DNA from: Porphyromonas sp. COT-290 OH3588
GTDB lineage: Bacteria; Bacteroidota; Bacteroidia; Bacteroidales; Porphyromonadaceae
Direction: 5' to 3'
Assembly (NCBI RefSeq): GCF_000769075.1
Contig: NZ_JRFC01000014.1
Location: 64,023-128,022, forward strand
Length of the DNA stretch: 64,000 nucleotides
The position numbers and the translations under genes were made by a program. The notes under the pieces are model-generated. The model had not been told where the DNA came from. It ran no database searches and saw only the letters and a program-made list of their open reading frames with translations. Shown here piece by piece: positions 1 to 64,000 of this stretch (the first letter of the stretch is position 1; the number at the start of each line of letters is the position of its first letter).

Positions 1-393
1 GGGCGATACAAGCCCAAAGAGGAAACTATCTATACATTCATAGACCGTGTAGGAGAAACCAAACTTGAGATGAATATGGAGTATCGAGGACGCCTCGTGG
101 GTAACCTAGAGGGTGCCGTCTTCGTCGATGCAGGTAACGTTTGGTTGCTAAGGCCAGACCCCGATAAGCCCGGTAGCTCTCTGGGAGAAATCGAGAGCTT
201 CAGCCAATGGCTTGACCAGATAGCCGTGGGGACAGGTGTGGGACTACGATATGACCTAAACTATCTAGTGATCCGCTGCGATGTGGGGCTTGGCCTACAC
301 CTGCCCTACCAAACAGAGCGTAAAGGCTGGTACAATATCCCTCGGCTAGGCGATGCACTAGGCATACATCTAGCCATCGGCTACCCCTTCTAG
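1..393 (+). CDS. C-terminal fragment of a TamL/BamA-like outer-membrane protein (5' end outside window)
   Basis: The reading frame is open from the first base, so this is the end of a longer gene and not a 107-residue protein. The visible part is the last beta-strands of an Omp85-type barrel, including VFVDAGNVW, a GVGLRYD strand, and the terminal IHLAIGYPF with the aromatic C-terminus that the Bam machinery recognises. The end is closely similar to the complete TamL-like protein at 16538-18847, which has LFVDAGNIW and HFAIGYPF, so the two are paralogues. By family it should insert or translocate proteins at the outer membrane. The TonB-dependent receptor follows 27 bp downstream on the same strand and could be co-transcribed. 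Confidence 0.85.
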   Translation, partial: GRYKPKEETIYTFIDRVGETKLEMNMEYRGRLVGNLEGAVFVDAGNVWLLRPDPDKPGSSLGEIESFSQWLDQIAVGTGVGLRYDLNYLVIRCDVGLGLHLPYQTERKGWYNIPRLGDALGIHLAIGYPF

Positions 394-420
394 CTATGGG
401 GCAACTCAAATAGAGCAGAT

Positions 421-2880
421 ATGCATATAAGACTTCTGATACTAGCTATCCTCATCTCTCTAGTTTTCCCTAAGGGCATGATGGCTCAGACCTCTGCGCA
501 GATTGAGCTTAGGGGCTACGTCCTAGACAGAGATCGCCAGCCTGTGCCTCTAGCCTCGGTGCGCATCGAGGGAACAACGCTTGGCACCTCGACCAATCTA
601 AAGGGTTACTACAGCCTACGCCTTAGGCCTATCACCGATAGCCTCACCATTGTATATAGTAGCATAGGCTACCACACCACTAGGCGCAAGCTCCCACGAC
701 TGACCTCCAACACGCAAATCACCGTTGAGCTAGGCGAGGATAGCCAAACGCTCGGGCCAGTGATCGTACAGAGCCAAGGGAGCAAGACCTCTCGAGGGAT
801 GCAACGACTAGAACCGGGCAAGCTAAATCTAGGCACATCGCCTGCTGGGGCAGTTGAAGCGCTAGTAGGCACACTATCGGGAGTGGCACAGAAGAACGAG
901 CTAAGTAATCAGTACACCGTACGAGGGGGCAACTTCGACGAAAATCTCATCTACATCAACGGCGTCGAGATCTATCGCCCACTACTAGCACGCTCGGCCG
1001 AGCAAGAAGGCTTGAGTGCCATTAACCCAGACCTAACTTCTAGCCTACTCTTCTCGGCGGGTGGATTTTCGGCAGACTATGGAGATAAATCCTCATCCGT
1101 ACTAGACATTCGCTATAAGCAGCCCGACAGCCTTGAGGCAAGCCTACAGCTAGGCTTGATCGAGAATAGAGGCTACGTGGGGAGTCGCCACGGCAAGCTA
1201 AGCCAGATCACGGGGGTACGCTACAAGCGTGGCAATGCTCTACTCTCGACACTTGATACCAAGGCGGAGTACGACCCACACTACTTCGATGCCCAAACCT
1301 ACCTAACCTACTCCCATAGCCCAGCCCTCGAGATGAGCTTTTTGGGGCATATCAACGGAACTAACTACAACTTCATTCCACGCACACGCCAGACGACTTT
1401 CGGCACACTCCAGCAAGCCAAGCAGCTGAACATATCTTTCGACGGACAGGAGGTAGACCGCTTCCGCACTTACCTCGGCGCACTCTCTCTAGCCTACCGC
1501 CCCAATAGCAAGATGCGCCATAGCCTCTCTCTGGTAGGCTTCCTGAGCGAAGAGTCCGAAACCTACGACATCACGGGCGAATACATTCTTTCGGACGTCC
1601 TGCCCGATGGAGCAGCTCCCGAGGCGGGCGACAATCCCCTCGACAACAAACTGAAAGCTCTAGGCATCGGCCGAGATCGCACCCATGGGCGCAACCGAAT
1701 GCAGTATAGCCTCATGTCTATGTCGGCTCGAAGTCAACTAGCCCTGCCCAGCGACCAAAGGTTACTGATGGGGCTAGACCTAAGAGCCGAAGACGTACAA
1801 GACGAAATCGCCGAATGGTCGATGCGCGACTCGGTAGGCTATACTACACCCAAGTCCGCCGACTTGCTACGTGCACATCGCAACCTCTACGGCCAAAGTA
1901 AGGTACAGAGCCTACGGCTCTCTACCTTTGCGGAGGCTCGTATGCGTTGGGATGTCAAAACTCTAGGCGACCTCTCCCTAAGTGCAGGCCTGAGAGCCAG
2001 CTGGTGGAGCTGGAATAGAGAGCTGATTCTCAGCCCTCGCCTCAGTCTACGTCTACGCCCCAAGCAGTCGAAAGAACTTGAGTTCAAATTCGCCTCGGGC
2101 ATTTACCATCAAGCCCCTTTCTATCGCGAGCTCAGGCAGGAGCGACTAACCGAACAAGGCGAGGGATACATCACACTCAACAAGGCAATCAAAAGCCAAT
2201 CGACTCTGCTTCTGCTTGCTGGAGCAGAGTACGACTTCATGATGATGAATCGCAAGTTTAGGCTCAGCGCAGAGGCCTATTACAAGCACCTATGGGATCA
2301 AAACCCATACATACAAGACAACATCAAGCTACGTTACCTAGGCGAAAATACAGGACGAGGCTATATCCTTGGGGTCGATGCCAAGCTATTCGGCGAATTT
2401 GTCGAGGGTGTGGACTCATGGCTAAGCCTATCGCTACTGCGAGGCCGGCAGCGTGTCGCTTCGGGAGCACAGACTCCTCTGCCCAATGCCCCTGCCTACA
2501 ACCTAGCGCTCTTCTTCCAAGACTACTTCCCGGGCTTCAAACCCATTCGCCTAAGTCTAAGGGCTGTTTACTCGGCTGGCTTACCTGTGATACACCCTCG
2601 TGGTGGATACGATACCGTAGCCTTCACGTCTAACCCCTACCGCCGTGTAGACATCGGGCTAACCTACCGCATCACCCAAAGAGGCAACGGGAGCAATCAG
2701 CGCTGGTGGTCGGGGCGATACGCACGATCAATTGACCTAGGCCTCGACGTCTTGAACTTGTTTGATATGGTCAATACGAGTAGCTACTACTGGGTTACGG
2801 ATGCGTACAACCACAGCTATGCAGTACCCAACTACCTGACCCGACGCACTTGGAATTTTTCCCTGCGCCTCAGCCTATAG
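421..2880 (+). CDS. TonB-dependent outer-membrane receptor with carboxypeptidase-like regulatory domain
   Basis: The 819-residue protein starts with a signal peptide ending near residue 22 (MMAQT). A carboxypeptidase-regulatory-like beta-sandwich follows at about 28-105 (RGYVLDRDRQPVPLASVRI ... LKGYYSLRL), then a plug domain at about 120-235 with YTVRGGNFDENLIYINGVE and a GGFSADYGDKSSSVLDI segment. The rest is a long barrel ending in NFSLRLSL. This order is typical of Bacteroidetes TonB-dependent transporters. No SusD-like lipoprotein is adjacent, so a glycan-importing Sus pair is not indicated and the substrate cannot be told from sequence. Transcription probably ends at the hairpin just downstream. 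Confidence 0.9.
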   Translation: MHIRLLILAILISLVFPKGMMAQTSAQIELRGYVLDRDRQPVPLASVRIEGTTLGTSTNLKGYYSLRLRPITDSLTIVYSSIGYHTTRRKLPRLTSNTQITVELGEDSQTLGPVIVQSQGSKTSRGMQRLEPGKLNLGTSPAGAVEALVGTLSGVAQKNELSNQYTVRGGNFDENLIYINGVEIYRPLLARSAEQEGLSAINPDLTSSLLFSAGGFSADYGDKSSSVLDIRYKQPDSLEASLQLGLIENRGYVGSRHGKLSQITGVRYKRGNALLSTLDTKAEYDPHYFDAQTYLTYSHSPALEMSFLGHINGTNYNFIPRTRQTTFGTLQQAKQLNISFDGQEVDRFRTYLGALSLAYRPNSKMRHSLSLVGFLSEESETYDITGEYILSDVLPDGAAPEAGDNPLDNKLKALGIGRDRTHGRNRMQYSLMSMSARSQLALPSDQRLLMGLDLRAEDVQDEIAEWSMRDSVGYTTPKSADLLRAHRNLYGQSKVQSLRLSTFAEARMRWDVKTLGDLSLSAGLRASWWSWNRELILSPRLSLRLRPKQSKELEFKFASGIYHQAPFYRELRQERLTEQGEGYITLNKAIKSQSTLLLLAGAEYDFMMMNRKFRLSAEAYYKHLWDQNPYIQDNIKLRYLGENTGRGYILGVDAKLFGEFVEGVDSWLSLSLLRGRQRVASGAQTPLPNAPAYNLALFFQDYFPGFKPIRLSLRAVYSAGLPVIHPRGGYDTVAFTSNPYRRVDIGLTYRITQRGNGSNQRWWSGRYARSIDLGLDVLNLFDMVNTSSYYWVTDAYNHSYAVPNYLTRRTWNFSLRLSL

Positions 2881-2895
2881 CTCAAAGCAAACCTT

Positions 2896-2942
2896 ACAGT
2901 TAGGGGGAGTATCGAATGTCGATACTCCCCCTAACTGTTTTA
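2896..2942. terminator. Rho-independent terminator between convergent genes
   Basis: A near-perfect inverted repeat has arms acagttagggggagtatcga and tcgatactccccctaactgt separated by ATG, followed by TTTT on the plus strand. On the minus strand the arm is followed by a weaker pyrimidine stretch. It lies between the convergent receptor gene and the small lipoprotein gene and probably serves mainly the receptor gene. Confidence 0.85.
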
Positions 2943-2967
2943 TGAGCCTACTAGGGAAGCACCTCCC

Positions 2968-3531
2968 CTAGCGCTGGAACTTGTAAATACGCCCACCTTC
3001 TGGGAGAGCCTCTCCATTAAGATAGAAAATACGTGTGATTTTAGGCTCTCCTCTCTTACCAGTCCATTTGATTTGATTCGTATAGCTCAACACATCTTTC
3101 TGACCATTTCCCCAATGGAGTGTAACCTCCTGATTATGATTCTGGGCGCCATCAAATTCACCGAATGAGAGCATCCATTTAGCATCTTTACCGTAGGACC
3201 GAGCATAAGTGAAGCCATGAAAGCTAGGCATATAATATCTCAACCCAGATTGTCCACTGCGACGAGCCTGCTCCAAACTCTTGAGCGGATAAACTTTTTC
3301 CCCCATCTGAATGGTTGTAGACGTCTTGGTAATGCTCTGCGGATGCTTAGGATCGACTAAATTGGCTCCCGCTTGATCATAGACCTCAATCTGAAAATTG
3401 ATGGGGGCAATATCCCAGAGCATAGGTTCCTCGGGTTCTTGTTTCTCATTCTTACAAGCAAAGAGCGCGACGAAGGAAAAACCTACCAAGGCCAATCGCA
3501 CCCAAAGAAAGGTAATAACTCTAGCATTCAT
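2968..3531 (-). CDS. Small hypothetical lipoprotein
   Basis: This 187-residue protein has a short basic N-terminus, a hydrophobic stretch and a lipobox-like end VALFAC followed by KNEKQEPEEP. A lipid-anchored envelope protein is therefore likely. The mature part has no domain I recognise. It is rich in aromatic and polar residues (RYYMPSFHGFTYARSYG, WNGQKDVLSYTN-like segments) and looks like a small beta-rich fold. It is monocistronic: a terminator separates it from the convergent receptor gene, and the gene upstream on the same strand is about 250 bp away. No function can be assigned. Confidence 0.75.
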   Translation of the reverse strand: MNARVITFLWVRLALVGFSFVALFACKNEKQEPEEPMLWDIAPINFQIEVYDQAGANLVDPKHPQSITKTSTTIQMGEKVYPLKSLEQARRSGQSGLRYYMPSFHGFTYARSYGKDAKWMLSFGEFDGAQNHNQEVTLHWGNGQKDVLSYTNQIKWTGKRGEPKITRIFYLNGEALPEGGRIYKFQR

Positions 3532-3620
3532 ATTGTTTGTTTTATAGTAGTAAGTTCACAAATATAACTAATTAAAAGGAGAGTATGCGGAGAAGATAAC
3601 AGAAAGATGCCAAAGCTAAT

Positions 3621-3662
3621 GAAAGGGGCTAGGTCAAACTCAGTCCTACCCTAGCCCCTTTC
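3621..3662. terminator. Hairpin downstream of the sensor-like gene (possible terminator)
   Basis: Arms gaaaggggctag and ctagcccctttc are perfectly complementary around an 18-nt loop. The hairpin lies about 117 bp past the stop of the minus-strand gene at 3779-4402. The T-run after the stem is short on both strands, so termination is plausible but not strong. Confidence 0.5.
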
Positions 3663-3778
3663 TAAATCAGTAACTGCTCGTACCAAATATCTGTCACATA
3701 GAACACAGCCATTTGTACAACAATACCCCATAGGCGCTACCAACATTTGGCAAACCTCTAGGACACAATCGTAGGCTC

Positions 3779-4402
3779 CTAAGGGAGGATAGTGGGGGCT
3801 GTGGGAGCTTGTAGACCAGAGAGCTGCTCTACCCGAGCGGTCTGCTCTGCTAGCGATTGCTCTAGTTGCTCGAGCTGAGCCGTCCGCTCATGAAGTGATT
3901 GTTCGAGCAACTCGGCTCTAGCCGTCTGCTCCGAGAGGCTCTGCTCTAGCTCAGCTAGACTAGACTTCTCGAGCTTATGCTGATCCTCTAGTTTAATCCA
4001 CTCTAGCACACTACGCACAGCCAAGCCTAAGCTTATGGCAGCAATAGCACCAATGACACCAAGCAGGCTTAGAGGCATCGTCCCGGAGGGGACACCGGGC
4101 ATCGTCCACTGCCAAGCCGAGTAGAGGACTATAGGGATCAGAAAGCCGATCAATGCCGCTACTGCTACCAACCCAATGTATGGAGCAAACAGCCTCCGTC
4201 TAATCATTTTGGGGGCGAACACATAATAGTTGGCATAGAAAAGCAAGATCAGATAGAGATCTACTGCCCAAATGGAGTAGTAATGCTCTGGCGAAGCAAA
4301 TACGCTAGGTGCATCACCAGCACCCGAGGTAACGAATGTCTGGGCCAATACAAGCAAAAGCCATAGCCCTGCATAAACAAAGAAAGAGAGTGACTTATTC
4401 AT
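3779..4402 (-). CDS. LytS-type sensor membrane region ending in a coiled coil, without a kinase domain
   Basis: The 207-residue protein has an N-terminal hydrophobic segment (FFVYAGLWLLLVLAQTFV), a second at about 48-60 (LYLILLFYANYYVFAPKMI), and two more at about 72-92 and 108-128. The pattern FYANYYVFAPKMIRRR followed by more membrane segments and SVLEWIKLEDQHKLEKSSLAELEQ resembles the membrane module of Bacteroidetes LytS/YehU-type histidine kinases. Where those proteins continue into the PHFLFN phosphoacceptor and ATPase regions, this one continues into three 15-residue coiled-coil repeats (LEQSLSEQTAR-like) and stops with a proline-rich tail. No LytTR regulator is adjacent. The relation to LytS is inferred from pattern only; it could be an unrelated small coiled-coil membrane protein. 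Confidence 0.7.
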   Translation of the reverse strand: MNKSLSFFVYAGLWLLLVLAQTFVTSGAGDAPSVFASPEHYYSIWAVDLYLILLFYANYYVFAPKMIRRRLFAPYIGLVAVAALIGFLIPIVLYSAWQWTMPGVPSGTMPLSLLGVIGAIAAISLGLAVRSVLEWIKLEDQHKLEKSSLAELEQSLSEQTARAELLEQSLHERTAQLEQLEQSLAEQTARVEQLSGLQAPTAPTILP

Positions 4403-4460
4403 GATGTCTTCGGATTATCTTGACGCCTCTCCCATGGAGAATGGGGCGAGACCTTAATAA

Positions 4461-4503
4461 GAAAAAGGGAGCGTGTCCAAACTAATACTTTGGCACACTC
4501 CCC
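4461..4503 (-). terminator. Terminator of the thiol peroxidase gene
   Basis: On the minus strand, GGGGAGTGTGCC pairs with GGACACGCTCCC across a 13-nt loop and is followed by TTTTTCTTATT. It lies 33 bp past the stop codon of the thiol peroxidase gene. Confidence 0.8.
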
Positions 4504-4535
4504 TCTATTATGTCGTATTAAATACTAGGCAGTAT

Positions 4536-5123
4536 TTAATTCTTAAGAGTAGCTAGGGCAGCGTCGAAGTTTGGATCCTGACTAATCTCTGGCACAAGCT
4601 CTGTATAAACGACTTTGCCCTCTTCGTTCACAACGACCACAGCACGTGCAAGTAGGCCACGTAGAGGTCCATCGGCTTGTAGTACACCGTATGCCTTCTC
4701 GAAGCCATCGCTGCGGAAAGCAGATGTGGGGATCACCTGCTCTAGACCCTCTGCAGCACAGAAGCGACCAAGGGCAAAAGGTAGGTCCTTGGAGATGCAG
4801 AGCACCACAGTATTCTCTAGGTTGCTTAGCTCCTGATTGAAGCGACGTACGCTGGCAGCGCAAACGCCTGTATCTACGCTAGGGAAGATATTGAGCACCA
4901 CACGCTTGCCCTTGAAGTCTGCGAGGGATACTTCGCTAAGGTCTGTCTTCACGACCTTGAAGTCTGGAGCCACTGAGCCTACTGCTGGGAGCTGGCCGTT
5001 TAGGTTAATCGTAATGTCTTTCTTTAGTGTTACTGTAGCCATTTTAGTTTCGTTTTGAGAGATTGCCATACCGCATGAGGCAAGTACGGCTACCCCGATT
5101 AATATTAGTTTATTGATGTTCAT
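4536..5123 (-). CDS. tpx: Thiol peroxidase (Tpx, atypical 2-Cys peroxiredoxin) with an N-terminal lipoprotein-like signal
   Basis: The peroxiredoxin core is complete. The peroxidatic Cys is in [16 protein letters not shown] (Cys88) and the resolving Cys in GRFCAAEGL (Cys122). The spacing of 34 residues matches the Cys61/Cys95 pair of E. coli Tpx, and the LVPEI ... FDAAL end is typical. Tpx reduces hydroperoxides with electrons from thioredoxin. The frame extends upstream to an ATG at 5123, giving a hydrophobic leader with a lipobox-like VLASC (Cys17), which would place the enzyme outside the cytoplasm as a lipoprotein. The classical cytosolic start would be the internal MATVTL at 5042. The leader reads as a coherent signal, so I prefer the ATG at 5123. 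RPT copy R1 lies upstream and points toward this gene. Confidence 0.88.
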
Positions 5124-5235
5124 TTGCTTCAATCTTCTCAATAGAAAACAAGTTTATTCTGTGATAGGTTTTGCCGTCAGCCAAATAAATTACCTCCTTG
5201 ATTAGGGCAACAATCACAAGGCTCAGCAGATACAA

Positions 5236-5560
5236 ATTTATACAATTGCAGTGATTTTTGTATGCCGATCACAATACTTTGGTGCACCCAAGCTCGCAAA
5301 GCCCAAACTGCATATTTGCCCTCTACAAGGCTCTACACTGCGTCAAAGCTTGTTTTGGCTCTCGGCTCCAAACACACAAAAATAACCGCCTAAAACAAGC
5401 CTAATATAACACGCTAGTAATTAATATTATAATAAATACACAGGGGTCATTCTCGGAGCTTGTGCGACATTTTTGAGATTTTCTTCCCATCAATCCTCCA
5501 ACATTGGTGGACACATCGCCAAAGGTTAGTCCATCAATCTGACAAAATCTTCCCATCAAT
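5236..5560 (-). repeat. RPT element copy R1 (upstream of tpx)
   Basis: Read on the minus strand, four units begin at 5560, 5538, 5516 and 5494, exactly 22 bp apart. Units 1 and 4 both read ATTGATGGGAAG. Unit 2 (ATTGATGGAC) and unit 3 (GTCCACCAAT) form the dyad. Downstream boxes are GTTTTAGGC at 5396 (+98), AGGGCAAATAT around 5317 (+177) and GTATAAAT near 5243 (+251). The same architecture recurs at 21765-22087, 33570-33820, 37160-37482 and 55269-55591. There is no coding potential. Confidence 0.85.
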
Positions 5561-5766
5561 CTCTAAGGTAGCTACATCGTCCTTTAGGAATGCAGCCTTC
5601 ATTCGTCTAAATTCGGGCATAATAGATTCATATATCTTAACACAAAAAGAATAGAATCGTAGCCCTAATTCCGAAGCCTTATAGCAGCATATAGAACTAC
5701 ACTACCCTCGGTACGACAGTTTGTACAAGATAATTTAGTTAGTGCTTTGAGCTCAATATCTAGGTA
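5561..5766. other. Intergenic spacer between RPT copy R1 and the cupin operon
   Basis: I see no gene, RNA or clear hairpin here. The short frame that crosses it (5460-5654) runs through the RPT units and is not credible as a protein. The segment separates the divergent tpx and cupin genes. Confidence 0.6.
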
Positions 5767-5784
5767 CTGTAACCGATGTTACAG
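5767..5784. promoter_or_regulatory. FNR/CRP-type palindrome, HcpR-like operator
   Basis: CTGTAACCGATGTTACAG has perfect 7-bp arms around CGAT. Its core fits GTAACnnnnGTTAC, the motif I recall as described for HcpR, a CRP/FNR-family regulator of nitrosative stress genes. Its centre (5775.5) is about 41-43 bp upstream of the start site expected from the -7 element at 5805-5812, the usual position for class II activation. The downstream operon encodes a cupin and a DUF438/hemerythrin-like/PAS protein, which fits a redox or NO response. Regulator identity is inferred. Confidence 0.55.
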
Positions 5785-5804
5785 AGTAAGATAGAGCTAG
5801 TAGT

Positions 5805-5812
5805 TACTTTTG
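5805..5812 (+). promoter_or_regulatory. -7 promoter element of the cupin-DUF438 operon
   Basis: TACTTTTG matches the Bacteroidetes -7 consensus TAnnTTTG and lies 40 bp upstream of the cupin ATG. No good -33 TTTG is visible, which fits a promoter that depends on an activator bound at the palindrome just upstream. Confidence 0.55.
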
Positions 5813-5852
5813 CGTAGTAGTAATTCGTCAAACTTCAAAAAATATAATCGTT

Positions 5853-6137
5853 ATGCTAGGTAATAAATTATCACAGACAGGCCGCCTCATCGATAACAAA
5901 GAGCTCATGCTCGTTCATCTGCAGCTAGAGGCTGGGGGCAGTGTGCCAGCTCACGACCACGTAGGTCAGGAAGTATTTTTCACCGTAGTCAAGGGAATAG
6001 CCGAGGTTACGCTCAACCAAACGGAGAAGCACAGACTTACCCCGGGCGAAGTCTTGCACTTCGCTGGTGAAGCCTCCGTAAGTGTCTATGCCGTGGAGGA
6101 TGTAGACTTTTTCGTGTATCTCATCAACCGTCAGTAA
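5853..6137 (+). CDS. Small cupin-domain protein
   Basis: This 94-residue protein is a single cupin barrel. Motif 1 is visible as PAHDHVGQEVFFTVVKG, with two His and a Glu in the usual metal-binding arrangement, and the second motif region as LTPGEVLHFAGEASVSVYA. Proteins of this size usually bind a metal or small ligand and have no predictable reaction. It ends 3 bp before the DUF438 gene, so the two form an operon under the palindrome and -7 element upstream. Co-occurrence with a DUF438/PAS sensor suggests a role in redox or nitrosative stress. That role is inferred from context. Confidence 0.85.
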   Translation: MLGNKLSQTGRLIDNKELMLVHLQLEAGGSVPAHDHVGQEVFFTVVKGIAEVTLNQTEKHRLTPGEVLHFAGEASVSVYAVEDVDFFVYLINRQ

Positions 6138-6140
6138 GCC

Positions 6141-7730
6141 ATGCAATCCGACAAGATGAAAAGCCACCTCCCCGAGGTGGATCTAGAGAAGCTCAAGTTC
6201 GTCCTTGAGGTCAAGGAGGCCTACAACGCAGGTCAAATCTCGCTGCAAGAGGCACAGCAGAGGCTTAGGACACGTGTGCAGTCGCTCAAACCTTACGAAA
6301 TAGCCCTCGCCGAGCAGGAGCTCAAAACCATTGAGGAAGATGAGTGCCGCAAGGAGGATATTCAGGCCATGATGGATCTATTCGAGGGAATCATGGATAC
6401 AAATCGTCCCGATCTACCAGATGATCACCCCATTATGTGCTACTACAGAGAGAACGACGAGATGCGACGCCTACTGCTCTCTGTGGAGGATCTCGTGCAG
6501 TATCCCGTGATCAAGAACCAGTGGCTTGAGCTATACGACCAGCTATCTCAATGGCGCACACATCTAGCACGCAAACAGAACCAGCTCTACTCGGTGCTGG
6601 AGCGCAAGGGCTTCGACCGACCTACGACGACCATGTGGCTGCTCGACGACTTTATACGAGATGAGATCCGTGACGCACGCCAGCTGATTGAGCAGGACAG
6701 AGATGAGGAGTTCATCGAGCTACAGCCCACACTCGTGGCTGACGTGCGAGATCTGATGCAGAAGGAAGAAACCGTTCTCTACCCCACCTCTCTGGCTATG
6801 ATCACACCAGACGAATTTGAAGAAATGAAGTCTGGGGACCGAGAGATTGGCTTCTCTTGGATCAAGGTCGGCGATAGTGACAAGGCATCTAAGCCAGCTG
6901 AGCAAGCCCCCACAGGGCTAGAACCATCGGGCTTTGCAGCCGACCTAGCGGCTCTGCTCGGCAAGTATGGCTACCAAACGGGGGGGAGCAATCAGCTGCT
7001 TGATGTGACGACGGGGCAGCTCACGCTAGAGCAAATCAACTTGATCTACAAACATCTGCCCATAGATATATCTTTCGTAGACGAGAACGAACTGGTATGT
7101 TTCTATTCGGATACTGACCACCGAGTATTCCCTCGTAGCAAGAACGTCATCGGTCGAGATGTGAAAAACTGCCACCCACGTACCAGCGTGCATCTGGTGG
7201 AGGAGATCATTGAGAAGTTTAGATCGGGAGAGCAAGACAGCGTAGACTTCTGGATCAACAAGCCCGGGCTATTCATCTACATCTACTACGTAGCTGTACG
7301 CGATGCCGAGGGACGATTTAGAGGAGTACTGGAGATGATGCAGGACTGCACACGCATTCGCCAACTACAAGACTCCCGCACGCTGCTCAAGTGGAGCCAA
7401 GACACCTCAGGAGCAAGCAAGTCGTCTGGAACATACGACACGAGCGAGCAAGTAGCTCCAGCCGAGGAGCCTAGAGAAGACGAGGCTGGCGAGGAGGCAA
7501 AGGCCATCGAGGATATTACCCCAGCTACCAAACTCAAAGATCTGCTCAAGGTCTATCCCTCACTCAAGGAGGAGCTCCCAAAGATCAATGGTGCCTTCAA
7601 GATGCTCAACTCACCTCTGGCACGCATCATCATTCCTAAGGCTACTGTGGCCATGATGAGCGAACGTAGTGGTATGCCACTAGACGAACTAATCGTCAAG
7701 CTCAGAGAGATAATCAGAGCACTCAAGTAG
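6141..7730 (+). CDS. DUF438 / hemerythrin-like / PAS / DUF1858 protein
   Basis: The 529-residue protein shows a recognised order. A DUF438 region lies at about 10-80, a hemerythrin-like four-helix region at about 95-235 (DDHPIMCYYREND, HLARKQNQLYSVLERKGF, MQKEETVLYPTSL), a PAS domain at about 300-420 (LPIDISFVDENELVCFYS ... IGRDVKNCHP ... FIYIYYVAVRD), and a C-terminal DUF1858 helix bundle at about 455-525 (ITPATKLKDLLKVYP). Such proteins are thought to sense oxygen, NO or redox state through iron. Some expected ligand positions differ from the family pattern I recall (KQN where KEN is common), so metal binding is uncertain. It is translated just after the cupin gene. Confidence 0.85.
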   Translation: MQSDKMKSHLPEVDLEKLKFVLEVKEAYNAGQISLQEAQQRLRTRVQSLKPYEIALAEQELKTIEEDECRKEDIQAMMDLFEGIMDTNRPDLPDDHPIMCYYRENDEMRRLLLSVEDLVQYPVIKNQWLELYDQLSQWRTHLARKQNQLYSVLERKGFDRPTTTMWLLDDFIRDEIRDARQLIEQDRDEEFIELQPTLVADVRDLMQKEETVLYPTSLAMITPDEFEEMKSGDREIGFSWIKVGDSDKASKPAEQAPTGLEPSGFAADLAALLGKYGYQTGGSNQLLDVTTGQLTLEQINLIYKHLPIDISFVDENELVCFYSDTDHRVFPRSKNVIGRDVKNCHPRTSVHLVEEIIEKFRSGEQDSVDFWINKPGLFIYIYYVAVRDAEGRFRGVLEMMQDCTRIRQLQDSRTLLKWSQDTSGASKSSGTYDTSEQVAPAEEPREDEAGEEAKAIEDITPATKLKDLLKVYPSLKEELPKINGAFKMLNSPLARIIIPKATVAMMSERSGMPLDELIVKLREIIRALK

Positions 7731-7750
7731 ACGATTCGGTATTGTACCCA

Positions 7751-7800
7751 AAAAACCAGCCCCAAATAGCTCACTGGACTATTCGGGGCTGGTTTTTTCT
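7751..7800. terminator. Bidirectional terminator between the DUF438 and cydB genes
   Basis: AAAACCAGCCCC ... GGGGCTGGTTTT forms a strong stem with TTTTTTCT on the plus side. A run of A on the other side gives T on the minus strand. It serves the convergent DUF438 operon and probably cydB. Confidence 0.9.
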
Positions 7801-7829
7801 ATCTCTGCCACAGGGCAGATAACCGCAGA

Positions 7830-9002
7830 CTAATAGTTATGTCCGTGCGGATCTTCCATTTCCCTCTTCGTGATCTTGTGGAGGTCTAGGGCACGCCATG
7901 CATAGATCATATATGCTGCCACGAAAGGCACCAAGAGAGAAACATAGCTCATCGTCTTGAGTGTGAAGAAGCTAGACGAACTGTTGTAGATCGTCAGCGA
8001 CTCTTGCAGATGTCCATCGGCTAGGGTTGGGTAGTAGGCCGTATTGTTCCACCCAGCGATCAGGAAGAGCGCTAGAGCCGTTAGGATCACACCAACACCC
8101 TCGAACCAGATCCCCTTCTTAAAGTTAGGTTTGAGGAGCGTCATCAGGATACCGGTAAGCACCAGCACCACGCCCACAAGCATTGTCACGAGTACTAGGG
8201 GCATCTCGATGAGGTTGTGGAAGTACTTGTATGGCTGCATGAAGATCTCGCTCGTCTCGGGGTTGAGCGCAAAACCTTCCTTAGTCAATAGATAGGACAG
8301 ATAAGGCAAAAAGAAGAGTAAGAATGCTGCTGCATTCCAAGCCAATCGACGGCGTGCATTGCGGTCTAGGTCCACATCCTCAATATTGTTGATGAAGTAG
8401 AGCAGAGCCGAGGTGCGACTCAGGAAGAAGATAGCGATACCGAAGACTACGTTCCAAGGATTAAGTACAGCCTCCAATCCGTGTAGCTGTAGCCCCTTAT
8501 AGGTCATCCACTGAGAAACTACTTGGCTCGTACCATCAAGATCGAAGATCGCCTCACGATTGATCGAGAAGTTCGCCCCAGTGAAGAACGTAGACACAGC
8601 CGTGCCGAGCAAGATAGGAGCCAACAGACCATTGATGAATAAGCAGACTTGATAGGTTTTGCTCCCCCAGATATTGCCGTGCTTGCTCTGGTACTCGTAC
8701 GACACCGCTTGAATGATGAAGCAGAAGAGGATCAGCATCCATACCCAATAGGCTCCTCCAAAGCTAGTCGCATAGAACATAGGGAAAGAAGCGAAGAAAG
8801 CTCCACCGAAAACCACCAACATAGTGAAAGTAAACTCCCACTTACGCCCCACCGAATTGACCAATAGCTTACGATCGGTCTTGTCACTACCTAGGCTAAA
8901 AAAGAGGGATTGCCCCCCCTGAACGAAAAGCAGGAAAACTAAGAGGGCTCCTAGCACAGAGATGAGGAACCACCAGTATTCTTGAAAAAATGTGTAACTC
9001 AT
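7830..9002 (-). CDS. cydB: Cytochrome bd quinol oxidase subunit II
   Basis: The 390-residue integral membrane protein begins MSYTFFQEYWWFLISVLGALLVFLLFVQGGQ and has about eight or nine hydrophobic helices. This is the CydB pattern, including the N-terminal WF region and GGAFFASFPMFYATSFGG, which is conserved in the family. CydB pairs with CydA in the inner membrane to oxidise quinol and reduce oxygen to water with high affinity and without proton pumping. The gene follows cydA by 30 bp on the minus strand. In a microaerotolerant anaerobe the enzyme probably scavenges oxygen and supports respiration at nanomolar oxygen. Confidence 0.96.
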   Translation of the reverse strand: MSYTFFQEYWWFLISVLGALLVFLLFVQGGQSLFFSLGSDKTDRKLLVNSVGRKWEFTFTMLVVFGGAFFASFPMFYATSFGGAYWVWMLILFCFIIQAVSYEYQSKHGNIWGSKTYQVCLFINGLLAPILLGTAVSTFFTGANFSINREAIFDLDGTSQVVSQWMTYKGLQLHGLEAVLNPWNVVFGIAIFFLSRTSALLYFINNIEDVDLDRNARRRLAWNAAAFLLFFLPYLSYLLTKEGFALNPETSEIFMQPYKYFHNLIEMPLVLVTMLVGVVLVLTGILMTLLKPNFKKGIWFEGVGVILTALALFLIAGWNNTAYYPTLADGHLQESLTIYNSSSSFFTLKTMSYVSLLVPFVAAYMIYAWRALDLHKITKREMEDPHGHNY

Positions 9003-9032
9003 TTTGATCAGTATATTTAGATAATTGGTGGA

Positions 9033-10613
9033 TTAGTGATGATCGGGTCCCTTCTTAATGGCCTTACGCATGATATTGAGCTCGGCAATGAGCATCAGCG
9101 TGAAGAGCAGGAAGAAGAGCGTGAAGGTGATGATCACCGACGACGTTTCCAACTTAGATACCGCTGCTCGCACGGGAAGCAGGTTCTGGATCGTCCAAGG
9201 CTGACGGCCTAGCTCTGCCACAACCCAACCAGCTTGGCTAGCTACCCATGCTAGAGGCGTACAGATGATGGCAAACCACATCAACCAACGTGTGCCGATC
9301 ACAGGCTTCTTGCCCCAGAATGTGAACCATGTAAGCAGAGCAAATAGTAAGATAAAGGCTGTACCTAGCCCCACCATGATGCGGAAGGAATAGTACACCG
9401 TAGGCACGTGAGGCACGACTTCGTATTTACTATCGAAGTAACCATAGCCGAAGTAGGGGAAGTGCTCATCAAGTTTAGCTTTGCTTGCTTGTGCTTGTGC
9501 CTCATCGCCTGCTTTCTTGGCCGAACGATAGTCCTTGAGGGCTGCGATCGCCTCACGTCCACGAGCCATTTTTTCTTCTACCGATAGGGCCTTGGTACCA
9601 TCGGGGAGGTGATAGTCGCCGCGAATGATATTATTGATCCCGGGCACGTAGGTATTGCCATTGCCAGCTACCAAGTACGAGAGTACTCGAGGAGCCTCTA
9701 TATTAAATAGGAATGGATCTACACCATCGTCTGGAGATTCCTTGGCGGGATTGAGCATACCGAAAGCAGATAGGGAAATCCCCTCTCCGTCGGCACAGCC
9801 GCCCTTACCATCGCAGGCCCCTGCATCGTAGAGAGCTTCCATAGCGGCGAGCTTCATTGGCTGGTTCTCTGCGACATCGACCGCAGAGCTATGCCCAGTC
9901 AGCGCTGTGAGCAAGGCAGCCACTAGACCAAATGGGGCAATGATCTTGAAGTTGCGCAGGGCAAACTCCTTGTTTTGCTTGCGTAGAGCGTAGAAAGCAC
10001 ACACACCAGCAGCAAATAGAGCACCGAGCGTCCAGCTAGAGATGACCGTATGCCAGAACTTGATGATCGCCGTAGAGGAGAGAGCTACTGCCCAGAAGTC
10101 ATTCATCTCACTACGTACCGTGTCGGGATTGAAGACGATGCCCACTGGATTCTGCATCCAAGCATTAGCCACCAAGATCCAAATAGCCGATATAGTAGCT
10201 CCAATGATCGTTAGCCAAGTAGAGGCTAGGTGGAAGCGTTTGCTTACTTTATCCCAACCGAAAAACATCACGGCAATGAAAGTAGACTCCATAAAGAAGG
10301 CCAGAATCCCCTCAATCGCCAGTGGAGCTCCGAAGATATCGCCAACGAACGTACTATAGTTGGACCAGTTGGTACCGAACTGAAACTCTAGGATAATCCC
10401 TGTAGCTACCCCGATAGCGAAGTTGATCCCGAAGAGCTTCTGCCAAAATTTGGCACTCTTCTTCCAGAACTCATCGCCCGTTCGGTAGTACTGTGTTTCG
10501 GCTAGGGACATAATAATCCCAAGACCCAAGGTTAGCGGTACAAAGAGCCAGTGATACATGGCCGTCAGCGCAAACTGCGCCCTAGACCAAGCCATTAGTG
10601 ATTCTAAGTGCAT
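9033..10613 (-). CDS. cydA: Cytochrome bd quinol oxidase subunit I
   Basis: The 526-residue protein has the CydA landmarks: the heme b595 ligand His21 in MYHWLFVPLTLGL, the acidic GAPLAIEGILAFFMEST helix, a second His in FWHTVISSW, FRIMVGLG carrying the heme b558 Met, and the GRQPW motif near the end. The periplasmic quinol loop is long and contains an alanine/lysine-rich insert (AKKAGDEAQAQASKAKLD). Length is close to the E. coli enzyme. It lies between the DUF4492 gene (66 bp upstream) and cydB, forming a three-gene operon transcribed on the minus strand. Confidence 0.96.
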   Translation of the reverse strand: MHLESLMAWSRAQFALTAMYHWLFVPLTLGLGIIMSLAETQYYRTGDEFWKKSAKFWQKLFGINFAIGVATGIILEFQFGTNWSNYSTFVGDIFGAPLAIEGILAFFMESTFIAVMFFGWDKVSKRFHLASTWLTIIGATISAIWILVANAWMQNPVGIVFNPDTVRSEMNDFWAVALSSTAIIKFWHTVISSWTLGALFAAGVCAFYALRKQNKEFALRNFKIIAPFGLVAALLTALTGHSSAVDVAENQPMKLAAMEALYDAGACDGKGGCADGEGISLSAFGMLNPAKESPDDGVDPFLFNIEAPRVLSYLVAGNGNTYVPGINNIIRGDYHLPDGTKALSVEEKMARGREAIAALKDYRSAKKAGDEAQAQASKAKLDEHFPYFGYGYFDSKYEVVPHVPTVYYSFRIMVGLGTAFILLFALLTWFTFWGKKPVIGTRWLMWFAIICTPLAWVASQAGWVVAELGRQPWTIQNLLPVRAAVSKLETSSVIITFTLFFLLFTLMLIAELNIMRKAIKKGPDHH

Positions 10614-10679
10614 AATGTAATTAAGTATTGATTAGTTTATCTGCTTAAGTGAATAGTTACTACATGATTTAGCGTCCGG

Positions 10680-10925
10680 CTACTCATCAGCCCCTCGATC
10701 TATGAGCTCGTTCTGCACAAACTCCGCTCCCGTCATCTCTAGACGTTGAGCTTCTTTTTTCGTGTGATTGGGGAAAAAGAAGGGCTTGAGTACCGCAAAC
10801 ATAACAAACAGCTTAATACCTATGATCAGCCAGAGAATACGGCTCGTACGGCTTAGCCCCTTGAAGCCATCGACGTAGAAGCGATATGCACGAGCTATAG
10901 GATTACCTTTTTTATTTTGATTCAT
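10680..10925 (-). CDS. DUF4492 small membrane protein of the cyd operon
   Basis: The 81-residue protein matches the DUF4492 pattern: RAYRFYVDGFKGLSRTSRILW, one transmembrane helix (LWLIIGIKLFVMFAVLKPFFF) and a charged tail. Family members are commonly encoded directly upstream of cydAB in Bacteroidetes and related anaerobes and are assumed to help assemble or stabilise the bd oxidase, by analogy with other small oxidase subunits. Here it is the first gene of the operon, with a good -7 element 35 bp upstream. No catalytic residues are visible. Confidence 0.88.
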   Translation of the reverse strand: MNQNKKGNPIARAYRFYVDGFKGLSRTSRILWLIIGIKLFVMFAVLKPFFFPNHTKKEAQRLEMTGAEFVQNELIDRGADE

Positions 10926-10959
10926 ATATATTGGTTAAATGATTAATGGCAATACTTGA

Positions 10960-10967
10960 CAAAGATA
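10960..10967 (-). promoter_or_regulatory. -7 promoter element of the DUF4492-cydAB operon
   Basis: On the minus strand TATCTTTG matches TAnnTTTG perfectly and lies 35 bp upstream of the DUF4492 ATG. A perfect 7-bp inverted repeat (GCCCGAG GCTA CTCGGGC at 11004-11021) lies about 40 bp further upstream and could be an operator. The rest of the 288-bp gap up to the BACON lipoprotein gene shows nothing else clear. Confidence 0.55.
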
Positions 10968-11213
10968 ACAAAACCTGCCAAGTCGTGCTACTTAGGCCAC
11001 TTTGCCCGAGGCTACTCGGGCAGCCAAACAGGGCTATGGGAGAGTAGCAGATTGGTCAATATCAACAAATAAAACTTATATTTACGAGCCTAAAATTGGA
11101 CTAAGTAGTACGAGAAGGCTTAGCAAAGCGACTCCCCCCTCTATAGCTCCTTAGATTCGAATACATCACTTAATAGTAAGCGTTCATTTTCACAGAAATC
11201 ATCGTTCAAAAGA

Positions 11214-12698
11214 ATGAAAACATCCTTATTTTTCTCGGGGATCTTGGCCTCCTTGTTAGTACTGATATCTTCGTGTCAAAAAGATAGCCTAGACACTACT
11301 AGAAAGCTAGAGCTAGACACTGAGCCAGTCGTGCACCTCGAGGCTGGCGATAGCGAGAAGATTATCACCGTCAGAGCAACCCACAGAGAATGGACAGCGG
11401 AGGCTTACGCCACTTGGCTTACAGTACGCAAAATCGGGAATAACCTCGTCATCAATGCCGAGAGCAACGAAACCCTTGAGCCTAGACAAGCTAAAATCAA
11501 GGTTTTCTCCGCCGACATCACCCAAACACTAGAGGTCAAGCAGGCTGGCTACCCAACACTCTTGGTCGAAACGGACCCTGCAGAGGTCATTTTTGAGAAG
11601 AATGCCAGCACCATAAGCATTAGGCTGAAAACGAATGCAAAGAACTGGAGTATCAGCAATACCGCTAGCTGGATTACCGTGACCAGCGACCCAGAGAGTA
11701 GTATCGTATCCATCAAAGTCGAGGAAAACCGAACTAAGGAAATCCGCACAGCTCACCTAACTGTGCATAGCGGAAGGCTCAAACATACGATTTTGGTCAA
11801 GCAGAGAGGTCTACTCCACTTCTTCTTGCCGTATAACGAGTGGGGACAAAACTTCTCCAACATCCGAAGTCTGGAGCTAGCCCGCAATAGTAGGCTCAAG
11901 GCCTCCCCAAATCCCAACCGCAGCCCTCGCATTCCCGACTACACCTTCAGCACTACAAGTACGGCTTTCCCCGAGGTTAAATACGAGTTTGTGGACTATG
12001 GTAGTCGTACTCTCTACGCCACAACGCTTATCGGAGATGCAGACATTGTGCGCAGCGATGCCTTCCACGAGTATCTCATCAGCGAGGGATTTGAACGTGT
12101 TAGCTCACCCAACCAGACCAGCCAGCTCGAGTTCGTAAACCGAGCCCACAAGACGCAGCTCTACATCTATGCTATTAGAGATGGACAGAGTCAGCAAGTC
12201 AGAGGAGTCGTTTTCTGTAGGCCTCTACATGAGCAACCAGAGCCAATGCCTACCCTCGAGCACTTAGAGCTAGGTATAACTCGCCATGGCGAGGCTACGG
12301 AGGCCGAGGTCGAGCAGTGGGAGCAAACAAACAAAGGGGCTTTCGATCAGGAGTTTTCCAATATCATAGGAACCCCCTTCTTCTTCGTTCCAGAGCCATT
12401 CTACGGCAGAGGCTACTTCTATCGTAGTGGGGCAAAGAGATCTAGGCTGCTCGATAGCTATGTCCATTTATATACCCGACACACACTTGGCATCTATCGC
12501 TTCGGTGGCATGGACTATCTGACCAACGAGTTTAGGCAGCTCCTAGAGCGTGAGGGCTTTGTCTTCTCTCACTTTAGCCCTCATGCTAGAGCATATCTCT
12601 ACCAACATCAAGGGAAGCGATTGGCACTAGCCATTAGATCTATGGAGATCGGTCGCTACCGTATGCTCCGCATCAACATCAATCCGCTCACACCTTAG
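11214..12698 (+). CDS. BACON-domain lipoprotein with duplicated unknown C-terminal domain
   Basis: A signal peptide ends in the lipobox LVLISSC (Cys21). Two BACON-type beta-sandwich domains follow at about 35-115 (EWTAEAYATWLTVRKIGNN ... LEVKQAGY) and 118-200 (NWSISNTASWITVTSDP ... ILVKQRG). Each carries the W-x-S/T ... WITV and terminal VxQ-G signature. The remaining 290 residues are not a family I know. They seem to contain the same unit twice, around 280-345 (FHEYLISEGFERV ... LYIYAIRDG) and 440-494 (FRQLLEREGFVF ... LALAIRSME). It is the first gene of an operon with a secreted subtilase and a PorV-like barrel, so a surface role linked to that protease is likely. BACON domains often bind mucin or carbohydrate. 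Confidence 0.8.
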   Translation: MKTSLFFSGILASLLVLISSCQKDSLDTTRKLELDTEPVVHLEAGDSEKIITVRATHREWTAEAYATWLTVRKIGNNLVINAESNETLEPRQAKIKVFSADITQTLEVKQAGYPTLLVETDPAEVIFEKNASTISIRLKTNAKNWSISNTASWITVTSDPESSIVSIKVEENRTKEIRTAHLTVHSGRLKHTILVKQRGLLHFFLPYNEWGQNFSNIRSLELARNSRLKASPNPNRSPRIPDYTFSTTSTAFPEVKYEFVDYGSRTLYATTLIGDADIVRSDAFHEYLISEGFERVSSPNQTSQLEFVNRAHKTQLYIYAIRDGQSQQVRGVVFCRPLHEQPEPMPTLEHLELGITRHGEATEAEVEQWEQTNKGAFDQEFSNIIGTPFFFVPEPFYGRGYFYRSGAKRSRLLDSYVHLYTRHTLGIYRFGGMDYLTNEFRQLLEREGFVFSHFSPHARAYLYQHQGKRLALAIRSMEIGRYRMLRININPLTP

Positions 12699-12743
12699 AG
12701 CAGTATCTAGATGATACATACAATAGAATAGACAGATCAGACA

Positions 12744-15491
12744 ATGAATAAAAGACATATTATCCTAGCTCTAGCAGGAGCAACTATACTAGTGGGCTGT
12801 CATCAAAGTGACTTGGAGCTTCCCAATCAGCAGGCTCCACAGCTGAGCAGCCAGCAGGCCTCTACATCAGATGGCACACTCCCCCACATGATACGAGTAC
12901 GCTTCTCTGCCGAGGGCGGAGCACAGATCGAGCAGCTTCTAAGTGCCGAAGGCTCGAAACAGGTCGATCCACAAACAATCCCCCTACTCAAAAAGATTAA
13001 AGCTACTCGACTAAGCCGTGTATTTCCATACGCCGGCAAGTATGAGGAGCGCACTCGACGTGAGGGGCTACATCTATGGTACGACATCACACTAGACGAA
13101 ACGCTATCTCCCAGAGAAATCCGAGAAGCTCGCCAGAGAGCGATGGAGATTGCTCTTCACTCTTCAGAGGTGACCTCGGCCGAGCTCGTGTACACAGCCA
13201 AGCTCCCTCAGACCAAAATCACTTACCTTGATCCAAGCCAATGGGGAGGCCTAAGAGCCGAGGGCGGAATGCCGATGGACGACCCGCTTCTCCCTAAGCA
13301 ATGGCATTATCATAATGACGGTAGCCTAATTCGCTCTAAAGCAGGCGCCGACATCAACTTATTCAAAGCTTGGGAGCAAGAAGTTGGTCGTCCGGAGGTA
13401 ATCGTTTCAATCGTTGATGGAGGTATAGACTACACTCACGAGGATCTCAAGGACAATATGTACATCAACCACAAAGAGCTTACTGGCGTTAGGGGCAAAG
13501 ACGACGACAATAATGGGCTGGTAGATGATGTCCATGGCTTCAACTTCGTCTTCATGAGGCCGCAAATCAATCCGCATGAGCACGGCACCCACGTAGCTGG
13601 TACGGTGGCAGCACGCAACAATAATGGAGTCGGCGTGGCAGGAGTAGCCGGCGGCAATGGCTCAGTAGGCTCTGGTATCAAACTGATGTCTTGCCAAGCC
13701 TTCGATATCAACCCAGCCACTGGTCGTGATATAGCGAACGGCTTCGAGGCTGCAATCAAATATGGAGCGGACAATGGTGCTGTCATCAGCCAAAACTCAT
13801 GGGGAGTGCCAGATGCCCAGACCCTACCAAGATCCTACAAAGATGCGATCGACTACTTCATCAAATACGCAGGGTGCGACAATGAAGGGAACCAATTACC
13901 GGCTTCTCCTATGAAGGGCGGGGTGCTGATCTTTGCAGCAGGCAATAGTGGACTAGACTATCGAGCATACCCAGCCGCCTACTCCGAGGTAGTTTCTGTT
14001 TCGGCGATGAGTACCAACTTTGGAGTTGCCCCATATTCTAATAGGGGCGACTGGGTAAATCTCATGGCACCGGGTGGTGATGTATATGAGCACAACGGGC
14101 AAGTGCTTAGCACACTCCCTAGCAATAGTTACGGCTATCAGCAGGGAACCTCTATGGCCTGCCCGCACGTTTCGGGCATCGCAGCTCTTATGGTGTCTAA
14201 GTTCGGCAAGCAAGGGTTTACCAATACGGAGCTCAAACAGCGCTTGCTTACAGCTATCTCATCTGTAGATATCAATAAGATGAACCCTGAGTATGTTGGT
14301 CGTCTTGGGCTAGGCTATATAGATGCAGAGATTGCTCTCTCCGGATCGGGCGGAGGTGGCGCAGCGCCTCAACTTGCCCAGTGGCAGCCCATCGTAGCCA
14401 CCCACACAGGCCTAGAGCTATCTTGGTCTGTTTCTGCCGATACAGACGATCAGAAGGCCCTCGGCTACAATCTCTACATCTCCAAGAGTGAGCTAAACAA
14501 GAGCAACCTCGACCAAGCAACCAAGGTAGTAGTAACTAGTGTAGGCTCTGCCGTCGGGGAGAAAGTCTATCACAAGCTAGAGCGACTAGACTCGAATACT
14601 CAGTACTTTTTCGCCTTACAGCCCTACGACAGATGGCACAACATGGGCGAGCTATCTTTTACCTCAGCCAAGACTCTAGCCAACCGCCGCCCAGTAGTAG
14701 ATATCCCTCAGCAAAGGCCCATACGTTTGTCGGAAAAAGAGTCCTACGATTTGGTTATTCCAGTTTCCGATCCTGACGGACATCAGTGGAAAGCCAAATT
14801 TGTTGGCTCTACCTACGGAGCATCTATGGAACCAATCAAAGATGGGATACGCCTGCATCTGCTCGGGCAGAGCCCCGTGGGCAAGTACCAGATCACGATT
14901 AAAGTAACAGACGAGCTGGGGGCTAGCGAAGAGGTTATCTTGCCATTCGAGATCTACCAAAACAGAGCTCCTAAGCAGCTGTGCCCTCTGGTCAAGCACT
15001 ATCTGCCCCTCGGCAGAGAAGCCCTCAAGTTTGATCTGAAGAACGTCTTCGTAGACACGGATAATGAGGTACTCACCTACAAGGTTCGTGTGATCGGCAC
15101 ATCGACGGTGGAGGCTAGTATCTCCGAAGGTGTACTATCCATCATAGGCAAACAAATTGGCCTGAGTGGGCTAGAAGTATCAGCTACCGATCCCAAAGGA
15201 TTAACGACAAGGGCAACGCTAGAGATAGAGGTGGTCAAGGACGAACTTGTACACCTAGTCTATCCCATACCAGCATCTACGACGCTCAACGTTCGCTTAG
15301 CCGATCGTCTACGTGCGGCCGTACTACGCATCTTTACCCAAGTGGGGCAGCAAATGCTAAGCAAGTCTGTCACGCTAGAGCAAGGCGAGCAAGTGGCTCA
15401 GCTAGATATCCGCTCACTCACTACGGGCACCTATATCCTACAAGTAGAGGCTGAGGGCAGAACCTTCCGTCAGTCATTTATCAAACGCTAA
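12744..15491 (+). CDS. Secreted subtilisin-like (S8) protease with T9SS C-terminal sorting domain
   Basis: The 915-residue protein has a signal ending in the lipobox ILVGC (Cys19), a pro-region to about 210, and an S8 catalytic domain with Asp225 (VSIVDGGIDYTHEDL), His280 (EHGTHVAGT), the oxyanion Asn in FAAGNSG and Ser470 (GTSMACPHVSG). Two or three beta-sandwich modules resembling fibronectin and cadherin folds follow. The last 75 residues (LVYPIPASTTLNVRL ... LTTGTYILQVEAEG ... FIKR) have the layout of a type A sorting domain for type IX secretion. A lipobox together with a T9SS domain is unusual. The gene lies between a BACON lipoprotein and a PorV-like barrel, 45 bp and 15 bp away. Confidence 0.9.
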   Translation: MNKRHIILALAGATILVGCHQSDLELPNQQAPQLSSQQASTSDGTLPHMIRVRFSAEGGAQIEQLLSAEGSKQVDPQTIPLLKKIKATRLSRVFPYAGKYEERTRREGLHLWYDITLDETLSPREIREARQRAMEIALHSSEVTSAELVYTAKLPQTKITYLDPSQWGGLRAEGGMPMDDPLLPKQWHYHNDGSLIRSKAGADINLFKAWEQEVGRPEVIVSIVDGGIDYTHEDLKDNMYINHKELTGVRGKDDDNNGLVDDVHGFNFVFMRPQINPHEHGTHVAGTVAARNNNGVGVAGVAGGNGSVGSGIKLMSCQAFDINPATGRDIANGFEAAIKYGADNGAVISQNSWGVPDAQTLPRSYKDAIDYFIKYAGCDNEGNQLPASPMKGGVLIFAAGNSGLDYRAYPAAYSEVVSVSAMSTNFGVAPYSNRGDWVNLMAPGGDVYEHNGQVLSTLPSNSYGYQQGTSMACPHVSGIAALMVSKFGKQGFTNTELKQRLLTAISSVDINKMNPEYVGRLGLGYIDAEIALSGSGGGGAAPQLAQWQPIVATHTGLELSWSVSADTDDQKALGYNLYISKSELNKSNLDQATKVVVTSVGSAVGEKVYHKLERLDSNTQYFFALQPYDRWHNMGELSFTSAKTLANRRPVVDIPQQRPIRLSEKESYDLVIPVSDPDGHQWKAKFVGSTYGASMEPIKDGIRLHLLGQSPVGKYQITIKVTDELGASEEVILPFEIYQNRAPKQLCPLVKHYLPLGREALKFDLKNVFVDTDNEVLTYKVRVIGTSTVEASISEGVLSIIGKQIGLSGLEVSATDPKGLTTRATLEIEVVKDELVHLVYPIPASTTLNVRLADRLRAAVLRIFTQVGQQMLSKSVTLEQGEQVAQLDIRSLTTGTYILQVEAEGRTFRQSFIKR

Positions 15492-15506
15492 CTATCATTC
15501 ATTGAT

Positions 15507-16433
15507 ATGATCAAGAAAATAATGATTCTTGCCCTTGGGCTGTGTGGCCTTAATCTAGGCGTATCGGCGCAGCCCCTGCCTATCCTCTCGCTCGGCGGCG
15601 ACATGCGTTCGGCTGGTATGGCGGGAGTAATGGCAGTAAGGGACCTACATACCAATATCTATTCCTCTACGATCATTCCATTTCAGGACGGCTCCACCAA
15701 GCTTAGCGCCTCCTATGTTGGTGGCATACATACTACCAAAGACTCAGGCCTAGCCACTTATCATCAAGCAAGTGTGGCATACGTACTAGGCAGTAGTAGT
15801 GCATTATCCCTAGGCTGGAGGTACCTAGGCGGCATCAAGACGGACTACATAGACGCACACGGCAATAAGATTGGGCAAGTCTATCCGAGAGATTGGTCAC
15901 TAGACCTCGGTTATAGCCATCTATTCGGTAGTAGCTGGCTAGGTTGGGGACGCATCGGCTACCTACAATCCTACAACTCAGTCACAGCGAATATCGTCAC
16001 TGCCTCGGCTGGAGTAGCCTACCGACTAGACCGAACTGATACTACGCCAAGCTATATGGTAGGGCTGTCCGTTGAGAACTTTGGCACGAAAGTCAAATAT
16101 ACAGACTCCGAGATCAGTGCCAATCAGCCAACACTTCTCCGCCTATCGGGCTCTATTGCGCTCCTCAAGTCCGGCAGTCTAACTCTTGGAGGCGGTGGAG
16201 TCTATTACCTGGCCACGGCTGGAGAGAAAAAGCTCGGGTATCACATCGGAGGCGAATGGCTACCAATAGAGCATATCGCGCTGCGTACCGGATACTCCGC
16301 ATCTCCCTATGGCAATATATGGACGACAGGGATAGGCCTTTCGTTTCGGAACATTAGCCTTGATGCTGCCTACAACCTACACGAGTACAGGCTCTTCAAT
16401 ATGATTAAGCTGGGCATCGGCTACCGTATGTAG
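15507..16433 (+). CDS. PorV/PorQ-like outer-membrane beta-barrel
   Basis: The 308-residue protein has a cleavable signal (GLNLGVSAQ) and then PILSLGGDMRSAGMAGVMAV, a variant of the R-x-A/S-GM-G start of the PorV/PorQ group of T9SS barrels. Alternating strands follow (SAGVAYRLD, LSLGWRYLGG) and the end is IKLGIGYRM. PorV shuttles cargo carrying a C-terminal sorting domain from the T9SS channel to the attachment machinery, and PorQ acts nearby. Because the preceding gene encodes a protease with exactly such a domain, this barrel may be a dedicated shuttle for it. A plain PorP/FadL-like barrel is the alternative. Confidence 0.72.
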   Translation: MIKKIMILALGLCGLNLGVSAQPLPILSLGGDMRSAGMAGVMAVRDLHTNIYSSTIIPFQDGSTKLSASYVGGIHTTKDSGLATYHQASVAYVLGSSSALSLGWRYLGGIKTDYIDAHGNKIGQVYPRDWSLDLGYSHLFGSSWLGWGRIGYLQSYNSVTANIVTASAGVAYRLDRTDTTPSYMVGLSVENFGTKVKYTDSEISANQPTLLRLSGSIALLKSGSLTLGGGGVYYLATAGEKKLGYHIGGEWLPIEHIALRTGYSASPYGNIWTTGIGLSFRNISLDAAYNLHEYRLFNMIKLGIGYRM

Positions 16434-16464
16434 TACACATCGCATCATAACCAAGGCAGAGCCA

Positions 16465-16512
16465 TAGAAAATGGGGAGCATTGAGCGATCGCTCAATGCT
16501 CCCCATTTTCTA
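16465..16512. terminator. 48-bp perfect palindrome, bidirectional terminator
   Basis: The sequence from 16465 to 16512 is its own reverse complement, with 24-bp arms centred on GCGATCGC and outer ends tagaaaatgggg / ccccattttcta. It lies between the convergent barrel and TamL genes and should end transcription from both sides. Confidence 0.85.
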
Positions 16513-16537
16513 TCCCAACAACTAGGTCTTGAGCTAT

Positions 16538-18847
16538 CTAGAAGGGATAACCAATGGCAAAGTGTACTGCCGTCAGATCTCGGATAGGCGTACGCCCCAC
16601 AACCCACCTGAGCCCCCGATCGGCCTGTGGGTCATAGAGCTTAAAGCCCATATCCAGCCTGAGTAAAAAGAAGTCGAAATCCCATCGTAGCCCCAGCCCA
16701 GAGGAGAGAGCAATCTGCTCGTAGAAACGATCTAGACGGAACTCCCCTGCAGGTTGCCCCTCATAGGGATAAATCGTCCAGATATTACCCGCATCAACGA
16801 AGAGCGCCAGCTCCCATGCTGGAGCAATGCGTGTACGTAGCTCTGTGCTTAGATCTAGCTTAATGTCGCCGACCTGATGGAAGATCGAAGTCCCAGCACT
16901 CTTGGGCATAGCCCCCGGTCCTAGACTACGTACTCCCCAGCCTCTAAGGCTATTAGCCCCCCCCGAGAAGTAACGCAAGTCCACTGGCAAGATACGGCTA
17001 TTGCCATACGGGTAAACCATGGCTAGGGCAGCATGGTAGGCCAGTGCGTTCTTCCCTCTAAGGCGAAACAGACCACTATAGTCTAGCTCTGCTTTGACGA
17101 ACTGTGCAAAGTTGATATTCATGAGCGAGTAAGCCCCATAGCTATCCTTACGGCTACGAAGCAGCGCAGACATACCATAGAGGGCATTGCCAGCGGACTG
17201 AGCATAAAGACGAACATTGTGCAGCCAACGAGATGAAGTATATCGGTAGTCATTGGCAGAAGAATAGGTCATTTGTATCGAGGAGCTCACGACAAACTGA
17301 TCTCGGTAGTTGAGCAAACGAGTAATCATGGGCAGAGAGCCGATAAACTCCTTGTTGATGTACCCAAAGCGCATATAGTCCACCTCGACGAGCTTGAGCG
17401 CATACCTAAAGCCGGGCGAAGCGAAGTGACGCCATGAGTATCCCCAAGAGGCAGACAAGAGATCTCGTGTAAACTCGGGGCGACGCTGATGATCGTAGCT
17501 TAGGCTAAAGTCTGTGCTGGCCTTGAGTGGGCGCTGCTTGGCGCTATGCCCAAAGGAGATGAATGGACGAGGAAAGCTCAGTGAGGCCTCTAGCCCATAG
17601 TTGAGGTGGTCGCTGGCCGCATGGCTAAGGTTCTCATACCCCACACGACCCAGTAGCTTAAACTCCTCTGCCCCTCCCAAGAGATTGTTGTGTCCAAAGG
17701 CAATAGAGGCATTAGCGCCTAGATTGCCCGAGGAGTGGGTCCCGACCAAGTCTACGGCAAACTCCTTGCTGCGCTCGGCGGTGGTGACAATGTCGCAGTC
17801 GAGCGTAGGGACAGAGGCTAGAGTATCTCGCCTATATTGTATATTGATGCTACCCACTGCTGCGAGGTCTGCTAGAGCACTATAAGTACGCCTATCGGCC
17901 TCCTGCGTGTAGAGCGAGTCTGGACGAATCCAAATACGACGAGCCAACACTCTGGGGCGGATATGGTGAGAGCGAGCCGAGAGTAAATCGATCCCGCCAA
18001 GACGTGTAGAGTCTATGCGCTGGTCTGTGGCTCCATCACCAGCGTGCAGAAGACGCACCCGACCAATGCGGTAGGGCTGATGCTGCCCATCAATGCTCGT
18101 ACGTAGCCAAGCAGATTGATGTCCGGCAAGTGTATCTACATCAAAGTGAATATACTCCTCTCTGAAGCTCCAATAGCCTCGGTTGCGCAAGATCTGCGTC
18201 AGTCGCCGACGCTCCAGCTGCATCTTCTCTGGTGCAAGTGGCGAGCCAACTGTGAGCCACGGTGTATATCGCTCACTAGGGAAACGGTACTTGAGGGCAA
18301 GCGTATCGACAGGGGTAAGCAAGGGCAATAGTGTGCTATCGGCCACGTGCATATCGGCCTGCTCTATTTGGTATAGAGCCCCGGGGTGGAGCTGATAGGT
18401 TAGCCGCACCTTCTTGGGGGCAATAGTATCGAGTCTATAAGTTACCTCCGCATGTAGAAACCCTCTATTGTAGAGTGCCGCCGAGAGGCTAGAGCGTCCA
18501 TAATCGGCTTCTTGACGGTTGAAGATAACGGGCGGATCTCCCCAGCGTCTGAGGCGACGGTTGAGCCAACTATTGCTCTTGATATTATTGAGATTGTAGA
18601 TACCAAGCGACCAGTTGAATAGCCCAAAGAGGCGATGATTGGGGCGCTGGCTAACGTAGTTGAGCAGGTCGCTCACTGGCGGCACCTCACTAGGCAGACT
18701 ATCCTGCTCTATATGCACAGCAGAGAGCAGCATAGAGCCGTCCTCGACATAGCGTGTAGAGGCACAACCCCAGACCATAGACACAAGTAGCAGAGCTCCG
18801 AGGCATCTCCCCAAGTGAGATTGCATAGATTGGCTCCTAGTCATCAT
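16538..18847 (-). CDS. tamL: TamL-type Omp85 outer-membrane lipoprotein (BamA/TamA family)
   Basis: The 769-residue protein begins with a lipoprotein signal (LLLVSMVWGC, then ASTRYVEDGSMLL), as expected for the TamL variant of TamA found in Bacteroidetes. POTRA-like regions span about 35-370 (SAALYNRGFLHAEVTYRLD, TQILRNRGYWSFREEYIHFDVD). The barrel follows, with LPVDLRYFSGGANSLRGWGVRSLGPG, the Omp85 hallmark, and ends HFAIGYPF. It should assemble outer-membrane proteins together with an inner-membrane TamB partner, which is not in this window. It sits 13 bp downstream of the ABC-F gene, so the two are probably co-transcribed. The N-terminus could also begin at Met8 (18826). A paralogue ends at the left edge of the window. 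Confidence 0.88.
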   Translation of the reverse strand: MMTRSQSMQSHLGRCLGALLLVSMVWGCASTRYVEDGSMLLSAVHIEQDSLPSEVPPVSDLLNYVSQRPNHRLFGLFNWSLGIYNLNNIKSNSWLNRRLRRWGDPPVIFNRQEADYGRSSLSAALYNRGFLHAEVTYRLDTIAPKKVRLTYQLHPGALYQIEQADMHVADSTLLPLLTPVDTLALKYRFPSERYTPWLTVGSPLAPEKMQLERRRLTQILRNRGYWSFREEYIHFDVDTLAGHQSAWLRTSIDGQHQPYRIGRVRLLHAGDGATDQRIDSTRLGGIDLLSARSHHIRPRVLARRIWIRPDSLYTQEADRRTYSALADLAAVGSINIQYRRDTLASVPTLDCDIVTTAERSKEFAVDLVGTHSSGNLGANASIAFGHNNLLGGAEEFKLLGRVGYENLSHAASDHLNYGLEASLSFPRPFISFGHSAKQRPLKASTDFSLSYDHQRRPEFTRDLLSASWGYSWRHFASPGFRYALKLVEVDYMRFGYINKEFIGSLPMITRLLNYRDQFVVSSSIQMTYSSANDYRYTSSRWLHNVRLYAQSAGNALYGMSALLRSRKDSYGAYSLMNINFAQFVKAELDYSGLFRLRGKNALAYHAALAMVYPYGNSRILPVDLRYFSGGANSLRGWGVRSLGPGAMPKSAGTSIFHQVGDIKLDLSTELRTRIAPAWELALFVDAGNIWTIYPYEGQPAGEFRLDRFYEQIALSSGLGLRWDFDFFLLRLDMGFKLYDPQADRGLRWVVGRTPIRDLTAVHFAIGYPF

Positions 18848-18860
18848 CTTATGGGTTTTT

Positions 18861-20744
18861 TTAAGATATTTTCTCCTCTAGCTCGAGCTGACGCAGTGCC
18901 AGTAGATCCATCTCATCAATCAGCCCTCCTATTCTATTGGCTGCTTGTACCAGCTCGTCCGAAGTCATAGTCCCTAAGCTCATCGCCTCCTCTAGGGCCT
19001 TTTTCTCGGCCTCGAGCTCTGGCATTCGCACCTCGATACTCTCTAGCTCTCGCTTCTCTGCATAGGTTAGCTTGGCTGTGCGTGGTCTATCTTGTCGGCC
19101 CGATTGGCTTGGCGCCTCTTTGCGCTCTGCACGTGCCTCCGAGCACTGTCGCTCTCGTTCTTCGTTCTCCTTATAGGCTCGGTAGAGGCTATAGTTGCCG
19201 GGGAAATCGCGTACCCAACCATCTCCCTCGAAGCAAAGCAGATGCTCTACGACCTTGTCCATAAAGAATCTGTCGTGCGAAACGATCAGGACACAACCAG
19301 CAAAAGATACCAGATACTCCTCTAGTACTTGTAGGGTAAGAATATCTAGGTCATTGGTCGGCTCGTCGAGAATGAGGAAGTTGGGGTTAGTCACAAGCAC
19401 CGTACACAGGTAGAGCCTGCGCAGCTCTCCTCCACTGAGCTTGCTTATCTGAGTGTATTGTCGCTCGGGCGGGAAGAGAAACTGAGTGAGGATCTGGCTT
19501 GCCGAGAGCTTCTGCCCAGCCTCTGAGCCCGCAAGAGTAAAGACCTCTGCAATGTCCTTGACTACATCGATGACCCTGCTCTCAGGATCGAAACTAGGCG
19601 CCTGCTGGCTGTAGTAACCAAAACGTACAGTCTGCCCTATATCGAAGTGACCGGCATCGGTAGGTTCCTGCCCCAGTAGCATACGCAGGAAGGTGGTCTT
19701 ACCCACCCCATTCTCCCCAACGATACCTATTTTGTCGTGTCGGCTGAAGATGTACTCGAAGTCCCGAAGAATGACCTTGTCGCCATAAGCCTTGCAGACA
19801 CCGTGGGCCTCGAATATCTTTTTGCCGATATAGCCAGCCTCTGTACCGGCTAGGCTGATAGCCTCGCCCCGACGTGCAGGCCTTATCTTCTTCTCTAGCT
19901 CATGGAAGGCCTCTATACGGTAGCGTGCCTTACCACCTCGCGCCTGAGGCTGGCGGCGCATCCAGTCTAGCTCTCGCCTATACAGATTGCGTGCTCTGTC
20001 TACATTAGCGGCCTGCGTCTGTAGGCGCTCCTCTCGTTTGTCTAGATAATAGTCGTATCCACCCTTGTAGCGATAGATCTGCCCGAGATCGATCTCTAGT
20101 ATCTCGTTGCAGACTCTATCGAGGAAGTACCGATCGTGCGTGATGAGTACGAGGCTCATAGTGCTACGTGAGAGGTAGTCCTCTAGCCACTCGATGGTCT
20201 GGAGATCGAGATGGTTGGTAGGCTCGTCGAGGAAGAGCAGGTCAGGGTCACTGATTAGGGTAGCCGCTAGGGCGATACGCTTGGCCTCACCGCCAGAGCA
20301 GTTGGCCACCTGTCTATGCTGATCTCGAATGCCGAGCGCCCCTAAGATCTCTTTGGCCCTCTGCTCATAGTGCCAAGCACCACTAGCCTCCATCTGTGGG
20401 AGTAGGCGCTCCATCTGCCCGGTATCCTCAGTCTGCACGGCATACTGCCACTGTAGGGTCAGCTGAGCCACTGGATCAAAGCGGCTAAAGCATGCCTCTA
20501 GGATCGTCCCCCCAGTCGGCAGGTCTGGTAGCTGAGGCAGATATGCCCAGCGAACACCATCTTCGTAGGTGATAAGCCCCTCATCGTAGGGCTCCACGCC
20601 CACTAATATATTCATTAGAGTAGTCTTACCACTCCCATTGGGAGCTATAAGCCCTACCTTCTGCCCACGCTCAAGGGAGAATGAAAGTTGCTGAAACAGA
20701 ACCCGATCTCCGAAACTCTTGCTCAATGATTCGACCTGTAGCAT
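18861..20744 (-). CDS. uup: ABC-F family ATPase (Uup-like)
   Basis: This 627-residue soluble protein has two ABC cassettes in one chain. The first has Walker A APNGSGKTT, signature CSGGEAKRI and Walker B LLFLDEPTNHLD. The second has GENGVGKTT, LSGGELRRL and FLILDEPTNDLD. A linker between the domains is present (YLDKREERLQTQAANVDRARN ... RRQPQARGGKARYRI). The C-terminus is a two-helix coiled coil (YAEKRELESIEVRMPELEAEKKAL), which is characteristic of the Uup branch. ABC-F proteins act on ribosomes or, for Uup, on ribosomes and branched DNA. There are no membrane segments, so it is not a transporter. tamL follows 13 bp downstream. Confidence 0.93.
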   Translation of the reverse strand: MLQVESLSKSFGDRVLFQQLSFSLERGQKVGLIAPNGSGKTTLMNILVGVEPYDEGLITYEDGVRWAYLPQLPDLPTGGTILEACFSRFDPVAQLTLQWQYAVQTEDTGQMERLLPQMEASGAWHYEQRAKEILGALGIRDQHRQVANCSGGEAKRIALAATLISDPDLLFLDEPTNHLDLQTIEWLEDYLSRSTMSLVLITHDRYFLDRVCNEILEIDLGQIYRYKGGYDYYLDKREERLQTQAANVDRARNLYRRELDWMRRQPQARGGKARYRIEAFHELEKKIRPARRGEAISLAGTEAGYIGKKIFEAHGVCKAYGDKVILRDFEYIFSRHDKIGIVGENGVGKTTFLRMLLGQEPTDAGHFDIGQTVRFGYYSQQAPSFDPESRVIDVVKDIAEVFTLAGSEAGQKLSASQILTQFLFPPERQYTQISKLSGGELRRLYLCTVLVTNPNFLILDEPTNDLDILTLQVLEEYLVSFAGCVLIVSHDRFFMDKVVEHLLCFEGDGWVRDFPGNYSLYRAYKENEERERQCSEARAERKEAPSQSGRQDRPRTAKLTYAEKRELESIEVRMPELEAEKKALEEAMSLGTMTSDELVQAANRIGGLIDEMDLLALRQLELEEKIS

Positions 20745-20836
20745 ATAGTTTAGTCAGTCTTATACCTTATCTAGATGAAGCCCTCGAGGGCTAAGAAAAA
20801 GAAAAGAGTCCAAGACTACGTCCCGAACTCTCTCTG

Positions 20837-20910
20837 TGACTCCGACAGGATTCAAACCTGTAACCTTCTGATCCGTAGTCAGATGCTCTATTCAGTTGAG
20901 CTACGGAGCC
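20837..20910 (-). tRNA. tRNA-Arg (anticodon ACG)
   Basis: On the minus strand the molecule starts GGCTCCG and ends CGGAGTC plus discriminator A, forming a 7-bp acceptor stem with one G-U pair. The D arm is GCTCAACTGAATAGAGC. The anticodon stem TCTGA/TCAGA encloses CTACGGA, giving anticodon ACG. The T arm is ACAGG TTTGAAT CCTGT. CCA is not encoded. Confidence 0.95.
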
Positions 20911-20935
20911 AAGCCTCATAAGCCTTTTGTTTGCG

Positions 20936-20965
20936 CAAATGTAAGGCTTTTTTGTCAATATGCAA
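20936..20965 (-). promoter_or_regulatory. Promoter of tRNA-Arg
   Basis: On the minus strand a -7 element TACATTTG (20936-20943) is preceded by TTG (20963-20965) with a 19-nt spacer. This is the Bacteroidetes arrangement. The predicted start site is about 20 nt upstream of the mature tRNA. Confidence 0.6.
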
Positions 20966-20973
20966 GTTTATCT

Positions 20974-21357
20974 CTACTCGACCACTCCCTTGACACGCAG
21001 CGTGAAGGAACCATCTCGACCATTGCTATAGACTGCAATAGTCTTAACGAACTGGCCGGGGCGACCTGCTGGGTTAAACGTTACGACTATTTTACCCTCC
21101 TTACCCGGAGCGATAGGCTCTGTATTGTACTCTGGAGTTGTACATCCGCAAGCTGCCACGACACGCGTCAAGACGAGCGGAGCCGTACCAGTATTCTTAA
21201 TCACGAATGTATGAGATACCTTGCCATTGGCTTCTTTGATTACACCGAAGTCATAGTCAGTCTGCTCTGCCGAAATAACAGCCCCCTTAGGAGCTTGAGC
21301 TACAGCCACTCCAAGAAAAACAAGAAGGAAGCCGAATACATACAAGAGTTTCTTCAT
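20974..21357 (-). CDS. DUF1573 secreted protein
   Basis: The 127-residue protein has a clean signal peptide (LLVFLGVAVAQA) and one immunoglobulin-like domain with the DUF1573 signatures YDFGVIKEANGKVSHTFVIKNTG, VVAACGCTTPEY and PGKEGKIVVTFNP. DUF1573 proteins are common in Bacteroidetes as single-domain exported proteins of unknown function related to the ASH/MSP fold. The paired Cys (ACGC) are invariant in the family. It has its own promoter 60 bp upstream and stands alone. RPT copy R2 lies further upstream and points toward it. Confidence 0.92.
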   Translation of the reverse strand: MKKLLYVFGFLLVFLGVAVAQAPKGAVISAEQTDYDFGVIKEANGKVSHTFVIKNTGTAPLVLTRVVAACGCTTPEYNTEPIAPGKEGKIVVTFNPAGRPGQFVKTIAVYSNGRDGSFTLRVKGVVE

Positions 21358-21417
21358 CTCGCTAATTCTGATTTTTGTGATGCCCTAGAGCAACACTTAT
21401 TTAACAACTTTTCACGA

Positions 21418-21449
21418 CAAAGATATAACAACAAAGGACACAATCCAAA
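21418..21449 (-). promoter_or_regulatory. Promoter of the DUF1573 gene
   Basis: On the minus strand TTTG at 21446-21449 and TATCTTTG at 21418-21425 are separated by 20 nt. This is a textbook Bacteroidetes housekeeping promoter. The leader to the ATG is about 55 nt. Confidence 0.75.
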
Positions 21450-21764
21450 TACCACACCTCGATTAAGCCTATACCGAGATCTTACCAGAGATGCCAGCAA
21501 GGTCTTTTATATACCTATACATAGCCATATCTATCAACACTCCGTTACATTACTTTGGATATATATACACCTGCACTCTAAGATTATTCAATGCCCAAGC
21601 AATATCACATTAACAATTTAGAAAACAACAAGATAAACAACCTAAAACAAAAACTCTATCACACCTTAATCGCCACCATCAAAATTGTTAAAAACAATCA
21701 AAACACAATCTAGAATAAACACCTCTATATCCATCGCATAGACCTTTTTGCTTCAGACGGCAAA
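21450..21764. other. AT-rich intergenic DNA between RPT copy R2 and the DUF1573 promoter
   Basis: Short frames here have poor codon patterns and no homology I recognise. One 241-codon frame on the plus strand ends at 21621 but runs antisense through both the tRNA and DUF1573, so I reject it. I see no RNA gene. Confidence 0.6.
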
Positions 21765-22087
21765 ATTTATATTTTAGACCAGTTTCTAAGATATTACTGG
21801 GACAATTTCTGGTGTGAGGTCGCCATTAGGCAAGGCCCGTATTGCCCCCTAGCAGGCTCAGGATCGAGCTTAACCACGTTTTGGAGCTACATACCAGAGC
21901 ACCAAAAACAGCAGCCTAAAAGGCACGCATCACAACAAGTCCAAAATCAAGCAGATAAAACCCCAAAATCAAGGCGAAGCACACATTTGCAGCACACTAC
22001 TTGGATTTTCTTCCCATCAATCTATACAAATTGATGGATACATCTCGACAAATGAGCCCTACAATCCTCCGCAATCAGTCCTTCAAT
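21765..22087 (-). repeat. RPT element copy R2 (upstream of DUF1573)
   Basis: On the minus strand units start at 22087 (ATTGAAGGACTG), 22065 (ATTGTAGGGCTC), 22043 (ATGTATCCATCAAT, inverted polarity) and 22021 (ATTGATGGGAAGAAAA), each 22 bp apart. Later boxes are CTTTTAGGC at 21922 (+99), TAGGGGGCAATAC near 21843 (+178) and AAATATAAAT from 21774 (+247). This copy has the weakest unit 2/3 dyad. Confidence 0.85.
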
Positions 22088-22594
22088 CTTCTTCGGAGTA
22101 CTCCGCGATCCAAACCAACCGCCCCTCCTAGCCTCCTAGATTTACCCACAGAGCACTCACACTTATTAACAAAAATACATCACTATCGCCCTCAAACATC
22201 AGCCCAATTCTACAGTAAAACATCACCCTAAGCGGCCTCTCGAAGCTATCCTTTGCGACACTTGCCCCCTCAATGTATGCAACTACCTAGCCCAAATCCA
22301 ATAGGCTCTACTAGGGACGATAGGGCGTGAAGGCCACAAGGAGACTATGCGACTTAAAGAGATAGCCCCACACGGGTCTCATCAGTGCCTGAGGTGCACA
22401 TCACAGACAGTCCTCTAGGCACACCCTTAACGCCTTGAGCTTAGCCAGTTATGACAGCCCTAGAGGGACCTGATAAGCGAAATACACCTACTACCGTACC
22501 TTCAACTCTGTATCCCCGTTGTGCAATTATAAAGAAATGACGAACTTTGGGGTTAAATTCTTTTGATTTAACACCTAGACTGAAGAAACTCAAG
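22088..22594. other. Intergenic DNA upstream of the LysM protein gene
   Basis: No gene, tRNA or strong hairpin is visible. A frame beginning with TTG at 22547 is the upstream extension of the LysM gene, but the ATG at 22595 gives the better N-terminus. The promoter of the LysM-moxR-bat genes probably lies here, but I cannot place it with confidence. Confidence 0.5.
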
Positions 22595-24022
22595 ATGCTG
22601 CTAGACGAGTTGTGGATAGATCGATTGGCTAAGGACGCCGACATAGAGCCTGAGACAAGCGCTAGGCTCTGGCAGGCTTTTGGGTCCCAACTCGAGAGCC
22701 GTTTGGCTATGGGTATGGAGATCTATATCCGAGAGGCGGGCTACTGGTCTACACACACAGATGGTGAATACTTAGCTATCTTGCCCAATCTAGAGCGCTA
22801 CCTCATTCCCCCGATCATACGCCTTGCGATCTCCTACACCCCCGCCCCCAATAGAGCATACATGGAGCTAGGGGATTTATGCGAGGCCTTGGTACAGGCC
22901 ACAGAGGTTCGCCCAGAGGCCGTAGCCAGATGGCTGGCCGCTATCGAGCCACGTTTGGCCAAGGGGTTATCTTCTGGGCGCCAAACAGCATGGGCAGGTT
23001 TAGGAGTGTTTACCCCGATCATAGAGGCCGAGAGCCTTAGGGGCTTCTCATTCGCTCCAGAGGCAACACTATCCGAGGTGCTCAATAGGCCTTTTGGCAT
23101 GTTTAGCCCAGTGGCGGTCGTTGCTCCTGAGGCGGCCGAGGGGCTAGAGGAGCGGGAGGTCGAGAGCCTAGAGCAGTGCCTTGCCACTGCAGCCATTGAG
23201 GTGCTCAAACCTCTCTGCGACGAAGACCTACAACCAGAGGCAGCACTAAGGGCAGAGCCTGAGGTGTGTGTGGTAGAGCCTCTACCTATAGCCCACACCC
23301 CAAACGAACCAGTAGAGTCCGATCAAGCAAACGAAGCTCCTCAGATTGAGCCAGCAGACTCGCAGATAGACTTATTAGCCCAGCAGGAGGTAAACCCACA
23401 GCATCAAGCAACCCCTCCCGAGAGACCGCAAGCTAAGAGCTCACCTGTTGCATCTACGCAAAAAGGCCAGAGAGGGCGGTGGGTCGGGCTACTCATACTG
23501 CTACTTATCCTCCTTGTCGGTATTTGGGCTCTGTGGCAGTACCTAGAGCGCAGACCTATGACCACGGTACAGCCCCAGCACAGACCTCCTGTGCACTCCG
23601 AGCGTGTCGCCCCCACTCCTGCCCCAGCAGACACTGCTACCACTGGTACAGACAGTGCGCATATCGCCTCCCCTATGAGAGCAGAAGAGACCACACAGCC
23701 CCGCCCTTTAGCCGCCCCCAAACCAGCGATTGCACCCGCAGCCTCCGATGCCCCCAATAGAGGAATAGAGGCAGAGGAAATCGTCATCAAGCCAGGAGAT
23801 AGCCTTGTGCAGATCTCCCTGCGCAAGTATGGGCACAAAGCCTTCTGGGTGTACATATACGAGGAGAATCGAGATCGGATCAAAAATCCCGACAATATCC
23901 CTCTAGGCACACGGCTTAGCCTGCCAGCTGCCCGCAAGTATGGCATCGACTCGTCCAATACTAATTCGGTAGATCGTGCGTTAAGTCTACAACGGGCTTT
24001 ACTTAGGAATAGAAAAAAATAA
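22595..24022 (+). CDS. Membrane-anchored LysM protein with HU-like N-terminal region
   Basis: From the ATG at 22595 the protein has 475 residues. The N-terminal 170 residues resemble two diverged HU-like modules (LAKDADIEPETSARLWQAF ... MGMEIYIREAGYW, then LCEALVQATEVRPEAVARWLAAIEPRL). A long acidic, Pro/Gln-rich linker follows, then one transmembrane helix at about 295-318 (VGLLILLLILLVGIWALW), another disordered linker and a LysM domain at about 395-445 (IKPGDSLVQISLRKYGH ... IPLGTRLSLP). The topology suggests a cytoplasmic HU-like part and a periplasmic peptidoglycan-binding part. It lies 39 bp upstream of moxR and may belong to the moxR-bat operon. The HU relation is inferred from pattern. 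Confidence 0.75.
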   Translation: MLLDELWIDRLAKDADIEPETSARLWQAFGSQLESRLAMGMEIYIREAGYWSTHTDGEYLAILPNLERYLIPPIIRLAISYTPAPNRAYMELGDLCEALVQATEVRPEAVARWLAAIEPRLAKGLSSGRQTAWAGLGVFTPIIEAESLRGFSFAPEATLSEVLNRPFGMFSPVAVVAPEAAEGLEEREVESLEQCLATAAIEVLKPLCDEDLQPEAALRAEPEVCVVEPLPIAHTPNEPVESDQANEAPQIEPADSQIDLLAQQEVNPQHQATPPERPQAKSSPVASTQKGQRGRWVGLLILLLILLVGIWALWQYLERRPMTTVQPQHRPPVHSERVAPTPAPADTATTGTDSAHIASPMRAEETTQPRPLAAPKPAIAPAASDAPNRGIEAEEIVIKPGDSLVQISLRKYGHKAFWVYIYEENRDRIKNPDNIPLGTRLSLPAARKYGIDSSNTNSVDRALSLQRALLRNRKK

Positions 24023-24061
24023 ACGAAATAGTCATCACAATATAAATGCTCAAAAGACAGC

Positions 24062-25054
24062 ATGGAATCAATAGATATTAGAAGCCTCACTGAGCTGATA
24101 GAGAAAAAAAGCTACGTTGTCGATCAGCTACGTAGAGGTATGCAAGAAGCAATCGTCGGTCAGACACATCTGATCGACTCCCTGCTCATCGGGCTACTCG
24201 CAGACGGACATATTCTGCTCGAGGGCTTGCCCGGTCTAGCCAAAACCCTCGCGATCAAGACACTGGCACAGCTAGTACACGCAGACTACAAGCGTATCCA
24301 GTTTACCCCAGATCTACTGCCTGCCGACGTGATCGGTACGCTGATGTACTCGCAGAAGCACGAAGAGTTTCAGGTCAAGCAGGGGCCCATCTTCTCCAAC
24401 TTCATCTTAGCGGACGAAATCAACCGAGCCCCAGCCAAGGTACAAAGTGCCCTCTTGGAAGCGATGCAGGAGCGACAGGTAACCATCGGTGAGAAAACCT
24501 TCAAGCTCCCTAACCCATTCCTCGTAATGGCCACGCAGAACCCAATCGAGCAGGAAGGGACGTATCCCCTACCCGAGGCTCAAGTAGACCGCTTCATGCT
24601 CAAGGTCAAGATCGACTACCCCAAGCGAGAGGAAGAGGCTCAGATTATCCGAGATCATATCCGCACAGCGAGCTATACCGCCAAGCCTATCCTACAGATC
24701 GAGGATCTACTTGAGGCACGACAGACCGTGCGCCAAGTGTATCTAGACGAGAAGATCGAGCGCTACATCGTAGACATCGTCTTCGCCACACGAGATCCAG
24801 AGGCTGCCGGCCTTGGCGAATACAAAAACTTCATTAGCTTCGGCGCTTCGCCCCGTGCCTCTATCGCACTGGCGGTGGCAGCACGAGCACACGCCTTCAT
24901 CAAGCGCAGAGGCTATGTAATCCCCGAGGATATACGTGCTGTTTGCTATGATGTGCTGCGCCACCGCATTGGGCTAAGCTATGAGGCCGAAGCCAACGAC
25001 ATCGTAGCCGATGATGTGATCAAGGAGATCCTCAACAAGGTAGAGGTGCCATAG
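24062..25054 (+). CDS. MoxR-type AAA+ ATPase
   Basis: The 330-residue protein has the MoxR hallmarks: Walker A GLPGLAKT (55-62), IQFTPDLLPADVIG, Walker B FILADEINRAPAKVQSALLEAMQE, sensor 1 VMATQNPIEQEGTYPLPEAQVDRF and a C-terminal lid. MoxR ATPases work as chaperones for proteins with von Willebrand factor A (VWA) domains. The genes that follow (a DUF58 protein and the VWA proteins BatA and BatB) fit this exactly. It is a cytoplasmic hexameric ATPase by family. The DUF58 gene follows after 19 bp. Confidence 0.95.
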   Translation: MESIDIRSLTELIEKKSYVVDQLRRGMQEAIVGQTHLIDSLLIGLLADGHILLEGLPGLAKTLAIKTLAQLVHADYKRIQFTPDLLPADVIGTLMYSQKHEEFQVKQGPIFSNFILADEINRAPAKVQSALLEAMQERQVTIGEKTFKLPNPFLVMATQNPIEQEGTYPLPEAQVDRFMLKVKIDYPKREEEAQIIRDHIRTASYTAKPILQIEDLLEARQTVRQVYLDEKIERYIVDIVFATRDPEAAGLGEYKNFISFGASPRASIALAVAARAHAFIKRRGYVIPEDIRAVCYDVLRHRIGLSYEAEANDIVADDVIKEILNKVEVP

Positions 25055-25073
25055 AGCGAGGGCGACAGAACCG

Positions 25074-25964
25074 ATGAAAAAGGATAGAACGGCACAGAGT
25101 ACAGACCTGCTCGGCAGGGTACGGCGCATCGAGATCAAGGCCAAGGGCCTATCGGAGCAAGTTTTTGCGGGGCAATACCACTCGGCTTTTAGGGGTCGGG
25201 GTATGGCCTTCAGCGAGGTGCGTGGCTACCAAGTCGGAGATGATGTACGAGATATCGACTGGAACGTAACGGCTCGCTACGCCAACCCCTACGTCAAAGT
25301 ATTTGAGGAGGAGCGCGAGCTAACGGTTATGTTGCTCATTGATCTAACGGGCAGTAGCCTCTTTGGGGCTAAAGCCGAGAGCAAGCGTGAGCTGATGACT
25401 GAGGTTGCAGCGACATTGGCTTTCTCAGCGATGCAAAACAATGACAAGATCGGGGCTATCTTTTTCACAGATCAGATTGAGTTATTTATCCCTCCTCGCT
25501 CGGGTCGCAAACATATCTTATACATCATTCGAGAGCTACTTGGCTTCCAGCCGCAGAGCAGAGGGACAGACCTCAATGTACCACTGGGCTACCTGATGCG
25601 TACAATCAAGAAACGCTGTACGGCCTTCTTGATCTCAGACTTCATACAGACGGGTGAGAGCTACCAAACTTCTCTCAGTCTAGCTAGCCGCAAGCACGAC
25701 CTCGTAGCTCTACGTGCCTTCGATCCCACAGCTGCTACCCTGCCCGATCTAGGACTGGTCTACCTCATAGATGCCGAGAGTGGGCAGAAGCGCTGGGTGG
25801 ACACCTCGTCCAAGAAACTAGCCAGAGGCTATGCCGAGAGCTATCTCAGGCATGAGCAGACCTGCCGAGAGCTATGCCTACGCTCTGGTGTAGACCTCGT
25901 GCATCTATCCACGGGAGAGGACTTCACTCCTGAACTAATCAAATTATTTAGACGTAGGTCTTGA
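25074..25964 (+). CDS. DUF58 protein with VWA-like fold
   Basis: The 296-residue protein carries the DUF58 signature GDDVRDIDWNVTARYANPYVKVFEEERE at about 59-86 and then a VWA-like fold beginning VMLLIDLTGSSLFG. There are no membrane helices. DUF58 proteins almost always follow moxR and are presumed MoxR partners in maturation or stress tolerance. It lies 19 bp after moxR and 22 bp before the next gene, inside the bat operon. Confidence 0.93.
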   Translation: MKKDRTAQSTDLLGRVRRIEIKAKGLSEQVFAGQYHSAFRGRGMAFSEVRGYQVGDDVRDIDWNVTARYANPYVKVFEEERELTVMLLIDLTGSSLFGAKAESKRELMTEVAATLAFSAMQNNDKIGAIFFTDQIELFIPPRSGRKHILYIIRELLGFQPQSRGTDLNVPLGYLMRTIKKRCTAFLISDFIQTGESYQTSLSLASRKHDLVALRAFDPTAATLPDLGLVYLIDAESGQKRWVDTSSKKLARGYAESYLRHEQTCRELCLRSGVDLVHLSTGEDFTPELIKLFRRRS

Positions 25965-25986
25965 GGCCTACGACTTAATCATTCCG

Positions 25987-26991
25987 ATGAGGACGTACCT
26001 ACAGTTAATCATACTTACGCTAGGGACACTTCTGAGCTGGCCAGCCCAAGCTCAGAATGTTTCTATCCAAGCCCAGCTAGATAGAGCCGAGATGAAAACG
26101 GGCGAGCAAGCTATCATCGATGTGGTGATCCGCACCGACGACTTGGCACGCACTCACTTTTTCGTGGCAGAGAACGACCAAGAGCCATCTCGCTTTAGGA
26201 TCCTTGAGTTCGGTGCTGTCGATACAGTACAGATAGACGATAAGCTACGAGAGATACAAGCCAAGATGCTCATCACCTCTTTCGACTCAACGCTCATCGT
26301 CATACCGCCTATTGTCGTCGAGACACCCAGCGGTCGTGCCCAGACAGAGCCACTAGCCCTCAATGTCATTCAGCCCGAGGTAGACCTAGATCACCCTGAG
26401 CAGTTTGAGGACATCAAGGCTCCTTGGGGAGTATCTTGGGGGTTAGCTGATATCTTGGAGCTCATACTCAGGCACCCTGCTTTCTGGATTATACTCCTGC
26501 TAGCTATCGCTGCCTATAGCATCTATCGATACAGACAGCTACCCAAGGACGTCAAACTACCTGTTGCCTCCACCCCTACCCGCGAGATAACAGAGAAGCC
26601 ACTGGAGCTCATCGAGCGAGAGTTAAGAGAAATCGAGGCACGTGCCTACTGGCGATCGGGAGCGTACAAACAATTCTATAGCGAGGTCATCGAGAGCCTC
26701 AAGCACTATATCTATGCTGTCAAAGGCTGGCATGTACTGGAGATGACCACGAGCGAACTCAACGACTACCTCTACCGCAGGGGCGAAGACCGAGAGCTGC
26801 GTACCTTACTTGAGGGACTACAGCGTGAGGCCGACTTATCGAAGTTTGCCAAAAGCACCCCCACCGAGGGCGATGCTCGCAACTCACTAGCCGATGCACG
26901 TAGCTTCGTGCTGCGCACGCAGTCCTTATGGCTTGCCGCACAAGAGGAGGCAGACAATAGCGATATAGCAGAAGGGAGGGCTGAAGTATGA
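25987..26991 (+). CDS. Bat-operon membrane protein of unknown function
   Basis: The 334-residue protein has a signal peptide (LGTLLSWPAQAQ), a beta-rich periplasmic domain at about 25-130 that resembles the BatD-type N-terminal fold, one transmembrane helix at about 160-178 (PAFWIILLLAIAAYSIY) and a helical cytoplasmic domain rich in Glu and Arg. A protein with this layout usually sits between the DUF58 gene and batA in Bacteroidetes, and I know no established function. Its stop overlaps the batA start by 4 bp (ATGA), so translation is probably coupled. Confidence 0.8.
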   Translation: MRTYLQLIILTLGTLLSWPAQAQNVSIQAQLDRAEMKTGEQAIIDVVIRTDDLARTHFFVAENDQEPSRFRILEFGAVDTVQIDDKLREIQAKMLITSFDSTLIVIPPIVVETPSGRAQTEPLALNVIQPEVDLDHPEQFEDIKAPWGVSWGLADILELILRHPAFWIILLLAIAAYSIYRYRQLPKDVKLPVASTPTREITEKPLELIERELREIEARAYWRSGAYKQFYSEVIESLKHYIYAVKGWHVLEMTTSELNDYLYRRGEDRELRTLLEGLQREADLSKFAKSTPTEGDARNSLADARSFVLRTQSLWLAAQEEADNSDIAEGRAEV

Positions 26992-27977
26992 CATTCCTAC
27001 ACCCACACTTGCTGTACCTGCTACTAGCTATACCAGCGCTTGTGCTATGGTACATCTTACATAGACGGCATGCTCAGGCAGCACTTCTGACACCTTCCCT
27101 TAGCTTCATCAAGGGATTACCCTCTGGCTGGCGAGTACGCCTAAGACATTTGCCTTTTGCCTTGCGCATGCTTGCTCTAGCTATGCTCATCATCGCCCTA
27201 GCTCGCCCCCAGTCGTCAAGGAGCTGGAGCGAAAACGATGTGGAGGGGATAGACGTCATGCTGACGATGGATATCTCCACCAGTATGCTAGCGATGGACT
27301 TCGAACCCAACCGCATCGAGGCTGCTAAACAAGTGGCTGCAGATTTCGTAGCCAATCGCCCCAATGATAATATCGGTCTAGTGGCATTCGCTGGCGAGAG
27401 CTTCACTGTCTGTCCTCTGACTACCGACCACGGCGCCCTAGTCAATCGACTGGATCAGATTACACCCGGTATGATTGAGGATCAGACTGCCATCGGGCTA
27501 GGTCTTGTCACTGCGGTCAATCGCCTACGAGATAGCCAAGCCGAGAGCAAGGTCATCATTCTACTGACCGATGGGGTAAACAACGCCGGTGATATATCCC
27601 CTCAACTAGCGACAGAACTCGCCGCAAGCCTAGGCATCACAGTACACGCTATCGGTATGGGGACGGATCAAGGGCAGGCCCCGTACCCCATTTCCTCGGC
27701 TTTTGGAGGAACGGTCGTGCGCCCCATGCCTGTGGATCTAGACGAGGTAGTGCTACGACAGATCGCCGAGAGTACAGGCGGCACGTACTTCCGTGCCACG
27801 GACATGAGCAGTCTGGAGAAAATATACAAGCAGATCGATCAAATGGAGAAAACCAAGCTGCGCACACGCAACTATCAAATGGTGGGTGAGGAATACCTTA
27901 TCTTTGCTATCATTGCATTGCTGGCCTTAGCTTTGGATTTCATCTTGCGCAATACTTACCTCAGAACGAATCCGTAA
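26988..27977 (+). CDS. batA: BatA, VWA-domain inner-membrane protein
   Basis: The 329-residue protein has two N-terminal transmembrane helices (LLYLLLAIPALVLWYIL and ALRMLALAMLIIALA), a VWA domain with an intact metal site MDISTSM (Asp95, Ser97, Ser99) and ILLTDGVNN further on, and a C-terminal helix (LIFAIIALLALALDFIL). The Bat proteins of B. fragilis are linked to aerotolerance, and in Leptospira they affect oxidative stress survival; the mechanism is unknown. It overlaps the genes on both sides by 4 and 1 bp. Confidence 0.93.
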   Translation: MTFLHPHLLYLLLAIPALVLWYILHRRHAQAALLTPSLSFIKGLPSGWRVRLRHLPFALRMLALAMLIIALARPQSSRSWSENDVEGIDVMLTMDISTSMLAMDFEPNRIEAAKQVAADFVANRPNDNIGLVAFAGESFTVCPLTTDHGALVNRLDQITPGMIEDQTAIGLGLVTAVNRLRDSQAESKVIILLTDGVNNAGDISPQLATELAASLGITVHAIGMGTDQGQAPYPISSAFGGTVVRPMPVDLDEVVLRQIAESTGGTYFRATDMSSLEKIYKQIDQMEKTKLRTRNYQMVGEEYLIFAIIALLALALDFILRNTYLRTNP

Positions 27978-29008
27978 TGAAGTTTATATTTCATTCTCCC
28001 CAATATCTCTACCTGCTGCTCTTGCTCGCCCCTATGGTCGGGCTGAGCATCTACAGCTTCTACATCAGGCGGCGGAAGCTACATCGCTATGCAAGCAATC
28101 CCGAGATGCGCACCACTCTGATGCCTGAGCGTGTAGGACGCAAACGACTCATGAGAGATTTGATGCTCATCTTATCCTTCGCCGCCCTAGTCATCGTCCT
28201 CGCTCGCCCTCAGATGCCGGGCAATAAACAGGAGGGCGAGGACAGACGAGGCATAGAAGCTATGATATGTATAGACGTTTCCAACTCGATGCTTTGCCCA
28301 GATTTGGCGCCTTCACGCCTAAACTTCGCCAAGCGTTCGGTACAGCGTCTGCTCGAGCGTATGCAAAGTGACAAGGTGGGGCTCATTGTCTTCGCAGGTA
28401 AGGCCTACATACAGCTCCCCATCACCACTGACCTAAAAACAGCGCAGGAGTTTTTGGCCAACATTAGCCCCTCTATGCTATCAGCTCAGGGCACAGCAAT
28501 CGGCGAGGCAATCTCTCTGGGCATACAGTCCTTCTCCTCTCGTGAAGACATCGGCAAGACTATTATCGTCATGACAGATGGAGAAGACCACGAGGGGGAC
28601 GCCATCGAGAGCGCAACGGCAGCCGCTAAGCAAGGCATCAGAGTACAAGTAGTAGGGATAGGGACTGCCGAGGGCGGACCTATACCAGTGGCAGACGGTC
28701 AGTATCTCAAAGACGAAGATGGACAGGTCGTTACGACACACTTCAATTCCGATATGTGCCGCTCTATCGCCGAAGCAGGTCAAGGCTCTTTCGTCACCTC
28801 GACCAATCAGAGCGATTTGGTCGAGGCTCTGTATCAGGAGCTAGACAAACTCCCCAAGGCCAATACAGGACGCCTCGATCACTCGGGCTATCTAGAGCTC
28901 TTCGAGGTATGGGCTTGGCTAGCACTAGTGCTCCTCGTGTCCGAGTGCTTTATCGCCGAGAGAAGAAATAGAATCCTAGTGAAATACAACCTTTTCTCCC
29001 ATGAGTAG
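27977..29008 (+). CDS. batB: BatB, VWA-domain inner-membrane protein
   Basis: This is a 343-residue paralogue of BatA with the same plan: helices at about 9-30 and 60-78, then a VWA domain with ICIDVSNSML (Asp100, Ser102, Ser104) and TIIVMTDGEDHEGD, then a C-terminal helix (VWAWLALVLLVSECFI). The start codon overlaps the batA stop (TAATG) and the end overlaps batC by 8 bp. BatA and BatB probably form a complex in the membrane. Confidence 0.93.
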   Translation: MKFIFHSPQYLYLLLLLAPMVGLSIYSFYIRRRKLHRYASNPEMRTTLMPERVGRKRLMRDLMLILSFAALVIVLARPQMPGNKQEGEDRRGIEAMICIDVSNSMLCPDLAPSRLNFAKRSVQRLLERMQSDKVGLIVFAGKAYIQLPITTDLKTAQEFLANISPSMLSAQGTAIGEAISLGIQSFSSREDIGKTIIVMTDGEDHEGDAIESATAAAKQGIRVQVVGIGTAEGGPIPVADGQYLKDEDGQVVTTHFNSDMCRSIAEAGQGSFVTSTNQSDLVEALYQELDKLPKANTGRLDHSGYLELFEVWAWLALVLLVSECFIAERRNRILVKYNLFSHE

Positions 29009-29783
29009 TAAACAGATTCTATTATTAGCGCTCATGCTTATGGGCATGGGTTCCGTAGAGGCTCAAGTACGACAGAGACAACTCCTACGCAAAGGGAATA
29101 AGGACTACGAGAAGTCAGATTTCATAGCAGCCGAAACTAGCTACCGAAGGCTTCTCCAGCAAGATAGCCTCTCGATATACGCCAACTTCGCCATGGGCAA
29201 TACGCTCTACAAACAAGGCAAAGGACAAGAGGCACGTAGCTACTACGAGCAGGCCGCCAAGCAAACGGACCTACCCAAAGACAAGCAAGCGGAGATATGG
29301 CACAACCTAGGCAACATCTCGATGCAAGAGAAGCAGTATGCCAAAGCTATCGAGGCCTACGAACAATCACTCATTCTCAACCCGAGCGATGATGCTACAC
29401 GCTACAACCTCGTCCTAGCCCAGAAACTCCTGCAGAAGGAACAACAACAGAAGCCAGAGCAGCAGCAGAACCCAAACGATCAGCAACAGAAGCAAAATCA
29501 AGACAAGGATCAGAAGCAAAATCAGGATCAGAACAAGGATAAGCAACAGCAGGACAAGCAAAAGAACCAGCAGAAGGAACAGGACCAACAGCAAAAGAAA
29601 GAAAACCCTGAGGCCAAGAACCCTGCCAATCCCCAAGAGGGCGAAGGTAAAATGAGTAGACAGCAAGCCGAGCAGATCCTAGATGCCTACAAACAGAATG
29701 ACGACAAGACTCGCCAACGTGTAGAACAGATGCAGCGTGAGGTGGAGCAGAAAAGAAACAATAAGGTAAAACGAAAATGGTAA
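29001..29783 (+). CDS. batC: BatC, TPR protein with Gln/Lys/Asn-rich tail
   Basis: The 260-residue protein has a signal peptide (LMLMGMGSVEAQ) and tetratricopeptide repeats between about 25 and 145 (ADIWHNLGNISMQEKQYAKAIEAYEQSL type). A low-complexity stretch of about 65 residues follows, made almost only of Q, K, N, D, E and P, ending in a charged helix that includes QAEQILDAYKQNDDKTRQRV. This tail is normal for BatC. It should be a periplasmic protein-binding subunit. It overlaps batB and batD. Confidence 0.9.
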   Translation: MSSKQILLLALMLMGMGSVEAQVRQRQLLRKGNKDYEKSDFIAAETSYRRLLQQDSLSIYANFAMGNTLYKQGKGQEARSYYEQAAKQTDLPKDKQAEIWHNLGNISMQEKQYAKAIEAYEQSLILNPSDDATRYNLVLAQKLLQKEQQQKPEQQQNPNDQQQKQNQDKDQKQNQDQNKDKQQQDKQKNQQKEQDQQQKKENPEAKNPANPQEGEGKMSRQQAEQILDAYKQNDDKTRQRVEQMQREVEQKRNNKVKRKW

Positions 29784-31549
29784 CATCGATAAGTAGATTG
29801 ATTTATATCCTCATCTGTGCTCTAGCCTTCGTCGGCACAACGCTCCGAGCACAAACTATCCAAGTCGAGGCTCCGCAAGAGATCGAGCAGGGGCGCCCTT
29901 TCTCCGTCACCTACGCTATCAGAGATCTCAAGGAAGATGTATCACCTATTCCACCAAAGTACGAGGGGCTAGAGCTACTCTATGGCCCTACACGCAACGA
30001 GAGCTCCAATGTATCTATTACCAACGGGCGTGTCGTATCCTCTAGTTATGTAGCTTTTACCTATACATTCCTAGCGACAAATCGAGGTTCGTTCACAATC
30101 TCTGGTTTCAAGCTAGCTCGCCCGTCTGGAGAGCCTATCTCAGCACCTGCACACAAACTGACGGTACTAGCCAGCACCTCGGGGGCAAAGAATATGAGTC
30201 GTATGTCTAGAGGATACCTCTACCGCACGGTCGTGCCACGAACCTCGATCTATGTGCAGGAGGCTCTCCCTGTGAGTTACAAGATTTACTCCTCTACGTC
30301 TTTCGGTGTTTTGGACGCCAAAGCTCCCACCTACGACGGCTTTATTAGCCAGAAAGTAGAAGATACAGGGCGCACACCCATTCTACGAGAAGACTATCAA
30401 GGTACTAGCTACCAAACGGCCGAGATTATACGTGAAGTACTCTTCCCGCAAAGAGCAGGTTCGCTGACACTTCCCTCCAGTGAGATCACTATTCAGATAC
30501 CCATGGAGCTAGAAGGCGATCCATTCCTTGGATCAATGATAGAGCGCAAGCTCGTCACCTCGCCAGTGGCTATTAACGTAAAACCTCTCCCCGAAGCAGG
30601 TAAGCCCGACGACTTCTCGGGTGCTGTAGGTAAGTTCATCGTCAATGCCGAGCTCTCGAGTCAGAGCGCTCGCACCAACGAAGCCCTTACACTGCGATAT
30701 CGCATACAAGGAGTTGGCAACCTTAAGATAGCCAGGCTACCCAATCTGGAGTTCGCTCGTGAGCTAGAGGTCTACGACCCAAGCGACGAAACCGAGCAGA
30801 CAAGCGACGGCACAACGGTGCGAGCTACTCGCATCATCGAGTACAGCATCATACCCAGACACACGGGTCGTTACACACTCCCCAAGCTGACCTTCTCGTA
30901 CTTCGATCCTACGAGCAAGAGCTACAAGCGTGTAGCAACCGAAGAGATGAGCATTCGAGTGGCTCAAGGTAAACACATTGAGTCGAATACCCCTGTGGTA
31001 CGAAGCTCCACGATAGAGGGCGACACCACACCGTATGGTCTGACAAACAAGACAGGAGCCTCGGAAATCAAAGGGCTGTCGTTTGTATCTAGCTGGCAAT
31101 ACCCAGCCAGCTATATCGGGCTAATGGTACTTTTCGTAGCTATACTCATGCTGATCCGCAAGAGGATTGCACTACGTGCCGATGTCCTAGGCTATAGTGC
31201 CTCCAGAGCCAATGCCGTAGCCAACAAACGCCTGCGTCTTGCCAAGCAATACCTAGATAAGAACCAAAACAGCCAATTCTACGAAGAGCTGCTACGTGCT
31301 CTGTGGGGTTATATGGGCGATAAACTACGCCTACCAACCTCCGAGCTAAGTCGCAGCAACGTTCGTGAACATCTAGAGCGCCACAGCGTAGAGCCTGAGC
31401 TAATAGATGCTTGGTGTGCTACCCTAGACGAGGCCGAGTTTGCTCGCTTTGCTCCCAATGCCTCTAGCGATGCCCCCAAACAGCTCTACCAAAGGGCTGT
31501 AGAGGCCATTGCTAAGGTGGAAACCTCGAAGAAACTAACGGGTAAATAG
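29777..31549 (+). CDS. batD: BatD, oxygen-tolerance protein
   Basis: The 590-residue protein has a signal peptide (ALAFVGTTLRAQ), several beta-sandwich domains starting VEAPQEIEQGRPFSVTYAI (the BatD family start), one transmembrane helix at about 435-455 (YIGLMVLFVAILMLI) and a helical C-terminal cytoplasmic domain (YLDKNQNSQFYEELLRALWGYMGDKL). It is the largest Bat protein and is presumed to project into the periplasm. It overlaps batC by 7 bp and is followed by batE after 31 bp. Confidence 0.92.
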   Translation: MVTSISRLIYILICALAFVGTTLRAQTIQVEAPQEIEQGRPFSVTYAIRDLKEDVSPIPPKYEGLELLYGPTRNESSNVSITNGRVVSSSYVAFTYTFLATNRGSFTISGFKLARPSGEPISAPAHKLTVLASTSGAKNMSRMSRGYLYRTVVPRTSIYVQEALPVSYKIYSSTSFGVLDAKAPTYDGFISQKVEDTGRTPILREDYQGTSYQTAEIIREVLFPQRAGSLTLPSSEITIQIPMELEGDPFLGSMIERKLVTSPVAINVKPLPEAGKPDDFSGAVGKFIVNAELSSQSARTNEALTLRYRIQGVGNLKIARLPNLEFARELEVYDPSDETEQTSDGTTVRATRIIEYSIIPRHTGRYTLPKLTFSYFDPTSKSYKRVATEEMSIRVAQGKHIESNTPVVRSSTIEGDTTPYGLTNKTGASEIKGLSFVSSWQYPASYIGLMVLFVAILMLIRKRIALRADVLGYSASRANAVANKRLRLAKQYLDKNQNSQFYEELLRALWGYMGDKLRLPTSELSRSNVREHLERHSVEPELIDAWCATLDEAEFARFAPNASSDAPKQLYQRAVEAIAKVETSKKLTGK

Positions 31550-31580
31550 TGCCATAGACAGCAAATAAATCCTATCGAAG

Positions 31581-32351
31581 ATGACGAATCGTTTCATATA
31601 TCTCTGCCTAGCCCTATTGGCTATGCTCAAGACCACTACCTACGCTCAGCAAGCACTACCATCTGCTAGCGAGGCTTTCGCCCAAGGCGACTATGCCGAA
31701 GCTGCACGCTACTACCAAGAGCAAATAGCAGAGAGCAACACCCCAACCTCCGATATGCTCTACAATCTAGGCGTATGCTACACACAGATGGAGCATCTCC
31801 CCGATGCTATCCTAGCCTACGAGCGAGCGCTCTATCTAGAGCCAACACATCAACTGGCTAGACACAACCTCGGGCTACTATACAAGCAGATCAAAGGTGG
31901 AATGGGAGATGGTCGAGGGCTAATGACACGCTGGGCCGATCGCCTATGCTACCAGTTCACGATACAGACTTGGGCGACTATCGCCCTTGCGACCTTTGCC
32001 TTGATGCTTCTCGCTCTAGGCTCCTTCCTCATCTCTAGAGTGCTGACTCGTAAAAAAATCTTCTTCTACTCCTCTAGCCTACTTGCACTACTCTGCCTCG
32101 TGGCCAATGCCTGCATACTGCACCAGTGGTACTACCACAAGATGAGCCAGTCACAAGCTATCGTACAGCAGGGACAGCAGCTGATGTCTACCCCCGAGGC
32201 GGAGGCTGTGGCAATAGCCGAGCTCCACGAGGGGACTCCAATCGGCATATTGACAACTAAAGAAACGGCTAGTGAAGTACGCCTGCCGGACGGGCGGACT
32301 GGTTGGATAGCAAATACAAGCTTTACACGAATCTTACCAATCAAACAATGA
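31581..32351 (+). CDS. batE: BatE, TPR and SH3-like membrane protein
   Basis: The 256-residue protein has a signal peptide, tetratricopeptide repeats at about 25-105 (FAQGDYAEAARYYQEQI, LYNLGVCYTQMEHLPDAILAYERAL), two transmembrane helices at about 130-185 and a C-terminal bacterial SH3 domain (VAIAELHEGTPIGILTTKET ... GWIANTSFTRI). This is the usual BatE arrangement. The stop overlaps the next start by 4 bp (ATGA), so the phosphatase gene is part of the same transcript. Confidence 0.9.
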   Translation: MTNRFIYLCLALLAMLKTTTYAQQALPSASEAFAQGDYAEAARYYQEQIAESNTPTSDMLYNLGVCYTQMEHLPDAILAYERALYLEPTHQLARHNLGLLYKQIKGGMGDGRGLMTRWADRLCYQFTIQTWATIALATFALMLLALGSFLISRVLTRKKIFFYSSSLLALLCLVANACILHQWYYHKMSQSQAIVQQGQQLMSTPEAEAVAIAELHEGTPIGILTTKETASEVRLPDGRTGWIANTSFTRILPIKQ

Positions 32352-33064
32352 TATTTCTCAATCTAACGCCTCCTCTTATACCGGGCGAAGTCGGTATTCT
32401 CAAAGCTATCAACGGCTGGCATAGCCCCATAGCCGATGCCTTTATGTACATGATATCCAATACCGGAGCTTGGATACCTGTAGTAGCCGTGCTGCTGTAT
32501 TATCTTTTCTATCGTAAGCCATGGCAAGAAGCCGTGCTATTTATCTTCTGTGTAGGGCTATGCATCTTGATCTGCGACAGGCTAAGTGCGGGCTTCTCCA
32601 AACCATTCTTCGCAAGGCCACGCCCGACACATCTAGAGGGCTTGGGCGACTTGCTCCACATCGTATTCGGATACAAAGGGGCTGCCTATGGCTTTTTCTC
32701 TGGTCACGCCTCCAACTTCATCGCCGTAGCAATGCTGATGAGCCGAACGATACGAGATAGACTTACCTCATTCCTTATTTTCGGCGTGGTCTTCATCGTA
32801 GCTTATAGCCGTATGTATCTAGGTGTACATTTCCTCTCCGACATCTTGGTTGGCTTTGCCGTAGGGTTGAGTACTGGTTATCTAATCTCTCTGCTTCATC
32901 AATGGCTGCGCCAGCGCCTCTCGCCTCTAGGGCATCGCCCCTCACGTGAGGTATTCGCTCCAAGGCTTGCAGCTTGGCAGTTCACACTCGTCGTCTTCCT
33001 CCCCGTACTACTTGCCTACTCTTGGCAGGTAGCTCGTATCTTGAAGATGGTGGGTACCTACTAA
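32348..33064 (+). CDS. PAP2-family phosphatase, membrane bound
   Basis: From the ATG at 32348 the protein has 238 residues. All three PAP2 motifs are present: KPFFARPRP, FFSGHASN and SRMYLGVHFLSD. There are five or six hydrophobic helices. Enzymes of this group dephosphorylate lipid phosphates such as undecaprenyl diphosphate, phosphatidate or phosphatidylglycerol phosphate, or in Bacteroidetes lipid A. The exact substrate is not visible. An upstream TTG at 32303 is open but would overlap batE by 49 bp, while the ATG gives the usual ATGA coupling with batE. The gene closes the bat transcript. Confidence 0.9.
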   Translation: MIFLNLTPPLIPGEVGILKAINGWHSPIADAFMYMISNTGAWIPVVAVLLYYLFYRKPWQEAVLFIFCVGLCILICDRLSAGFSKPFFARPRPTHLEGLGDLLHIVFGYKGAAYGFFSGHASNFIAVAMLMSRTIRDRLTSFLIFGVVFIVAYSRMYLGVHFLSDILVGFAVGLSTGYLISLLHQWLRQRLSPLGHRPSREVFAPRLAAWQFTLVVFLPVLLAYSWQVARILKMVGTY

Positions 33065-33569
33065 GAGCTCTCTTACTTTATAGACGAATGTGTATGTCGT
33101 ATGAAGAGGGTGTGCCCATAGTATACAAACTGCTCAAGCTATTTGCGACATTTGTTCCGTACGGATTTCGTTGTCGGCTTTAGGCCACTTACTCTAGTAT
33201 ATCCCTCATCAGCTTCGACCTAAGCGCCCTCTAGCGCACGATACTTGGCCTTGGGGTAGCTGGAGTAAACGCCGCTCTGCCCTCGGCCCACACAATTCCT
33301 GCATTTTACACATTCTGAAGCATCTAAAAGAGGCTGTGCTGAAATTTAATTTTGGCACAGCCCTTTTCTTATTTTTGTCGAAGGACAGCGATAGACTATT
33401 TCTATTAATCCACGTTACCCTAGATCAGATTAAGCTCAACGGTACAGACACTGGTAGGCTCTGAAGCAGATCATTCGTCATCTCTTCCGTTAAAATACGT
33501 AAAAATACCTCTCTAAAATTGAGGCTCTCAGGGGGAGCTCCCAACAAAATTAATAGAGCATCTGCCTAA
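33065..33569. other. Intergenic DNA after the bat/PAP2 genes, with one terminator
   Basis: I see no gene. The only clear structure is the terminator at 33327-33373, preceded by cattctgaagcatctaaaag at 33311. Nearly the same prefix and terminator recur after the LRR gene at 36918-36977. Confidence 0.6.
33327..33373 (+). terminator. Terminator downstream of the PAP2 gene
   Basis: GGCTGTGC and GCACAGCC form the stem core, with a 15-nt AT-rich loop and CTTTTCTTATTTTT downstream. It lies 263 bp past the PAP2 stop, farther than usual. Confidence 0.75.
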
Positions 33570-33820
33570 ATTGAAGGGAAGACTTTTGCCGATTGGTGGA
33601 CTCATGTGTCGTACTATGTCCACCAATCCCAAGCAATTGATGGGAAGAAATACCGAAACGTATCGCTCATGGAGATACATCAACTAGGAAGATAAATATA
33701 TCTACCTAAATAACAATCAGTTAAAAACACACGATATAGAGGACTTTTTTGATTGGCTAAGGGGATAAGAGCGGACACAAGGTCAAACGCAATATAGCGC
33801 CCTCTAGGGGACAAATATGA
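33570..33820 (+). repeat. RPT element copy R3 (upstream of the LRR surface protein)
   Basis: Units start at 33570 (ATTGAAGGGAAG), 33592 (ATTGGTGGACTC), 33614 (CTATGTCCACCAAT, inverted) and 33636 (ATTGATGGGAAGAAAT), each 22 bp apart. ATTGGTGGAC at 33592 and GTCCACCAAT at 33618 are a perfect 10-bp inverted pair with a 16-nt loop, the best dyad of the family. The +97 box is degenerate (GATATAGAGGAC). The +177 box is clear (CTCTAGGGGACAAATAT, AAATAT at 33813). The +247 AAATATAAAT box is absent, so this copy is incomplete at its 3' end. Confidence 0.8.
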
Positions 33821-33948
33821 GATCTAACCAATAAAGGCTCTTCATCTAGGGTGCTTGGCAGAAAGGAGCTCAAATAGCCCTCGAAGTGTTAATTTTTCAC
33901 AATAGAATTAGCCAATCGCCATACGTACGGATATCATCGTCTGTAGAG

Positions 33949-34013
33949 GTGTATGTTGTCAAACCAAAGTGCACTGCATTTGTAGCAGTGCACTTTGGTT
34001 TGACAACATACAC
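33949..34013. repeat. 65-bp inverted repeat with perfect 29-bp arms
   Basis: The left arm begins GTGTATGTTGTCAAACC and the right arm is its exact reverse complement, separated by the 7-nt loop ATTTGTA. It lies 38 bp upstream of the -7 element of the LRR gene. No T-run follows on either strand, so it does not look like a simple terminator. It might be a cruciform-forming regulatory site, a MITE remnant or a leftover of a recombination event. Confidence 0.85.
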
Positions 34014-34051
34014 TTTTGAGTTAATTGCATCAATTTTAGGATATTGTTTCC

Positions 34052-34059
34052 TACTTTTG
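34052..34059 (+). promoter_or_regulatory. -7 promoter element of the LRR surface protein gene
   Basis: TACTTTTG fits TAnnTTTG and leaves a leader of about 40 nt before the ATG at 34105. No clean -33 TTG is seen at the normal distance. Confidence 0.5.
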
Positions 34060-34104
34060 CAGAGTGTACAGCAATGTTGCTGTATCGACCTAATCTTAGA
34101 GAAG

Positions 34105-36858
34105 ATGAAACAAGCTACTATTTATGCAAGAATTGTGCTGATAGGGTTTATTTGCCTAGTATCCCTATCGAGATGTCGCTACGACGATAGAGACATATCC
34201 TCTAGAGTGAATGACCTAGGCGAACGTGTAGACAAAGTGGAGAAGAGGCTAAGTGAGCTAGAGAAAATAGCAGCCGTACTCAACGCCGACATCAAAGAGC
34301 TCCAAAGGCTAATCGCCTCAATGAATACCGGCGACTACATTACCTCTGTCACTCCAATCAACGAAGGGGACAGAACAGGCTACCGCATCCAATTCGCCAA
34401 AAACAAAGCCATTGACATATTCCATGGCAATCAGGGCTCTACCCCAAAAATTGGCGTGATCCAAGAAGGATCGACCTACTACTGGGCTATCGACGGCCAA
34501 TTCCTCCTCGACTCAAACCGCAACAAAATCCCAGTAAGAGGGGAAAAAGGTAATCCAGGCGAGGCGGGTAAACCCGGAGCTGACGGAGTAACGCCTCAAT
34601 TCAAAATCGAGCAGAACTATTGGTACGTTTCGTACGACCATGGCAAAAACTGGACAAAGCTAGGCTTGGCAAAAGACGACACACCCAACCCGAGCCCTAA
34701 TCCTAACCCGAACTCTGGACTATTTATAGATCTGAAGGAAGAGGTCGATTTCGTCTACCTGACAATCAAAGGTGGCACAGTACTGAAGATCCCCAAAGGA
34801 GAGGGCCTCAGGCTAATCCTAGGGCGCACTAGCCCTATCCGAATGCAGCCCAACAAGAAGTACGAGATCTCGTACTCTATCATCGGAGGGGACACCAATA
34901 CACAAGTAGAGGTCATGGCACAAGATGGCTACAAGGCCATACTCCACAAAAACACCGACACCCAAGGCATCATCGAGGTGACCACGCCACACATCCTTGT
35001 AGATAGCCGTGTACTGGTCTTCGTAAGCGACGGCAAGGGATATACTCGTATGCAGGCCATTGTCTTCGCTCAAGGCATGCTAAGCATACATCAGCATGTA
35101 CATACCATAGGGCACAAGGGCGGCGAGATCTCCATTGATCTAGATACAGATCTCGGGTACAAAATCAAAATCCCTCAAGAAGCCGAAGCATGGCTCAAGG
35201 TCCGTTTCTCGGGGCTACGCTCTGCTGTCAGAAAAGAGAGAATTGTCGTGGAGGCCAGTGCCAACGACGGCAAAGCAAGCAGATATGCTACGATCACCCT
35301 AAGCAGCGAGGATGGGGACGAGCTTGAGCACATCAGCATCATACAGCACCCAAACCCAGCCCTTGCTCCCGAAGACGGTACCGCTATCATACTTGGCGAT
35401 ATTAAGCTCGTCTATATGGAAGATGAAGGAGGCTACTGGATCAGCAGTTGGGGTAATCCGCCAGCAGTCCTAGACATTGAGGCACTGCCAGCTCTCAAGG
35501 GCTACGACGTCATCGGCTGGGAGGAAAACGTCTTCCGTGGCCATACTCATTTCACATCGATTCGTATACCACAGGGCGTGCGTCGGGTGGTCGGCTTCTC
35601 TCGCTGCCCCAATCTTACCCGAGTGAGCATACCCTCCTCCGTTGAGGTCATTGGCAAAGATGCTTTCTCCTTCTGCGCCAGTCTAAGTGACATTGAGTTT
35701 AGAGCACCAAGCCAGCTGATAGAAATTGAAGGTGGAGCCTTCAGAGGTTCTGGCCTGCGTAAGATCACAATCCCCAAGGGTGTGGTCGAGCTAGGCAAAT
35801 ATGCGTTCGCAGACTGTGGCAAGCTCAGCCGCATCGACTTTGCTCCCTCTAGTGCACTCAGTAAGATTGGCTCAGATGCCTTCTATGGCTGCCGAAGCCT
35901 TGAACGTATAGAGCTACCAAGCTCTCTCATGGAGATCGAGAGCCGTGCGTTCGCTGGATCGACCTCTCTCTCCGAGATCGCATTCGCTACATCGGGCAAA
36001 CTGACTAAGATAGCCAACGGTGCCTTCGCACGCCTTCCTAGGCTAACACATCTCAATCTACCCGATGGGCTAGAGGAGCTAGCAGGATTTAACCAATGTA
36101 ATGGACTTAGGAGTATAGACATCCCTGCCTCCGTACGCAGTCTATCGGGCTTTGATGGCTGTGCCAACCTATCCAAGATTGAGTTTGCCGAGCAAGGACG
36201 CCTGACTGACTTATCTGGATTCGATGGGTGTACCTCACTACTCGACATCAACATACCCAATACAGTGACCGACCTCTCGGGCTTTGCACTGTGTCCCGGT
36301 CTAGAAGAAATCAATATCCCTGAGTCCGTAACCTCGCTTGAAGGCTTCGACGAATGTGTCGCTCTGAAGAAAATTCGCTTCTTGGGGACAAGCCAAGTGG
36401 CATCTATCTCTGGCTTCAAGGGGTGTATAGCCCTAAAACAGGTCAATATCCCAGCCTCCGTGACCGAGATGGACGCCTTTGACAACTGTTCTTCGCTCGA
36501 TCGGGTACACTTCGCCGCAGGTAGCCAGCTAAGCGACCTCTATGGATTTGCCCTATGCACGAGTCTCAAGTCTATCGACATTCCAGCCTCTGTAAGCAAC
36601 CTAGGGGGCTTCTCGGGTTGTACTAGCCTGACGACCGTAGCTATACCCGCCAATATCGCAGGGATTGCAGGCAATGCTTTCGAGAAATGTCGCAACCTCG
36701 TATCGGTAAGATTCCTATCTGCTGAGCCATTGGATCCAGCACCTCAATTCCTAAGTATCCTACCAGAGGCTACCCAGATCGAGGTTCCAGAAGCGTCTAT
36801 ACCAGCCTACAAGGCCGCTTGGGCGGCCTATGCCGAGCGCATCATAGGCTTCCAATAG
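34105..36858 (+). CDS. BspA-like leucine-rich-repeat surface protein with DUF4988, collagen-like and BACON regions
   Basis: From the ATG at 34105 the protein has 917 residues. A signal ends in VSLSRC (Cys24), a lipobox-like site with an unusual Arg at -1. Next come a DUF4988-like region at about 28-190 with an N-terminal coiled coil (VNDLGERVDKVEKRLSELEK), a short collagen-like stretch near 145-162 (GEKGNPGEAGKPGADG), a BACON-like region around 325-420, and about 15 LRR_5/BspA repeats from 465 to 870 (GCTSLLDINIPNTVTDLSGF type). A typical BspA-like tail ends the protein (IPAYKAAWAAYAERIIGF). BspA-like proteins of oral Bacteroidetes bind host fibronectin and other bacteria. An upstream GTG at 33886 is rejected because that extension would read through the inverted repeat. 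Confidence 0.88.
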   Translation: MKQATIYARIVLIGFICLVSLSRCRYDDRDISSRVNDLGERVDKVEKRLSELEKIAAVLNADIKELQRLIASMNTGDYITSVTPINEGDRTGYRIQFAKNKAIDIFHGNQGSTPKIGVIQEGSTYYWAIDGQFLLDSNRNKIPVRGEKGNPGEAGKPGADGVTPQFKIEQNYWYVSYDHGKNWTKLGLAKDDTPNPSPNPNPNSGLFIDLKEEVDFVYLTIKGGTVLKIPKGEGLRLILGRTSPIRMQPNKKYEISYSIIGGDTNTQVEVMAQDGYKAILHKNTDTQGIIEVTTPHILVDSRVLVFVSDGKGYTRMQAIVFAQGMLSIHQHVHTIGHKGGEISIDLDTDLGYKIKIPQEAEAWLKVRFSGLRSAVRKERIVVEASANDGKASRYATITLSSEDGDELEHISIIQHPNPALAPEDGTAIILGDIKLVYMEDEGGYWISSWGNPPAVLDIEALPALKGYDVIGWEENVFRGHTHFTSIRIPQGVRRVVGFSRCPNLTRVSIPSSVEVIGKDAFSFCASLSDIEFRAPSQLIEIEGGAFRGSGLRKITIPKGVVELGKYAFADCGKLSRIDFAPSSALSKIGSDAFYGCRSLERIELPSSLMEIESRAFAGSTSLSEIAFATSGKLTKIANGAFARLPRLTHLNLPDGLEELAGFNQCNGLRSIDIPASVRSLSGFDGCANLSKIEFAEQGRLTDLSGFDGCTSLLDINIPNTVTDLSGFALCPGLEEINIPESVTSLEGFDECVALKKIRFLGTSQVASISGFKGCIALKQVNIPASVTEMDAFDNCSSLDRVHFAAGSQLSDLYGFALCTSLKSIDIPASVSNLGGFSGCTSLTTVAIPANIAGIAGNAFEKCRNLVSVRFLSAEPLDPAPQFLSILPEATQIEVPEASIPAYKAAWAAYAERIIGFQ

Positions 36859-36934
36859 TAGCACTTATGTAGATCCGCTCCCAAAGAACAACACTCATAG
36901 ACTGAGCTTCATTTTAAGCATTCTGAAACACCTG

Positions 36935-36977
36935 AAAGGGGCTGTTGCAAAACTCTTTTTGCGGCAGCCCCTTTTGT
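36935..36977 (+). terminator. Terminator of the LRR surface protein gene
   Basis: AAAGGGGCTG and CAGCCCCTTTT form the stem with an AT-rich loop, followed by TTTTG. The preceding bases at 36918 (cattctgaaacacctg) resemble those before the terminator at 33327-33373, which suggests the two terminators share ancestry. Confidence 0.8.
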
Positions 36978-37159
36978 ATGAATAATTAAATAGCAACTTA
37001 TAATTCTACTGAATAATTAGATATTCTCAAGCGAGGGGAAAGAATACCTCTCGGGTATCGCCCTTTCATCTTTTTGGTTAAGAAACGTAAATGAACCACA
37101 CAGACAATTAGGCTAGCCGATTAGTCTGCCGTAGAGGATCAATAGGGCTTTTATGGAAA
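36978..37159. other. Spacer between the LRR terminator and RPT copy R4
   Basis: This is AT-rich intergenic DNA. I see no gene or structured element in it. Confidence 0.5.
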
Positions 37160-37482
37160 ATTGAAGGACTAATTGTGTAAGATTGAAGGACTAGCCTACC
37201 AAGATATGTCCTACAATCACCAAGGATTGATGGGAAGAAATAACCCACAAGGCGACACGAATATATAAAACCCACCAGACAAACACGATAAAACTTTAAT
37301 TATTAGCCACTTAAAAAATCGCGTTTTAGGCAGCTGTTTTCATTCGACTGCAAGTGGATTGCCCAAACAAGGTCGAGCTATGTCTGGCGCCTCCTAGGGG
37401 GCAAATACACGGTCTAATCCTTTTTGCCCTTCCAAACAAAATCGCACCATCAACATTCTGAAAAGTGGACGAAAATATAAAT
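37160..37482 (+). repeat. RPT element copy R4 (upstream of the M23 peptidase)
   Basis: Units start at 37160 (ATTGAAGGACTA), 37182 (ATTGAAGGACTA), 37204 (ATATGTCCTACAAT, inverted) and 37226 (ATTGATGGGAAGAAAT), each 22 bp apart. Boxes are GTTTTAGGCAG at 37323 (+97), CTCCTAGGGGGCAAATAC with AAATAC at 37403 (+177), and AAATATAAAT at 37473 (+247). Distances to R5 are identical within 1 bp. This is the best-preserved copy together with R5. Confidence 0.88.
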
Positions 37483-37568
37483 CCTCTAGGGAGCCGAGAA
37501 TAAGCCAAACCTCTGGGGTGAGGTCGCCATTTGAAATAAAATTCTTTAACATGAATTACTAAAAATTA

Positions 37569-37599
37569 TTGGTGTATTGATTGTTTTTATCTATCTTTG
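37569..37599 (+). promoter_or_regulatory. Promoter of the M23 peptidase gene, with a long leader
   Basis: TTGG at 37569-37572 and TATCTTTG at 37592-37599 are spaced 19 nt, a strong Bacteroidetes promoter. The start codon at 37745 implies a leader of about 140 nt, long for this operon type and possibly regulatory. A modest stem can be drawn from AAGCC/GGCTC around 37686-37710. Confidence 0.7.
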
Positions 37600-37744
37600 T
37601 TTCCGATCTTTGGGTTCGCATTTTCATAGTTCCTACCGACTAACCCTTTGAATAGGAGCTTTGGACGAGGATTTGGGGATCAGAAGCCAATGCCAAGAGA
37701 GGCGTGGGCTCATTATTGTTTTTTGTTTAACGTAACAGATTAGT

Positions 37745-38767
37745 ATGACAAAGGAATCACTGATTGTGTTATGCGCATCTTTGTGTCTGAGCTTTAGTCT
37801 GCCTCAGAGTGCAGAAGCCCAGAGGGGGCGCCCTCAGACACCTAGCAAAGAGGTACGCAAAGCAGATCAAGCGCACCCCGTAGCCGATACTACGATGTTG
37901 TCCGGCGATCGTATGCTGATGGCAGACCGGGTTGAGATCCACAAACGGATCAGAGAGCAAAAAAAACTCAGAGATGGAGGTCTCAAGGAGGAAATTAAGG
38001 AGGGGGTTAGCATGCAGGAGCTTGATGCTCCGTCTGTTGATCTATATGGCGAGGAGTCTTGGGGGCACACTGTGAACCCTTTCGCTGGGCAGAATACCAA
38101 TATCCCAGACAGCTACAACATAGATTTGGGAGAGTTCGTAATGCCAATTGAGAAGCGCCAAGTAACCTCGTGCTACGGCTATCGTCGCAGATTTGGTCGT
38201 ATGCACTATGGTACCGACCTCAAGGTACATATCGGCGACACTGTACGGGCTGCGTTCTCTGGGAAAGTGCGTATTAGCTCCTATGAGCGAGGCGGCTACG
38301 GCGTCTATGTAGTGATGCGCCACACCAATGGTTTAGAAACGGTGTACGGCCACCTAAGTCGCTCGCTCGTGAAAGAGGGAGCCATCATCAAGGCTGGCGA
38401 ACCCATCGCTCTAGGGGGCAACACGGGCCGCTCGACAGGGCCTCATCTACACTTCGAGGCTCGTTTCATGGGGATTCCACTCAACCCAGAGGAGCTATTC
38501 GACTTCGTAGAGGGTGTACCACGAGTAGATACGTACGCATTCAAGAAGTCGCAAGCCAGACCTACTGGCACGGCTAGGTATGCTGCCCGCAAGACCAAGG
38601 GAGCTTCGTCCGCCAAAGACATTCGCACCCACCGCATCACCAAGGGCGATACACTAGACGGCATCGCCAAGCGCTACGGCACCACCGTGCGCAAACTAAG
38701 ACAGACCAATGGACTAACGAGCAAAAGCCTGCTCAAGCCGGGCAAGAGCCTGCGCATACCGAGCTAA
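37745..38767 (+). CDS. M23 peptidase with C-terminal LysM (cell-wall hydrolase)
   Basis: The 340-residue protein has a signal peptide (LCLSFSLPQSAEA), a charged linker, and an M23 domain at about 135-250 with His154 and Asp158 in MHYGTDL, His203 in VYGHLS, and His234/His236 in GPHLHFEARF, so the zinc site is complete. A LysM domain ends the protein at about 296-340 (HRITKGDTLDGIAKRYGTT ... LLKPGKSLRIP). It is probably a periplasmic endopeptidase that cuts peptide cross-links during growth or division; LytM-type activators of amidases are the alternative. It is monocistronic, with a terminator behind it and RPT copy R4 in front. Confidence 0.92.
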   Translation: MTKESLIVLCASLCLSFSLPQSAEAQRGRPQTPSKEVRKADQAHPVADTTMLSGDRMLMADRVEIHKRIREQKKLRDGGLKEEIKEGVSMQELDAPSVDLYGEESWGHTVNPFAGQNTNIPDSYNIDLGEFVMPIEKRQVTSCYGYRRRFGRMHYGTDLKVHIGDTVRAAFSGKVRISSYERGGYGVYVVMRHTNGLETVYGHLSRSLVKEGAIIKAGEPIALGGNTGRSTGPHLHFEARFMGIPLNPEELFDFVEGVPRVDTYAFKKSQARPTGTARYAARKTKGASSAKDIRTHRITKGDTLDGIAKRYGTTVRKLRQTNGLTSKSLLKPGKSLRIPS

Positions 38768-38796
38768 TGCTCCATATAGATAGATATAATTAATGT

Positions 38797-38854
38797 ATAG
38801 AACCACGTGGTACTCCCCCATTGCAGGAGATGACACGTGGTTCTATCTTTCTTT
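38797..38854 (+). terminator. Terminator of the M23 peptidase gene
   Basis: ATAGAACCACGTG and CACGTGGTTCTAT form a perfect 13-bp stem with a 24-nt loop, followed by CTTTCTTT. Confidence 0.75.
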
Positions 38855-38871
38855 AGACAACATTATAGACG

Positions 38872-38879
38872 TATCTTTG
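38872..38879 (+). promoter_or_regulatory. -7 promoter element of purL
   Basis: TATCTTTG is a perfect -7 match, 40 bp upstream of the purL ATG. A weak TTTC at 38848, inside the tail of the preceding terminator, could serve as -33 with a 20-nt spacer. Confidence 0.55.
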
Positions 38880-38919
38880 TAAGCATAATTTTCTTAACTC
38901 ATATAACTCTGATTGATTC

Positions 38920-41900
38920 ATGAAGATTAATTTCTTCCGTAGCCCTTCGGGCTCAGTTCTTGCTCTGCAGGCTTCGCAACCTCTCACAAGCGAGGCATTA
39001 GAGGCACTCAACTGGCTATTCTCTGGCGCAGAATACCTCGATGTAGACCATATAGAAGGCTACTATGTAGGCCCTCGTCGAGAAATGATCTCCCCATGGA
39101 GTACCAATGCAGTAGAGATCACGCAGAATATGAACCTCTCGGGGATTACACGCATTGAGGAGTATTATCCTGTCGCTGGAGCAGACGCCGAGTATGATCC
39201 TATGCTCCAAGTACTATATTCAGGCCTAGATCAGCAACTATTCCATATAGACAGATCTCCAGAGCCTATTCGCTACATCGAGGATATCAGAGGCTACAAC
39301 GAGGCAGAGGGGCTAGCTCTGAGCGATGATGAAATCGGCTACCTTACAGAGGTGTCGCAGCGCATCGGTCGCCCCCTAACGGACAGCGAGCTGTTTGGGT
39401 TCTCTCAGGTGAACTCGGAGCACTGCCGTCACAAAATTTTCGGTGGCACCTTCGTTATCGACGGAGAGGAGCGTGAGAGTTCGCTTTTTGCCATGATCAA
39501 GGCAACAAGTGCAGCTAATCCCAACTTCCTTGTTTCGGCATACAAAGACAATGTAGCTTTCGTTTCGGGGCCACGCATCGAGCAGTTTGCACCAGCTTCG
39601 GCCGACCAACCAGATTACTTCCAGACCAAAGAAATAGATAGCGTCCTGAGCCTCAAGGCCGAGACGCACAACTTCCCCACGACGGTAGAGCCCTTCAACG
39701 GTGCTGCCACTGGTACAGGCGGCGAGATCCGTGACCGTATGGCAGGCGGACGAGCCAGTATCCCTCTAGCGGGAACGGCCGTCTATATGACCTCCTACCC
39801 TAGAACTAACGGAACACGAGCATGGGAGGCACACACCAAGGAGCGTCCATGGATCTATCAAACACCTAGACAAATCCTAACTAAAGCCTCCAACGGAGCG
39901 AGCGACTTTGGCAACAAATTCGGTCAGCCACTAATCTGCGGATCCGTACTTACCTATGAGCATCAGGAGAGCCCCGACAGCCCAAGCTATGGCTTCGACA
40001 AAGTCATCATGCTAGCTGGCGGTATCGGCTTCGCTCGCAAGGAAAATGCTCTCAAGGGCGAGCCCAAGCAAGGCGAAAAAGTCGTACTGCTTGGCGGCGA
40101 TAACTACCGCATCGGCATGGGTGGTGGTGCGGTTAGCTCGGTTAATACAGGGCAGTTTGCGGGAGCTATTGAGCTGAATGCAATCCAGCGTGCCAACCCC
40201 GAGATGCAGAAGCGTACGCAAAACGTCATTCGTGCGATGGCAGAGCGTGACGACAACCCCATCGTATCTATCCACGACCACGGTGCTGGCGGACACCTCA
40301 ACTGCCTATCCGAGCTTGTAGAGGCTACGGGTGGACGTATCGATATGGACCGCCTGCCCGTAGGCGACCCTACCCTATCGGCTCGTGAGATCATCGGCAA
40401 CGAAAGCCAAGAGCGCATGGGGCTACTCGTAGGCGAGGAGCATATCGACACACTGCGCCGTGTGGCCGAGCGTGAGCGGGCCCCTCTCTATGTGGTTGGC
40501 GAAACAACGGACGATATGCGTCTGGTCTTCGCCAAGGACAATGGCGAGAAGCCTATCGACCTAGCTCTATCGGATATGTTCGGCAATTCGCCCAAAACCA
40601 TCATGCAGGATAGTCGTGTCGAGGCACACTATGCAGCCCCTCAATACGAAGCTCGAGAGCTTGAGAGCTACATCGACAATGTGCTACGCATGGAGGCTGT
40701 AGCTTGCAAAGACTGGCTAACAAACAAGGTAGATCGCTCTGTGACTGGCCGTGTGGCTCGCCAGCAATGCCAAGGAGAGCTCCAGCTCCCTCTGAGTGAC
40801 TGTGGAGCTATGGCACTCGACTTCCGTGGCCGCTCTGGTATCGCGACCTCTATCGGGCATGCCCCAGCAGTAGCACTTGCAGACCCTGCTGCTGGCTCTG
40901 TCGTAGCAATAGCTGAGGCCCTAACCAACATCGTCTTCGCTCCACTGACGCACGGCCTCTCCGGTGTATCGCTCAGTGCCAACTGGATGTGGCCCTGCCG
41001 CAACGCAGGCGAGGACGCTCGTCTATATGATGCCGTAGAGGCAGCAGCAGACTTCGCCATTAGTCTAGGCATCAATATCCCCACTGGCAAGGATTCTCTC
41101 TCGATGACGCAGAAGTATCCCGATGGGCAGCCAAGCGTCATCAGCCCGGGAACTGTGATTATCAGTGCTGCGGCAGAGGTAGAGCAAGTGAAGAATATCG
41201 TTTCTCCAGTGCTTCGCCTCGAGCCAGACACCTACGTTTACCACATTGATTTCAGCTTTGCTCCACTAGCCCTCGGTGGCTCTGCCTTTGCCCAAAGCCT
41301 CGGTCGTGTAGGAGAGCAGGTACCGACCGTAGAGGAGCCTGAGTACTTCCGTGATGCCTTTGCGGTAGTACAAGATCTAATCCGCCGTGACTTAGTCCTC
41401 GCAGGGCACGACATCTCGGCCGGTGGTCTTGTCACAGCACTTTTGGAGATGTGCTTCGCCAATACTAAAGGAGGCCTAGAGGTAGATCTCAGCCAGATTG
41501 CAGAGCAAGATCTCATCAAGATCCTATTCGCCGAGAATCCGGGTATATTAGTTCAGGTGCGTGACACCGAGGCTGTCGAGGAGGCACTACGTAGCGCAAG
41601 TATCGGCTTCGCTCGTATTGCCCGCCCTACAGAGAGCCGTGAACTAATCATCAAGCATACTAGCCAAACACTCAAGCTCGACATTGATGCCAAGCGTGAA
41701 CTATGGTACGAGTCTTCCTACCTCATGGATCTACATCAGACGGCCGAACCACAAGCCCAAGCACGCTATGCCAACTACAAGCATCAGCCCGTGGGCTATA
41801 CTTTCCCTGCTGGCTTCACAGGCAAGCTCAAAGATCTTGGTCTAGACCCAGACCGCAAGACTCCAAGCGGTGTGCGTGCAGCCATCGTACGAGATAAGGG

Positions 41901-42624
41901 GACCAACGGCGAACGTGAAATGGCTTACGCCCTATTCCTCGCTGGCTTCGACGTCAAAGACGTACATCTAACCGACCTGACAAGCGGTAGAGAAACACTA
42001 GAAGATGTACAGATGTTAGTCTTCTGTGGCGGCTTCTCCAATAGTGACGTACTAGGCTCTGCTAAGGGTTGGGCGGCAGGTATCCTATATAACGAGCGAG
42101 CTAAAGCTACGATCGACCGCTTCTATGCTCGTCCCGATACGCTCAGCCTAGGTATCTGCAATGGCTGCCAGCTCATGGCAGAGCTTGAGCTACTCTATCC
42201 TGACCATGAGCTCAAACACAAGATGCAGCACAACGAGTCGGGCCGCTTCGAGTCTAGCTTCGTAAGCCTAGAGATCCCAGAGAACAAATCCGTGATGCTC
42301 GGCAATCTATCGGGCTGCAAAATGGGTATCTGGGTGGCTCATGGCGAAGGTAAGTTCAGCCTCCCCTACAGCTCCGACCGCTACAACGTGATCGCTCGCT
42401 ATGCCTATGACGCTTATCCTGCCAATCCTAACGGATCGCCAGAGGGCATCGCAGGGCTATGCAGCATGGACGGCAGACATCTAGCTATGATGCCGCACCC
42501 AGAGCGTGCAATCTTCCCATGGCAATGCGGCTACTACCCTGCGGATGCCCGTGAGCTCCACGAGGTAAGCCCTTGGATGCAAGCCTTCCGCAATGCTTAC
42601 CTCTGGTTAGCTGAGCGCAAATAA
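38920..42624 (+). CDS. purL: Phosphoribosylformylglycinamidine synthase, large single-chain form
   Basis: The 1234-residue enzyme is the long PurL type, which joins the synthetase and glutaminase in one chain. It converts formylglycinamide ribonucleotide, ATP and glutamine to the amidine in step 4 of purine synthesis. Visible features are the FGAM synthase core (SEHCRHKIFGGTF, KAETHNFPTTVEPFNGAATGTGG, SIHDHGAGGHLNCLSEL, a second half with GHDISAGGLVTALLEM) and a class I glutaminase at about 980-1234 with the nucleophile Cys in LGICNGCQLMAEL and the His/Glu pair in MMPHPERAIFP. It stands alone between two terminators. Confidence 0.97.
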   Translation: MKINFFRSPSGSVLALQASQPLTSEALEALNWLFSGAEYLDVDHIEGYYVGPRREMISPWSTNAVEITQNMNLSGITRIEEYYPVAGADAEYDPMLQVLYSGLDQQLFHIDRSPEPIRYIEDIRGYNEAEGLALSDDEIGYLTEVSQRIGRPLTDSELFGFSQVNSEHCRHKIFGGTFVIDGEERESSLFAMIKATSAANPNFLVSAYKDNVAFVSGPRIEQFAPASADQPDYFQTKEIDSVLSLKAETHNFPTTVEPFNGAATGTGGEIRDRMAGGRASIPLAGTAVYMTSYPRTNGTRAWEAHTKERPWIYQTPRQILTKASNGASDFGNKFGQPLICGSVLTYEHQESPDSPSYGFDKVIMLAGGIGFARKENALKGEPKQGEKVVLLGGDNYRIGMGGGAVSSVNTGQFAGAIELNAIQRANPEMQKRTQNVIRAMAERDDNPIVSIHDHGAGGHLNCLSELVEATGGRIDMDRLPVGDPTLSAREIIGNESQERMGLLVGEEHIDTLRRVAERERAPLYVVGETTDDMRLVFAKDNGEKPIDLALSDMFGNSPKTIMQDSRVEAHYAAPQYEARELESYIDNVLRMEAVACKDWLTNKVDRSVTGRVARQQCQGELQLPLSDCGAMALDFRGRSGIATSIGHAPAVALADPAAGSVVAIAEALTNIVFAPLTHGLSGVSLSANWMWPCRNAGEDARLYDAVEAAADFAISLGINIPTGKDSLSMTQKYPDGQPSVISPGTVIISAAAEVEQVKNIVSPVLRLEPDTYVYHIDFSFAPLALGGSAFAQSLGRVGEQVPTVEEPEYFRDAFAVVQDLIRRDLVLAGHDISAGGLVTALLEMCFANTKGGLEVDLSQIAEQDLIKILFAENPGILVQVRDTEAVEEALRSASIGFARIARPTESRELIIKHTSQTLKLDIDAKRELWYESSYLMDLHQTAEPQAQARYANYKHQPVGYTFPAGFTGKLKDLGLDPDRKTPSGVRAAIVRDKGTNGEREMAYALFLAGFDVKDVHLTDLTSGRETLEDVQMLVFCGGFSNSDVLGSAKGWAAGILYNERAKATIDRFYARPDTLSLGICNGCQLMAELELLYPDHELKHKMQHNESGRFESSFVSLEIPENKSVMLGNLSGCKMGIWVAHGEGKFSLPYSSDRYNVIARYAYDAYPANPNGSPEGIAGLCSMDGRHLAMMPHPERAIFPWQCGYYPADARELHEVSPWMQAFRNAYLWLAERK

Positions 42625-42644
42625 GCCTAAGATTCCTACACAAA

Positions 42645-42682
42645 AAAGGGGCTGCACCGATTGATTGTCGGTGCAGCCCTTT
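42645..42682. terminator. Bidirectional terminator between purL and dpp5
   Basis: AAAGGGGCTGCACCGA and TCGGTGCAGCCCTTT are complementary around TTGATTG, with A- and T-rich flanks on both sides. The genes are convergent. Confidence 0.9.
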
Positions 42683-42702
42683 ACTATTGAATAAGTGCTT
42701 TG

Positions 42703-44763
42703 CTACTTCTTAAGCCACTTGTCCAGCCAGCCAAAGTAGGTGCGCTGCCAGAGCAGAGCGTTCTGTGGGCGGAGGATCCAGTGGTTCTCGTCTGGGTAAA
42801 CTAGGAGTTGGCTAGGAATACCACGCAGCTGAGCAGCATTGAAAGCAGCCATGCCTTGATCTGCTAGGATGCGGAAGTCCTTCTCTCCGTGGATCACTAG
42901 GATCGGCGTGTCCCACTTGTCTATAAACTTATGTGGCGAGTTGGCGAATGTACGTTGAGCGACCTTATTATCTCTCTCCCATGGCGCACCACCCATATCC
43001 CAGTTTGCAAACCACATCTCCTCTGTCGTGAGGTACTGCATCTCCATGTTGAAGATACCCGCATGAGCGATGAAAGCGGCAAAACGCTTCTCGTGATTAC
43101 CAGCTAGGTAGAAAGTAGAGAAGCCACCATAACTCGCACCAACACAACCAATGCGTTCGGCATCGACGTATGGCTCTTGCTTCATTTGGTCTACGGCAGT
43201 CAAGTAGTCACGGATATTCTGTCCGGGATAATCGCCACTAATCTGTTCATTCCAAGCCTTACCGAAGCTAGGCACACCATGGCGGTTAGGAGCGATGACG
43301 ATATAACCCTGCTCTGCCATTAGGCGGAGGTTCCAACGGAACGAGAAGAATTGGCTAACCGTGCTCTGTGGCCCCCCTTGACAATAGAGCAGAGCTGGAT
43401 ATTTCTTGTTCTTGTCAAACCCGGGAGGCAGTACAATCCACACGAGCATATCGCCACCATCTGTCGTCTTCATCCAGCGTTTCTCTACGGTCATCGGTGC
43501 TAGTCGCTCCATAGTTGCCTTATTTTCACAAGTAATCGCTGTCGCTTCACCCGTCTTGAGATTCACCCGATAGAGGTCGGTAGGCTCTAGCATACTCTGG
43601 CGACCAGCCAACATTTGCCCCTGCTCCACTTGGAATGAAGTATAGTTGTACTGCCCTTGGGTAATCTGACGAATCTTACGGTTTTTGAGAGTAATCTGAT
43701 GTAGGTGCGTTTCTGCCTTGACACAGCTCTGGAAGTATATGCTCTTACTATCGGCCGACCACTGTGTGTGCTCAACATCGCACTCAAAGCCTTCGGTTAG
43801 CCAAGTCTTCTTCCCCGTCTTGAGATCCATTACAAACAAGCGTTTCAAGTCGGCCTCATAGCCGTCGCGCTCCATACTTGTCCAGCTGATCTGCTTGCCA
43901 TCGGGAGAGAAGACAGGGTGTGTATCATAACCCATCATACCTTCTGTTATATTTTGGGTTTTGCCAGTTGCTGTATCGTAGATGTAGATATCGCTATTGG
44001 TCGAGAGGCTGTAGGCAACGCCAGTCTTCTTGCGACTTGCGTATGCGATGTTCTTCCCGTCTGGGCTCCATGCCACATCTTCGATAGGGCTAAAAGGCTT
44101 CATTGGTGCTTCGTAAGGCTCGCCTTCTAGAATGTCCTTACCCGAAGTAATAGGGCTATTGCCTAAATCAGCAAAGAAAATGTGTGGGATAGTTTCCACC
44201 CATTCGTCCCAGTGCTTATACATCAGATCATTGATCACACGCCCTGTGGCTTTGGGCAGGTCGGGATAGAGATCAGCAGTAGACTTACCAAACTTAATTT
44301 CCTTGACATAAAGCACTCGGCTCTCATCTGGAGAGATGATATAGCTGCTAATTCCACCCTCTATATTGGTGAGCTGACGGCGATCGCTTCCGTCTGCAGC
44401 CATACTCCAGAGCTGCATAGCTCCGCTCTCTGTACTAAGATAGCTGATACGTCCGCTCTTCATCCAGCGAGGGCTGTACTCTCCAGCCGTCGTCTTGGTG
44501 AGCTGAGTGCGCCCCTGCCCGTCAAGGCCTACACGGAAAAGTTCTGTCTGACTTTTGTTCTCCTGAATGCTTGGGAAACTAACGGAATAAACGACGCTCT
44601 TGCCATCGGGAGAGAGCGAGGCATCGCCTACGCGAGCCATCTCGAGCAGGCGTTCGGGCGTCAACTTCAGATGGTTTGACGAAGCAAATTCGCACTGCGC
44701 TGTAGCCGAGGCTCCAATTGTAGAAGCTGCTACGGCAGAATAAAGCATTTGTTTGAATGTCAT
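42703..44763 (-). CDS. dpp5: S9 prolyl-oligopeptidase family dipeptidyl peptidase (DPP5-like)
   Basis: The 686-residue protein has a signal peptide (SAVAASTIGASATAQ), a seven-bladed propeller domain to about 420 and an alpha/beta hydrolase domain. The catalytic Ser544 is in GASYGG, and the family Asp and His are in DTPILVIHGEKDFRIL and PDENHWIL. Segments such as INDLMYKHWDEWVETIPH and APMKPFSPIEDVAWSPDGKNIAYASRK match what I recall of P. gingivalis DPP5, a periplasmic enzyme that removes dipeptides with hydrophobic residues at P1. Such enzymes feed dipeptides to an asaccharolytic metabolism. It lies 19 bp downstream of the VOC gene. Confidence 0.93.
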   Translation of the reverse strand: MTFKQMLYSAVAASTIGASATAQCEFASSNHLKLTPERLLEMARVGDASLSPDGKSVVYSVSFPSIQENKSQTELFRVGLDGQGRTQLTKTTAGEYSPRWMKSGRISYLSTESGAMQLWSMAADGSDRRQLTNIEGGISSYIISPDESRVLYVKEIKFGKSTADLYPDLPKATGRVINDLMYKHWDEWVETIPHIFFADLGNSPITSGKDILEGEPYEAPMKPFSPIEDVAWSPDGKNIAYASRKKTGVAYSLSTNSDIYIYDTATGKTQNITEGMMGYDTHPVFSPDGKQISWTSMERDGYEADLKRLFVMDLKTGKKTWLTEGFECDVEHTQWSADSKSIYFQSCVKAETHLHQITLKNRKIRQITQGQYNYTSFQVEQGQMLAGRQSMLEPTDLYRVNLKTGEATAITCENKATMERLAPMTVEKRWMKTTDGGDMLVWIVLPPGFDKNKKYPALLYCQGGPQSTVSQFFSFRWNLRLMAEQGYIVIAPNRHGVPSFGKAWNEQISGDYPGQNIRDYLTAVDQMKQEPYVDAERIGCVGASYGGFSTFYLAGNHEKRFAAFIAHAGIFNMEMQYLTTEEMWFANWDMGGAPWERDNKVAQRTFANSPHKFIDKWDTPILVIHGEKDFRILADQGMAAFNAAQLRGIPSQLLVYPDENHWILRPQNALLWQRTYFGWLDKWLKK

Positions 44764-44782
44764 AATGTGATGAAGCTATTAT

Positions 44783-45166
44783 TTACTTATACTTCTCTGG
44801 GAGGATCTCGATCCAGTAGCCATCGGGATCGGAGATGAAGTACAACCCCATGTCGTGATTTTCATAGCAGATGCAGCCCAGCTCTCGGTGATAGGCACGT
44901 ACCTTATCGTAGTTCTCAGCTACACGCATACAGAGATGATACTCCAAGTCCCCAAGGTTATATGGGGTTGCTCTATCTCGTAGCCATGTCAGCTCAAGCA
45001 AGAAGTGTCCATGGCTATCGCATAGATAGACAAGGATAAAAGAGCCATCACTGGCTTCCTTACGGTGATGCTCCTTGAGTCCAAGAGCTTCTTCGTAAAA
45101 CTTGAGCGAACGCTCGAGGTCAAAAACATTAAAGTTGAAGTGCTCGAATCTAGCTTGTATATCCAT
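44783..45166 (-). CDS. VOC-superfamily protein, glyoxalase I-like
   Basis: The 127-residue protein is one VOC module with FEHFNFNVFDLERSLKFYEEALGL, FLLELTW, YHLCMRV and FISDPDGYWIEILPE. The positions of His, Glu, His and Glu fit the metal ligands of glyoxalase I, which isomerises the methylglyoxal-thiol adduct to a lactoyl thioester. The length is that of bacterial GloA, so a lactoylglutathione-lyase-like role is the best guess. Bacteroidetes generally lack glutathione, so the thiol cofactor may differ. dpp5 follows after 19 bp and is probably co-transcribed. Confidence 0.85.
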   Translation of the reverse strand: MDIQARFEHFNFNVFDLERSLKFYEEALGLKEHHRKEASDGSFILVYLCDSHGHFLLELTWLRDRATPYNLGDLEYHLCMRVAENYDKVRAYHRELGCICYENHDMGLYFISDPDGYWIEILPEKYK

Positions 45167-45296
45167 AATTCTTCATTTGAGTTTTGTCGGCTCGACTATC
45201 GTGCTAGAGCCATTGATTGCAATCCTCCACAAACTTACACAAAAAAAGGATAATCTTCTGGCCTATACATTCATAATGATTAGGGATACACTTAAG

Positions 45297-45331
45297 ACAA
45301 AAAGAGGACGACACGTCTGTGTCGTCCTCTT
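45297..45331 (-). terminator. Terminator of tRNA-Val
   Basis: On the minus strand AAGAGGACGACAC and GTGTCGTCCTCTT are complementary around AGAC and are followed by TTTTGTC. It begins 4 bp past the tRNA. Confidence 0.85.
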
Positions 45332-45334
45332 GAT

Positions 45335-45412
45335 TGGTGGGCCCAATAGGATTCGAACCTATGACCCTCTGCTTGTAAGGCAGATGCTCTAAACCAGCTG
45401 AGCTATAGGCCC
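45335..45412 (-). tRNA. tRNA-Val (anticodon TAC)
   Basis: On the minus strand GGGCCTA pairs with TGGGCCC in the acceptor stem, followed by discriminator A and an encoded CCA. The D arm is AGCTCAGCTGGTTTAGAGC. The anticodon stem TCTGC/GCAGA encloses CTTACAA (anticodon TAC). The T arm is ATAGG TTCGAAT CCTAT. Confidence 0.96.
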
Positions 45413-45440
45413 AATCATCGCCTTTTGTCCTTCGACGATG

Positions 45441-45470
45441 CAAAGGTATAATCTTTTTCTATATCCACAA
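45441..45470 (-). promoter_or_regulatory. Promoter of tRNA-Val
   Basis: On the minus strand TTG (45468-45470) and TACCTTTG (45441-45448) are separated by 19 nt. The start site should fall about 20 nt before the tRNA. Confidence 0.65.
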
Positions 45471-45547
45471 TACCCCAAGTGTATTTTCCGAGAAATTTAT
45501 TGAGCGACGAAACTACATTCTGTCGGAATAGGCTGAACACCTTGGGC

Positions 45548-46660
45548 TTATCTAATTAGCTTCTCGAGCTCATCTACGATCTTCTCAGCGGCTCTACCCT
45601 GCGCTAGTTTAAGGGCTTCGCCATGCAGTGAAGCACACATGGTCTCGTCCTTAACCAGCTCAATGGTCCGAGGCGTCAGCTCTCTGCGTGCATCCCTATC
45701 GGCAATCAAGATTGCTGCACCTCTGCTAGAGAGAGCTAGAGCATTCTTCGTCTGATGATCCTCCGCCACATTGGGCGAAGGCACCAATACACTTGGTTTA
45801 CCAAGCAGACAAATCTCCGAGATAGAGCCTGCACCAGCCCTTGAGATGACGACATCGGCAAGGCCATAGGCAAGATCCATACGATCGATGAAAGCATTCG
45901 TATAGATAGGAGCATCGTAGCCAGCAACTAGCTCACGAGCTTTATCCTGATAGCTTGTACCTGTCTGCCAGATGAGTGTAATCCCTGCAAGTCGCCACTG
46001 CTCAAGCTGTAGACCGATACTCTCATTGATCGTGAGTGCGCCCAAACTACCGCCAACAACCAAAACGATACGCTCAGCCCCCTCTGATAAGCCAAAATAC
46101 CTAAGTGCCTCCGCTCGATCGAAGTGCTGAGGGAACTCAATCTGCGGGCGAATGGGATTGCCCGTGAGGACAATCTTGTCTTTTGGGAAGAAACGTTCCA
46201 TAGCGGGATAAGCCACACAGATGCGGTCGGCCCTTCTTGACAGGAACTTATTAGTGAGGCCTGCATACGAATTCTGCTCCTGTATGAGCGTTGGCACCCC
46301 AAGCGATTGCGCCGCCTTGAGCGTTGGAGCACTTGCATAGCCTCCAACTCCAACCACGACATCGGGCTGGAACTGACGAATTATATCTCGTGCCATCACT
46401 AGGCTGACAAAGAAATTCTTCAGGACGCCAAAATTTTTCCAGATTTGCTTACGCTTGAGTCCCTCCACAGGCAAGCCTTTGATTGAATACCCTGCAGCTG
46501 GCACTCTCGTCATCTCCATACGTCCCTCTGCTCCGATGAAGAGGATTTCGACATTGGGATAACGCTTGCGCAAAGTGTCAGCAATCGATAAAGCTGGGAA
46601 GATATGCCCACCCGTACCACCACCACTGATAATCACTCTCTTGATTGTTCCTATTGACAT
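45548..46660 (-). CDS. murG: UDP-N-acetylglucosamine-lipid I transferase
   Basis: The 370-residue GT-B enzyme has the glycine-rich GGGTGGHIFPALSIA start, GVGGYASAPTLKAAQ, LTGNPIRPQI, a second glycine loop VVGGSLGALTINE, and the sugar-nucleotide site SRAGAGSISEICLLGKPSVLVPSP. MurG adds GlcNAc from UDP-GlcNAc to lipid I at the inner face of the membrane to make lipid II. It is the last gene of a murD-ftsW-murG operon and lies 7 bp after ftsW. murC and ftsQAZ, which usually follow, are absent: the next element downstream is tRNA-Val. Confidence 0.97.
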   Translation of the reverse strand: MSIGTIKRVIISGGGTGGHIFPALSIADTLRKRYPNVEILFIGAEGRMEMTRVPAAGYSIKGLPVEGLKRKQIWKNFGVLKNFFVSLVMARDIIRQFQPDVVVGVGGYASAPTLKAAQSLGVPTLIQEQNSYAGLTNKFLSRRADRICVAYPAMERFFPKDKIVLTGNPIRPQIEFPQHFDRAEALRYFGLSEGAERIVLVVGGSLGALTINESIGLQLEQWRLAGITLIWQTGTSYQDKARELVAGYDAPIYTNAFIDRMDLAYGLADVVISRAGAGSISEICLLGKPSVLVPSPNVAEDHQTKNALALSSRGAAILIADRDARRELTPRTIELVKDETMCASLHGEALKLAQGRAAEKIVDELEKLIR

Positions 46661-46667
46661 AGTATTT

Positions 46668-47933
46668 CTATTTAGAGTCTAATCCCAAATCACGTGCTCC
46701 ACCCTCCAGCAAAGCCACCTCACTCTCGAGGGAAGCCACCTCATTTTGGACACGAGAGATGCTGAGCATCATGCCCATAGCGATGCTACACACCATAAGA
46801 GAAGAACCTCCGTAGCTAATGAGTGGCAAGGTCTGCCCCGTCATAAATATCCCTGCCACCACAGCGATATTGACTAAGGCCTGTAAAGGGAACATCAGCC
46901 CGATACCCAGCAGAAGGGCACGCCGATGCCTGTTCTTCTCCCTCATAGCCAAGTGGCCGGCCCAATAGAACCAAAAGATGTAGAGCAAAGGGACGAGAAT
47001 AAGGCCGAATATCCCATATTCCTCGACAATAATCGCATAGATAAAATCGGAGTAAGCCATCGGAAGGCTATCTCTAACCTTACTACTGCCGGGGCCATGT
47101 GGGAGCAGACGGCTATTGGCTAAAGCTATTTGCCCCATTTGGCTCTGTCGATCTGCATCGTTGAGAATAAACTTGGAGGCATCATCATCTTTCGCAATCT
47201 TGTGCAAACGATTCTGCCATGTTATGGCTCTCTCGTGTATCTTGCCTAGTTGCTGAGGAGATACCCAAATGAGGGTAGCCACAAAAGCTGCACCCAATAC
47301 TAAGATTGGCACACCAAACTTGAAAAGCAGTCGCCAAGGAGCTTTGAGAATAATGGAGTATATCGCTACGAATACCCCGAAAAGAACACCCGTAGAGAGG
47401 TTCTCCAGCATAAAAAGGCCTATAAAAAGCCCAGACACCACCCAGTAAACTCCGAAGTAGAGATTCGCTCGCTCGGGACTCTCGTTAGACAAAGTATAGG
47501 TAATAGCCCCCCATAAGATGAGGCACAGCTTAAAAAACTCGGAAGGTTGTAGGCTGAAGCCAAGAACATCAATCCAACGCACAGCCCCATTGATTTCTTT
47601 ACCAAAGAAAGGCAAGGCAAGAATCATAGCAATAACGATAGCACTGTATAGCAAGGCTTTGTTGCGGAACCATGCTGGTGGGAGCTGAGAAGTCAATACC
47701 GTAAGCCCAAACGCAGCTAAAAGAAAGATGAGATGCTTAAAGATAGGAGCGAAACCGAAACCCGAAGTGGAGGACTTATATATCTCCGAGCTTAGAGCAC
47801 TAGAAACAGAGAGTGCTGAGATAATTAAGAAGATAACGTAGACAACCCACAGTTGCCAGCTCCCCTCAAAGATCCTCTTGAACCAGTCAGCACGATTGGG
47901 CTGTGAAGCCGTATAGGTCTGATCTACTTGCAT
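46668..47933 (-). CDS. ftsW: FtsW, lipid II polymerase of the division machinery
   Basis: The 421-residue SEDS protein has about ten membrane helices and the family segments GAVRWIDVLGFSLQPSEFFKL, MGQIALANSRLLPHGPGSSK and FIYAIIVEEYGIFGLILVPLLY, plus QTLPLISYGGSSLMVCSIAMGM near the end. FtsW polymerises lipid II into glycan strands together with a class B transpeptidase. The start overlaps the murD end by 10 bp, and murG follows after 7 bp. Confidence 0.96.
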   Translation of the reverse strand: MQVDQTYTASQPNRADWFKRIFEGSWQLWVVYVIFLIISALSVSSALSSEIYKSSTSGFGFAPIFKHLIFLLAAFGLTVLTSQLPPAWFRNKALLYSAIVIAMILALPFFGKEINGAVRWIDVLGFSLQPSEFFKLCLILWGAITYTLSNESPERANLYFGVYWVVSGLFIGLFMLENLSTGVLFGVFVAIYSIILKAPWRLLFKFGVPILVLGAAFVATLIWVSPQQLGKIHERAITWQNRLHKIAKDDDASKFILNDADRQSQMGQIALANSRLLPHGPGSSKVRDSLPMAYSDFIYAIIVEEYGIFGLILVPLLYIFWFYWAGHLAMREKNRHRRALLLGIGLMFPLQALVNIAVVAGIFMTGQTLPLISYGGSSLMVCSIAMGMMLSISRVQNEVASLESEVALLEGGARDLGLDSK

Positions 47934-49300
47934 TCCAATTCCCTTTTTAGAGTTAGAACCTGCTCTCGGAAGCAGTCACCTCGATGTTCGTAATTGTTGA
48001 ATAGATCAAAGCTAGCACAAGCTGGCGAAAGCAGTACCGTATCCCCTTCTTGAGCGAACGAATGACTTATTTTAATCGCCTCCTCCATACTGTGAGCATC
48101 AGCAATGAGATCAATCCGCCCGTCGAAGGTCTGATGCAACTTAGCCGAATCTGTCGTTAAGAAAACTAGAGCACGAGCACCAGAGAGCACGAGGTCTGCT
48201 ATTTCCTCGTAGTTATTACCCTTGTCCGTCCCCCCGAGGATCAGCACATAGGGTGTAGTCATCGTACGCAAGGCGTAGTAAGTCGAGTTGATATTCGTAG
48301 CCTTGGAGTCGTTGATGTAGCGCACGCCCTCTACCACCGCCACCTTCTCTAGTCGATGTGGCACATTGACAAAGTCATGTAGAGCTGTTCGCAAGGCTTC
48401 CTCTGGGACGCCTAAGAAGAGTGCAGCACAAGAAGCTGCCATAGCATTCTGCAGGTTATGCGGACCTTGAAGAGCAAGAGAAGAGATCGGGTACTCAAAG
48501 CTCCGGCCAGAGAAGTGAACACGCATCAGATGATCGTCGGACTTATCTGCTGCTGCCCCTGCCTGCTCGTAAGTAACAAAAGGCAATAGCTGCATGGGCA
48601 TAGGCTGATTGGCCAACACATACTGAGTGATGAACTCGTCCTCGCCCCAATAGATGAAAGCGTCTTGCGATGTCTGATTCTGGAGAATGCGCATCTTGGC
48701 TAGAGCATACTGCTCCATACTATTATTATAGCGGTCTAAATGATCCGGGGTGATGTTCATCAGCAAGGCAACATGGACATGGAAGTCGTACATATCATCG
48801 AGTTGGAAGCTACTAAGTTCAATAACGAAGTAGTCGGGTTGCTCGTCTGTACACACTTGGCGTGCTAGGCTAAAACCAACATTGCCAGCCAAGCCAACAC
48901 TATAGCCAGCGGTTTCTAGGATATGATACAGCCACATAGTAGTCGTGGTCTTGCCATTACTCCCTGTGATCCCGATTGTCCGTCCCTTGGTGTACCGCCC
49001 TGCGAACTCAATCTCCGAAACAACGGGGATATTTGCCTCGCATATCGCCTTGATAATAGGCGCTGTGTGTGGGATACCCGGCGACTTGATGACCTCTCGA
49101 GCCTGCAAGATCACCTCCCGAGTATGCTGTCTTTCTTCATAGGGGATACTATGCTCCTCAAGCTCCTTCCTATACTTATCGGAGATCTGTCCGTAGTCCG
49201 AAACAAAAACAGAGATCCCTCGACTCTTACACAGAAGTGCTGCTCCTACACCACTCTCTCCAGCCCCAAGGACTACGATATCATAGTTGCAAGCGTCCAT
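47924..49300 (-). CDS. murD: UDP-N-acetylmuramoyl-alanine:D-glutamate ligase
   Basis: The 458-residue Mur ligase has an N-terminal Rossmann-like domain (IVVLGAGESGVGAALLCKSRG), ATP-binding GITGSNGKTTTT, ELSSFQLDDM, MNITPDHLDRY and a C-terminal domain with INDSKATN. It adds D-glutamate to UDP-MurNAc-alanine in the cytoplasm. It is the first gene of the three-gene operon with ftsW and murG. mraY and murE, which usually precede it, are not upstream; instead there is a promoter and the GAPDH terminator. Confidence 0.97.
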   Translation of the reverse strand: MDACNYDIVVLGAGESGVGAALLCKSRGISVFVSDYGQISDKYRKELEEHSIPYEERQHTREVILQAREVIKSPGIPHTAPIIKAICEANIPVVSEIEFAGRYTKGRTIGITGSNGKTTTTMWLYHILETAGYSVGLAGNVGFSLARQVCTDEQPDYFVIELSSFQLDDMYDFHVHVALLMNITPDHLDRYNNSMEQYALAKMRILQNQTSQDAFIYWGEDEFITQYVLANQPMPMQLLPFVTYEQAGAAADKSDDHLMRVHFSGRSFEYPISSLALQGPHNLQNAMAASCAALFLGVPEEALRTALHDFVNVPHRLEKVAVVEGVRYINDSKATNINSTYYALRTMTTPYVLILGGTDKGNNYEEIADLVLSGARALVFLTTDSAKLHQTFDGRIDLIADAHSMEEAIKISHSFAQEGDTVLLSPACASFDLFNNYEHRGDCFREQVLTLKRELECK

Positions 49301-49349
49301 ATTTACTTATGTTGATGAGATTTGCTTTATAGTCTGTGATTTTAACCCA

Positions 49350-49379
49350 CAATATTAGCAATTTTTATCCACCTTGCAA
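49350..49379 (-). promoter_or_regulatory. Putative promoter of murD-ftsW-murG
   Basis: On the minus strand TTG (49377-49379), a 19-nt spacer and TAATATTG (49350-49357) resemble the -33/-7 arrangement with one mismatch in the -7 box. The leader would be about 45 nt. Confidence 0.45.
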
Positions 49380-49500
49380 TGCATCTATTAGGGATATCGA
49401 CATAAGATGTCGCGGTGCGCATCTCTCCTCACTGGAGGCCTAGTGATATCCAAGAGGCACAATCTCTCTGATGCGTTGAGAAGTGTACAGACCAAACTAT

Positions 49501-49546
49501 TAAAAAGAAGAGTTCTCGAGCGGCAAACCGCCCGAGAACTCTTCTT
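49501..49546 (-). terminator. Terminator of the GAPDH gene
   Basis: On the minus strand AGAAGAGTTCTCGGGCGG and CCGCTCGAGAACTCTTCT form a long stem with loop TTTG, followed by TTTTTA. It starts 20 bp after the gap stop codon. Confidence 0.9.
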
Positions 49547-49566
49547 CGTTATGTATCAGCCTAAGA

Positions 49567-50601
<1,035 letters not shown>

Positions 50602-50613
50602 TTATTAATCTCT

Positions 50614-50629
50614 TAACCTTTTAAGGTTA
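50614..50629. promoter_or_regulatory. Inverted repeat in the GAPDH leader (possible operator)
   Basis: TAACCTTTTAAGGTTA has 7-bp arms around TT and lies 43 bp upstream of the gap start. It could be an operator or a small leader hairpin. Nothing else supports a specific regulator. Confidence 0.3.
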
Positions 50630-50673
50630 GGTTGCAGAACTTATATGAAAGTGAACCGCCACCCAAACCGCCA

Positions 50674-50681
50674 CAAATTTA
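50674..50681 (-). promoter_or_regulatory. Possible -7 element of the GAPDH gene
   Basis: On the minus strand TAAATTTG fits TAnnTTTG, with TTTG at 50704-50707 22 nt further upstream, slightly long for a -33 box. The leader would be about 95 nt. Confidence 0.35.
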
Positions 50682-50712
50682 AGAATTTTAGTTTATATAG
50701 CCTCAAACTATA

Positions 50713-51267
50713 TCAATCCTTTTTCTCAAACTCCGTGCTAATATCTTCCCCTTGCGGCCCAAACCATGAGGCATACATCTGATAGTTATTAGCGATACGC
50801 TCATTGAGATTGCGACTCTGCTCTGGCTCAACCTTCTTAACAAACTTGGCTGGTACACCCGCCCATAGCTCGTATGGACCGATCTCGGTCTTAGCCAGTA
50901 CCACACTCCCAGCAGCCACGATAGCACCCTCGCCAACTACGGCATCGTCCATCACGATCGACCCCATACCTATAAGCGCTAGATCTCGAATCTTACAGCC
51001 GTGTAGGGTCACGTTGTGCCCTACCGACACATTGTCACCAATCTCTATGGTAGACTTCTGATACAGCGTATGTAGCACAGAGCCGTCCTGTATATTGACG
51101 TTGTTGCCAATGCGGATTGAGTTTACATCCCCTCGCAGTACCGTATTGAACCAAACACTGCATCCGTCGCCCATCACGACATCTCCCACTACCGTCGCAT
51201 TGACAGCAAGGAAGCACTTCTCCCCTATCACGGGGCTAATACCTTTAACGCTCTGTATATAAGCCAT
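50713..51267 (-). CDS. Gamma-class carbonic anhydrase / left-handed beta-helix protein
   Basis: The protein has 184 residues from the ATG at 51267 (MAYIQSVKGISPVIG). Hexapeptide repeats build a left-handed beta-helix, and the three zinc-ligand histidines of gamma carbonic anhydrases are present: His66 (GSVLHT), His84 (VSVGHN) and His89 (VTLHGC). The family hydrates CO2 or acts as a CoA-linked acyltransferase-like protein. A longer frame reaching 51492 would add 75 implausible residues and overlap the next gene, so the shorter start is chosen. The start overlaps the small membrane protein gene by 23 bp. Confidence 0.9.
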   Translation of the reverse strand: MAYIQSVKGISPVIGEKCFLAVNATVVGDVVMGDGCSVWFNTVLRGDVNSIRIGNNVNIQDGSVLHTLYQKSTIEIGDNVSVGHNVTLHGCKIRDLALIGMGSIVMDDAVVGEGAIVAAGSVVLAKTEIGPYELWAGVPAKFVKKVEPEQSRNLNERIANNYQMYASWFGPQGEDISTEFEKKD

Positions 51268-51529
51268 CGTATTGTTCCAATTGTTTTCTCGTTTCTTTGC
51301 CCCTCTTAATCCTACGCATGCTACTATATATATCCCAAGGTAGCAGGTAAATCGTGAAGCGAGTGGCCATAAATAGACTATCTCTGAGCCACCCCTCTGT
51401 ATCCTCGAAAGGCTGGTAGTCAAAGAACAGCGAGTTAATCGCCAAAATAGTGACAAACATAATGGGAATGCTCCACAGTATGTGTCTCCCAATCATCTTG
51501 GCGAGGCTGATATAGTCCTTTCTATCCAT
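51245..51529 (-). CDS. Small membrane protein of unknown function
   Basis: The 94-residue protein from the ATG at 51529 has two hydrophobic segments, ILWSIPIMFVTILAINSLFF and a weaker FMATRFTIYLLPWDIYS, and a basic tail (RRIKRGKETRKQ). I do not recognise a family. It is translationally coupled to the gamma carbonic anhydrase by a 23-bp overlap, and the M24 peptidase gene ends 43 bp upstream. It is probably expressed as part of that run of minus-strand genes. Confidence 0.65.
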   Translation of the reverse strand: MDRKDYISLAKMIGRHILWSIPIMFVTILAINSLFFDYQPFEDTEGWLRDSLFMATRFTIYLLPWDIYSSMRRIKRGKETRKQLEQYDGLYTER

Positions 51530-51572
51530 TGACACTTAACCTCTCTCTATATATAACCTTTTTTGGCCTCAG

Positions 51573-53357
51573 TTAGATTTTGGCAGTCTTCTCTCTGAGC
51601 CAAGCAGCCTCGTCTGCAGTGAGGTGTGGGCACAGGGTCTGATAGACGTGCTCTTGGTAGTCGTTGTACCACGCCAGCTCTACATCTGTCAGCAAGGACT
51701 TATCCACTAGCTGATTGTCCATATAGCAGAGCGTTACGGTCTCGAACCCAAAGAAGCGCCCAAACTCCGTTTCTTCCTTGAGCTCAGTCACCACAAGATT
51801 CTCGATACGAATGCCATACTCACCCGAGCGATATAGCCCCGGCTCGTTGCTTGTGATCATACCTATCTCTAGCGGTGTGGGATTAACCTCGGTGCGGATA
51901 TTCTGCGGTCCCTCGTGTACGTTGAGGAAGTAGCCTACGCCGTGGCCTGTACCATGCCCATAGTTAAGCCCACGATCCCACAGCGCCTTACGAGCGAGGA
52001 TATCGATCTGACTACCTCGTGTTCCCTCGGGGAAGCGGGCGAGAGCCACGCCAATATGCCCCTTGAGCACGAGCGTATAGTCCGTACGGATCTGGTCGCT
52101 TGGCTTACTGAGCGCTAGAGTACGGGTAATATCTGTCGTACCATCGAAGTATTGACCACCACTATCAAGCAGGAGGACCCCCTCACCCTTGATTGTATAT
52201 GAAGTCTTGGGCTCTGCCTTGTAGTGCACAATGGCACCATGACCTAGATAACCAGCGATCGTCCCAAAGCTATCGCCATAGAACTTCTCGCCTCGAGCTC
52301 TAAATTCATTGAGCTTGACTCCGAGGTCGTACTCACTGATGCTGCCACCGCTCTTGAGCAAATCCTCTAGCCAAATGTAGAAACGTGTAAGCGAAACCCC
52401 ATCACGCACCATCGCAGTCCTAAGGCCAGCTAGCTCCGTAGGCGTCTTGACGGCCTTGAGTGTCGTGAGGATAGATACACCCTCTACGATGCGGCAGTGC
52501 TTAGGGATATTTGTGTAGAGGCTGTGCGTGGTACGCTTGGTATCTACATATAGGCGAGTCTGGTCATCGAGCGCGGCGATGAAGGGATAAATCTGACCGT
52601 AGTCCTCTATGCGCACTCCGTTCTTCTCTAGTTCGGCACGCACCTCTGCATTAATCTTCTCTGGAAGTGTAAATAGCACGGCCTCACGATCACTAATGTA
52701 GCCGAAACCTACACCAACAGGATTGTACTCTACGTCGTAGCCACGGATATTGAAGACCCAAGCCAACTCGCAGAGCATAGTTACGATCGTAGCATTGGCG
52801 CCATTGGCCTTGAGGCGTTCATTAACGAGAGCGATGCGGTCGGCAGCTGTCTGCCCACTGTACGCAGCAGGCTGTAGGAACAGCTCCTTATTGGGAATAG
52901 CTGGGCGGTCGTGCCAGATACGCTCGAGCAGATCAATATCCAGACGATACTCAATGCCATAAACCTCTAGCTTGGCACGGCTATCCGAGGCCTCTGCCTC
53001 GCTCAGACAAGCACCGTCAGCCGCCACTACACTCCCTGCCGATAGACTCTTGGCGAGGAAGCCCTCGATAGAGGGCGTACCGGGCACGCCCATTTTCATG
53101 AGCTCGATAGATGAGCCCTCTAGCTCTTGGCCAGCCTGTAGGAAGTAGCGTGAGTCCGTCCATAGGTAAGCGCCCTCTAGGGTCACAAGCATGGTACCAG
53201 CGGAGCCACTAAAGCCACTGATCCAGCTACGCCCCGTCCATCTAAGAGGTGTATATTCACTCAAGTGTGCATCCGACGAAGGAATGATGTAGGCTGATAT
53301 ACCTTCTGCTTTCATGGCCTCCCTTAGGGCGGCAAGTCTATTCTGAATGGTGTTCAT
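51573..53357 (-). CDS. M24 family Xaa-Pro aminopeptidase
   Basis: The protein has 594 residues from the ATG at 53357 (MNTIQNRLAALREAMK). The N-terminal creatinase-like domains are followed by the pita-bread catalytic domain. The two-metal site is visible as LLLDSGGQYFDGTTDITRT (two Asp), GTGHGVGYFLNVHEGP (His), ITSNEPGLY (Glu) and GIRIENL (Glu). It removes an N-terminal residue in front of proline. There is no signal peptide, so it acts in the cytoplasm on imported peptides. A longer frame to 53489 overlaps the DUF4301 gene and is not needed. Confidence 0.92.
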   Translation of the reverse strand: MNTIQNRLAALREAMKAEGISAYIIPSSDAHLSEYTPLRWTGRSWISGFSGSAGTMLVTLEGAYLWTDSRYFLQAGQELEGSSIELMKMGVPGTPSIEGFLAKSLSAGSVVAADGACLSEAEASDSRAKLEVYGIEYRLDIDLLERIWHDRPAIPNKELFLQPAAYSGQTAADRIALVNERLKANGANATIVTMLCELAWVFNIRGYDVEYNPVGVGFGYISDREAVLFTLPEKINAEVRAELEKNGVRIEDYGQIYPFIAALDDQTRLYVDTKRTTHSLYTNIPKHCRIVEGVSILTTLKAVKTPTELAGLRTAMVRDGVSLTRFYIWLEDLLKSGGSISEYDLGVKLNEFRARGEKFYGDSFGTIAGYLGHGAIVHYKAEPKTSYTIKGEGVLLLDSGGQYFDGTTDITRTLALSKPSDQIRTDYTLVLKGHIGVALARFPEGTRGSQIDILARKALWDRGLNYGHGTGHGVGYFLNVHEGPQNIRTEVNPTPLEIGMITSNEPGLYRSGEYGIRIENLVVTELKEETEFGRFFGFETVTLCYMDNQLVDKSLLTDVELAWYNDYQEHVYQTLCPHLTADEAAWLREKTAKI

Positions 53358-53391
53358 TGTAAGTTCGTTTATTATTGTTTGTGTATTGTAC

Positions 53392-54936
53392 TTACTTGCT
53401 TTGATGCTCGGGGCGAAGCAGGTCATTGACCTCCTTAACTGGGTTGAAGGTTTCGATCGGCACCTCGACAAAGATTGTATTCCAGTCATGCATCGCTCCG
53501 TTCCACAATCCGGGGCGCTCTAGAGCCTTGAGCTCTCGGCCTCCTTGGCTCTTACTTGCGATGAATGCTGTCTTAGGGTTGATGTAGCGCTGCAGGTCGT
53601 ATCGATCGCCATGATGATTACGCAGAGAGCAAACCAAATCTACGGGATTGAAGTACCCCCCCGATTGTAGCATCGTGCGCTGATGCTCATCTGCCATATT
53701 GATCTGCGTGCTCTCTAGGATCTGGAGCGAGCTCGAGCCGTCGGCCTCTCTGATGATGAAAGGGCCACCACCCGGCTCGCCTTGGTTGCGTACCATGCCA
53801 CACACACGTATGGGGCGGTTGAGCTTGCCATAGAGCCAGTCTTGGAGCACCTTATCATCGTGCATATATTCCTCGGGGACAGATGTACAGAGCGTATTAT
53901 TAAGGAAAGAGGCAATCTCCATGAGGGCACTATGTGAGGCCTTACCTCGCTCAAGCTGGCGAAGGTAGTCGAAGATGCGTCGGCGCAGATAAATCAGGAT
54001 ACCACCAAGAAACTTCTTGTACATGACCGTAGCCCCCTTGAGATGATCGGGCACTACGTTGTCTATATTCTTGATGAAAACTATATCGGCATCTAGAGCC
54101 GCTAGATTGTTAATCAGCGCACCATGCCCTCCGGGACGGAAGAGTAGTCCTCCGTCCTCTCGGCGGAAGAGATTGCCCTCGGCATCGAGCGCCAGCGTGT
54201 CCGTGGCTGGCATCTGCTCGCTATAAGAGAGCTGATACGTCACGCCATACTTATCCTCGTAGTAGAGGCGAGCTCGCTCCAGATGACTCTCAAAAGCTGT
54301 ATGATGCTCTGGAGATACCGTGAAGTGTATGCGTACACGCCCCATGGCATCGCGAGCATAGAGCGCTCCCTCGACTAGATGCTCCTCTGCCGCCGTACTG
54401 CTCCCCTTGGGATAGGTGTGGAACTGAAGCAAACCCTTGGGCATCGCACCATAGTTGAGCCCGTTCTCCAGAAGCAGGTTCTTGACGATAGTCTTGTGTT
54501 CCCCCTGAGCGAGTAGCTTAGGGATACTCTTCCACGAGTTACGCAGACAGACCTCCCCTAGCCGATCGTAGAAGGCAAAGCTAGGTAAGTGGTCAAAAAA
54601 ACGCTGAACCTCTGGAGTACTCGGTTCGGCACTGTCGGAGTCTAAGAAAGCGTAGAGCGACTTAAACATACGGGAGGCAGCCCCGGAGGCTGGCACCATC
54701 TTACACACATTCGCTTTTTCATCACCAAGATAGTCCTCCCATGCCTGCATATAGCGAGCTTCTTCTTCTCGCTCTACACGCATAATGCCTCGCTCAAGTG
54801 AAGCGGATGCTAAAATGTGAAGATAAGGGAACCCCGAACGAATATCCTCCACTTGTCTAGTAGCCTCTTCTAGGCTAATGCCATGCTGGCTGAGTTGCTC
54901 CAAATCTGCGGAGCTAAACAATGCTTCTGCTATCAT
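53392..54936 (-). CDS. DUF4301 protein
   Basis: The 514-residue soluble protein shows the DUF4301 pattern: KMVPASGAASRMFKSLYAFL near 95, EEHLVEGALYARDAMGRVRIHFT, LLFRPGGHGALINNLAALDADIVFIKNIDNVVPD near 260-295, and GGPFIIREADGSSSLQILESTQIN near 400. The GGHGALI / DNVVPD section looks like a nucleotidyltransferase-type fold, as in sugar-nucleotide pyrophosphorylases, but the reaction is not established. It is common in Bacteroidetes and usually a single gene. The M24 peptidase gene follows after 34 bp. Confidence 0.85.
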   Translation of the reverse strand: MIAEALFSSADLEQLSQHGISLEEATRQVEDIRSGFPYLHILASASLERGIMRVEREEEARYMQAWEDYLGDEKANVCKMVPASGAASRMFKSLYAFLDSDSAEPSTPEVQRFFDHLPSFAFYDRLGEVCLRNSWKSIPKLLAQGEHKTIVKNLLLENGLNYGAMPKGLLQFHTYPKGSSTAAEEHLVEGALYARDAMGRVRIHFTVSPEHHTAFESHLERARLYYEDKYGVTYQLSYSEQMPATDTLALDAEGNLFRREDGGLLFRPGGHGALINNLAALDADIVFIKNIDNVVPDHLKGATVMYKKFLGGILIYLRRRIFDYLRQLERGKASHSALMEIASFLNNTLCTSVPEEYMHDDKVLQDWLYGKLNRPIRVCGMVRNQGEPGGGPFIIREADGSSSLQILESTQINMADEHQRTMLQSGGYFNPVDLVCSLRNHHGDRYDLQRYINPKTAFIASKSQGGRELKALERPGLWNGAMHDWNTIFVEVPIETFNPVKEVNDLLRPEHQSK

Positions 54937-55268
54937 CGAAAAATCTTCGCTGCATTACGAGCATCTGAGGTCTCTAATTATCAATAATGTTGATTGGAGG
55001 CTCAGACACTAGATTAAACGTATATATCTGCTTCGCACAAATTTAGACAAAATCCATCTAAAACACAGCGAACCGAGGCAACAGCCTCTCGGCAGCTGGC
55101 TCACTCCATAGCCAATTAGCTACACTACCCGAGTCTACCAATAGACAGATGCCAATTGGGCGGAGCCAACCAATTTCTTCTTTGAAGTTAAATATCGTAA
55201 ACAACCTATCATCGTTTTTGAGAAGAGAAGCAAAGCATTTTGGCGATTTGGTTAATCCTTTCGAAAAA
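54937..55268. other. Intergenic region upstream of the DUF4301 gene
   Basis: A possible -7 element for the minus-strand gene, TAAATTTG, lies at 55038-55045 without a good -33 box. No coding sequence or hairpin is clear. RPT copy R5 starts at 55269. Confidence 0.5.
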
Positions 55269-55591
55269 ATTGGTAGGAAAATCTTTGCGTATTGTAGGAC
55301 TAATTCGCCGAGATATGTCCTCTAATCTGAAAGGATTGATGGGAAGAAATGACTCTAAATGTGGCTTATTTTCAAAAACATAGCCAAGGATAAAAATTAA
55401 AAATCTGGAAATCAGAAGATTGAAAACCTCCGTTTTAGGCAGTTATTTTTGCACAGCTGGGGCTACGTACGCAAACGAAGGCAAACCTCGCCTAGAGCCT
55501 CCCAAGGGCCAAATACGAGGGCTGGCGTTTTTAGCCCCTCTTGAAGGCGTCATTCCCATCAACATTCTGAAATCTGAGCTAAAATATAAAT
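55269..55591 (+). repeat. RPT element copy R5 (upstream of the cas operon)
   Basis: Units start at 55269 (ATTGGTAGGAAA), 55291 (ATTGTAGGACTA), 55313 (ATATGTCCTCTAAT, inverted) and 55335 (ATTGATGGGAAGAAAT), each 22 bp apart. Boxes are GTTTTAGGCAG at 55432 (+97), CCCAAGGGCCAAATAC with AAATAC at 55511 (+176), and AAATATAAAT at 55582 (+247). R5 and R4 share catcaacattctgaaa just before the last box. A short frame inside the element (55420-55686) is not considered a gene. Confidence 0.88.
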
Positions 55592-55616
55592 CTCACCACC
55601 TTTTCAATCTCCCTAT

Positions 55617-55657
55617 AAAAACGGAGGCTATGCCAGAATCTATCCGACATAGCCTCC
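55617..55657 (-). terminator. Hairpin oriented to stop leftward transcription
   Basis: GGAGGCTATG and CATAGCCTCC form a perfect 10-bp stem. The T-run is present only on the minus strand (CCGTTTTTA). No minus-strand gene lies to its right, so its purpose is unclear. Confidence 0.55.
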
Positions 55658-55790
55658 CAAAGCTAACTCACAAATCATTGCTTTGATATTGGTTTCAACT
55701 CACCCTTAGCTATTAAAGGTAAAACGAAAGTACAACAAATCTAGAAACCCCAATGAGAATCTGATTTTTTGCATCAGGAACTATTATTTC

Positions 55791-55820
55791 TTTGTTATTG
55801 GAATTTTATCACTAGATTTG
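55791..55820 (+). promoter_or_regulatory. Promoter of the type I-C cas operon
   Basis: TTTG at 55791-55794 and TAGATTTG at 55813-55820 have an 18-nt spacer. The expected start lies about 15 nt before the cas3 ATG at 55842, which supports that start over the TTG at 55818. Confidence 0.65.
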
Positions 55821-55841
55821 CATCGTAAAAACAGACAAACG

Positions 55842-58145
55842 ATGAACAAGAATCTGAACATCGCACACGTATCTGGCGACAAACAGATACAATCGCTACA
55901 AGAGCACGCTAGTGGTGTGGCTAAGCTATGTAGGCAGTTCGTCCAAGATATTGACGTTAGCCTTGCCCCTCTTGGTGAGCTCCTCGGCTGGGAACATGAT
56001 GCTGGCAAGGTGCAGCCTGCCTTCCAGCACTACATACGCTCGGTTGCTCTGGAGGACAAAGACGCACCCAAAGCTCCACATAGCTCGGCTGGGGCTCTGC
56101 TCTGCTACACACGCCTCTGGGAGCAAGCCCCTCGCATGGCTAGACTATTGGCCTACTGCATCGATGGCCACCACAGAGGGCTAAGGGACTACCTCAACCT
56201 TGCTGAGGTTCTAGAATCGAAAGACACACGCCTAAGAATGGAAGACACGATAGCCCACGCAGGAGACATAGTGCATCAGATAGATCAGTCTATCCGAGCC
56301 TATGCTCTCCCCGTGGAAAGGGCACTCAAGAAGATAGAAGCCGAGGATCGACAGCTCTGCGTCCGTAGCATCTTCTCTGCTCTAGTAGATGCCGACTTTC
56401 TCGACACGGAGGCTTTCATGAACCAAACCCAAGGGCAAATGAGAGCTCAAGCCAACGAGCAATACGCATCTCTAGAAGAGCTACGCCATAAACTAAAGGC
56501 ACACACGGACACCTTCGTCTGTGACAGTGCTATCAACGAGAAGCGTCGCTCATTCCTCCAAACTTGCCGCAAGCACGGAGCCAAATGCGACAAAGGGTTT
56601 TATAGCCTCTTCCTGCCCACTGGAGGGGGGAAAACCCTATCCTCTATGGCTTGGGCACTAGAGACAGCCATTCGGCACAAGGCTAGTCGCATCATCTATG
56701 CTATACCCTACACCTCAATCATCACACAGACCGCCCAAATCTTCAGGGAGGTATTTGGGGTCGAAAATGTACTCGAGCACCACTCCGACATAGACATAGA
56801 GCGGGAGGAACCCAAGGAGCAGGAACGGCTCGACAGAGCCAAGCTACTGTCGGAGAATTGGGATGCACCGATCGTCGTCACGACCAATGTCCAGTTCTTC
56901 GAGTCGCTCTTCGCGCACAAGCCCTCCAAGTGCCGCAAAGTGCACAACATCGCCAATGCCGTACTCGTCTTCGACGAAGTGCAGATGTTCCCTGACCATC
57001 TGCTCAACCCCATGCTCCGTACGCTAGAGAGCCTACACTTCTGCCTAGGCACACAGACCCTATTCTGCTCAGCAACTCTACCTACTTTCGACAAAGTCAT
57101 CGAGAATGCCTATACTCCAGATATGAATTTCTATGCCCTTCGTTGCGACGTAGAGCCCGTCGTACCTCATCGGGCAGAGGACTTTGCACCATTCTCACGA
57201 GTAACCTATCAGCCCACACCTATCTGCTACGACACCGAGGCGCTCGCTCGAGAACTATCGGGGCTTACCTCTGGGCTATGTATCGTGAACTCTAGAGCCG
57301 ATGCTACTCGACTATACCGAGCAATAGCCGAGCTAAGAGGCTCTACTCAAGGGCTTATACATCTATCTCGCATGATGTGCTCGGCGCATATCCAAGAGCA
57401 CATCACACAAATCAAAGGGCGCCTCAAGCGTGGAGAGCCAACTCTAGTCATCAGCACTCAGCTCATCGAGGCTGGCGTAGACATTGACCTACCAGTAGTC
57501 TATCGCGCCTTCGCAGGCCTAGACTCCCTGATCCAAGCTGGTGGCAGATGCAACCGAGAGGGTAAGCTCAGAGAGAGAGGCAAGGTCATCAGTTTCGAGC
57601 TCAAGGACGGCACCAAGGCTATTGGCAGTATCGGCATGGCCCAGCAAGCCTTTCGGCAACTACTCTATCAGTCCGATAAAGAACTAACCATCGATGCTCC
57701 GCAGACGATAGAGAGGTACTACGATACATACTACAATACGGTAGTGCAATTTGACAAATACAAGATCGAGGATATGCTTTGGCATGATAAGGATATGGAG
57801 CATTGGCTATTTAGATTTGAGGAAGCTAGTAATTCGTTCGTCATGATTGACGAACAGAATAAAATCGATATATTCGTAGGGTACGAGGAGGGGTGCTCTA
57901 TAATCGCACAAATCCGAGCACACAAGTATGCCATCGACCGCAAACTTATACGCAAACTACAGAGATACAAGGTCAGCATTACTCGTAATCATCTAGAAGA
58001 GCTACATAAGATGGGGTGCATAGAGCGACTAACCCTCGATGCACACACCCAGCAGTCCATCTTTCTGCTAGCCACCGATGCATATGACGAGGCTCTAGGT
58101 GTGACGACGACTAACCCATTCTTGGACAAAAATCTTATGGCATAA
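55842..58145 (+). CDS. cas3: Cas3, HD nuclease-helicase of type I-C
   Basis: The 767-residue protein has an N-terminal HD nuclease with His22, His52-Asp53 (GWEHDAGK), His80 and the pair His110-His111 (DGHHRG). The superfamily 2 helicase has Walker A PTGGGKT (259-265), a DEVQ box (378-381, where DEAH/DEAQ is more common), SAT (410-412) and a late AGGRCNREG arginine motif. The first residues HVSGDKQIQSLQEHASGVAKLC are typical. Cas3 is recruited to the R-loop made by Cascade, then unwinds and degrades target DNA. It is the first gene of a complete operon and is separated from cas5c by 39 bp. Confidence 0.97.
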   Translation: MNKNLNIAHVSGDKQIQSLQEHASGVAKLCRQFVQDIDVSLAPLGELLGWEHDAGKVQPAFQHYIRSVALEDKDAPKAPHSSAGALLCYTRLWEQAPRMARLLAYCIDGHHRGLRDYLNLAEVLESKDTRLRMEDTIAHAGDIVHQIDQSIRAYALPVERALKKIEAEDRQLCVRSIFSALVDADFLDTEAFMNQTQGQMRAQANEQYASLEELRHKLKAHTDTFVCDSAINEKRRSFLQTCRKHGAKCDKGFYSLFLPTGGGKTLSSMAWALETAIRHKASRIIYAIPYTSIITQTAQIFREVFGVENVLEHHSDIDIEREEPKEQERLDRAKLLSENWDAPIVVTTNVQFFESLFAHKPSKCRKVHNIANAVLVFDEVQMFPDHLLNPMLRTLESLHFCLGTQTLFCSATLPTFDKVIENAYTPDMNFYALRCDVEPVVPHRAEDFAPFSRVTYQPTPICYDTEALARELSGLTSGLCIVNSRADATRLYRAIAELRGSTQGLIHLSRMMCSAHIQEHITQIKGRLKRGEPTLVISTQLIEAGVDIDLPVVYRAFAGLDSLIQAGGRCNREGKLRERGKVISFELKDGTKAIGSIGMAQQAFRQLLYQSDKELTIDAPQTIERYYDTYYNTVVQFDKYKIEDMLWHDKDMEHWLFRFEEASNSFVMIDEQNKIDIFVGYEEGCSIIAQIRAHKYAIDRKLIRKLQRYKVSITRNHLEELHKMGCIERLTLDAHTQQSIFLLATDAYDEALGVTTTNPFLDKNLMA

Positions 58146-58184
58146 AGACTAGAAACAAAACTCAAAATATAAAATACCATCGCA

Positions 58185-58856
58185 ATGGACAGAAAGACCT
58201 ATTGTTTGGAGATCCGTGGCGACTACGCCTGCTTCACACGACCCGAGCTCAAAGTAGAGCGGGTAAGCTACGATGTAATTACACCTTCGGCTGCACGCAA
58301 CATCTTCCAAGCCATCTTCTGGAAGCCTGCTATACAGTGGCACATCAAGCGCATCGAGATCCTCAACCCGATCAAGCGATGCTCGATTCGGCGCAATGAG
58401 GTAGGCAAAACGATGAGCTTCAAGTCTAAGCATGTCTTCATCGAAGAGGCCAGACAGCAACGCACAGCCTATATCCTACAAGATGTAGCCTACCGCATCT
58501 TCGCAGAGATGGAGTTCATTCCTCTAGACCAGCGTCCTGCAGAGCAACGCGAGCATGAGCATCCAGAAGCGGAGACGCCTCGCAAGTATCAGGAGATTTT
58601 TGAGCGTCGAGCCAGCACTGGCCAATGCTTTACACAACCCTATCTCGGGTGTCGTGAGTTCTCCTGCTCATTTGAGTTTATCCCCAATGCCCCCGAAGGC
58701 ATGGGCATAGCCGAGAATCGAGATCTAGGTATTATGCTCTACGATATGGACTTCGAGGCCAATCCTTCTTGCCCACCACCTCTATTCTTCCATGCTCATA
58801 TGGAGCACGGAGTGATTATTGTACCAGATAAAAACAGCGAGGCTATACTCAGATGA
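58185..58856 (+). CDS. cas5c: Cas5c (Cas5d), crRNA-processing subunit
   Basis: The 223-residue RAMP protein begins with the Cas5 fold (CLEIRGDYACFTRPELKVERVSYDVITPSAARNIF) and has the conserved GQCFTQPYLGCREF late motif. In type I-C, which lacks Cas6, this protein cuts pre-crRNA at the base of the repeat hairpin and stays on the 5' handle. The repeat at 63937 has the required hairpin. The gene end overlaps cas8c by 4 bp (ATGA). Confidence 0.95.
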   Translation: MDRKTYCLEIRGDYACFTRPELKVERVSYDVITPSAARNIFQAIFWKPAIQWHIKRIEILNPIKRCSIRRNEVGKTMSFKSKHVFIEEARQQRTAYILQDVAYRIFAEMEFIPLDQRPAEQREHEHPEAETPRKYQEIFERRASTGQCFTQPYLGCREFSCSFEFIPNAPEGMGIAENRDLGIMLYDMDFEANPSCPPPLFFHAHMEHGVIIVPDKNSEAILR

Positions 58857-60739
58857 TACTACAAGCACTACATCAGTACTACGAGGCCATGCAGGCTAGA
58901 GGGGCTATTGCTCCCTTCGGCATGGAGTACAAAAACATCCCGTTCATCCTCGTAATTAGCCAAGAGGGAGACCTCGTCGATTTCATCGACACGAGAGACA
59001 AAGACGAGAATAAACTCGGGCGTAAGTATCTAGTAGCAGCTACGAAGGGGAGAAGTGGTTCGAAGAGCTGTGAGGTCGCTCAGATCCTTTGGGATCACTC
59101 GGGCTACGTACTCGGTATGCCCACGGCAGAGGAGCCCAACAAGGCAGCCCTAGCACCCAAGCAGCACGAGGCGTTCAAGCTAGAGCTACAGGCACTCATA
59201 GACGCATACCCCAACAACCAAGAGCTCCGAGCCATACAGCGCTTCTACGAGCGAGAGCAGCACCTCACCCTCAAAGAGGAGCACCTAGATGCTATTCGTA
59301 AGAAAGTCGGCGCCAATATCAGCTTTCGCCTTAGTACTGAGCCCAATCCGCATCGTCTCATAGCCTCACACCCAGATATTACGTCGTATGTCAAAGACAG
59401 TGGCTCGAATGACGACAAACAAGACCTAGGTCGTTGCCTCGTCACGGGTCTTAGGCAACCCATCGCCCGTCTGCATGGTGGCATCTCGCTATTCGGAGCA
59501 CAGCCGGGAGCGAACCTCATCAGCTTCCAGAAAGGATCGGGCTACGACTCATACGGCAAGGAACAGGGCTACAACGCACCCATTTCCATTGGAGCATCGG
59601 ATGCAATCACCACAGCGCTCAATAGTCTACTGGCCTTCGGCAAGGACACGAACTATCGTATAGGAGAGACAACCTTCGTATTCTGGAGCACACTCCAGAG
59701 CGACGAGCTCCTCGACAACTACAAGAAAGCGACCTTCACAAGCCTCATCATAGACAAGGCTGACCTAGACGAGGCCGAGGCGGAGAGTGAGGACACTGCC
59801 CCCGCAAAAAAACGCCGAAGCAAGAGTGGCAAGAAATCGACACAGGGGCCCAATCCCGAAGAAGAGAGCCGCAAAGTACTCGCCGCCCTCAAAAGCATCC
59901 GAGGCGACAAGGGGCGACACATAGATCGTACGGATCGAGAGCGGTTCTACATACTGGGGCTTGCTCCCAATGCTAAGCGCATCAGCGTGAAGCTATGGAT
60001 GGAGGGAACAGTCAGCGAGATCGTCAGCAACACGCTACAGCACCTAGACGATATGAATATCGTTCGCTTCGGAGGCATTGCAGATCCCGACAATCCTCCA
60101 CTACGCTCTCTATTCCACATCATGTCCGCAGTCTCGTCTTCGGCCAAATCGGACAAGTGGTCTGCCTTGATGATACAAGGCATCGTCGAGAGTATCGTCA
60201 AAGGGCTTCCCTACCCCAAAGCACTGCAGCAGGCCTGTATGGAACGCATCCTGCACGACCACACCTCCACCAGCCCTGTATCCGAAACGAGGGCCGCCAT
60301 CCTCAAAGCATATATTAATAGAACCTATAAACAAGAACGTATTCCTATGGCACTAGACAGATCCAATGCCGATCAGGCGTATCTAGCCGGTAGACTCTTC
60401 GCCGTACTAGAGAACATTCAGCGAGCTGCTATCAACGGCGCCAACACAAGCATCACCGATAATTACTATCGCTCTGCTTGTTGTACGCCGGGGATTATCT
60501 TCGGGCGACTGATCCAGCTCTCCAATCACCACCTATCCAAAATCAAGAAAGAGAAGCCCGGACTCGCCGTCCTATTTAGACGAGAACTAGAGCAAATCTT
60601 TGAACTACTACCCGGCAATAAACCCGAGTTTAGCAAGTACTTCAACCTTGACCAGCAGAGCATCTTCTCTGCAGGCTACTACCATCAAAGAATAGCTCCA
60701 CTCAAATCGGAGGACAGCGAACAGACAGACAGTGAATAA
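58853..60739 (+). CDS. cas8c: Cas8c (Csd1), large subunit of type I-C Cascade
   Basis: The 628-residue protein starts MILQALHQYYEAMQARGAI, with KNIPFILVISQEGDLVDF, and ends in a helical region resembling Cas11. A charged Lys-rich linker (AKKRRSKSGKKST) near 325-338 interrupts the middle. The large subunit recognises the PAM and opens the DNA. The helical C-terminal third can be translated separately as the small subunit in type I-C systems; a candidate start is given as its own entry. It overlaps cas5c by 4 bp, while 113 bp separate it from cas7c. Confidence 0.95.
   Translation: MILQALHQYYEAMQARGAIAPFGMEYKNIPFILVISQEGDLVDFIDTRDKDENKLGRKYLVAATKGRSGSKSCEVAQILWDHSGYVLGMPTAEEPNKAALAPKQHEAFKLELQALIDAYPNNQELRAIQRFYEREQHLTLKEEHLDAIRKKVGANISFRLSTEPNPHRLIASHPDITSYVKDSGSNDDKQDLGRCLVTGLRQPIARLHGGISLFGAQPGANLISFQKGSGYDSYGKEQGYNAPISIGASDAITTALNSLLAFGKDTNYRIGETTFVFWSTLQSDELLDNYKKATFTSLIIDKADLDEAEAESEDTAPAKKRRSKSGKKSTQGPNPEEESRKVLAALKSIRGDKGRHIDRTDRERFYILGLAPNAKRISVKLWMEGTVSEIVSNTLQHLDDMNIVRFGGIADPDNPPLRSLFHIMSAVSSSAKSDKWSALMIQGIVESIVKGLPYPKALQQACMERILHDHTSTSPVSETRAAILKAYINRTYKQERIPMALDRSNADQAYLAGRLFAVLENIQRAAINGANTSITDNYYRSACCTPGIIFGRLIQLSNHHLSKIKKEKPGLAVLFRRELEQIFELLPGNKPEFSKYFNLDQQSIFSAGYYHQRIAPLKSEDSEQTDSE
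60347..60739 (+). CDS. Possible internally translated Cas11c small subunit (within cas8c)
   Basis: In-frame ATG at codon 499 of cas8c (after QERIP) would give a 130-residue helical protein, MALDRSNADQAYLAGRLFAV to the shared stop. Type I-C systems are known to make Cas11c from an internal start near the 3' end of cas8c, with a product of about 120-130 residues. Length and position fit, but no Shine-Dalgarno is visible, as is usual in this phylum. The evidence is position and family knowledge only. Confidence 0.45.
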   Translation: MALDRSNADQAYLAGRLFAVLENIQRAAINGANTSITDNYYRSACCTPGIIFGRLIQLSNHHLSKIKKEKPGLAVLFRRELEQIFELLPGNKPEFSKYFNLDQQSIFSAGYYHQRIAPLKSEDSEQTDSE

Positions 60740-60852
60740 GCACGTAGACAGGGCAATAGCATAGAATACAGCTAGTCGGACAAGAACTCTGATATAATTG
60801 CCCTAAACACATCGCAAACAATTAACAATCATCAAAATAAACAAGTATTATT

Positions 60853-61725
60853 ATGGAATCACCAATCATTAGCAACCGCTACGACTTTCTATTCTTCTTC
60901 GACGTACAAGATGGCAACCCAAACGGCGACCCAGATGCGGGCAACCTGCCTCGTGTAGACTATGAGACGAGCCAAGGGCTTGTAACGGATGTATGCCTCA
61001 AGCGCAAAGTCCGCAACTATGTGGAGCTAGCAAGAGAAGAGTTTGACGAAGCTATTCGCCCATACTACAAGATTTTCATTCGTGAGAAAGCTATCCTCAA
61101 CCAGACCATCGCCGACGAATACGATGCTGCTGGAGGCACAAGCGTCGAGGCTGCAAGAGATCGTATGTGCCAGTACTACTATGATGTACGCACCTTCGGG
61201 GCTGTGATGTCTACAGGGGAGAAGGGCAAGAATGCGGGTCAAGTAAAAGGCGCAGTACAGCTAACGTTCTCTCGCTCAATAGATGCAATCTTCTCCTCCG
61301 AGCACACCATTACTCGTATGGCAGTAGCGACAGATAAGGAATCTCAAGCGCAGAAAGGCGACAACCGCACGATGGGGCGCAAGGCAACAATCCCTTACGG
61401 ACTCTATCGCACACAGGGTTTTGTTTCTGCTGCACTAGCTCAAGATACCAAATTCTCCGAGAGAGACCTAGAGCTCCTCTGGCAGGCACTGCAAAACATG
61501 TTCGACATCGACCGCTCTGCTGCTCGTGGCCTAATGTCGGCACGCAAGCTAATCATCTTCAAACACGACAGCAAACTCGGGAATGCACCTGCACACAAGC
61601 TCTTCGATCTCGTGAAGGTCGAGAAACGCAACCCAGAGTCTGCGCCTCGCAGCTTCGACGACTACAGCATCACAATCGACAAAACTCAGCTCCCCAAAGG
61701 TATTGAGATCATAGAACTACTATAA
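60853..61725 (+). CDS. cas7c: Cas7c (Csd2), crRNA backbone subunit
   Basis: The 290-residue protein shows the Csd2 pattern: [25 protein letters not shown] at the start, [69 protein letters not shown] and [16 protein letters not shown]. Several copies coat the crRNA in Cascade. The 113-bp gap before it could hold a secondary promoter, but none is clear. Confidence 0.97.
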
Positions 61726-61737
61726 ATCCTATGCCCG

Positions 61738-62418
61738 ATGAGCAAGTTATATAAAGAGGAAGAGATGCTTTGGCTCTCGGACATTCAGCACTACTGCTTC
61801 TGTCCAAGACAATGGTACCTCATGACTGTCGAGCAGATTTGGGAGGACAATCACCTCACCATAGAGGGTAGCTTGCTCCACGAGCGTGTCCATCAACCAG
61901 AGCAGAGCGAACGACGTGGCAATGTCGTTACGCTCCGCTCTGTACCTCTAGCGTCATACAAGCTAGGACTATGTGGATTCTCCGATGCGATAGAGCTACA
62001 CCCCTCATCTGCAGACACCGGACCTGCATTCGTCCATCCCAAATATCCGGGACGATGGGAGGCTATACCGGTTGAGTACAAGCGAGGTCGCCCGAAGCGA
62101 CACAATGCAGACAAACTGCAACTATGTGGACAAGCCCTCTGCCTTGAAGAATCCTACGGCATCAACATCCCTAAGGGCTATATCTTCTACGGAGAAACCA
62201 AACGAAGGGAAGAGGTTCCTTTCAGTCCAGAGCTTAGAGCCGAACTAATTGAAACGGCTCAAAAGATGCATCAAGCATTCGAGAGTAAGACGCCAATCCC
62301 CGCGATACACTCATCACGATGCCGCTCCTGCTCATTACTTAATCAATGTATACCCAAAGCCAACCTCTTCGGATCAGCATCCAGCTATCTAGAAGCACAT
62401 AAACTCTTCATGCTATGA
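61738..62418 (+). CDS. cas4: Cas4, RecB-like nuclease for spacer acquisition
   Basis: The 226-residue protein has the Cas4 layout. A first Cys lies in YCFCPRQWYL, then the RecB nuclease residues in EGSLLHERVH, LCGFSDAIEL and VEYKRGRPK, and a C-terminal Cys cluster SSRCRSCSLLNQC that should bind an iron-sulfur cluster. Cas4 trims prespacers and checks the PAM during adaptation. It overlaps cas1 by 4 bp. Confidence 0.95.
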   Translation: MSKLYKEEEMLWLSDIQHYCFCPRQWYLMTVEQIWEDNHLTIEGSLLHERVHQPEQSERRGNVVTLRSVPLASYKLGLCGFSDAIELHPSSADTGPAFVHPKYPGRWEAIPVEYKRGRPKRHNADKLQLCGQALCLEESYGINIPKGYIFYGETKRREEVPFSPELRAELIETAQKMHQAFESKTPIPAIHSSRCRSCSLLNQCIPKANLFGSASSYLEAHKLFML

Positions 62419-63443
62419 AACGACTACTCAACACGCTCTACATACTATCGCCCAACGCCTATCTCTGCAAGGATGGAGAAAATCTGGTAATACGTATAAA
62501 CGATGTGGAAGCGATGCGTATTCCCATTCACAACCTAGAAAGCGTACTTTCCTTTTCACGTGTCGGAGCATCTCCGGGAGCAATGTATCTATGCGTCCAC
62601 AATGGAATTAAACTTACCTTCTTATCCCCTACGGGTAGATATATCGGCAGTCTTGAGGGAGCCATTAGAGGGAACGTATTGCTTCGACGTACCCAATACA
62701 GAGTCGCCGACGATGAGATTGCTTCCACGCACATTGCTTCAATTTTTATCGCAGGCAAGATTATGAATCAACGGGCGGTACTCTCCAGATTTTGCCGAGA
62801 TCATCAGCCAGAGACTATGGTTGAGGCTCAAATCAAGGAGGTCATTCAGCAGCTCAAGGAAGAGCAGAAGAAACTCGCAAACGTATCGGACCGCATGGCT
62901 GTAATGGGTATCGAAGGAAATGCGGCCAAACTATATTTCTCGGTGTTCGGGCACCTAATCCTCAATGCCGATTTCCCTTTTTCTGGACGCCATCGACGCC
63001 CACCCAAAGACATCGTCAATGCTCTTCTATCCTTTTTCTACACAATCCTAGCTCACGATGTGCGCGCCGCCTTGGAAAGCGTAGGGCTAGATCCTTTCGT
63101 GGGTTTCTTGCATGTAGATCGCCCCGGACGACCTAGCCTAGTACTTGACCTTATGGAGGAACTTAGAGCATACCTAGTAGATCGATTCGTACTATCTGTG
63201 ATTAACAAAAAGCAAGTAACCTCCAAGGATTTCCTTGCTCAAGGCGAAAATGGTATTATCCTCAAAGACGAAACTCGAAAGGCCCTACTATCTCTCTGGC
63301 AGAAACGCAAAAAAGACGAAATCACTCATCCTTTCTTGAAGGAACGTATGCCTCTAGGGTTACTCCCATACATTCAGGCACAACTACTTGCTCGCCACTT
63401 GAGAAGCTATCTAGATGACTATCCTGTTTTTCTAATCCAGTAG
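62415..63443 (+). CDS. cas1: Cas1, CRISPR integrase of type I-C
   Basis: The 342-residue protein has the Cas1 residues in order: Glu in GIEGNAAKLYFSVFG, His in FVGFLHVDRPGRPSLVLDLMEELR and the Asp/Glu that follow. Cas1 with Cas2 inserts new spacers next to the leader. It overlaps cas4 by 4 bp, and cas2 follows after 4 bp. Confidence 0.97.
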   Translation: MKRLLNTLYILSPNAYLCKDGENLVIRINDVEAMRIPIHNLESVLSFSRVGASPGAMYLCVHNGIKLTFLSPTGRYIGSLEGAIRGNVLLRRTQYRVADDEIASTHIASIFIAGKIMNQRAVLSRFCRDHQPETMVEAQIKEVIQQLKEEQKKLANVSDRMAVMGIEGNAAKLYFSVFGHLILNADFPFSGRHRRPPKDIVNALLSFFYTILAHDVRAALESVGLDPFVGFLHVDRPGRPSLVLDLMEELRAYLVDRFVLSVINKKQVTSKDFLAQGENGIILKDETRKALLSLWQKRKKDEITHPFLKERMPLGLLPYIQAQLLARHLRSYLDDYPVFLIQ

Positions 63444-63447
63444 TCCT

Positions 63448-63738
63448 ATGTACCTACTTATTACTTATGATGTTTCCACCTCTAGCCTCAATGGAGAGAA
63501 GCGGCTACGACAGGTCGCTCGCGTATGCCAAAACTTCGGGCAGCGCGTGCAGAACTCTGTTTTTGAGTGTCTCGTCGATCCCGCTCAGTTTGTGACACTC
63601 AAGCATCAGCTCCTCTCAATCATTGATAATGAACTGGACAGTCTGCGTATCTATCAACTAGGCAAGAATTACCAGCGACAAATATCTACCTTTGGTAAGG
63701 TAACTTCCTACGAAGTTGAGGGTGACCTAATCATTTAG
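63448..63738 (+). CDS. cas2: Cas2, adaptation complex subunit
   Basis: The 96-residue ferredoxin-fold protein begins MYLLITYDVSTSS and has RQVARVCQNFGQRVQNSVFECLVD, both standard for Cas2 of type I-C. It forms the central dimer of the Cas1-Cas2 complex. The leader and array follow 198 bp downstream. Confidence 0.97.
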   Translation: MYLLITYDVSTSSLNGEKRLRQVARVCQNFGQRVQNSVFECLVDPAQFVTLKHQLLSIIDNELDSLRIYQLGKNYQRQISTFGKVTSYEVEGDLII

Positions 63739-63936
63739 GGTATCTCTTATTGGTCTATCATAGGCCCTGCGAACCCAAAGTGTACAGTAAAACACTAGGC
63801 AATTCGCAGAGACTCTGATTCAACCTCTTAGAAGATTTTCAGATTATCATCTCATCATTCGCTCTTTGACATATTTGATTATTCGCATTTTATAGGCTTG
63901 TAGCCCGCATAAATACTATATCTTTGTGCCTATACT
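63739..63936 (+). promoter_or_regulatory. CRISPR leader with promoter
   Basis: The 198-bp leader has TTG at 63898-63900 and TATCTTTG at 63919-63926 with an 18-nt spacer. The predicted start falls 5-10 nt before the first repeat. The leader lies between cas2 and the first repeat, the normal polarity for type I-C. Confidence 0.65.
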
Positions 63937-64000
63937 GTCGCATCCCGTGCGGGATGCGTGAATTGAAACTTGAGACGATAGTCGTACGCATAAGTTGTAC
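63937..64000 (+). CRISPR. Start of a type I-C CRISPR array (first repeat and incomplete spacer)
   Basis: The first repeat occupies 63937-63969 (33 nt). It begins GTCGCATCCC, has the perfect stem GCATCCC GTGC GGGATGC and ends GTGAATTGAAAC, matching the type I-C class (GTCGC ... ATTGAAAC). 31 nt of the first spacer are visible before the window ends. The hairpin suits Cas5c cleavage. Only one repeat is in the window, so array length is unknown. Confidence 0.93.

Follow-up and report, generated by a model that had tools for sequence, protein, structure and literature searches.

An evenly spaced, multi-box intergenic element in a Porphyromonas genome as a possible chromosome-organising protein-binding site

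The window analyzed here, a 64-kb stretch of DNA from Porphyromonas sp. COT-290 OH3588, carries five copies (R1 to R5) of an intergenic element, the first of which lies between a redoxin gene and a cupin gene (Table 1). All five were found at the places and on the strands given in the initial annotation, and the full extents obtained with nhmmer revealed that the element begins about 100 bp further 5' than first described. Unit 4 of the array, ATTGATGGGAAGAAA, is identical in R1 to R5, and at up to three mismatches it yielded 8 matches in the window compared with 1.5 expected from shuffles. In R3, the first 3' box had been called degenerate and the last one missing; the former call held, and the box search showed the latter box to be degenerate rather than missing.

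Table 1. Positions of the element copies and their parts in the 64-kb window.
Feature	Position	Strand	Remarks
Redoxin gene, one side of R1	4536..5141	-	
R1 element, full extent	5222..5665	-	nhmmer 282.8 bits
R1 four-unit 22-bp array	5480..5560	-	unit 4 at 5480-5494
Cupin gene, other side of R1	5853..6137	+	
R2 element, full extent	21750..22187	-	nhmmer 223.8 bits
R2 four-unit array	22007..22087	-	unit 4 at 22007-22021
R3 element	33469..33901	+	nhmmer 214.4 bits; first and last 3' boxes degenerate (box search)
R3 four-unit array	33570..33650	+	unit 4 at 33636-33650
R4 element, full extent	37053..37485	+	nhmmer 279.4 bits
R4 four-unit array	37160..37240	+	unit 4 at 37226-37240
R4 3' boxes	37323..37482	+	GTTTTAGGC at +97, TAGGGGGCAAATAC at +169, AAATATAAAT at +247
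R5 element, full extent	55174..55604	+	nhmmer 290.0 bits
R5 four-unit array	55269..55349	+	unit 4 at 55335-55349

Genome-wide searches revealed that the supposed five-copy element is in fact a family of about 148 copies in the 2.29-Mb draft genome, of which it makes up about 2.8% (148 x 430 bp, or about 64 kb). The number of places was merged by hand from two scans, one of which scored at most 150 candidates, and 145 copies were retrieved. Of these de-duplicated copies, 142 were aligned (L250, L236, and L242 were left out), 140 were anchored at unit 4, 138 entered the unit scan, 124 the promoter scan, and 122 the context counts.

The element spans about 430 bp. Its parts, which lie at near-fixed offsets, are a 5' box, an array of four 22-bp units of which the third is inverted, an AT-rich box, and three boxes on the 3' side. 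With unit 4 set to 0 as the anchor (138/138 copies), the unit core occurs at exactly -66 in 128/138 copies, at -44 in 110/138, and inverted at -19 in 116/138, the chance expectation being 0.03 per position. The 15-mer of unit 4 has 134 genomic occurrences at up to one mismatch and none when the string is read backwards, and together with the preceding G (16 bases) it is exact in 70 of 145 copies and one base off in another 50. The 5' box, GTTAA..GTAAA, which the first description did not include, is located at -149 to -147 relative to unit 4. On the 3' side, GTTTTAGG starts at +97 to +99 in 104 of the 107 copies with this box (it was not found in 33 of 140 anchored copies), GAGCCTCCTAGGGGGCAAATAC at +160 to +162 in 122 of 130 (not found in 10 of 140), and TAAAATATAAAT at +245 to +247 in 78 of 88 (not found in 52 of 140). 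Genome-wide, the boxes keep near-fixed offsets from unit 4. One offset needed correction: the middle box TAGGGGGCAAATAC, placed at +176 to +178, actually starts at +168 to +170 (+169 or +170 in the window copies), and the earlier value fits the CAAATAC end of this box.

Conserved boxes at fixed spacing could also belong to a transcribed structured RNA, such as a leader, a riboswitch, or a small RNA. Units 2 and 3 pair in 82% of cells compared with 26 to 46% in slid alignments, and a full-length RNAalifold run, which had no null comparison, proposed pairs. However, the hairpin of units 2 and 3 was not supported by covariation when 30 copies were compared (pairing was at least as good in 351 of 500 shuffles), RNAalifold predicted 0 pairs in 55 scaffolds, and promoter motifs are depleted inside the element. 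The element also matched no Rfam family: the window gave two tRNAs and nothing else at gathering scores, and six element loci gave no match at E values up to 1. No match was found to any of the known repeat families tested. Furthermore, unit 3 is direct in 2 of 140 own copies (ambiguous in 11 of 140) and unit 2 is inverted in 11 of 53 copies of a sister species, as expected for protein sites and not for a hairpin. An RNA is thus, in our judgment, extremely improbable.

Closer examination of the alignment showed a mean identity of 0.28 in 78 spacer columns (composition expectation, 0.285) versus 0.86 in 89 box columns, a contrast that is exaggerated and partly built in because the columns were picked by information content. 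Independently of this contrast, nearest-neighbor identity in the 78 spacer columns had a median of 0.44 compared with 0.42 in a column-shuffled null, and a recognizable close relative (>0.6 spacer identity) was present for 8 of 142 copies. Since copies were first found via unit 4 and are biased toward an intact one, 344 kb of continuous sequence were scanned for full-length elements as a check; the scan detected 24 elements, all above 187 bits, with the next match at 3.2 bits and no decayed copies. The initial annotation had preferred a constrained function to a recent transposition burst. Randomized spacers, conserved boxes, 134 of 142 copies without a close relative, and the lack of decayed copies in the 344 kb all agree with this view, and we infer, with support from these data, that the copies are probably old and under functional constraint. 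Local gene conversion was considered as well and rejected: neighbors showed 0.539 versus 0.525 identity, and the effect was gone when pairs above 0.7 were removed (p = 0.11).

The main rival explanation is an old non-autonomous transposon family, either MITE-like or with Tn7/Mu-type end sites, whose insertions would go to intergenic sequence upstream of genes and, through target immunity, avoid the vicinity of existing copies. The boxes would then be transposase sites, conserved since only intact copies spread, and the four 22-bp units resemble Tn7 end sites. Four own pairs exceed 0.8 identity (best pair, 0.89), two of them direct neighbors on contig C23 and one on C19, and mean identity in random pairs is higher among sister copies than among own copies (0.70 versus 0.60), as after a newer wave. 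Element positions turn over between the species, and partial copies exist: outside the 344 kb, L250 and L236 are arrays without scaffold and L218 is weak, L098, L099, and L199 are additional pieces adjoining full copies, and two fragments lie in sister contig C44. In contrast, no terminal inverted repeat was found among 142 copies, where the best terminal 12-bp match averaged 8.27 versus 8.11 in shuffled sequences and reached at least 10 of 12 in 11 copies versus 6. A scan of 142 own and 48 sister copies for target duplications of 2 to 6 bp, at offsets of up to 25 bp from the ends, detected none flanking the element; the excesses observed were conserved element positions paired with each other. 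A search of 26 genomes for a transposase with the Mu_transpos_C domain gave no match, although the control genomes gave none either. The lack of decayed copies in the 344 kb and the boxes kept in the 134 copies without a close relative also speak against this origin, which we regard as unlikely. If it did apply, the family would exemplify target immunity producing even genomic spacing, with boxes retained over a long time.

Analysis of the distribution along the chromosome revealed a mean distance of 14.05 kb between elements (122 gaps; coefficient of variation [CV], 0.52), with no gap below 3 kb and five below 5 kb. Of the 113 gaps on the 11 long contigs, 4 were shorter than 5 kb compared with 32.9 expected from simulated sites (lowest of 2000 simulations, 19), and density was similar on all of them, at one element per 12 to 18 kb. 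Evenness was also significant against real gene-upstream intergenic sites, a null applied to the 344 kb (CV, p = 0.0004 to 0.0016). The genome of the sister species, G023, showed the same tendency, with a CV of 0.35 and no gap below 6 kb (6.6 expected) among 19 gaps drawn from contigs with at least two copies. One long gap falls on a pair of long convergent operons, so the spacing depends in part on where upstream sites are available. A transposon with target immunity would have even spacing as its outcome.

With regard to gene context, which rests on simple open reading frame (ORF) calling, 117 of 122 elements lie upstream of one or more genes (54 divergent, 38 and 25 in the two tandem orientations, 5 convergent). 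The promoter motif TAnnTTTG, scanned in 124 copies, has a density of 0.5 to 0.7 per kb inside elements and averages 1.1 to 1.3 per kb outside them; in the flanks, it peaks at 3.7 and 3.4 per kb on the strand reading away from the element. Promoters just outside the element and pointing away, together with the upstream position and a set of genes that carry the element in both species beyond chance (4/7 versus 4/45, p = 0.007), would suit a cis-regulatory module, i.e., an operator array through which a global regulator would control about 150 to 200 transcription units. However, the sites of a regulon would not be expected to be evenly spaced, the distance to the gene varies widely (medians of about 170 bp), and the orientation bias in tandem contexts is not significant (38 to 25, p = 0.13). 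The flanking genes, for which 100 of 151 usable ORF references were scanned, are of mixed function; among them are a gyrase/topoisomerase A subunit, a tRNA synthetase, and an elongation-factor-type GTPase. A regulon of this kind is therefore improbable.

The sister species, with 94% identity in one protein, has kept the scaffold of the element, and unit 4 differs from the own one in 52 of 53 retrieved copies (52 of the 53 were aligned). No match to the array was found in 24 other species of the genus, and a search of 295 wider Bacteroidales genomes under stricter filters returned the own genome and one marginal match, G134 (E = 5e-4), which we take to be due to chance. Searches of plasmids and phages with one element as the query, and of viral contigs with one exact pattern, gave no match, and no description of the element was found among the literature matches listed. 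Of the 35 own flanks that could be mapped to the sister genome, 15 have no element at the corresponding position; at one of these, a flank of R1, an element does follow beyond 1.8 kb of extra DNA. Copies of both species that share a flank are inside mostly no more alike than random pairs, apart from a weak signal confined to the 3' end in right-flank pairs (0.38 versus 0.29, p = 0.0008) and an unexplained 5'-end signal in cross-side pairs (0.38 versus 0.31, p = 0.003). Tracing orthologues via copies at the same position was rejected, the interiors being mostly not alike between species. Even spacing, upstream position, and altered sister units were all missing from the first description.

The two species differ strongly in gene order, and many elements lie at the breaks, which raised the idea of recombination sites that shuffle the genome. 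The left and right flanks of many sister elements match two different own elements, and in the window, compared with G023 at positions 1-40000 and 44001-64000, breaks are found at R2 and R4, and the gene beside R3 is inverted. On the other hand, R1 and R5 are kept in the sister genome, R5 being collinear with a copy on its contig C5 by synteny, and two window breaks have no element. A neighbor was missing at 6 of 7 element regions versus 9 of 17 other gene-upstream regions of at least 100 bp, numbers too few for a distinction. We consider recombination sites very improbable, and a breakpoint hotspot, strong on element-only data, was not shown by the wider counts. An iteron replication origin was likewise rejected, since the Rep_3 initiator gene was found in 0 of 26 genomes (control genomes matched, 2/14).

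Our leading interpretation, which falls just short of an even chance, is that the element may be a compound protein-binding DNA site, maintained at intervals of about 14 kb along the whole chromosome and structuring it. In favor of this reading are the near-fixed offsets, the conserved boxes between randomized spacers, the even spacing, the position upstream of genes, the low number of promoter motifs inside, the lack of supported RNA pairing, the mixed functions of the flanking genes, and the genes that carry the element in both species. A putative sequence-specific protein would bind the units cooperatively along one face of the helix, the units being 22 bp, or about two helical turns, apart, and a second factor or property would read the 3' scaffold. 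The evenly spaced complexes could then structure the chromosome as domain anchors, condensation sites, or segregation sites in little-transcribed DNA. In the sister species, the specificity of unit binding may have changed and the copies been replaced to match, with the scaffold retained. Counting against such an organizing role are the positional turnover between species, the shared-flank copies, whose interiors mostly resemble each other no more than those of random pairs, the partial copies found beyond the 344 kb, and the possibility that target immunity of a transposon produced the spacing. The fuller picture is a complete, even lattice of about 150 putative nucleoprotein sites, about 14 kb apart, gene-upstream and little transcribed, and with another recognition unit on the same scaffold in the sister species, as if site and protein had co-evolved; it could hold, and we would sooner doubt than assert it. 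A parS-like set of an additional ParB was rejected, as the element-bearing genomes G000 and G023 have no additional ParB paralogue (one ParB_N match each, the same as 22 of 24 other genomes). If the element does organize the chromosome, it would provide discrete, countable, and removable sites marking the domains of a bacterial chromosome, and the unit switch between two close species would be a natural experiment on the joint change of a DNA-binding protein and its sites, of which there are more than 50.

Several known systems share single features with the element. BrickBuilt is a minisatellite-bearing MITE of Porphyromonas gingivalis with 19 copies in ATCC 33277, arrays of 1 to 22.8 spacer-free 23-nt units in tandem, and IS5-type terminal repeats, e.g., GAGACCTTTGCA in BrickBuilt_4 and _5 (PMC4596501). 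Like BrickBuilt, the element is intergenic and dispersed, and its short repeated units are similar in length and bordered on both sides by non-repetitive sequence. It differs in its about 148 copies, in having four 22-bp units of which one is inverted, in its even spacing, and in the lack of terminal repeats. At up to two mismatches, GAGACCTTTGCA had 4 matches in the window versus 5.4 expected, none of them at an element end; the distinction from BrickBuilt drawn initially thus stands in unit array, terminal repeats, and copy number. BOX, RUP, and SPRITE of Streptococcus pneumoniae are high-copy intergenic repeats (PMC3049150), and REP/BIME are short palindromes with more than 100 copies outside genes that are sites for several proteins (PMC2817692). 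The element shares high copy number and intergenic position with the former and more than 100 copies outside genes with the latter, and protein binding, a REP feature, is proposed here for the element. BOX is modular, as is the element, but has a variable number of boxB modules and an RNA structure, whereas the element has four units in nearly all copies, even spacing, and no supported RNA pairing. REPs are mostly located 3' of genes, whereas the element, at about 430 bp, is gene-upstream and rare between convergent genes. Tn7/Mu-type ends have repeated protein sites of about 22 bp at fixed spacing, as the element does, and their target immunity would give even spacing; the element, however, has no terminal or target repeats and few recent copies, and a transposase was not found (no positive control). 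The parS, matS, and Noc sites are protein-bound, spread over the chromosome, and kept by selection, a likeness that would include the protein binding proposed for the element, but they are single short motifs and not a multi-box module of about 430 bp with similar density on all 11 long contigs. The novelty of the element rests on the combination of its features and would be lower if it were transposon derived.

No clear factor gene lies beside the array L250, located between a FolB gene and a HIRAN-domain gene. A few copies have additional units, or the array without the scaffold. A fifth unit-like site, inverted, was observed at +218 to +220 in 46 of 138 copies.

All five copies of the ~430-bp intergenic element in the window (R1 and R2 on the minus strand, R3 to R5 on the plus strand) were found where the initial annotation had placed them. 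The start of the middle box lies at +168 to +170 from unit 4, not at +176 as given there, and the family is not one of five copies: array-profile matches, merged with those of a profile made from the 3' boxes (the scaffold), mark at least 148 places in the genome. The array profile gave at least 150 scored matches in this genome, and the unit 4 15-mer occurs 134 times at ≤1 mismatch (backward-read control, 0). Array and scaffold are both present in 139 of the 145 distinct copies retrieved, and the boxes keep a nearly fixed spacing genome-wide and are not scattered. Unit 4 with its preceding G (16 bases) is exact in 70/145 copies and one base off in 50/145. Unit 3 is inverted in 127 of 140 copies; of the others, 2 have it in direct orientation and 11 are ambiguous. 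An inverted unit-like fifth site lies at +218 to +220 in 46/138 copies. Doubled arrays occur at two loci, L098 and L199; the latter may be an assembly artefact, since an N separates its two arrays.

Conserved features of the element, with offsets relative to the start of unit 4
Feature	Offset	At offset/copies with box	Not found
5' box GTTAA..GTAAA	-149 to -147	120/125	15/140
Units	-66, -44, -22 (inverted; core -19), 0
AT-rich box	+60/61	80/84	56
Box GTTTTAGG	+97 to +99	104/107	33
Box GAGCCTCCTAGGGGGCAAATAC	+160 to +162	122/130	10
Box ATCAACATTCTGAAA	+223 to +225	55/61	79
Box TAAAATATAAAT	+245 to +247	78/88	52

Profile searches of the own genome (G000) and other Porphyromonas genomes gave matches only in G000 and in a sister species (G023), which, judged by one protein, is nearer to it than any other member of the genus (94% identity; the runner-up has 70%). 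The array model, run against 61 genomes, matched these two alone and none of 24 further congeneric species, of which some have incomplete genomes; the scaffold model, run against 40 genomes, was likewise confined to them, with no match in 23 other species. Under stricter filters, 295 Bacteroidales genomes returned the own genome and one marginal match (G134), in a sample evidently without G023, which is not among the matches. Sister copies have the same scaffold and largely the same between-unit sequences, with different units (unit 4, ATTAGTGCAGAGAAAT; unit 3, GATGTGTACACACATC). Unit 4 is of the sister type in 52 of 53 sister copies (own type in L061) and of the own type in 140 of 145 own copies, the remainder being of sister type (L252, G000:C6 ~650.8 kb; L253, G000:C4 ~26.4 kb) or unclear (three). 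For L252, there is also a match between its right flank and that of a sister element. This unit switch suggests that a putative protein reading the units has altered its specificity in the sister species.

When own flanks were mapped into 370 kb of the sister genome (n = 35, away from contig ends), an element stood at the expected distance in 20, with the same orientation in 17. It did not in 15, one of which, the R1 flank, is followed by an element after 1.8 kb of additional DNA. On gene upstream sides, elements co-occur in both species (4/7 versus 4/45, p = 0.007).

Along the own genome, 122 within-contig gaps between copies average 14.05 kb (coefficient of variation [CV] = 0.52), with none below 3 kb and five below 5 kb. 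On 11 long contigs, 4 of 113 gaps were shorter than 5 kb, compared to 32.9 under random placement (2000 simulations, lowest 19). Against real gene-upstream intergenic sites, the CV of 0.47 in 344 kb of continuous sequence had p = 0.0004 to 0.0016, and the deficit of short gaps p = 0.0007 to 0.0016 below 8 kb and 0.02 to 0.07 below 5 kb. The sister genome gave a CV of 0.35 over 19 gaps, none below 6 kb versus 6.6 expected. Much of the longest gap (68 kb, free of family copies until its end) is occupied by an integrative conjugative element with tyrosine integrase, MobC and TraG (G000:C6 ~480,000-533,000, L270-L273), and one 30-kb gap falls on two long convergent operons.

Occupied regions in the 344 kb comprised 14/30 divergent, 10/204 tandem and 0/30 convergent ones; the 122 copies with both flanking open reading frames (ORFs) were divergent in 54, tandem in 63 and convergent in 5 cases. 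Tandem copies were oriented with the genes in 38 cases and against them in 25 (p = 0.13). In 124 copies, the Bacteroidetes -7 promoter motif TAnnTTTG averages 1.26 and 1.13 per kb outside the element, by strand, and falls to 0.72 and 0.49 per kb within it; in the flanks, the strand that leads away from the element shows maxima of 3.73 (+340 to +420) and 3.39 per kb (-400 to -300). The elements therefore tend to lie upstream of neighboring promoters. The neighboring genes are functionally mixed, as judged from 100 flanking ORF references out of 151 usable ones. Their even spacing and their rarity between convergent genes point to a possible role of the elements at the scale of the chromosome.

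In 142 aligned own copies, mean identity was 0.28 in 78 spacer columns (0.285 from column composition) and 0.86 across 89 box columns, a contrast that is partly built in, as the columns were picked by conservation. Nearest-neighbor spacer identity had a median of 0.44 versus 0.42 in a column-shuffled null and exceeded 0.6 in 8/142 copies. Nearly all copies therefore look old and mutually unrelated, with boxes nonetheless kept, which agrees with the constrained function, as opposed to a recent transposition burst, argued for in the initial annotation. Four successive copies (L050, L032, L049 and L033; G000:C23 155-197 kb) alternate in orientation, share 0.74-0.89 identity and form the clearest young cluster. 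No decayed copies were found in the 344 kb, where each of 24 elements exceeded 187 bits and the next best match reached 3.2 bits. Elsewhere, arrays without 3' scaffold occur at L250 (G000:C38 ~8.9 kb) and L236 (G000:C33 ~5.1 kb), L218 is weak, additional pieces adjoin full copies at L098, L099 and L199, and a contig end interrupts L242. The L250 array has about five units, arranged differently. Of the sister genome, 370 kb yielded two incomplete pieces, an array fragment and a 3' fragment, each on contig C44.

The observations are better matched by putative protein sites in DNA than by an RNA or a recent mobile element: the units hold a 22-bp spacing (about two helical turns), both orientations of them are seen, and their partners lack covariation. 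A structured RNA was rejected: pairing between units 2 and 3 is possible in 82% of cells, yet shuffled partners pair no worse, no pairs were predicted in 55 scaffolds and no Rfam family matched the element. The main rival to a chromosome-scale role is target immunity of an ancient transposon. The element has no detected terminal or target repeats, and a Mu-type transposase was not found, though the search was run without a ringing control. Searches of plasmids, phages and viral contigs gave no element match, and neither a Rep_3 gene nor an extra ParB was found. BrickBuilt, the P. gingivalis minisatellite-bearing MITE from which the element had been distinguished, was ruled out as its identity by comparison with PMC4596501. 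The box string did not occur in the literature searched; by its own statement, PMC5771137 leaves short repeats (3 to 31 bp) unannotated in its P. gingivalis genomes.

Beside the elements, another dispersed repeat lies in two parts ~3.5 kb apart (window 33104-33371 and 36910-36983) that are adjacent at places in the sister genome (C100:37167-37345, C69:6925-7106). R3 and a leucine-rich-repeat gene separate these parts, as if inserted into the repeat. Window 11167-20000 shows 73% identity to sister contig C61, compared to 82-86% in neighboring blocks, possibly due to replacement or fast evolution. A Cas3-like gene (window 55818-58145) adjoins R5, and at window 63934-63972 short matches begin to sister-genome repeats spaced ~67 bp, probably a CRISPR array.
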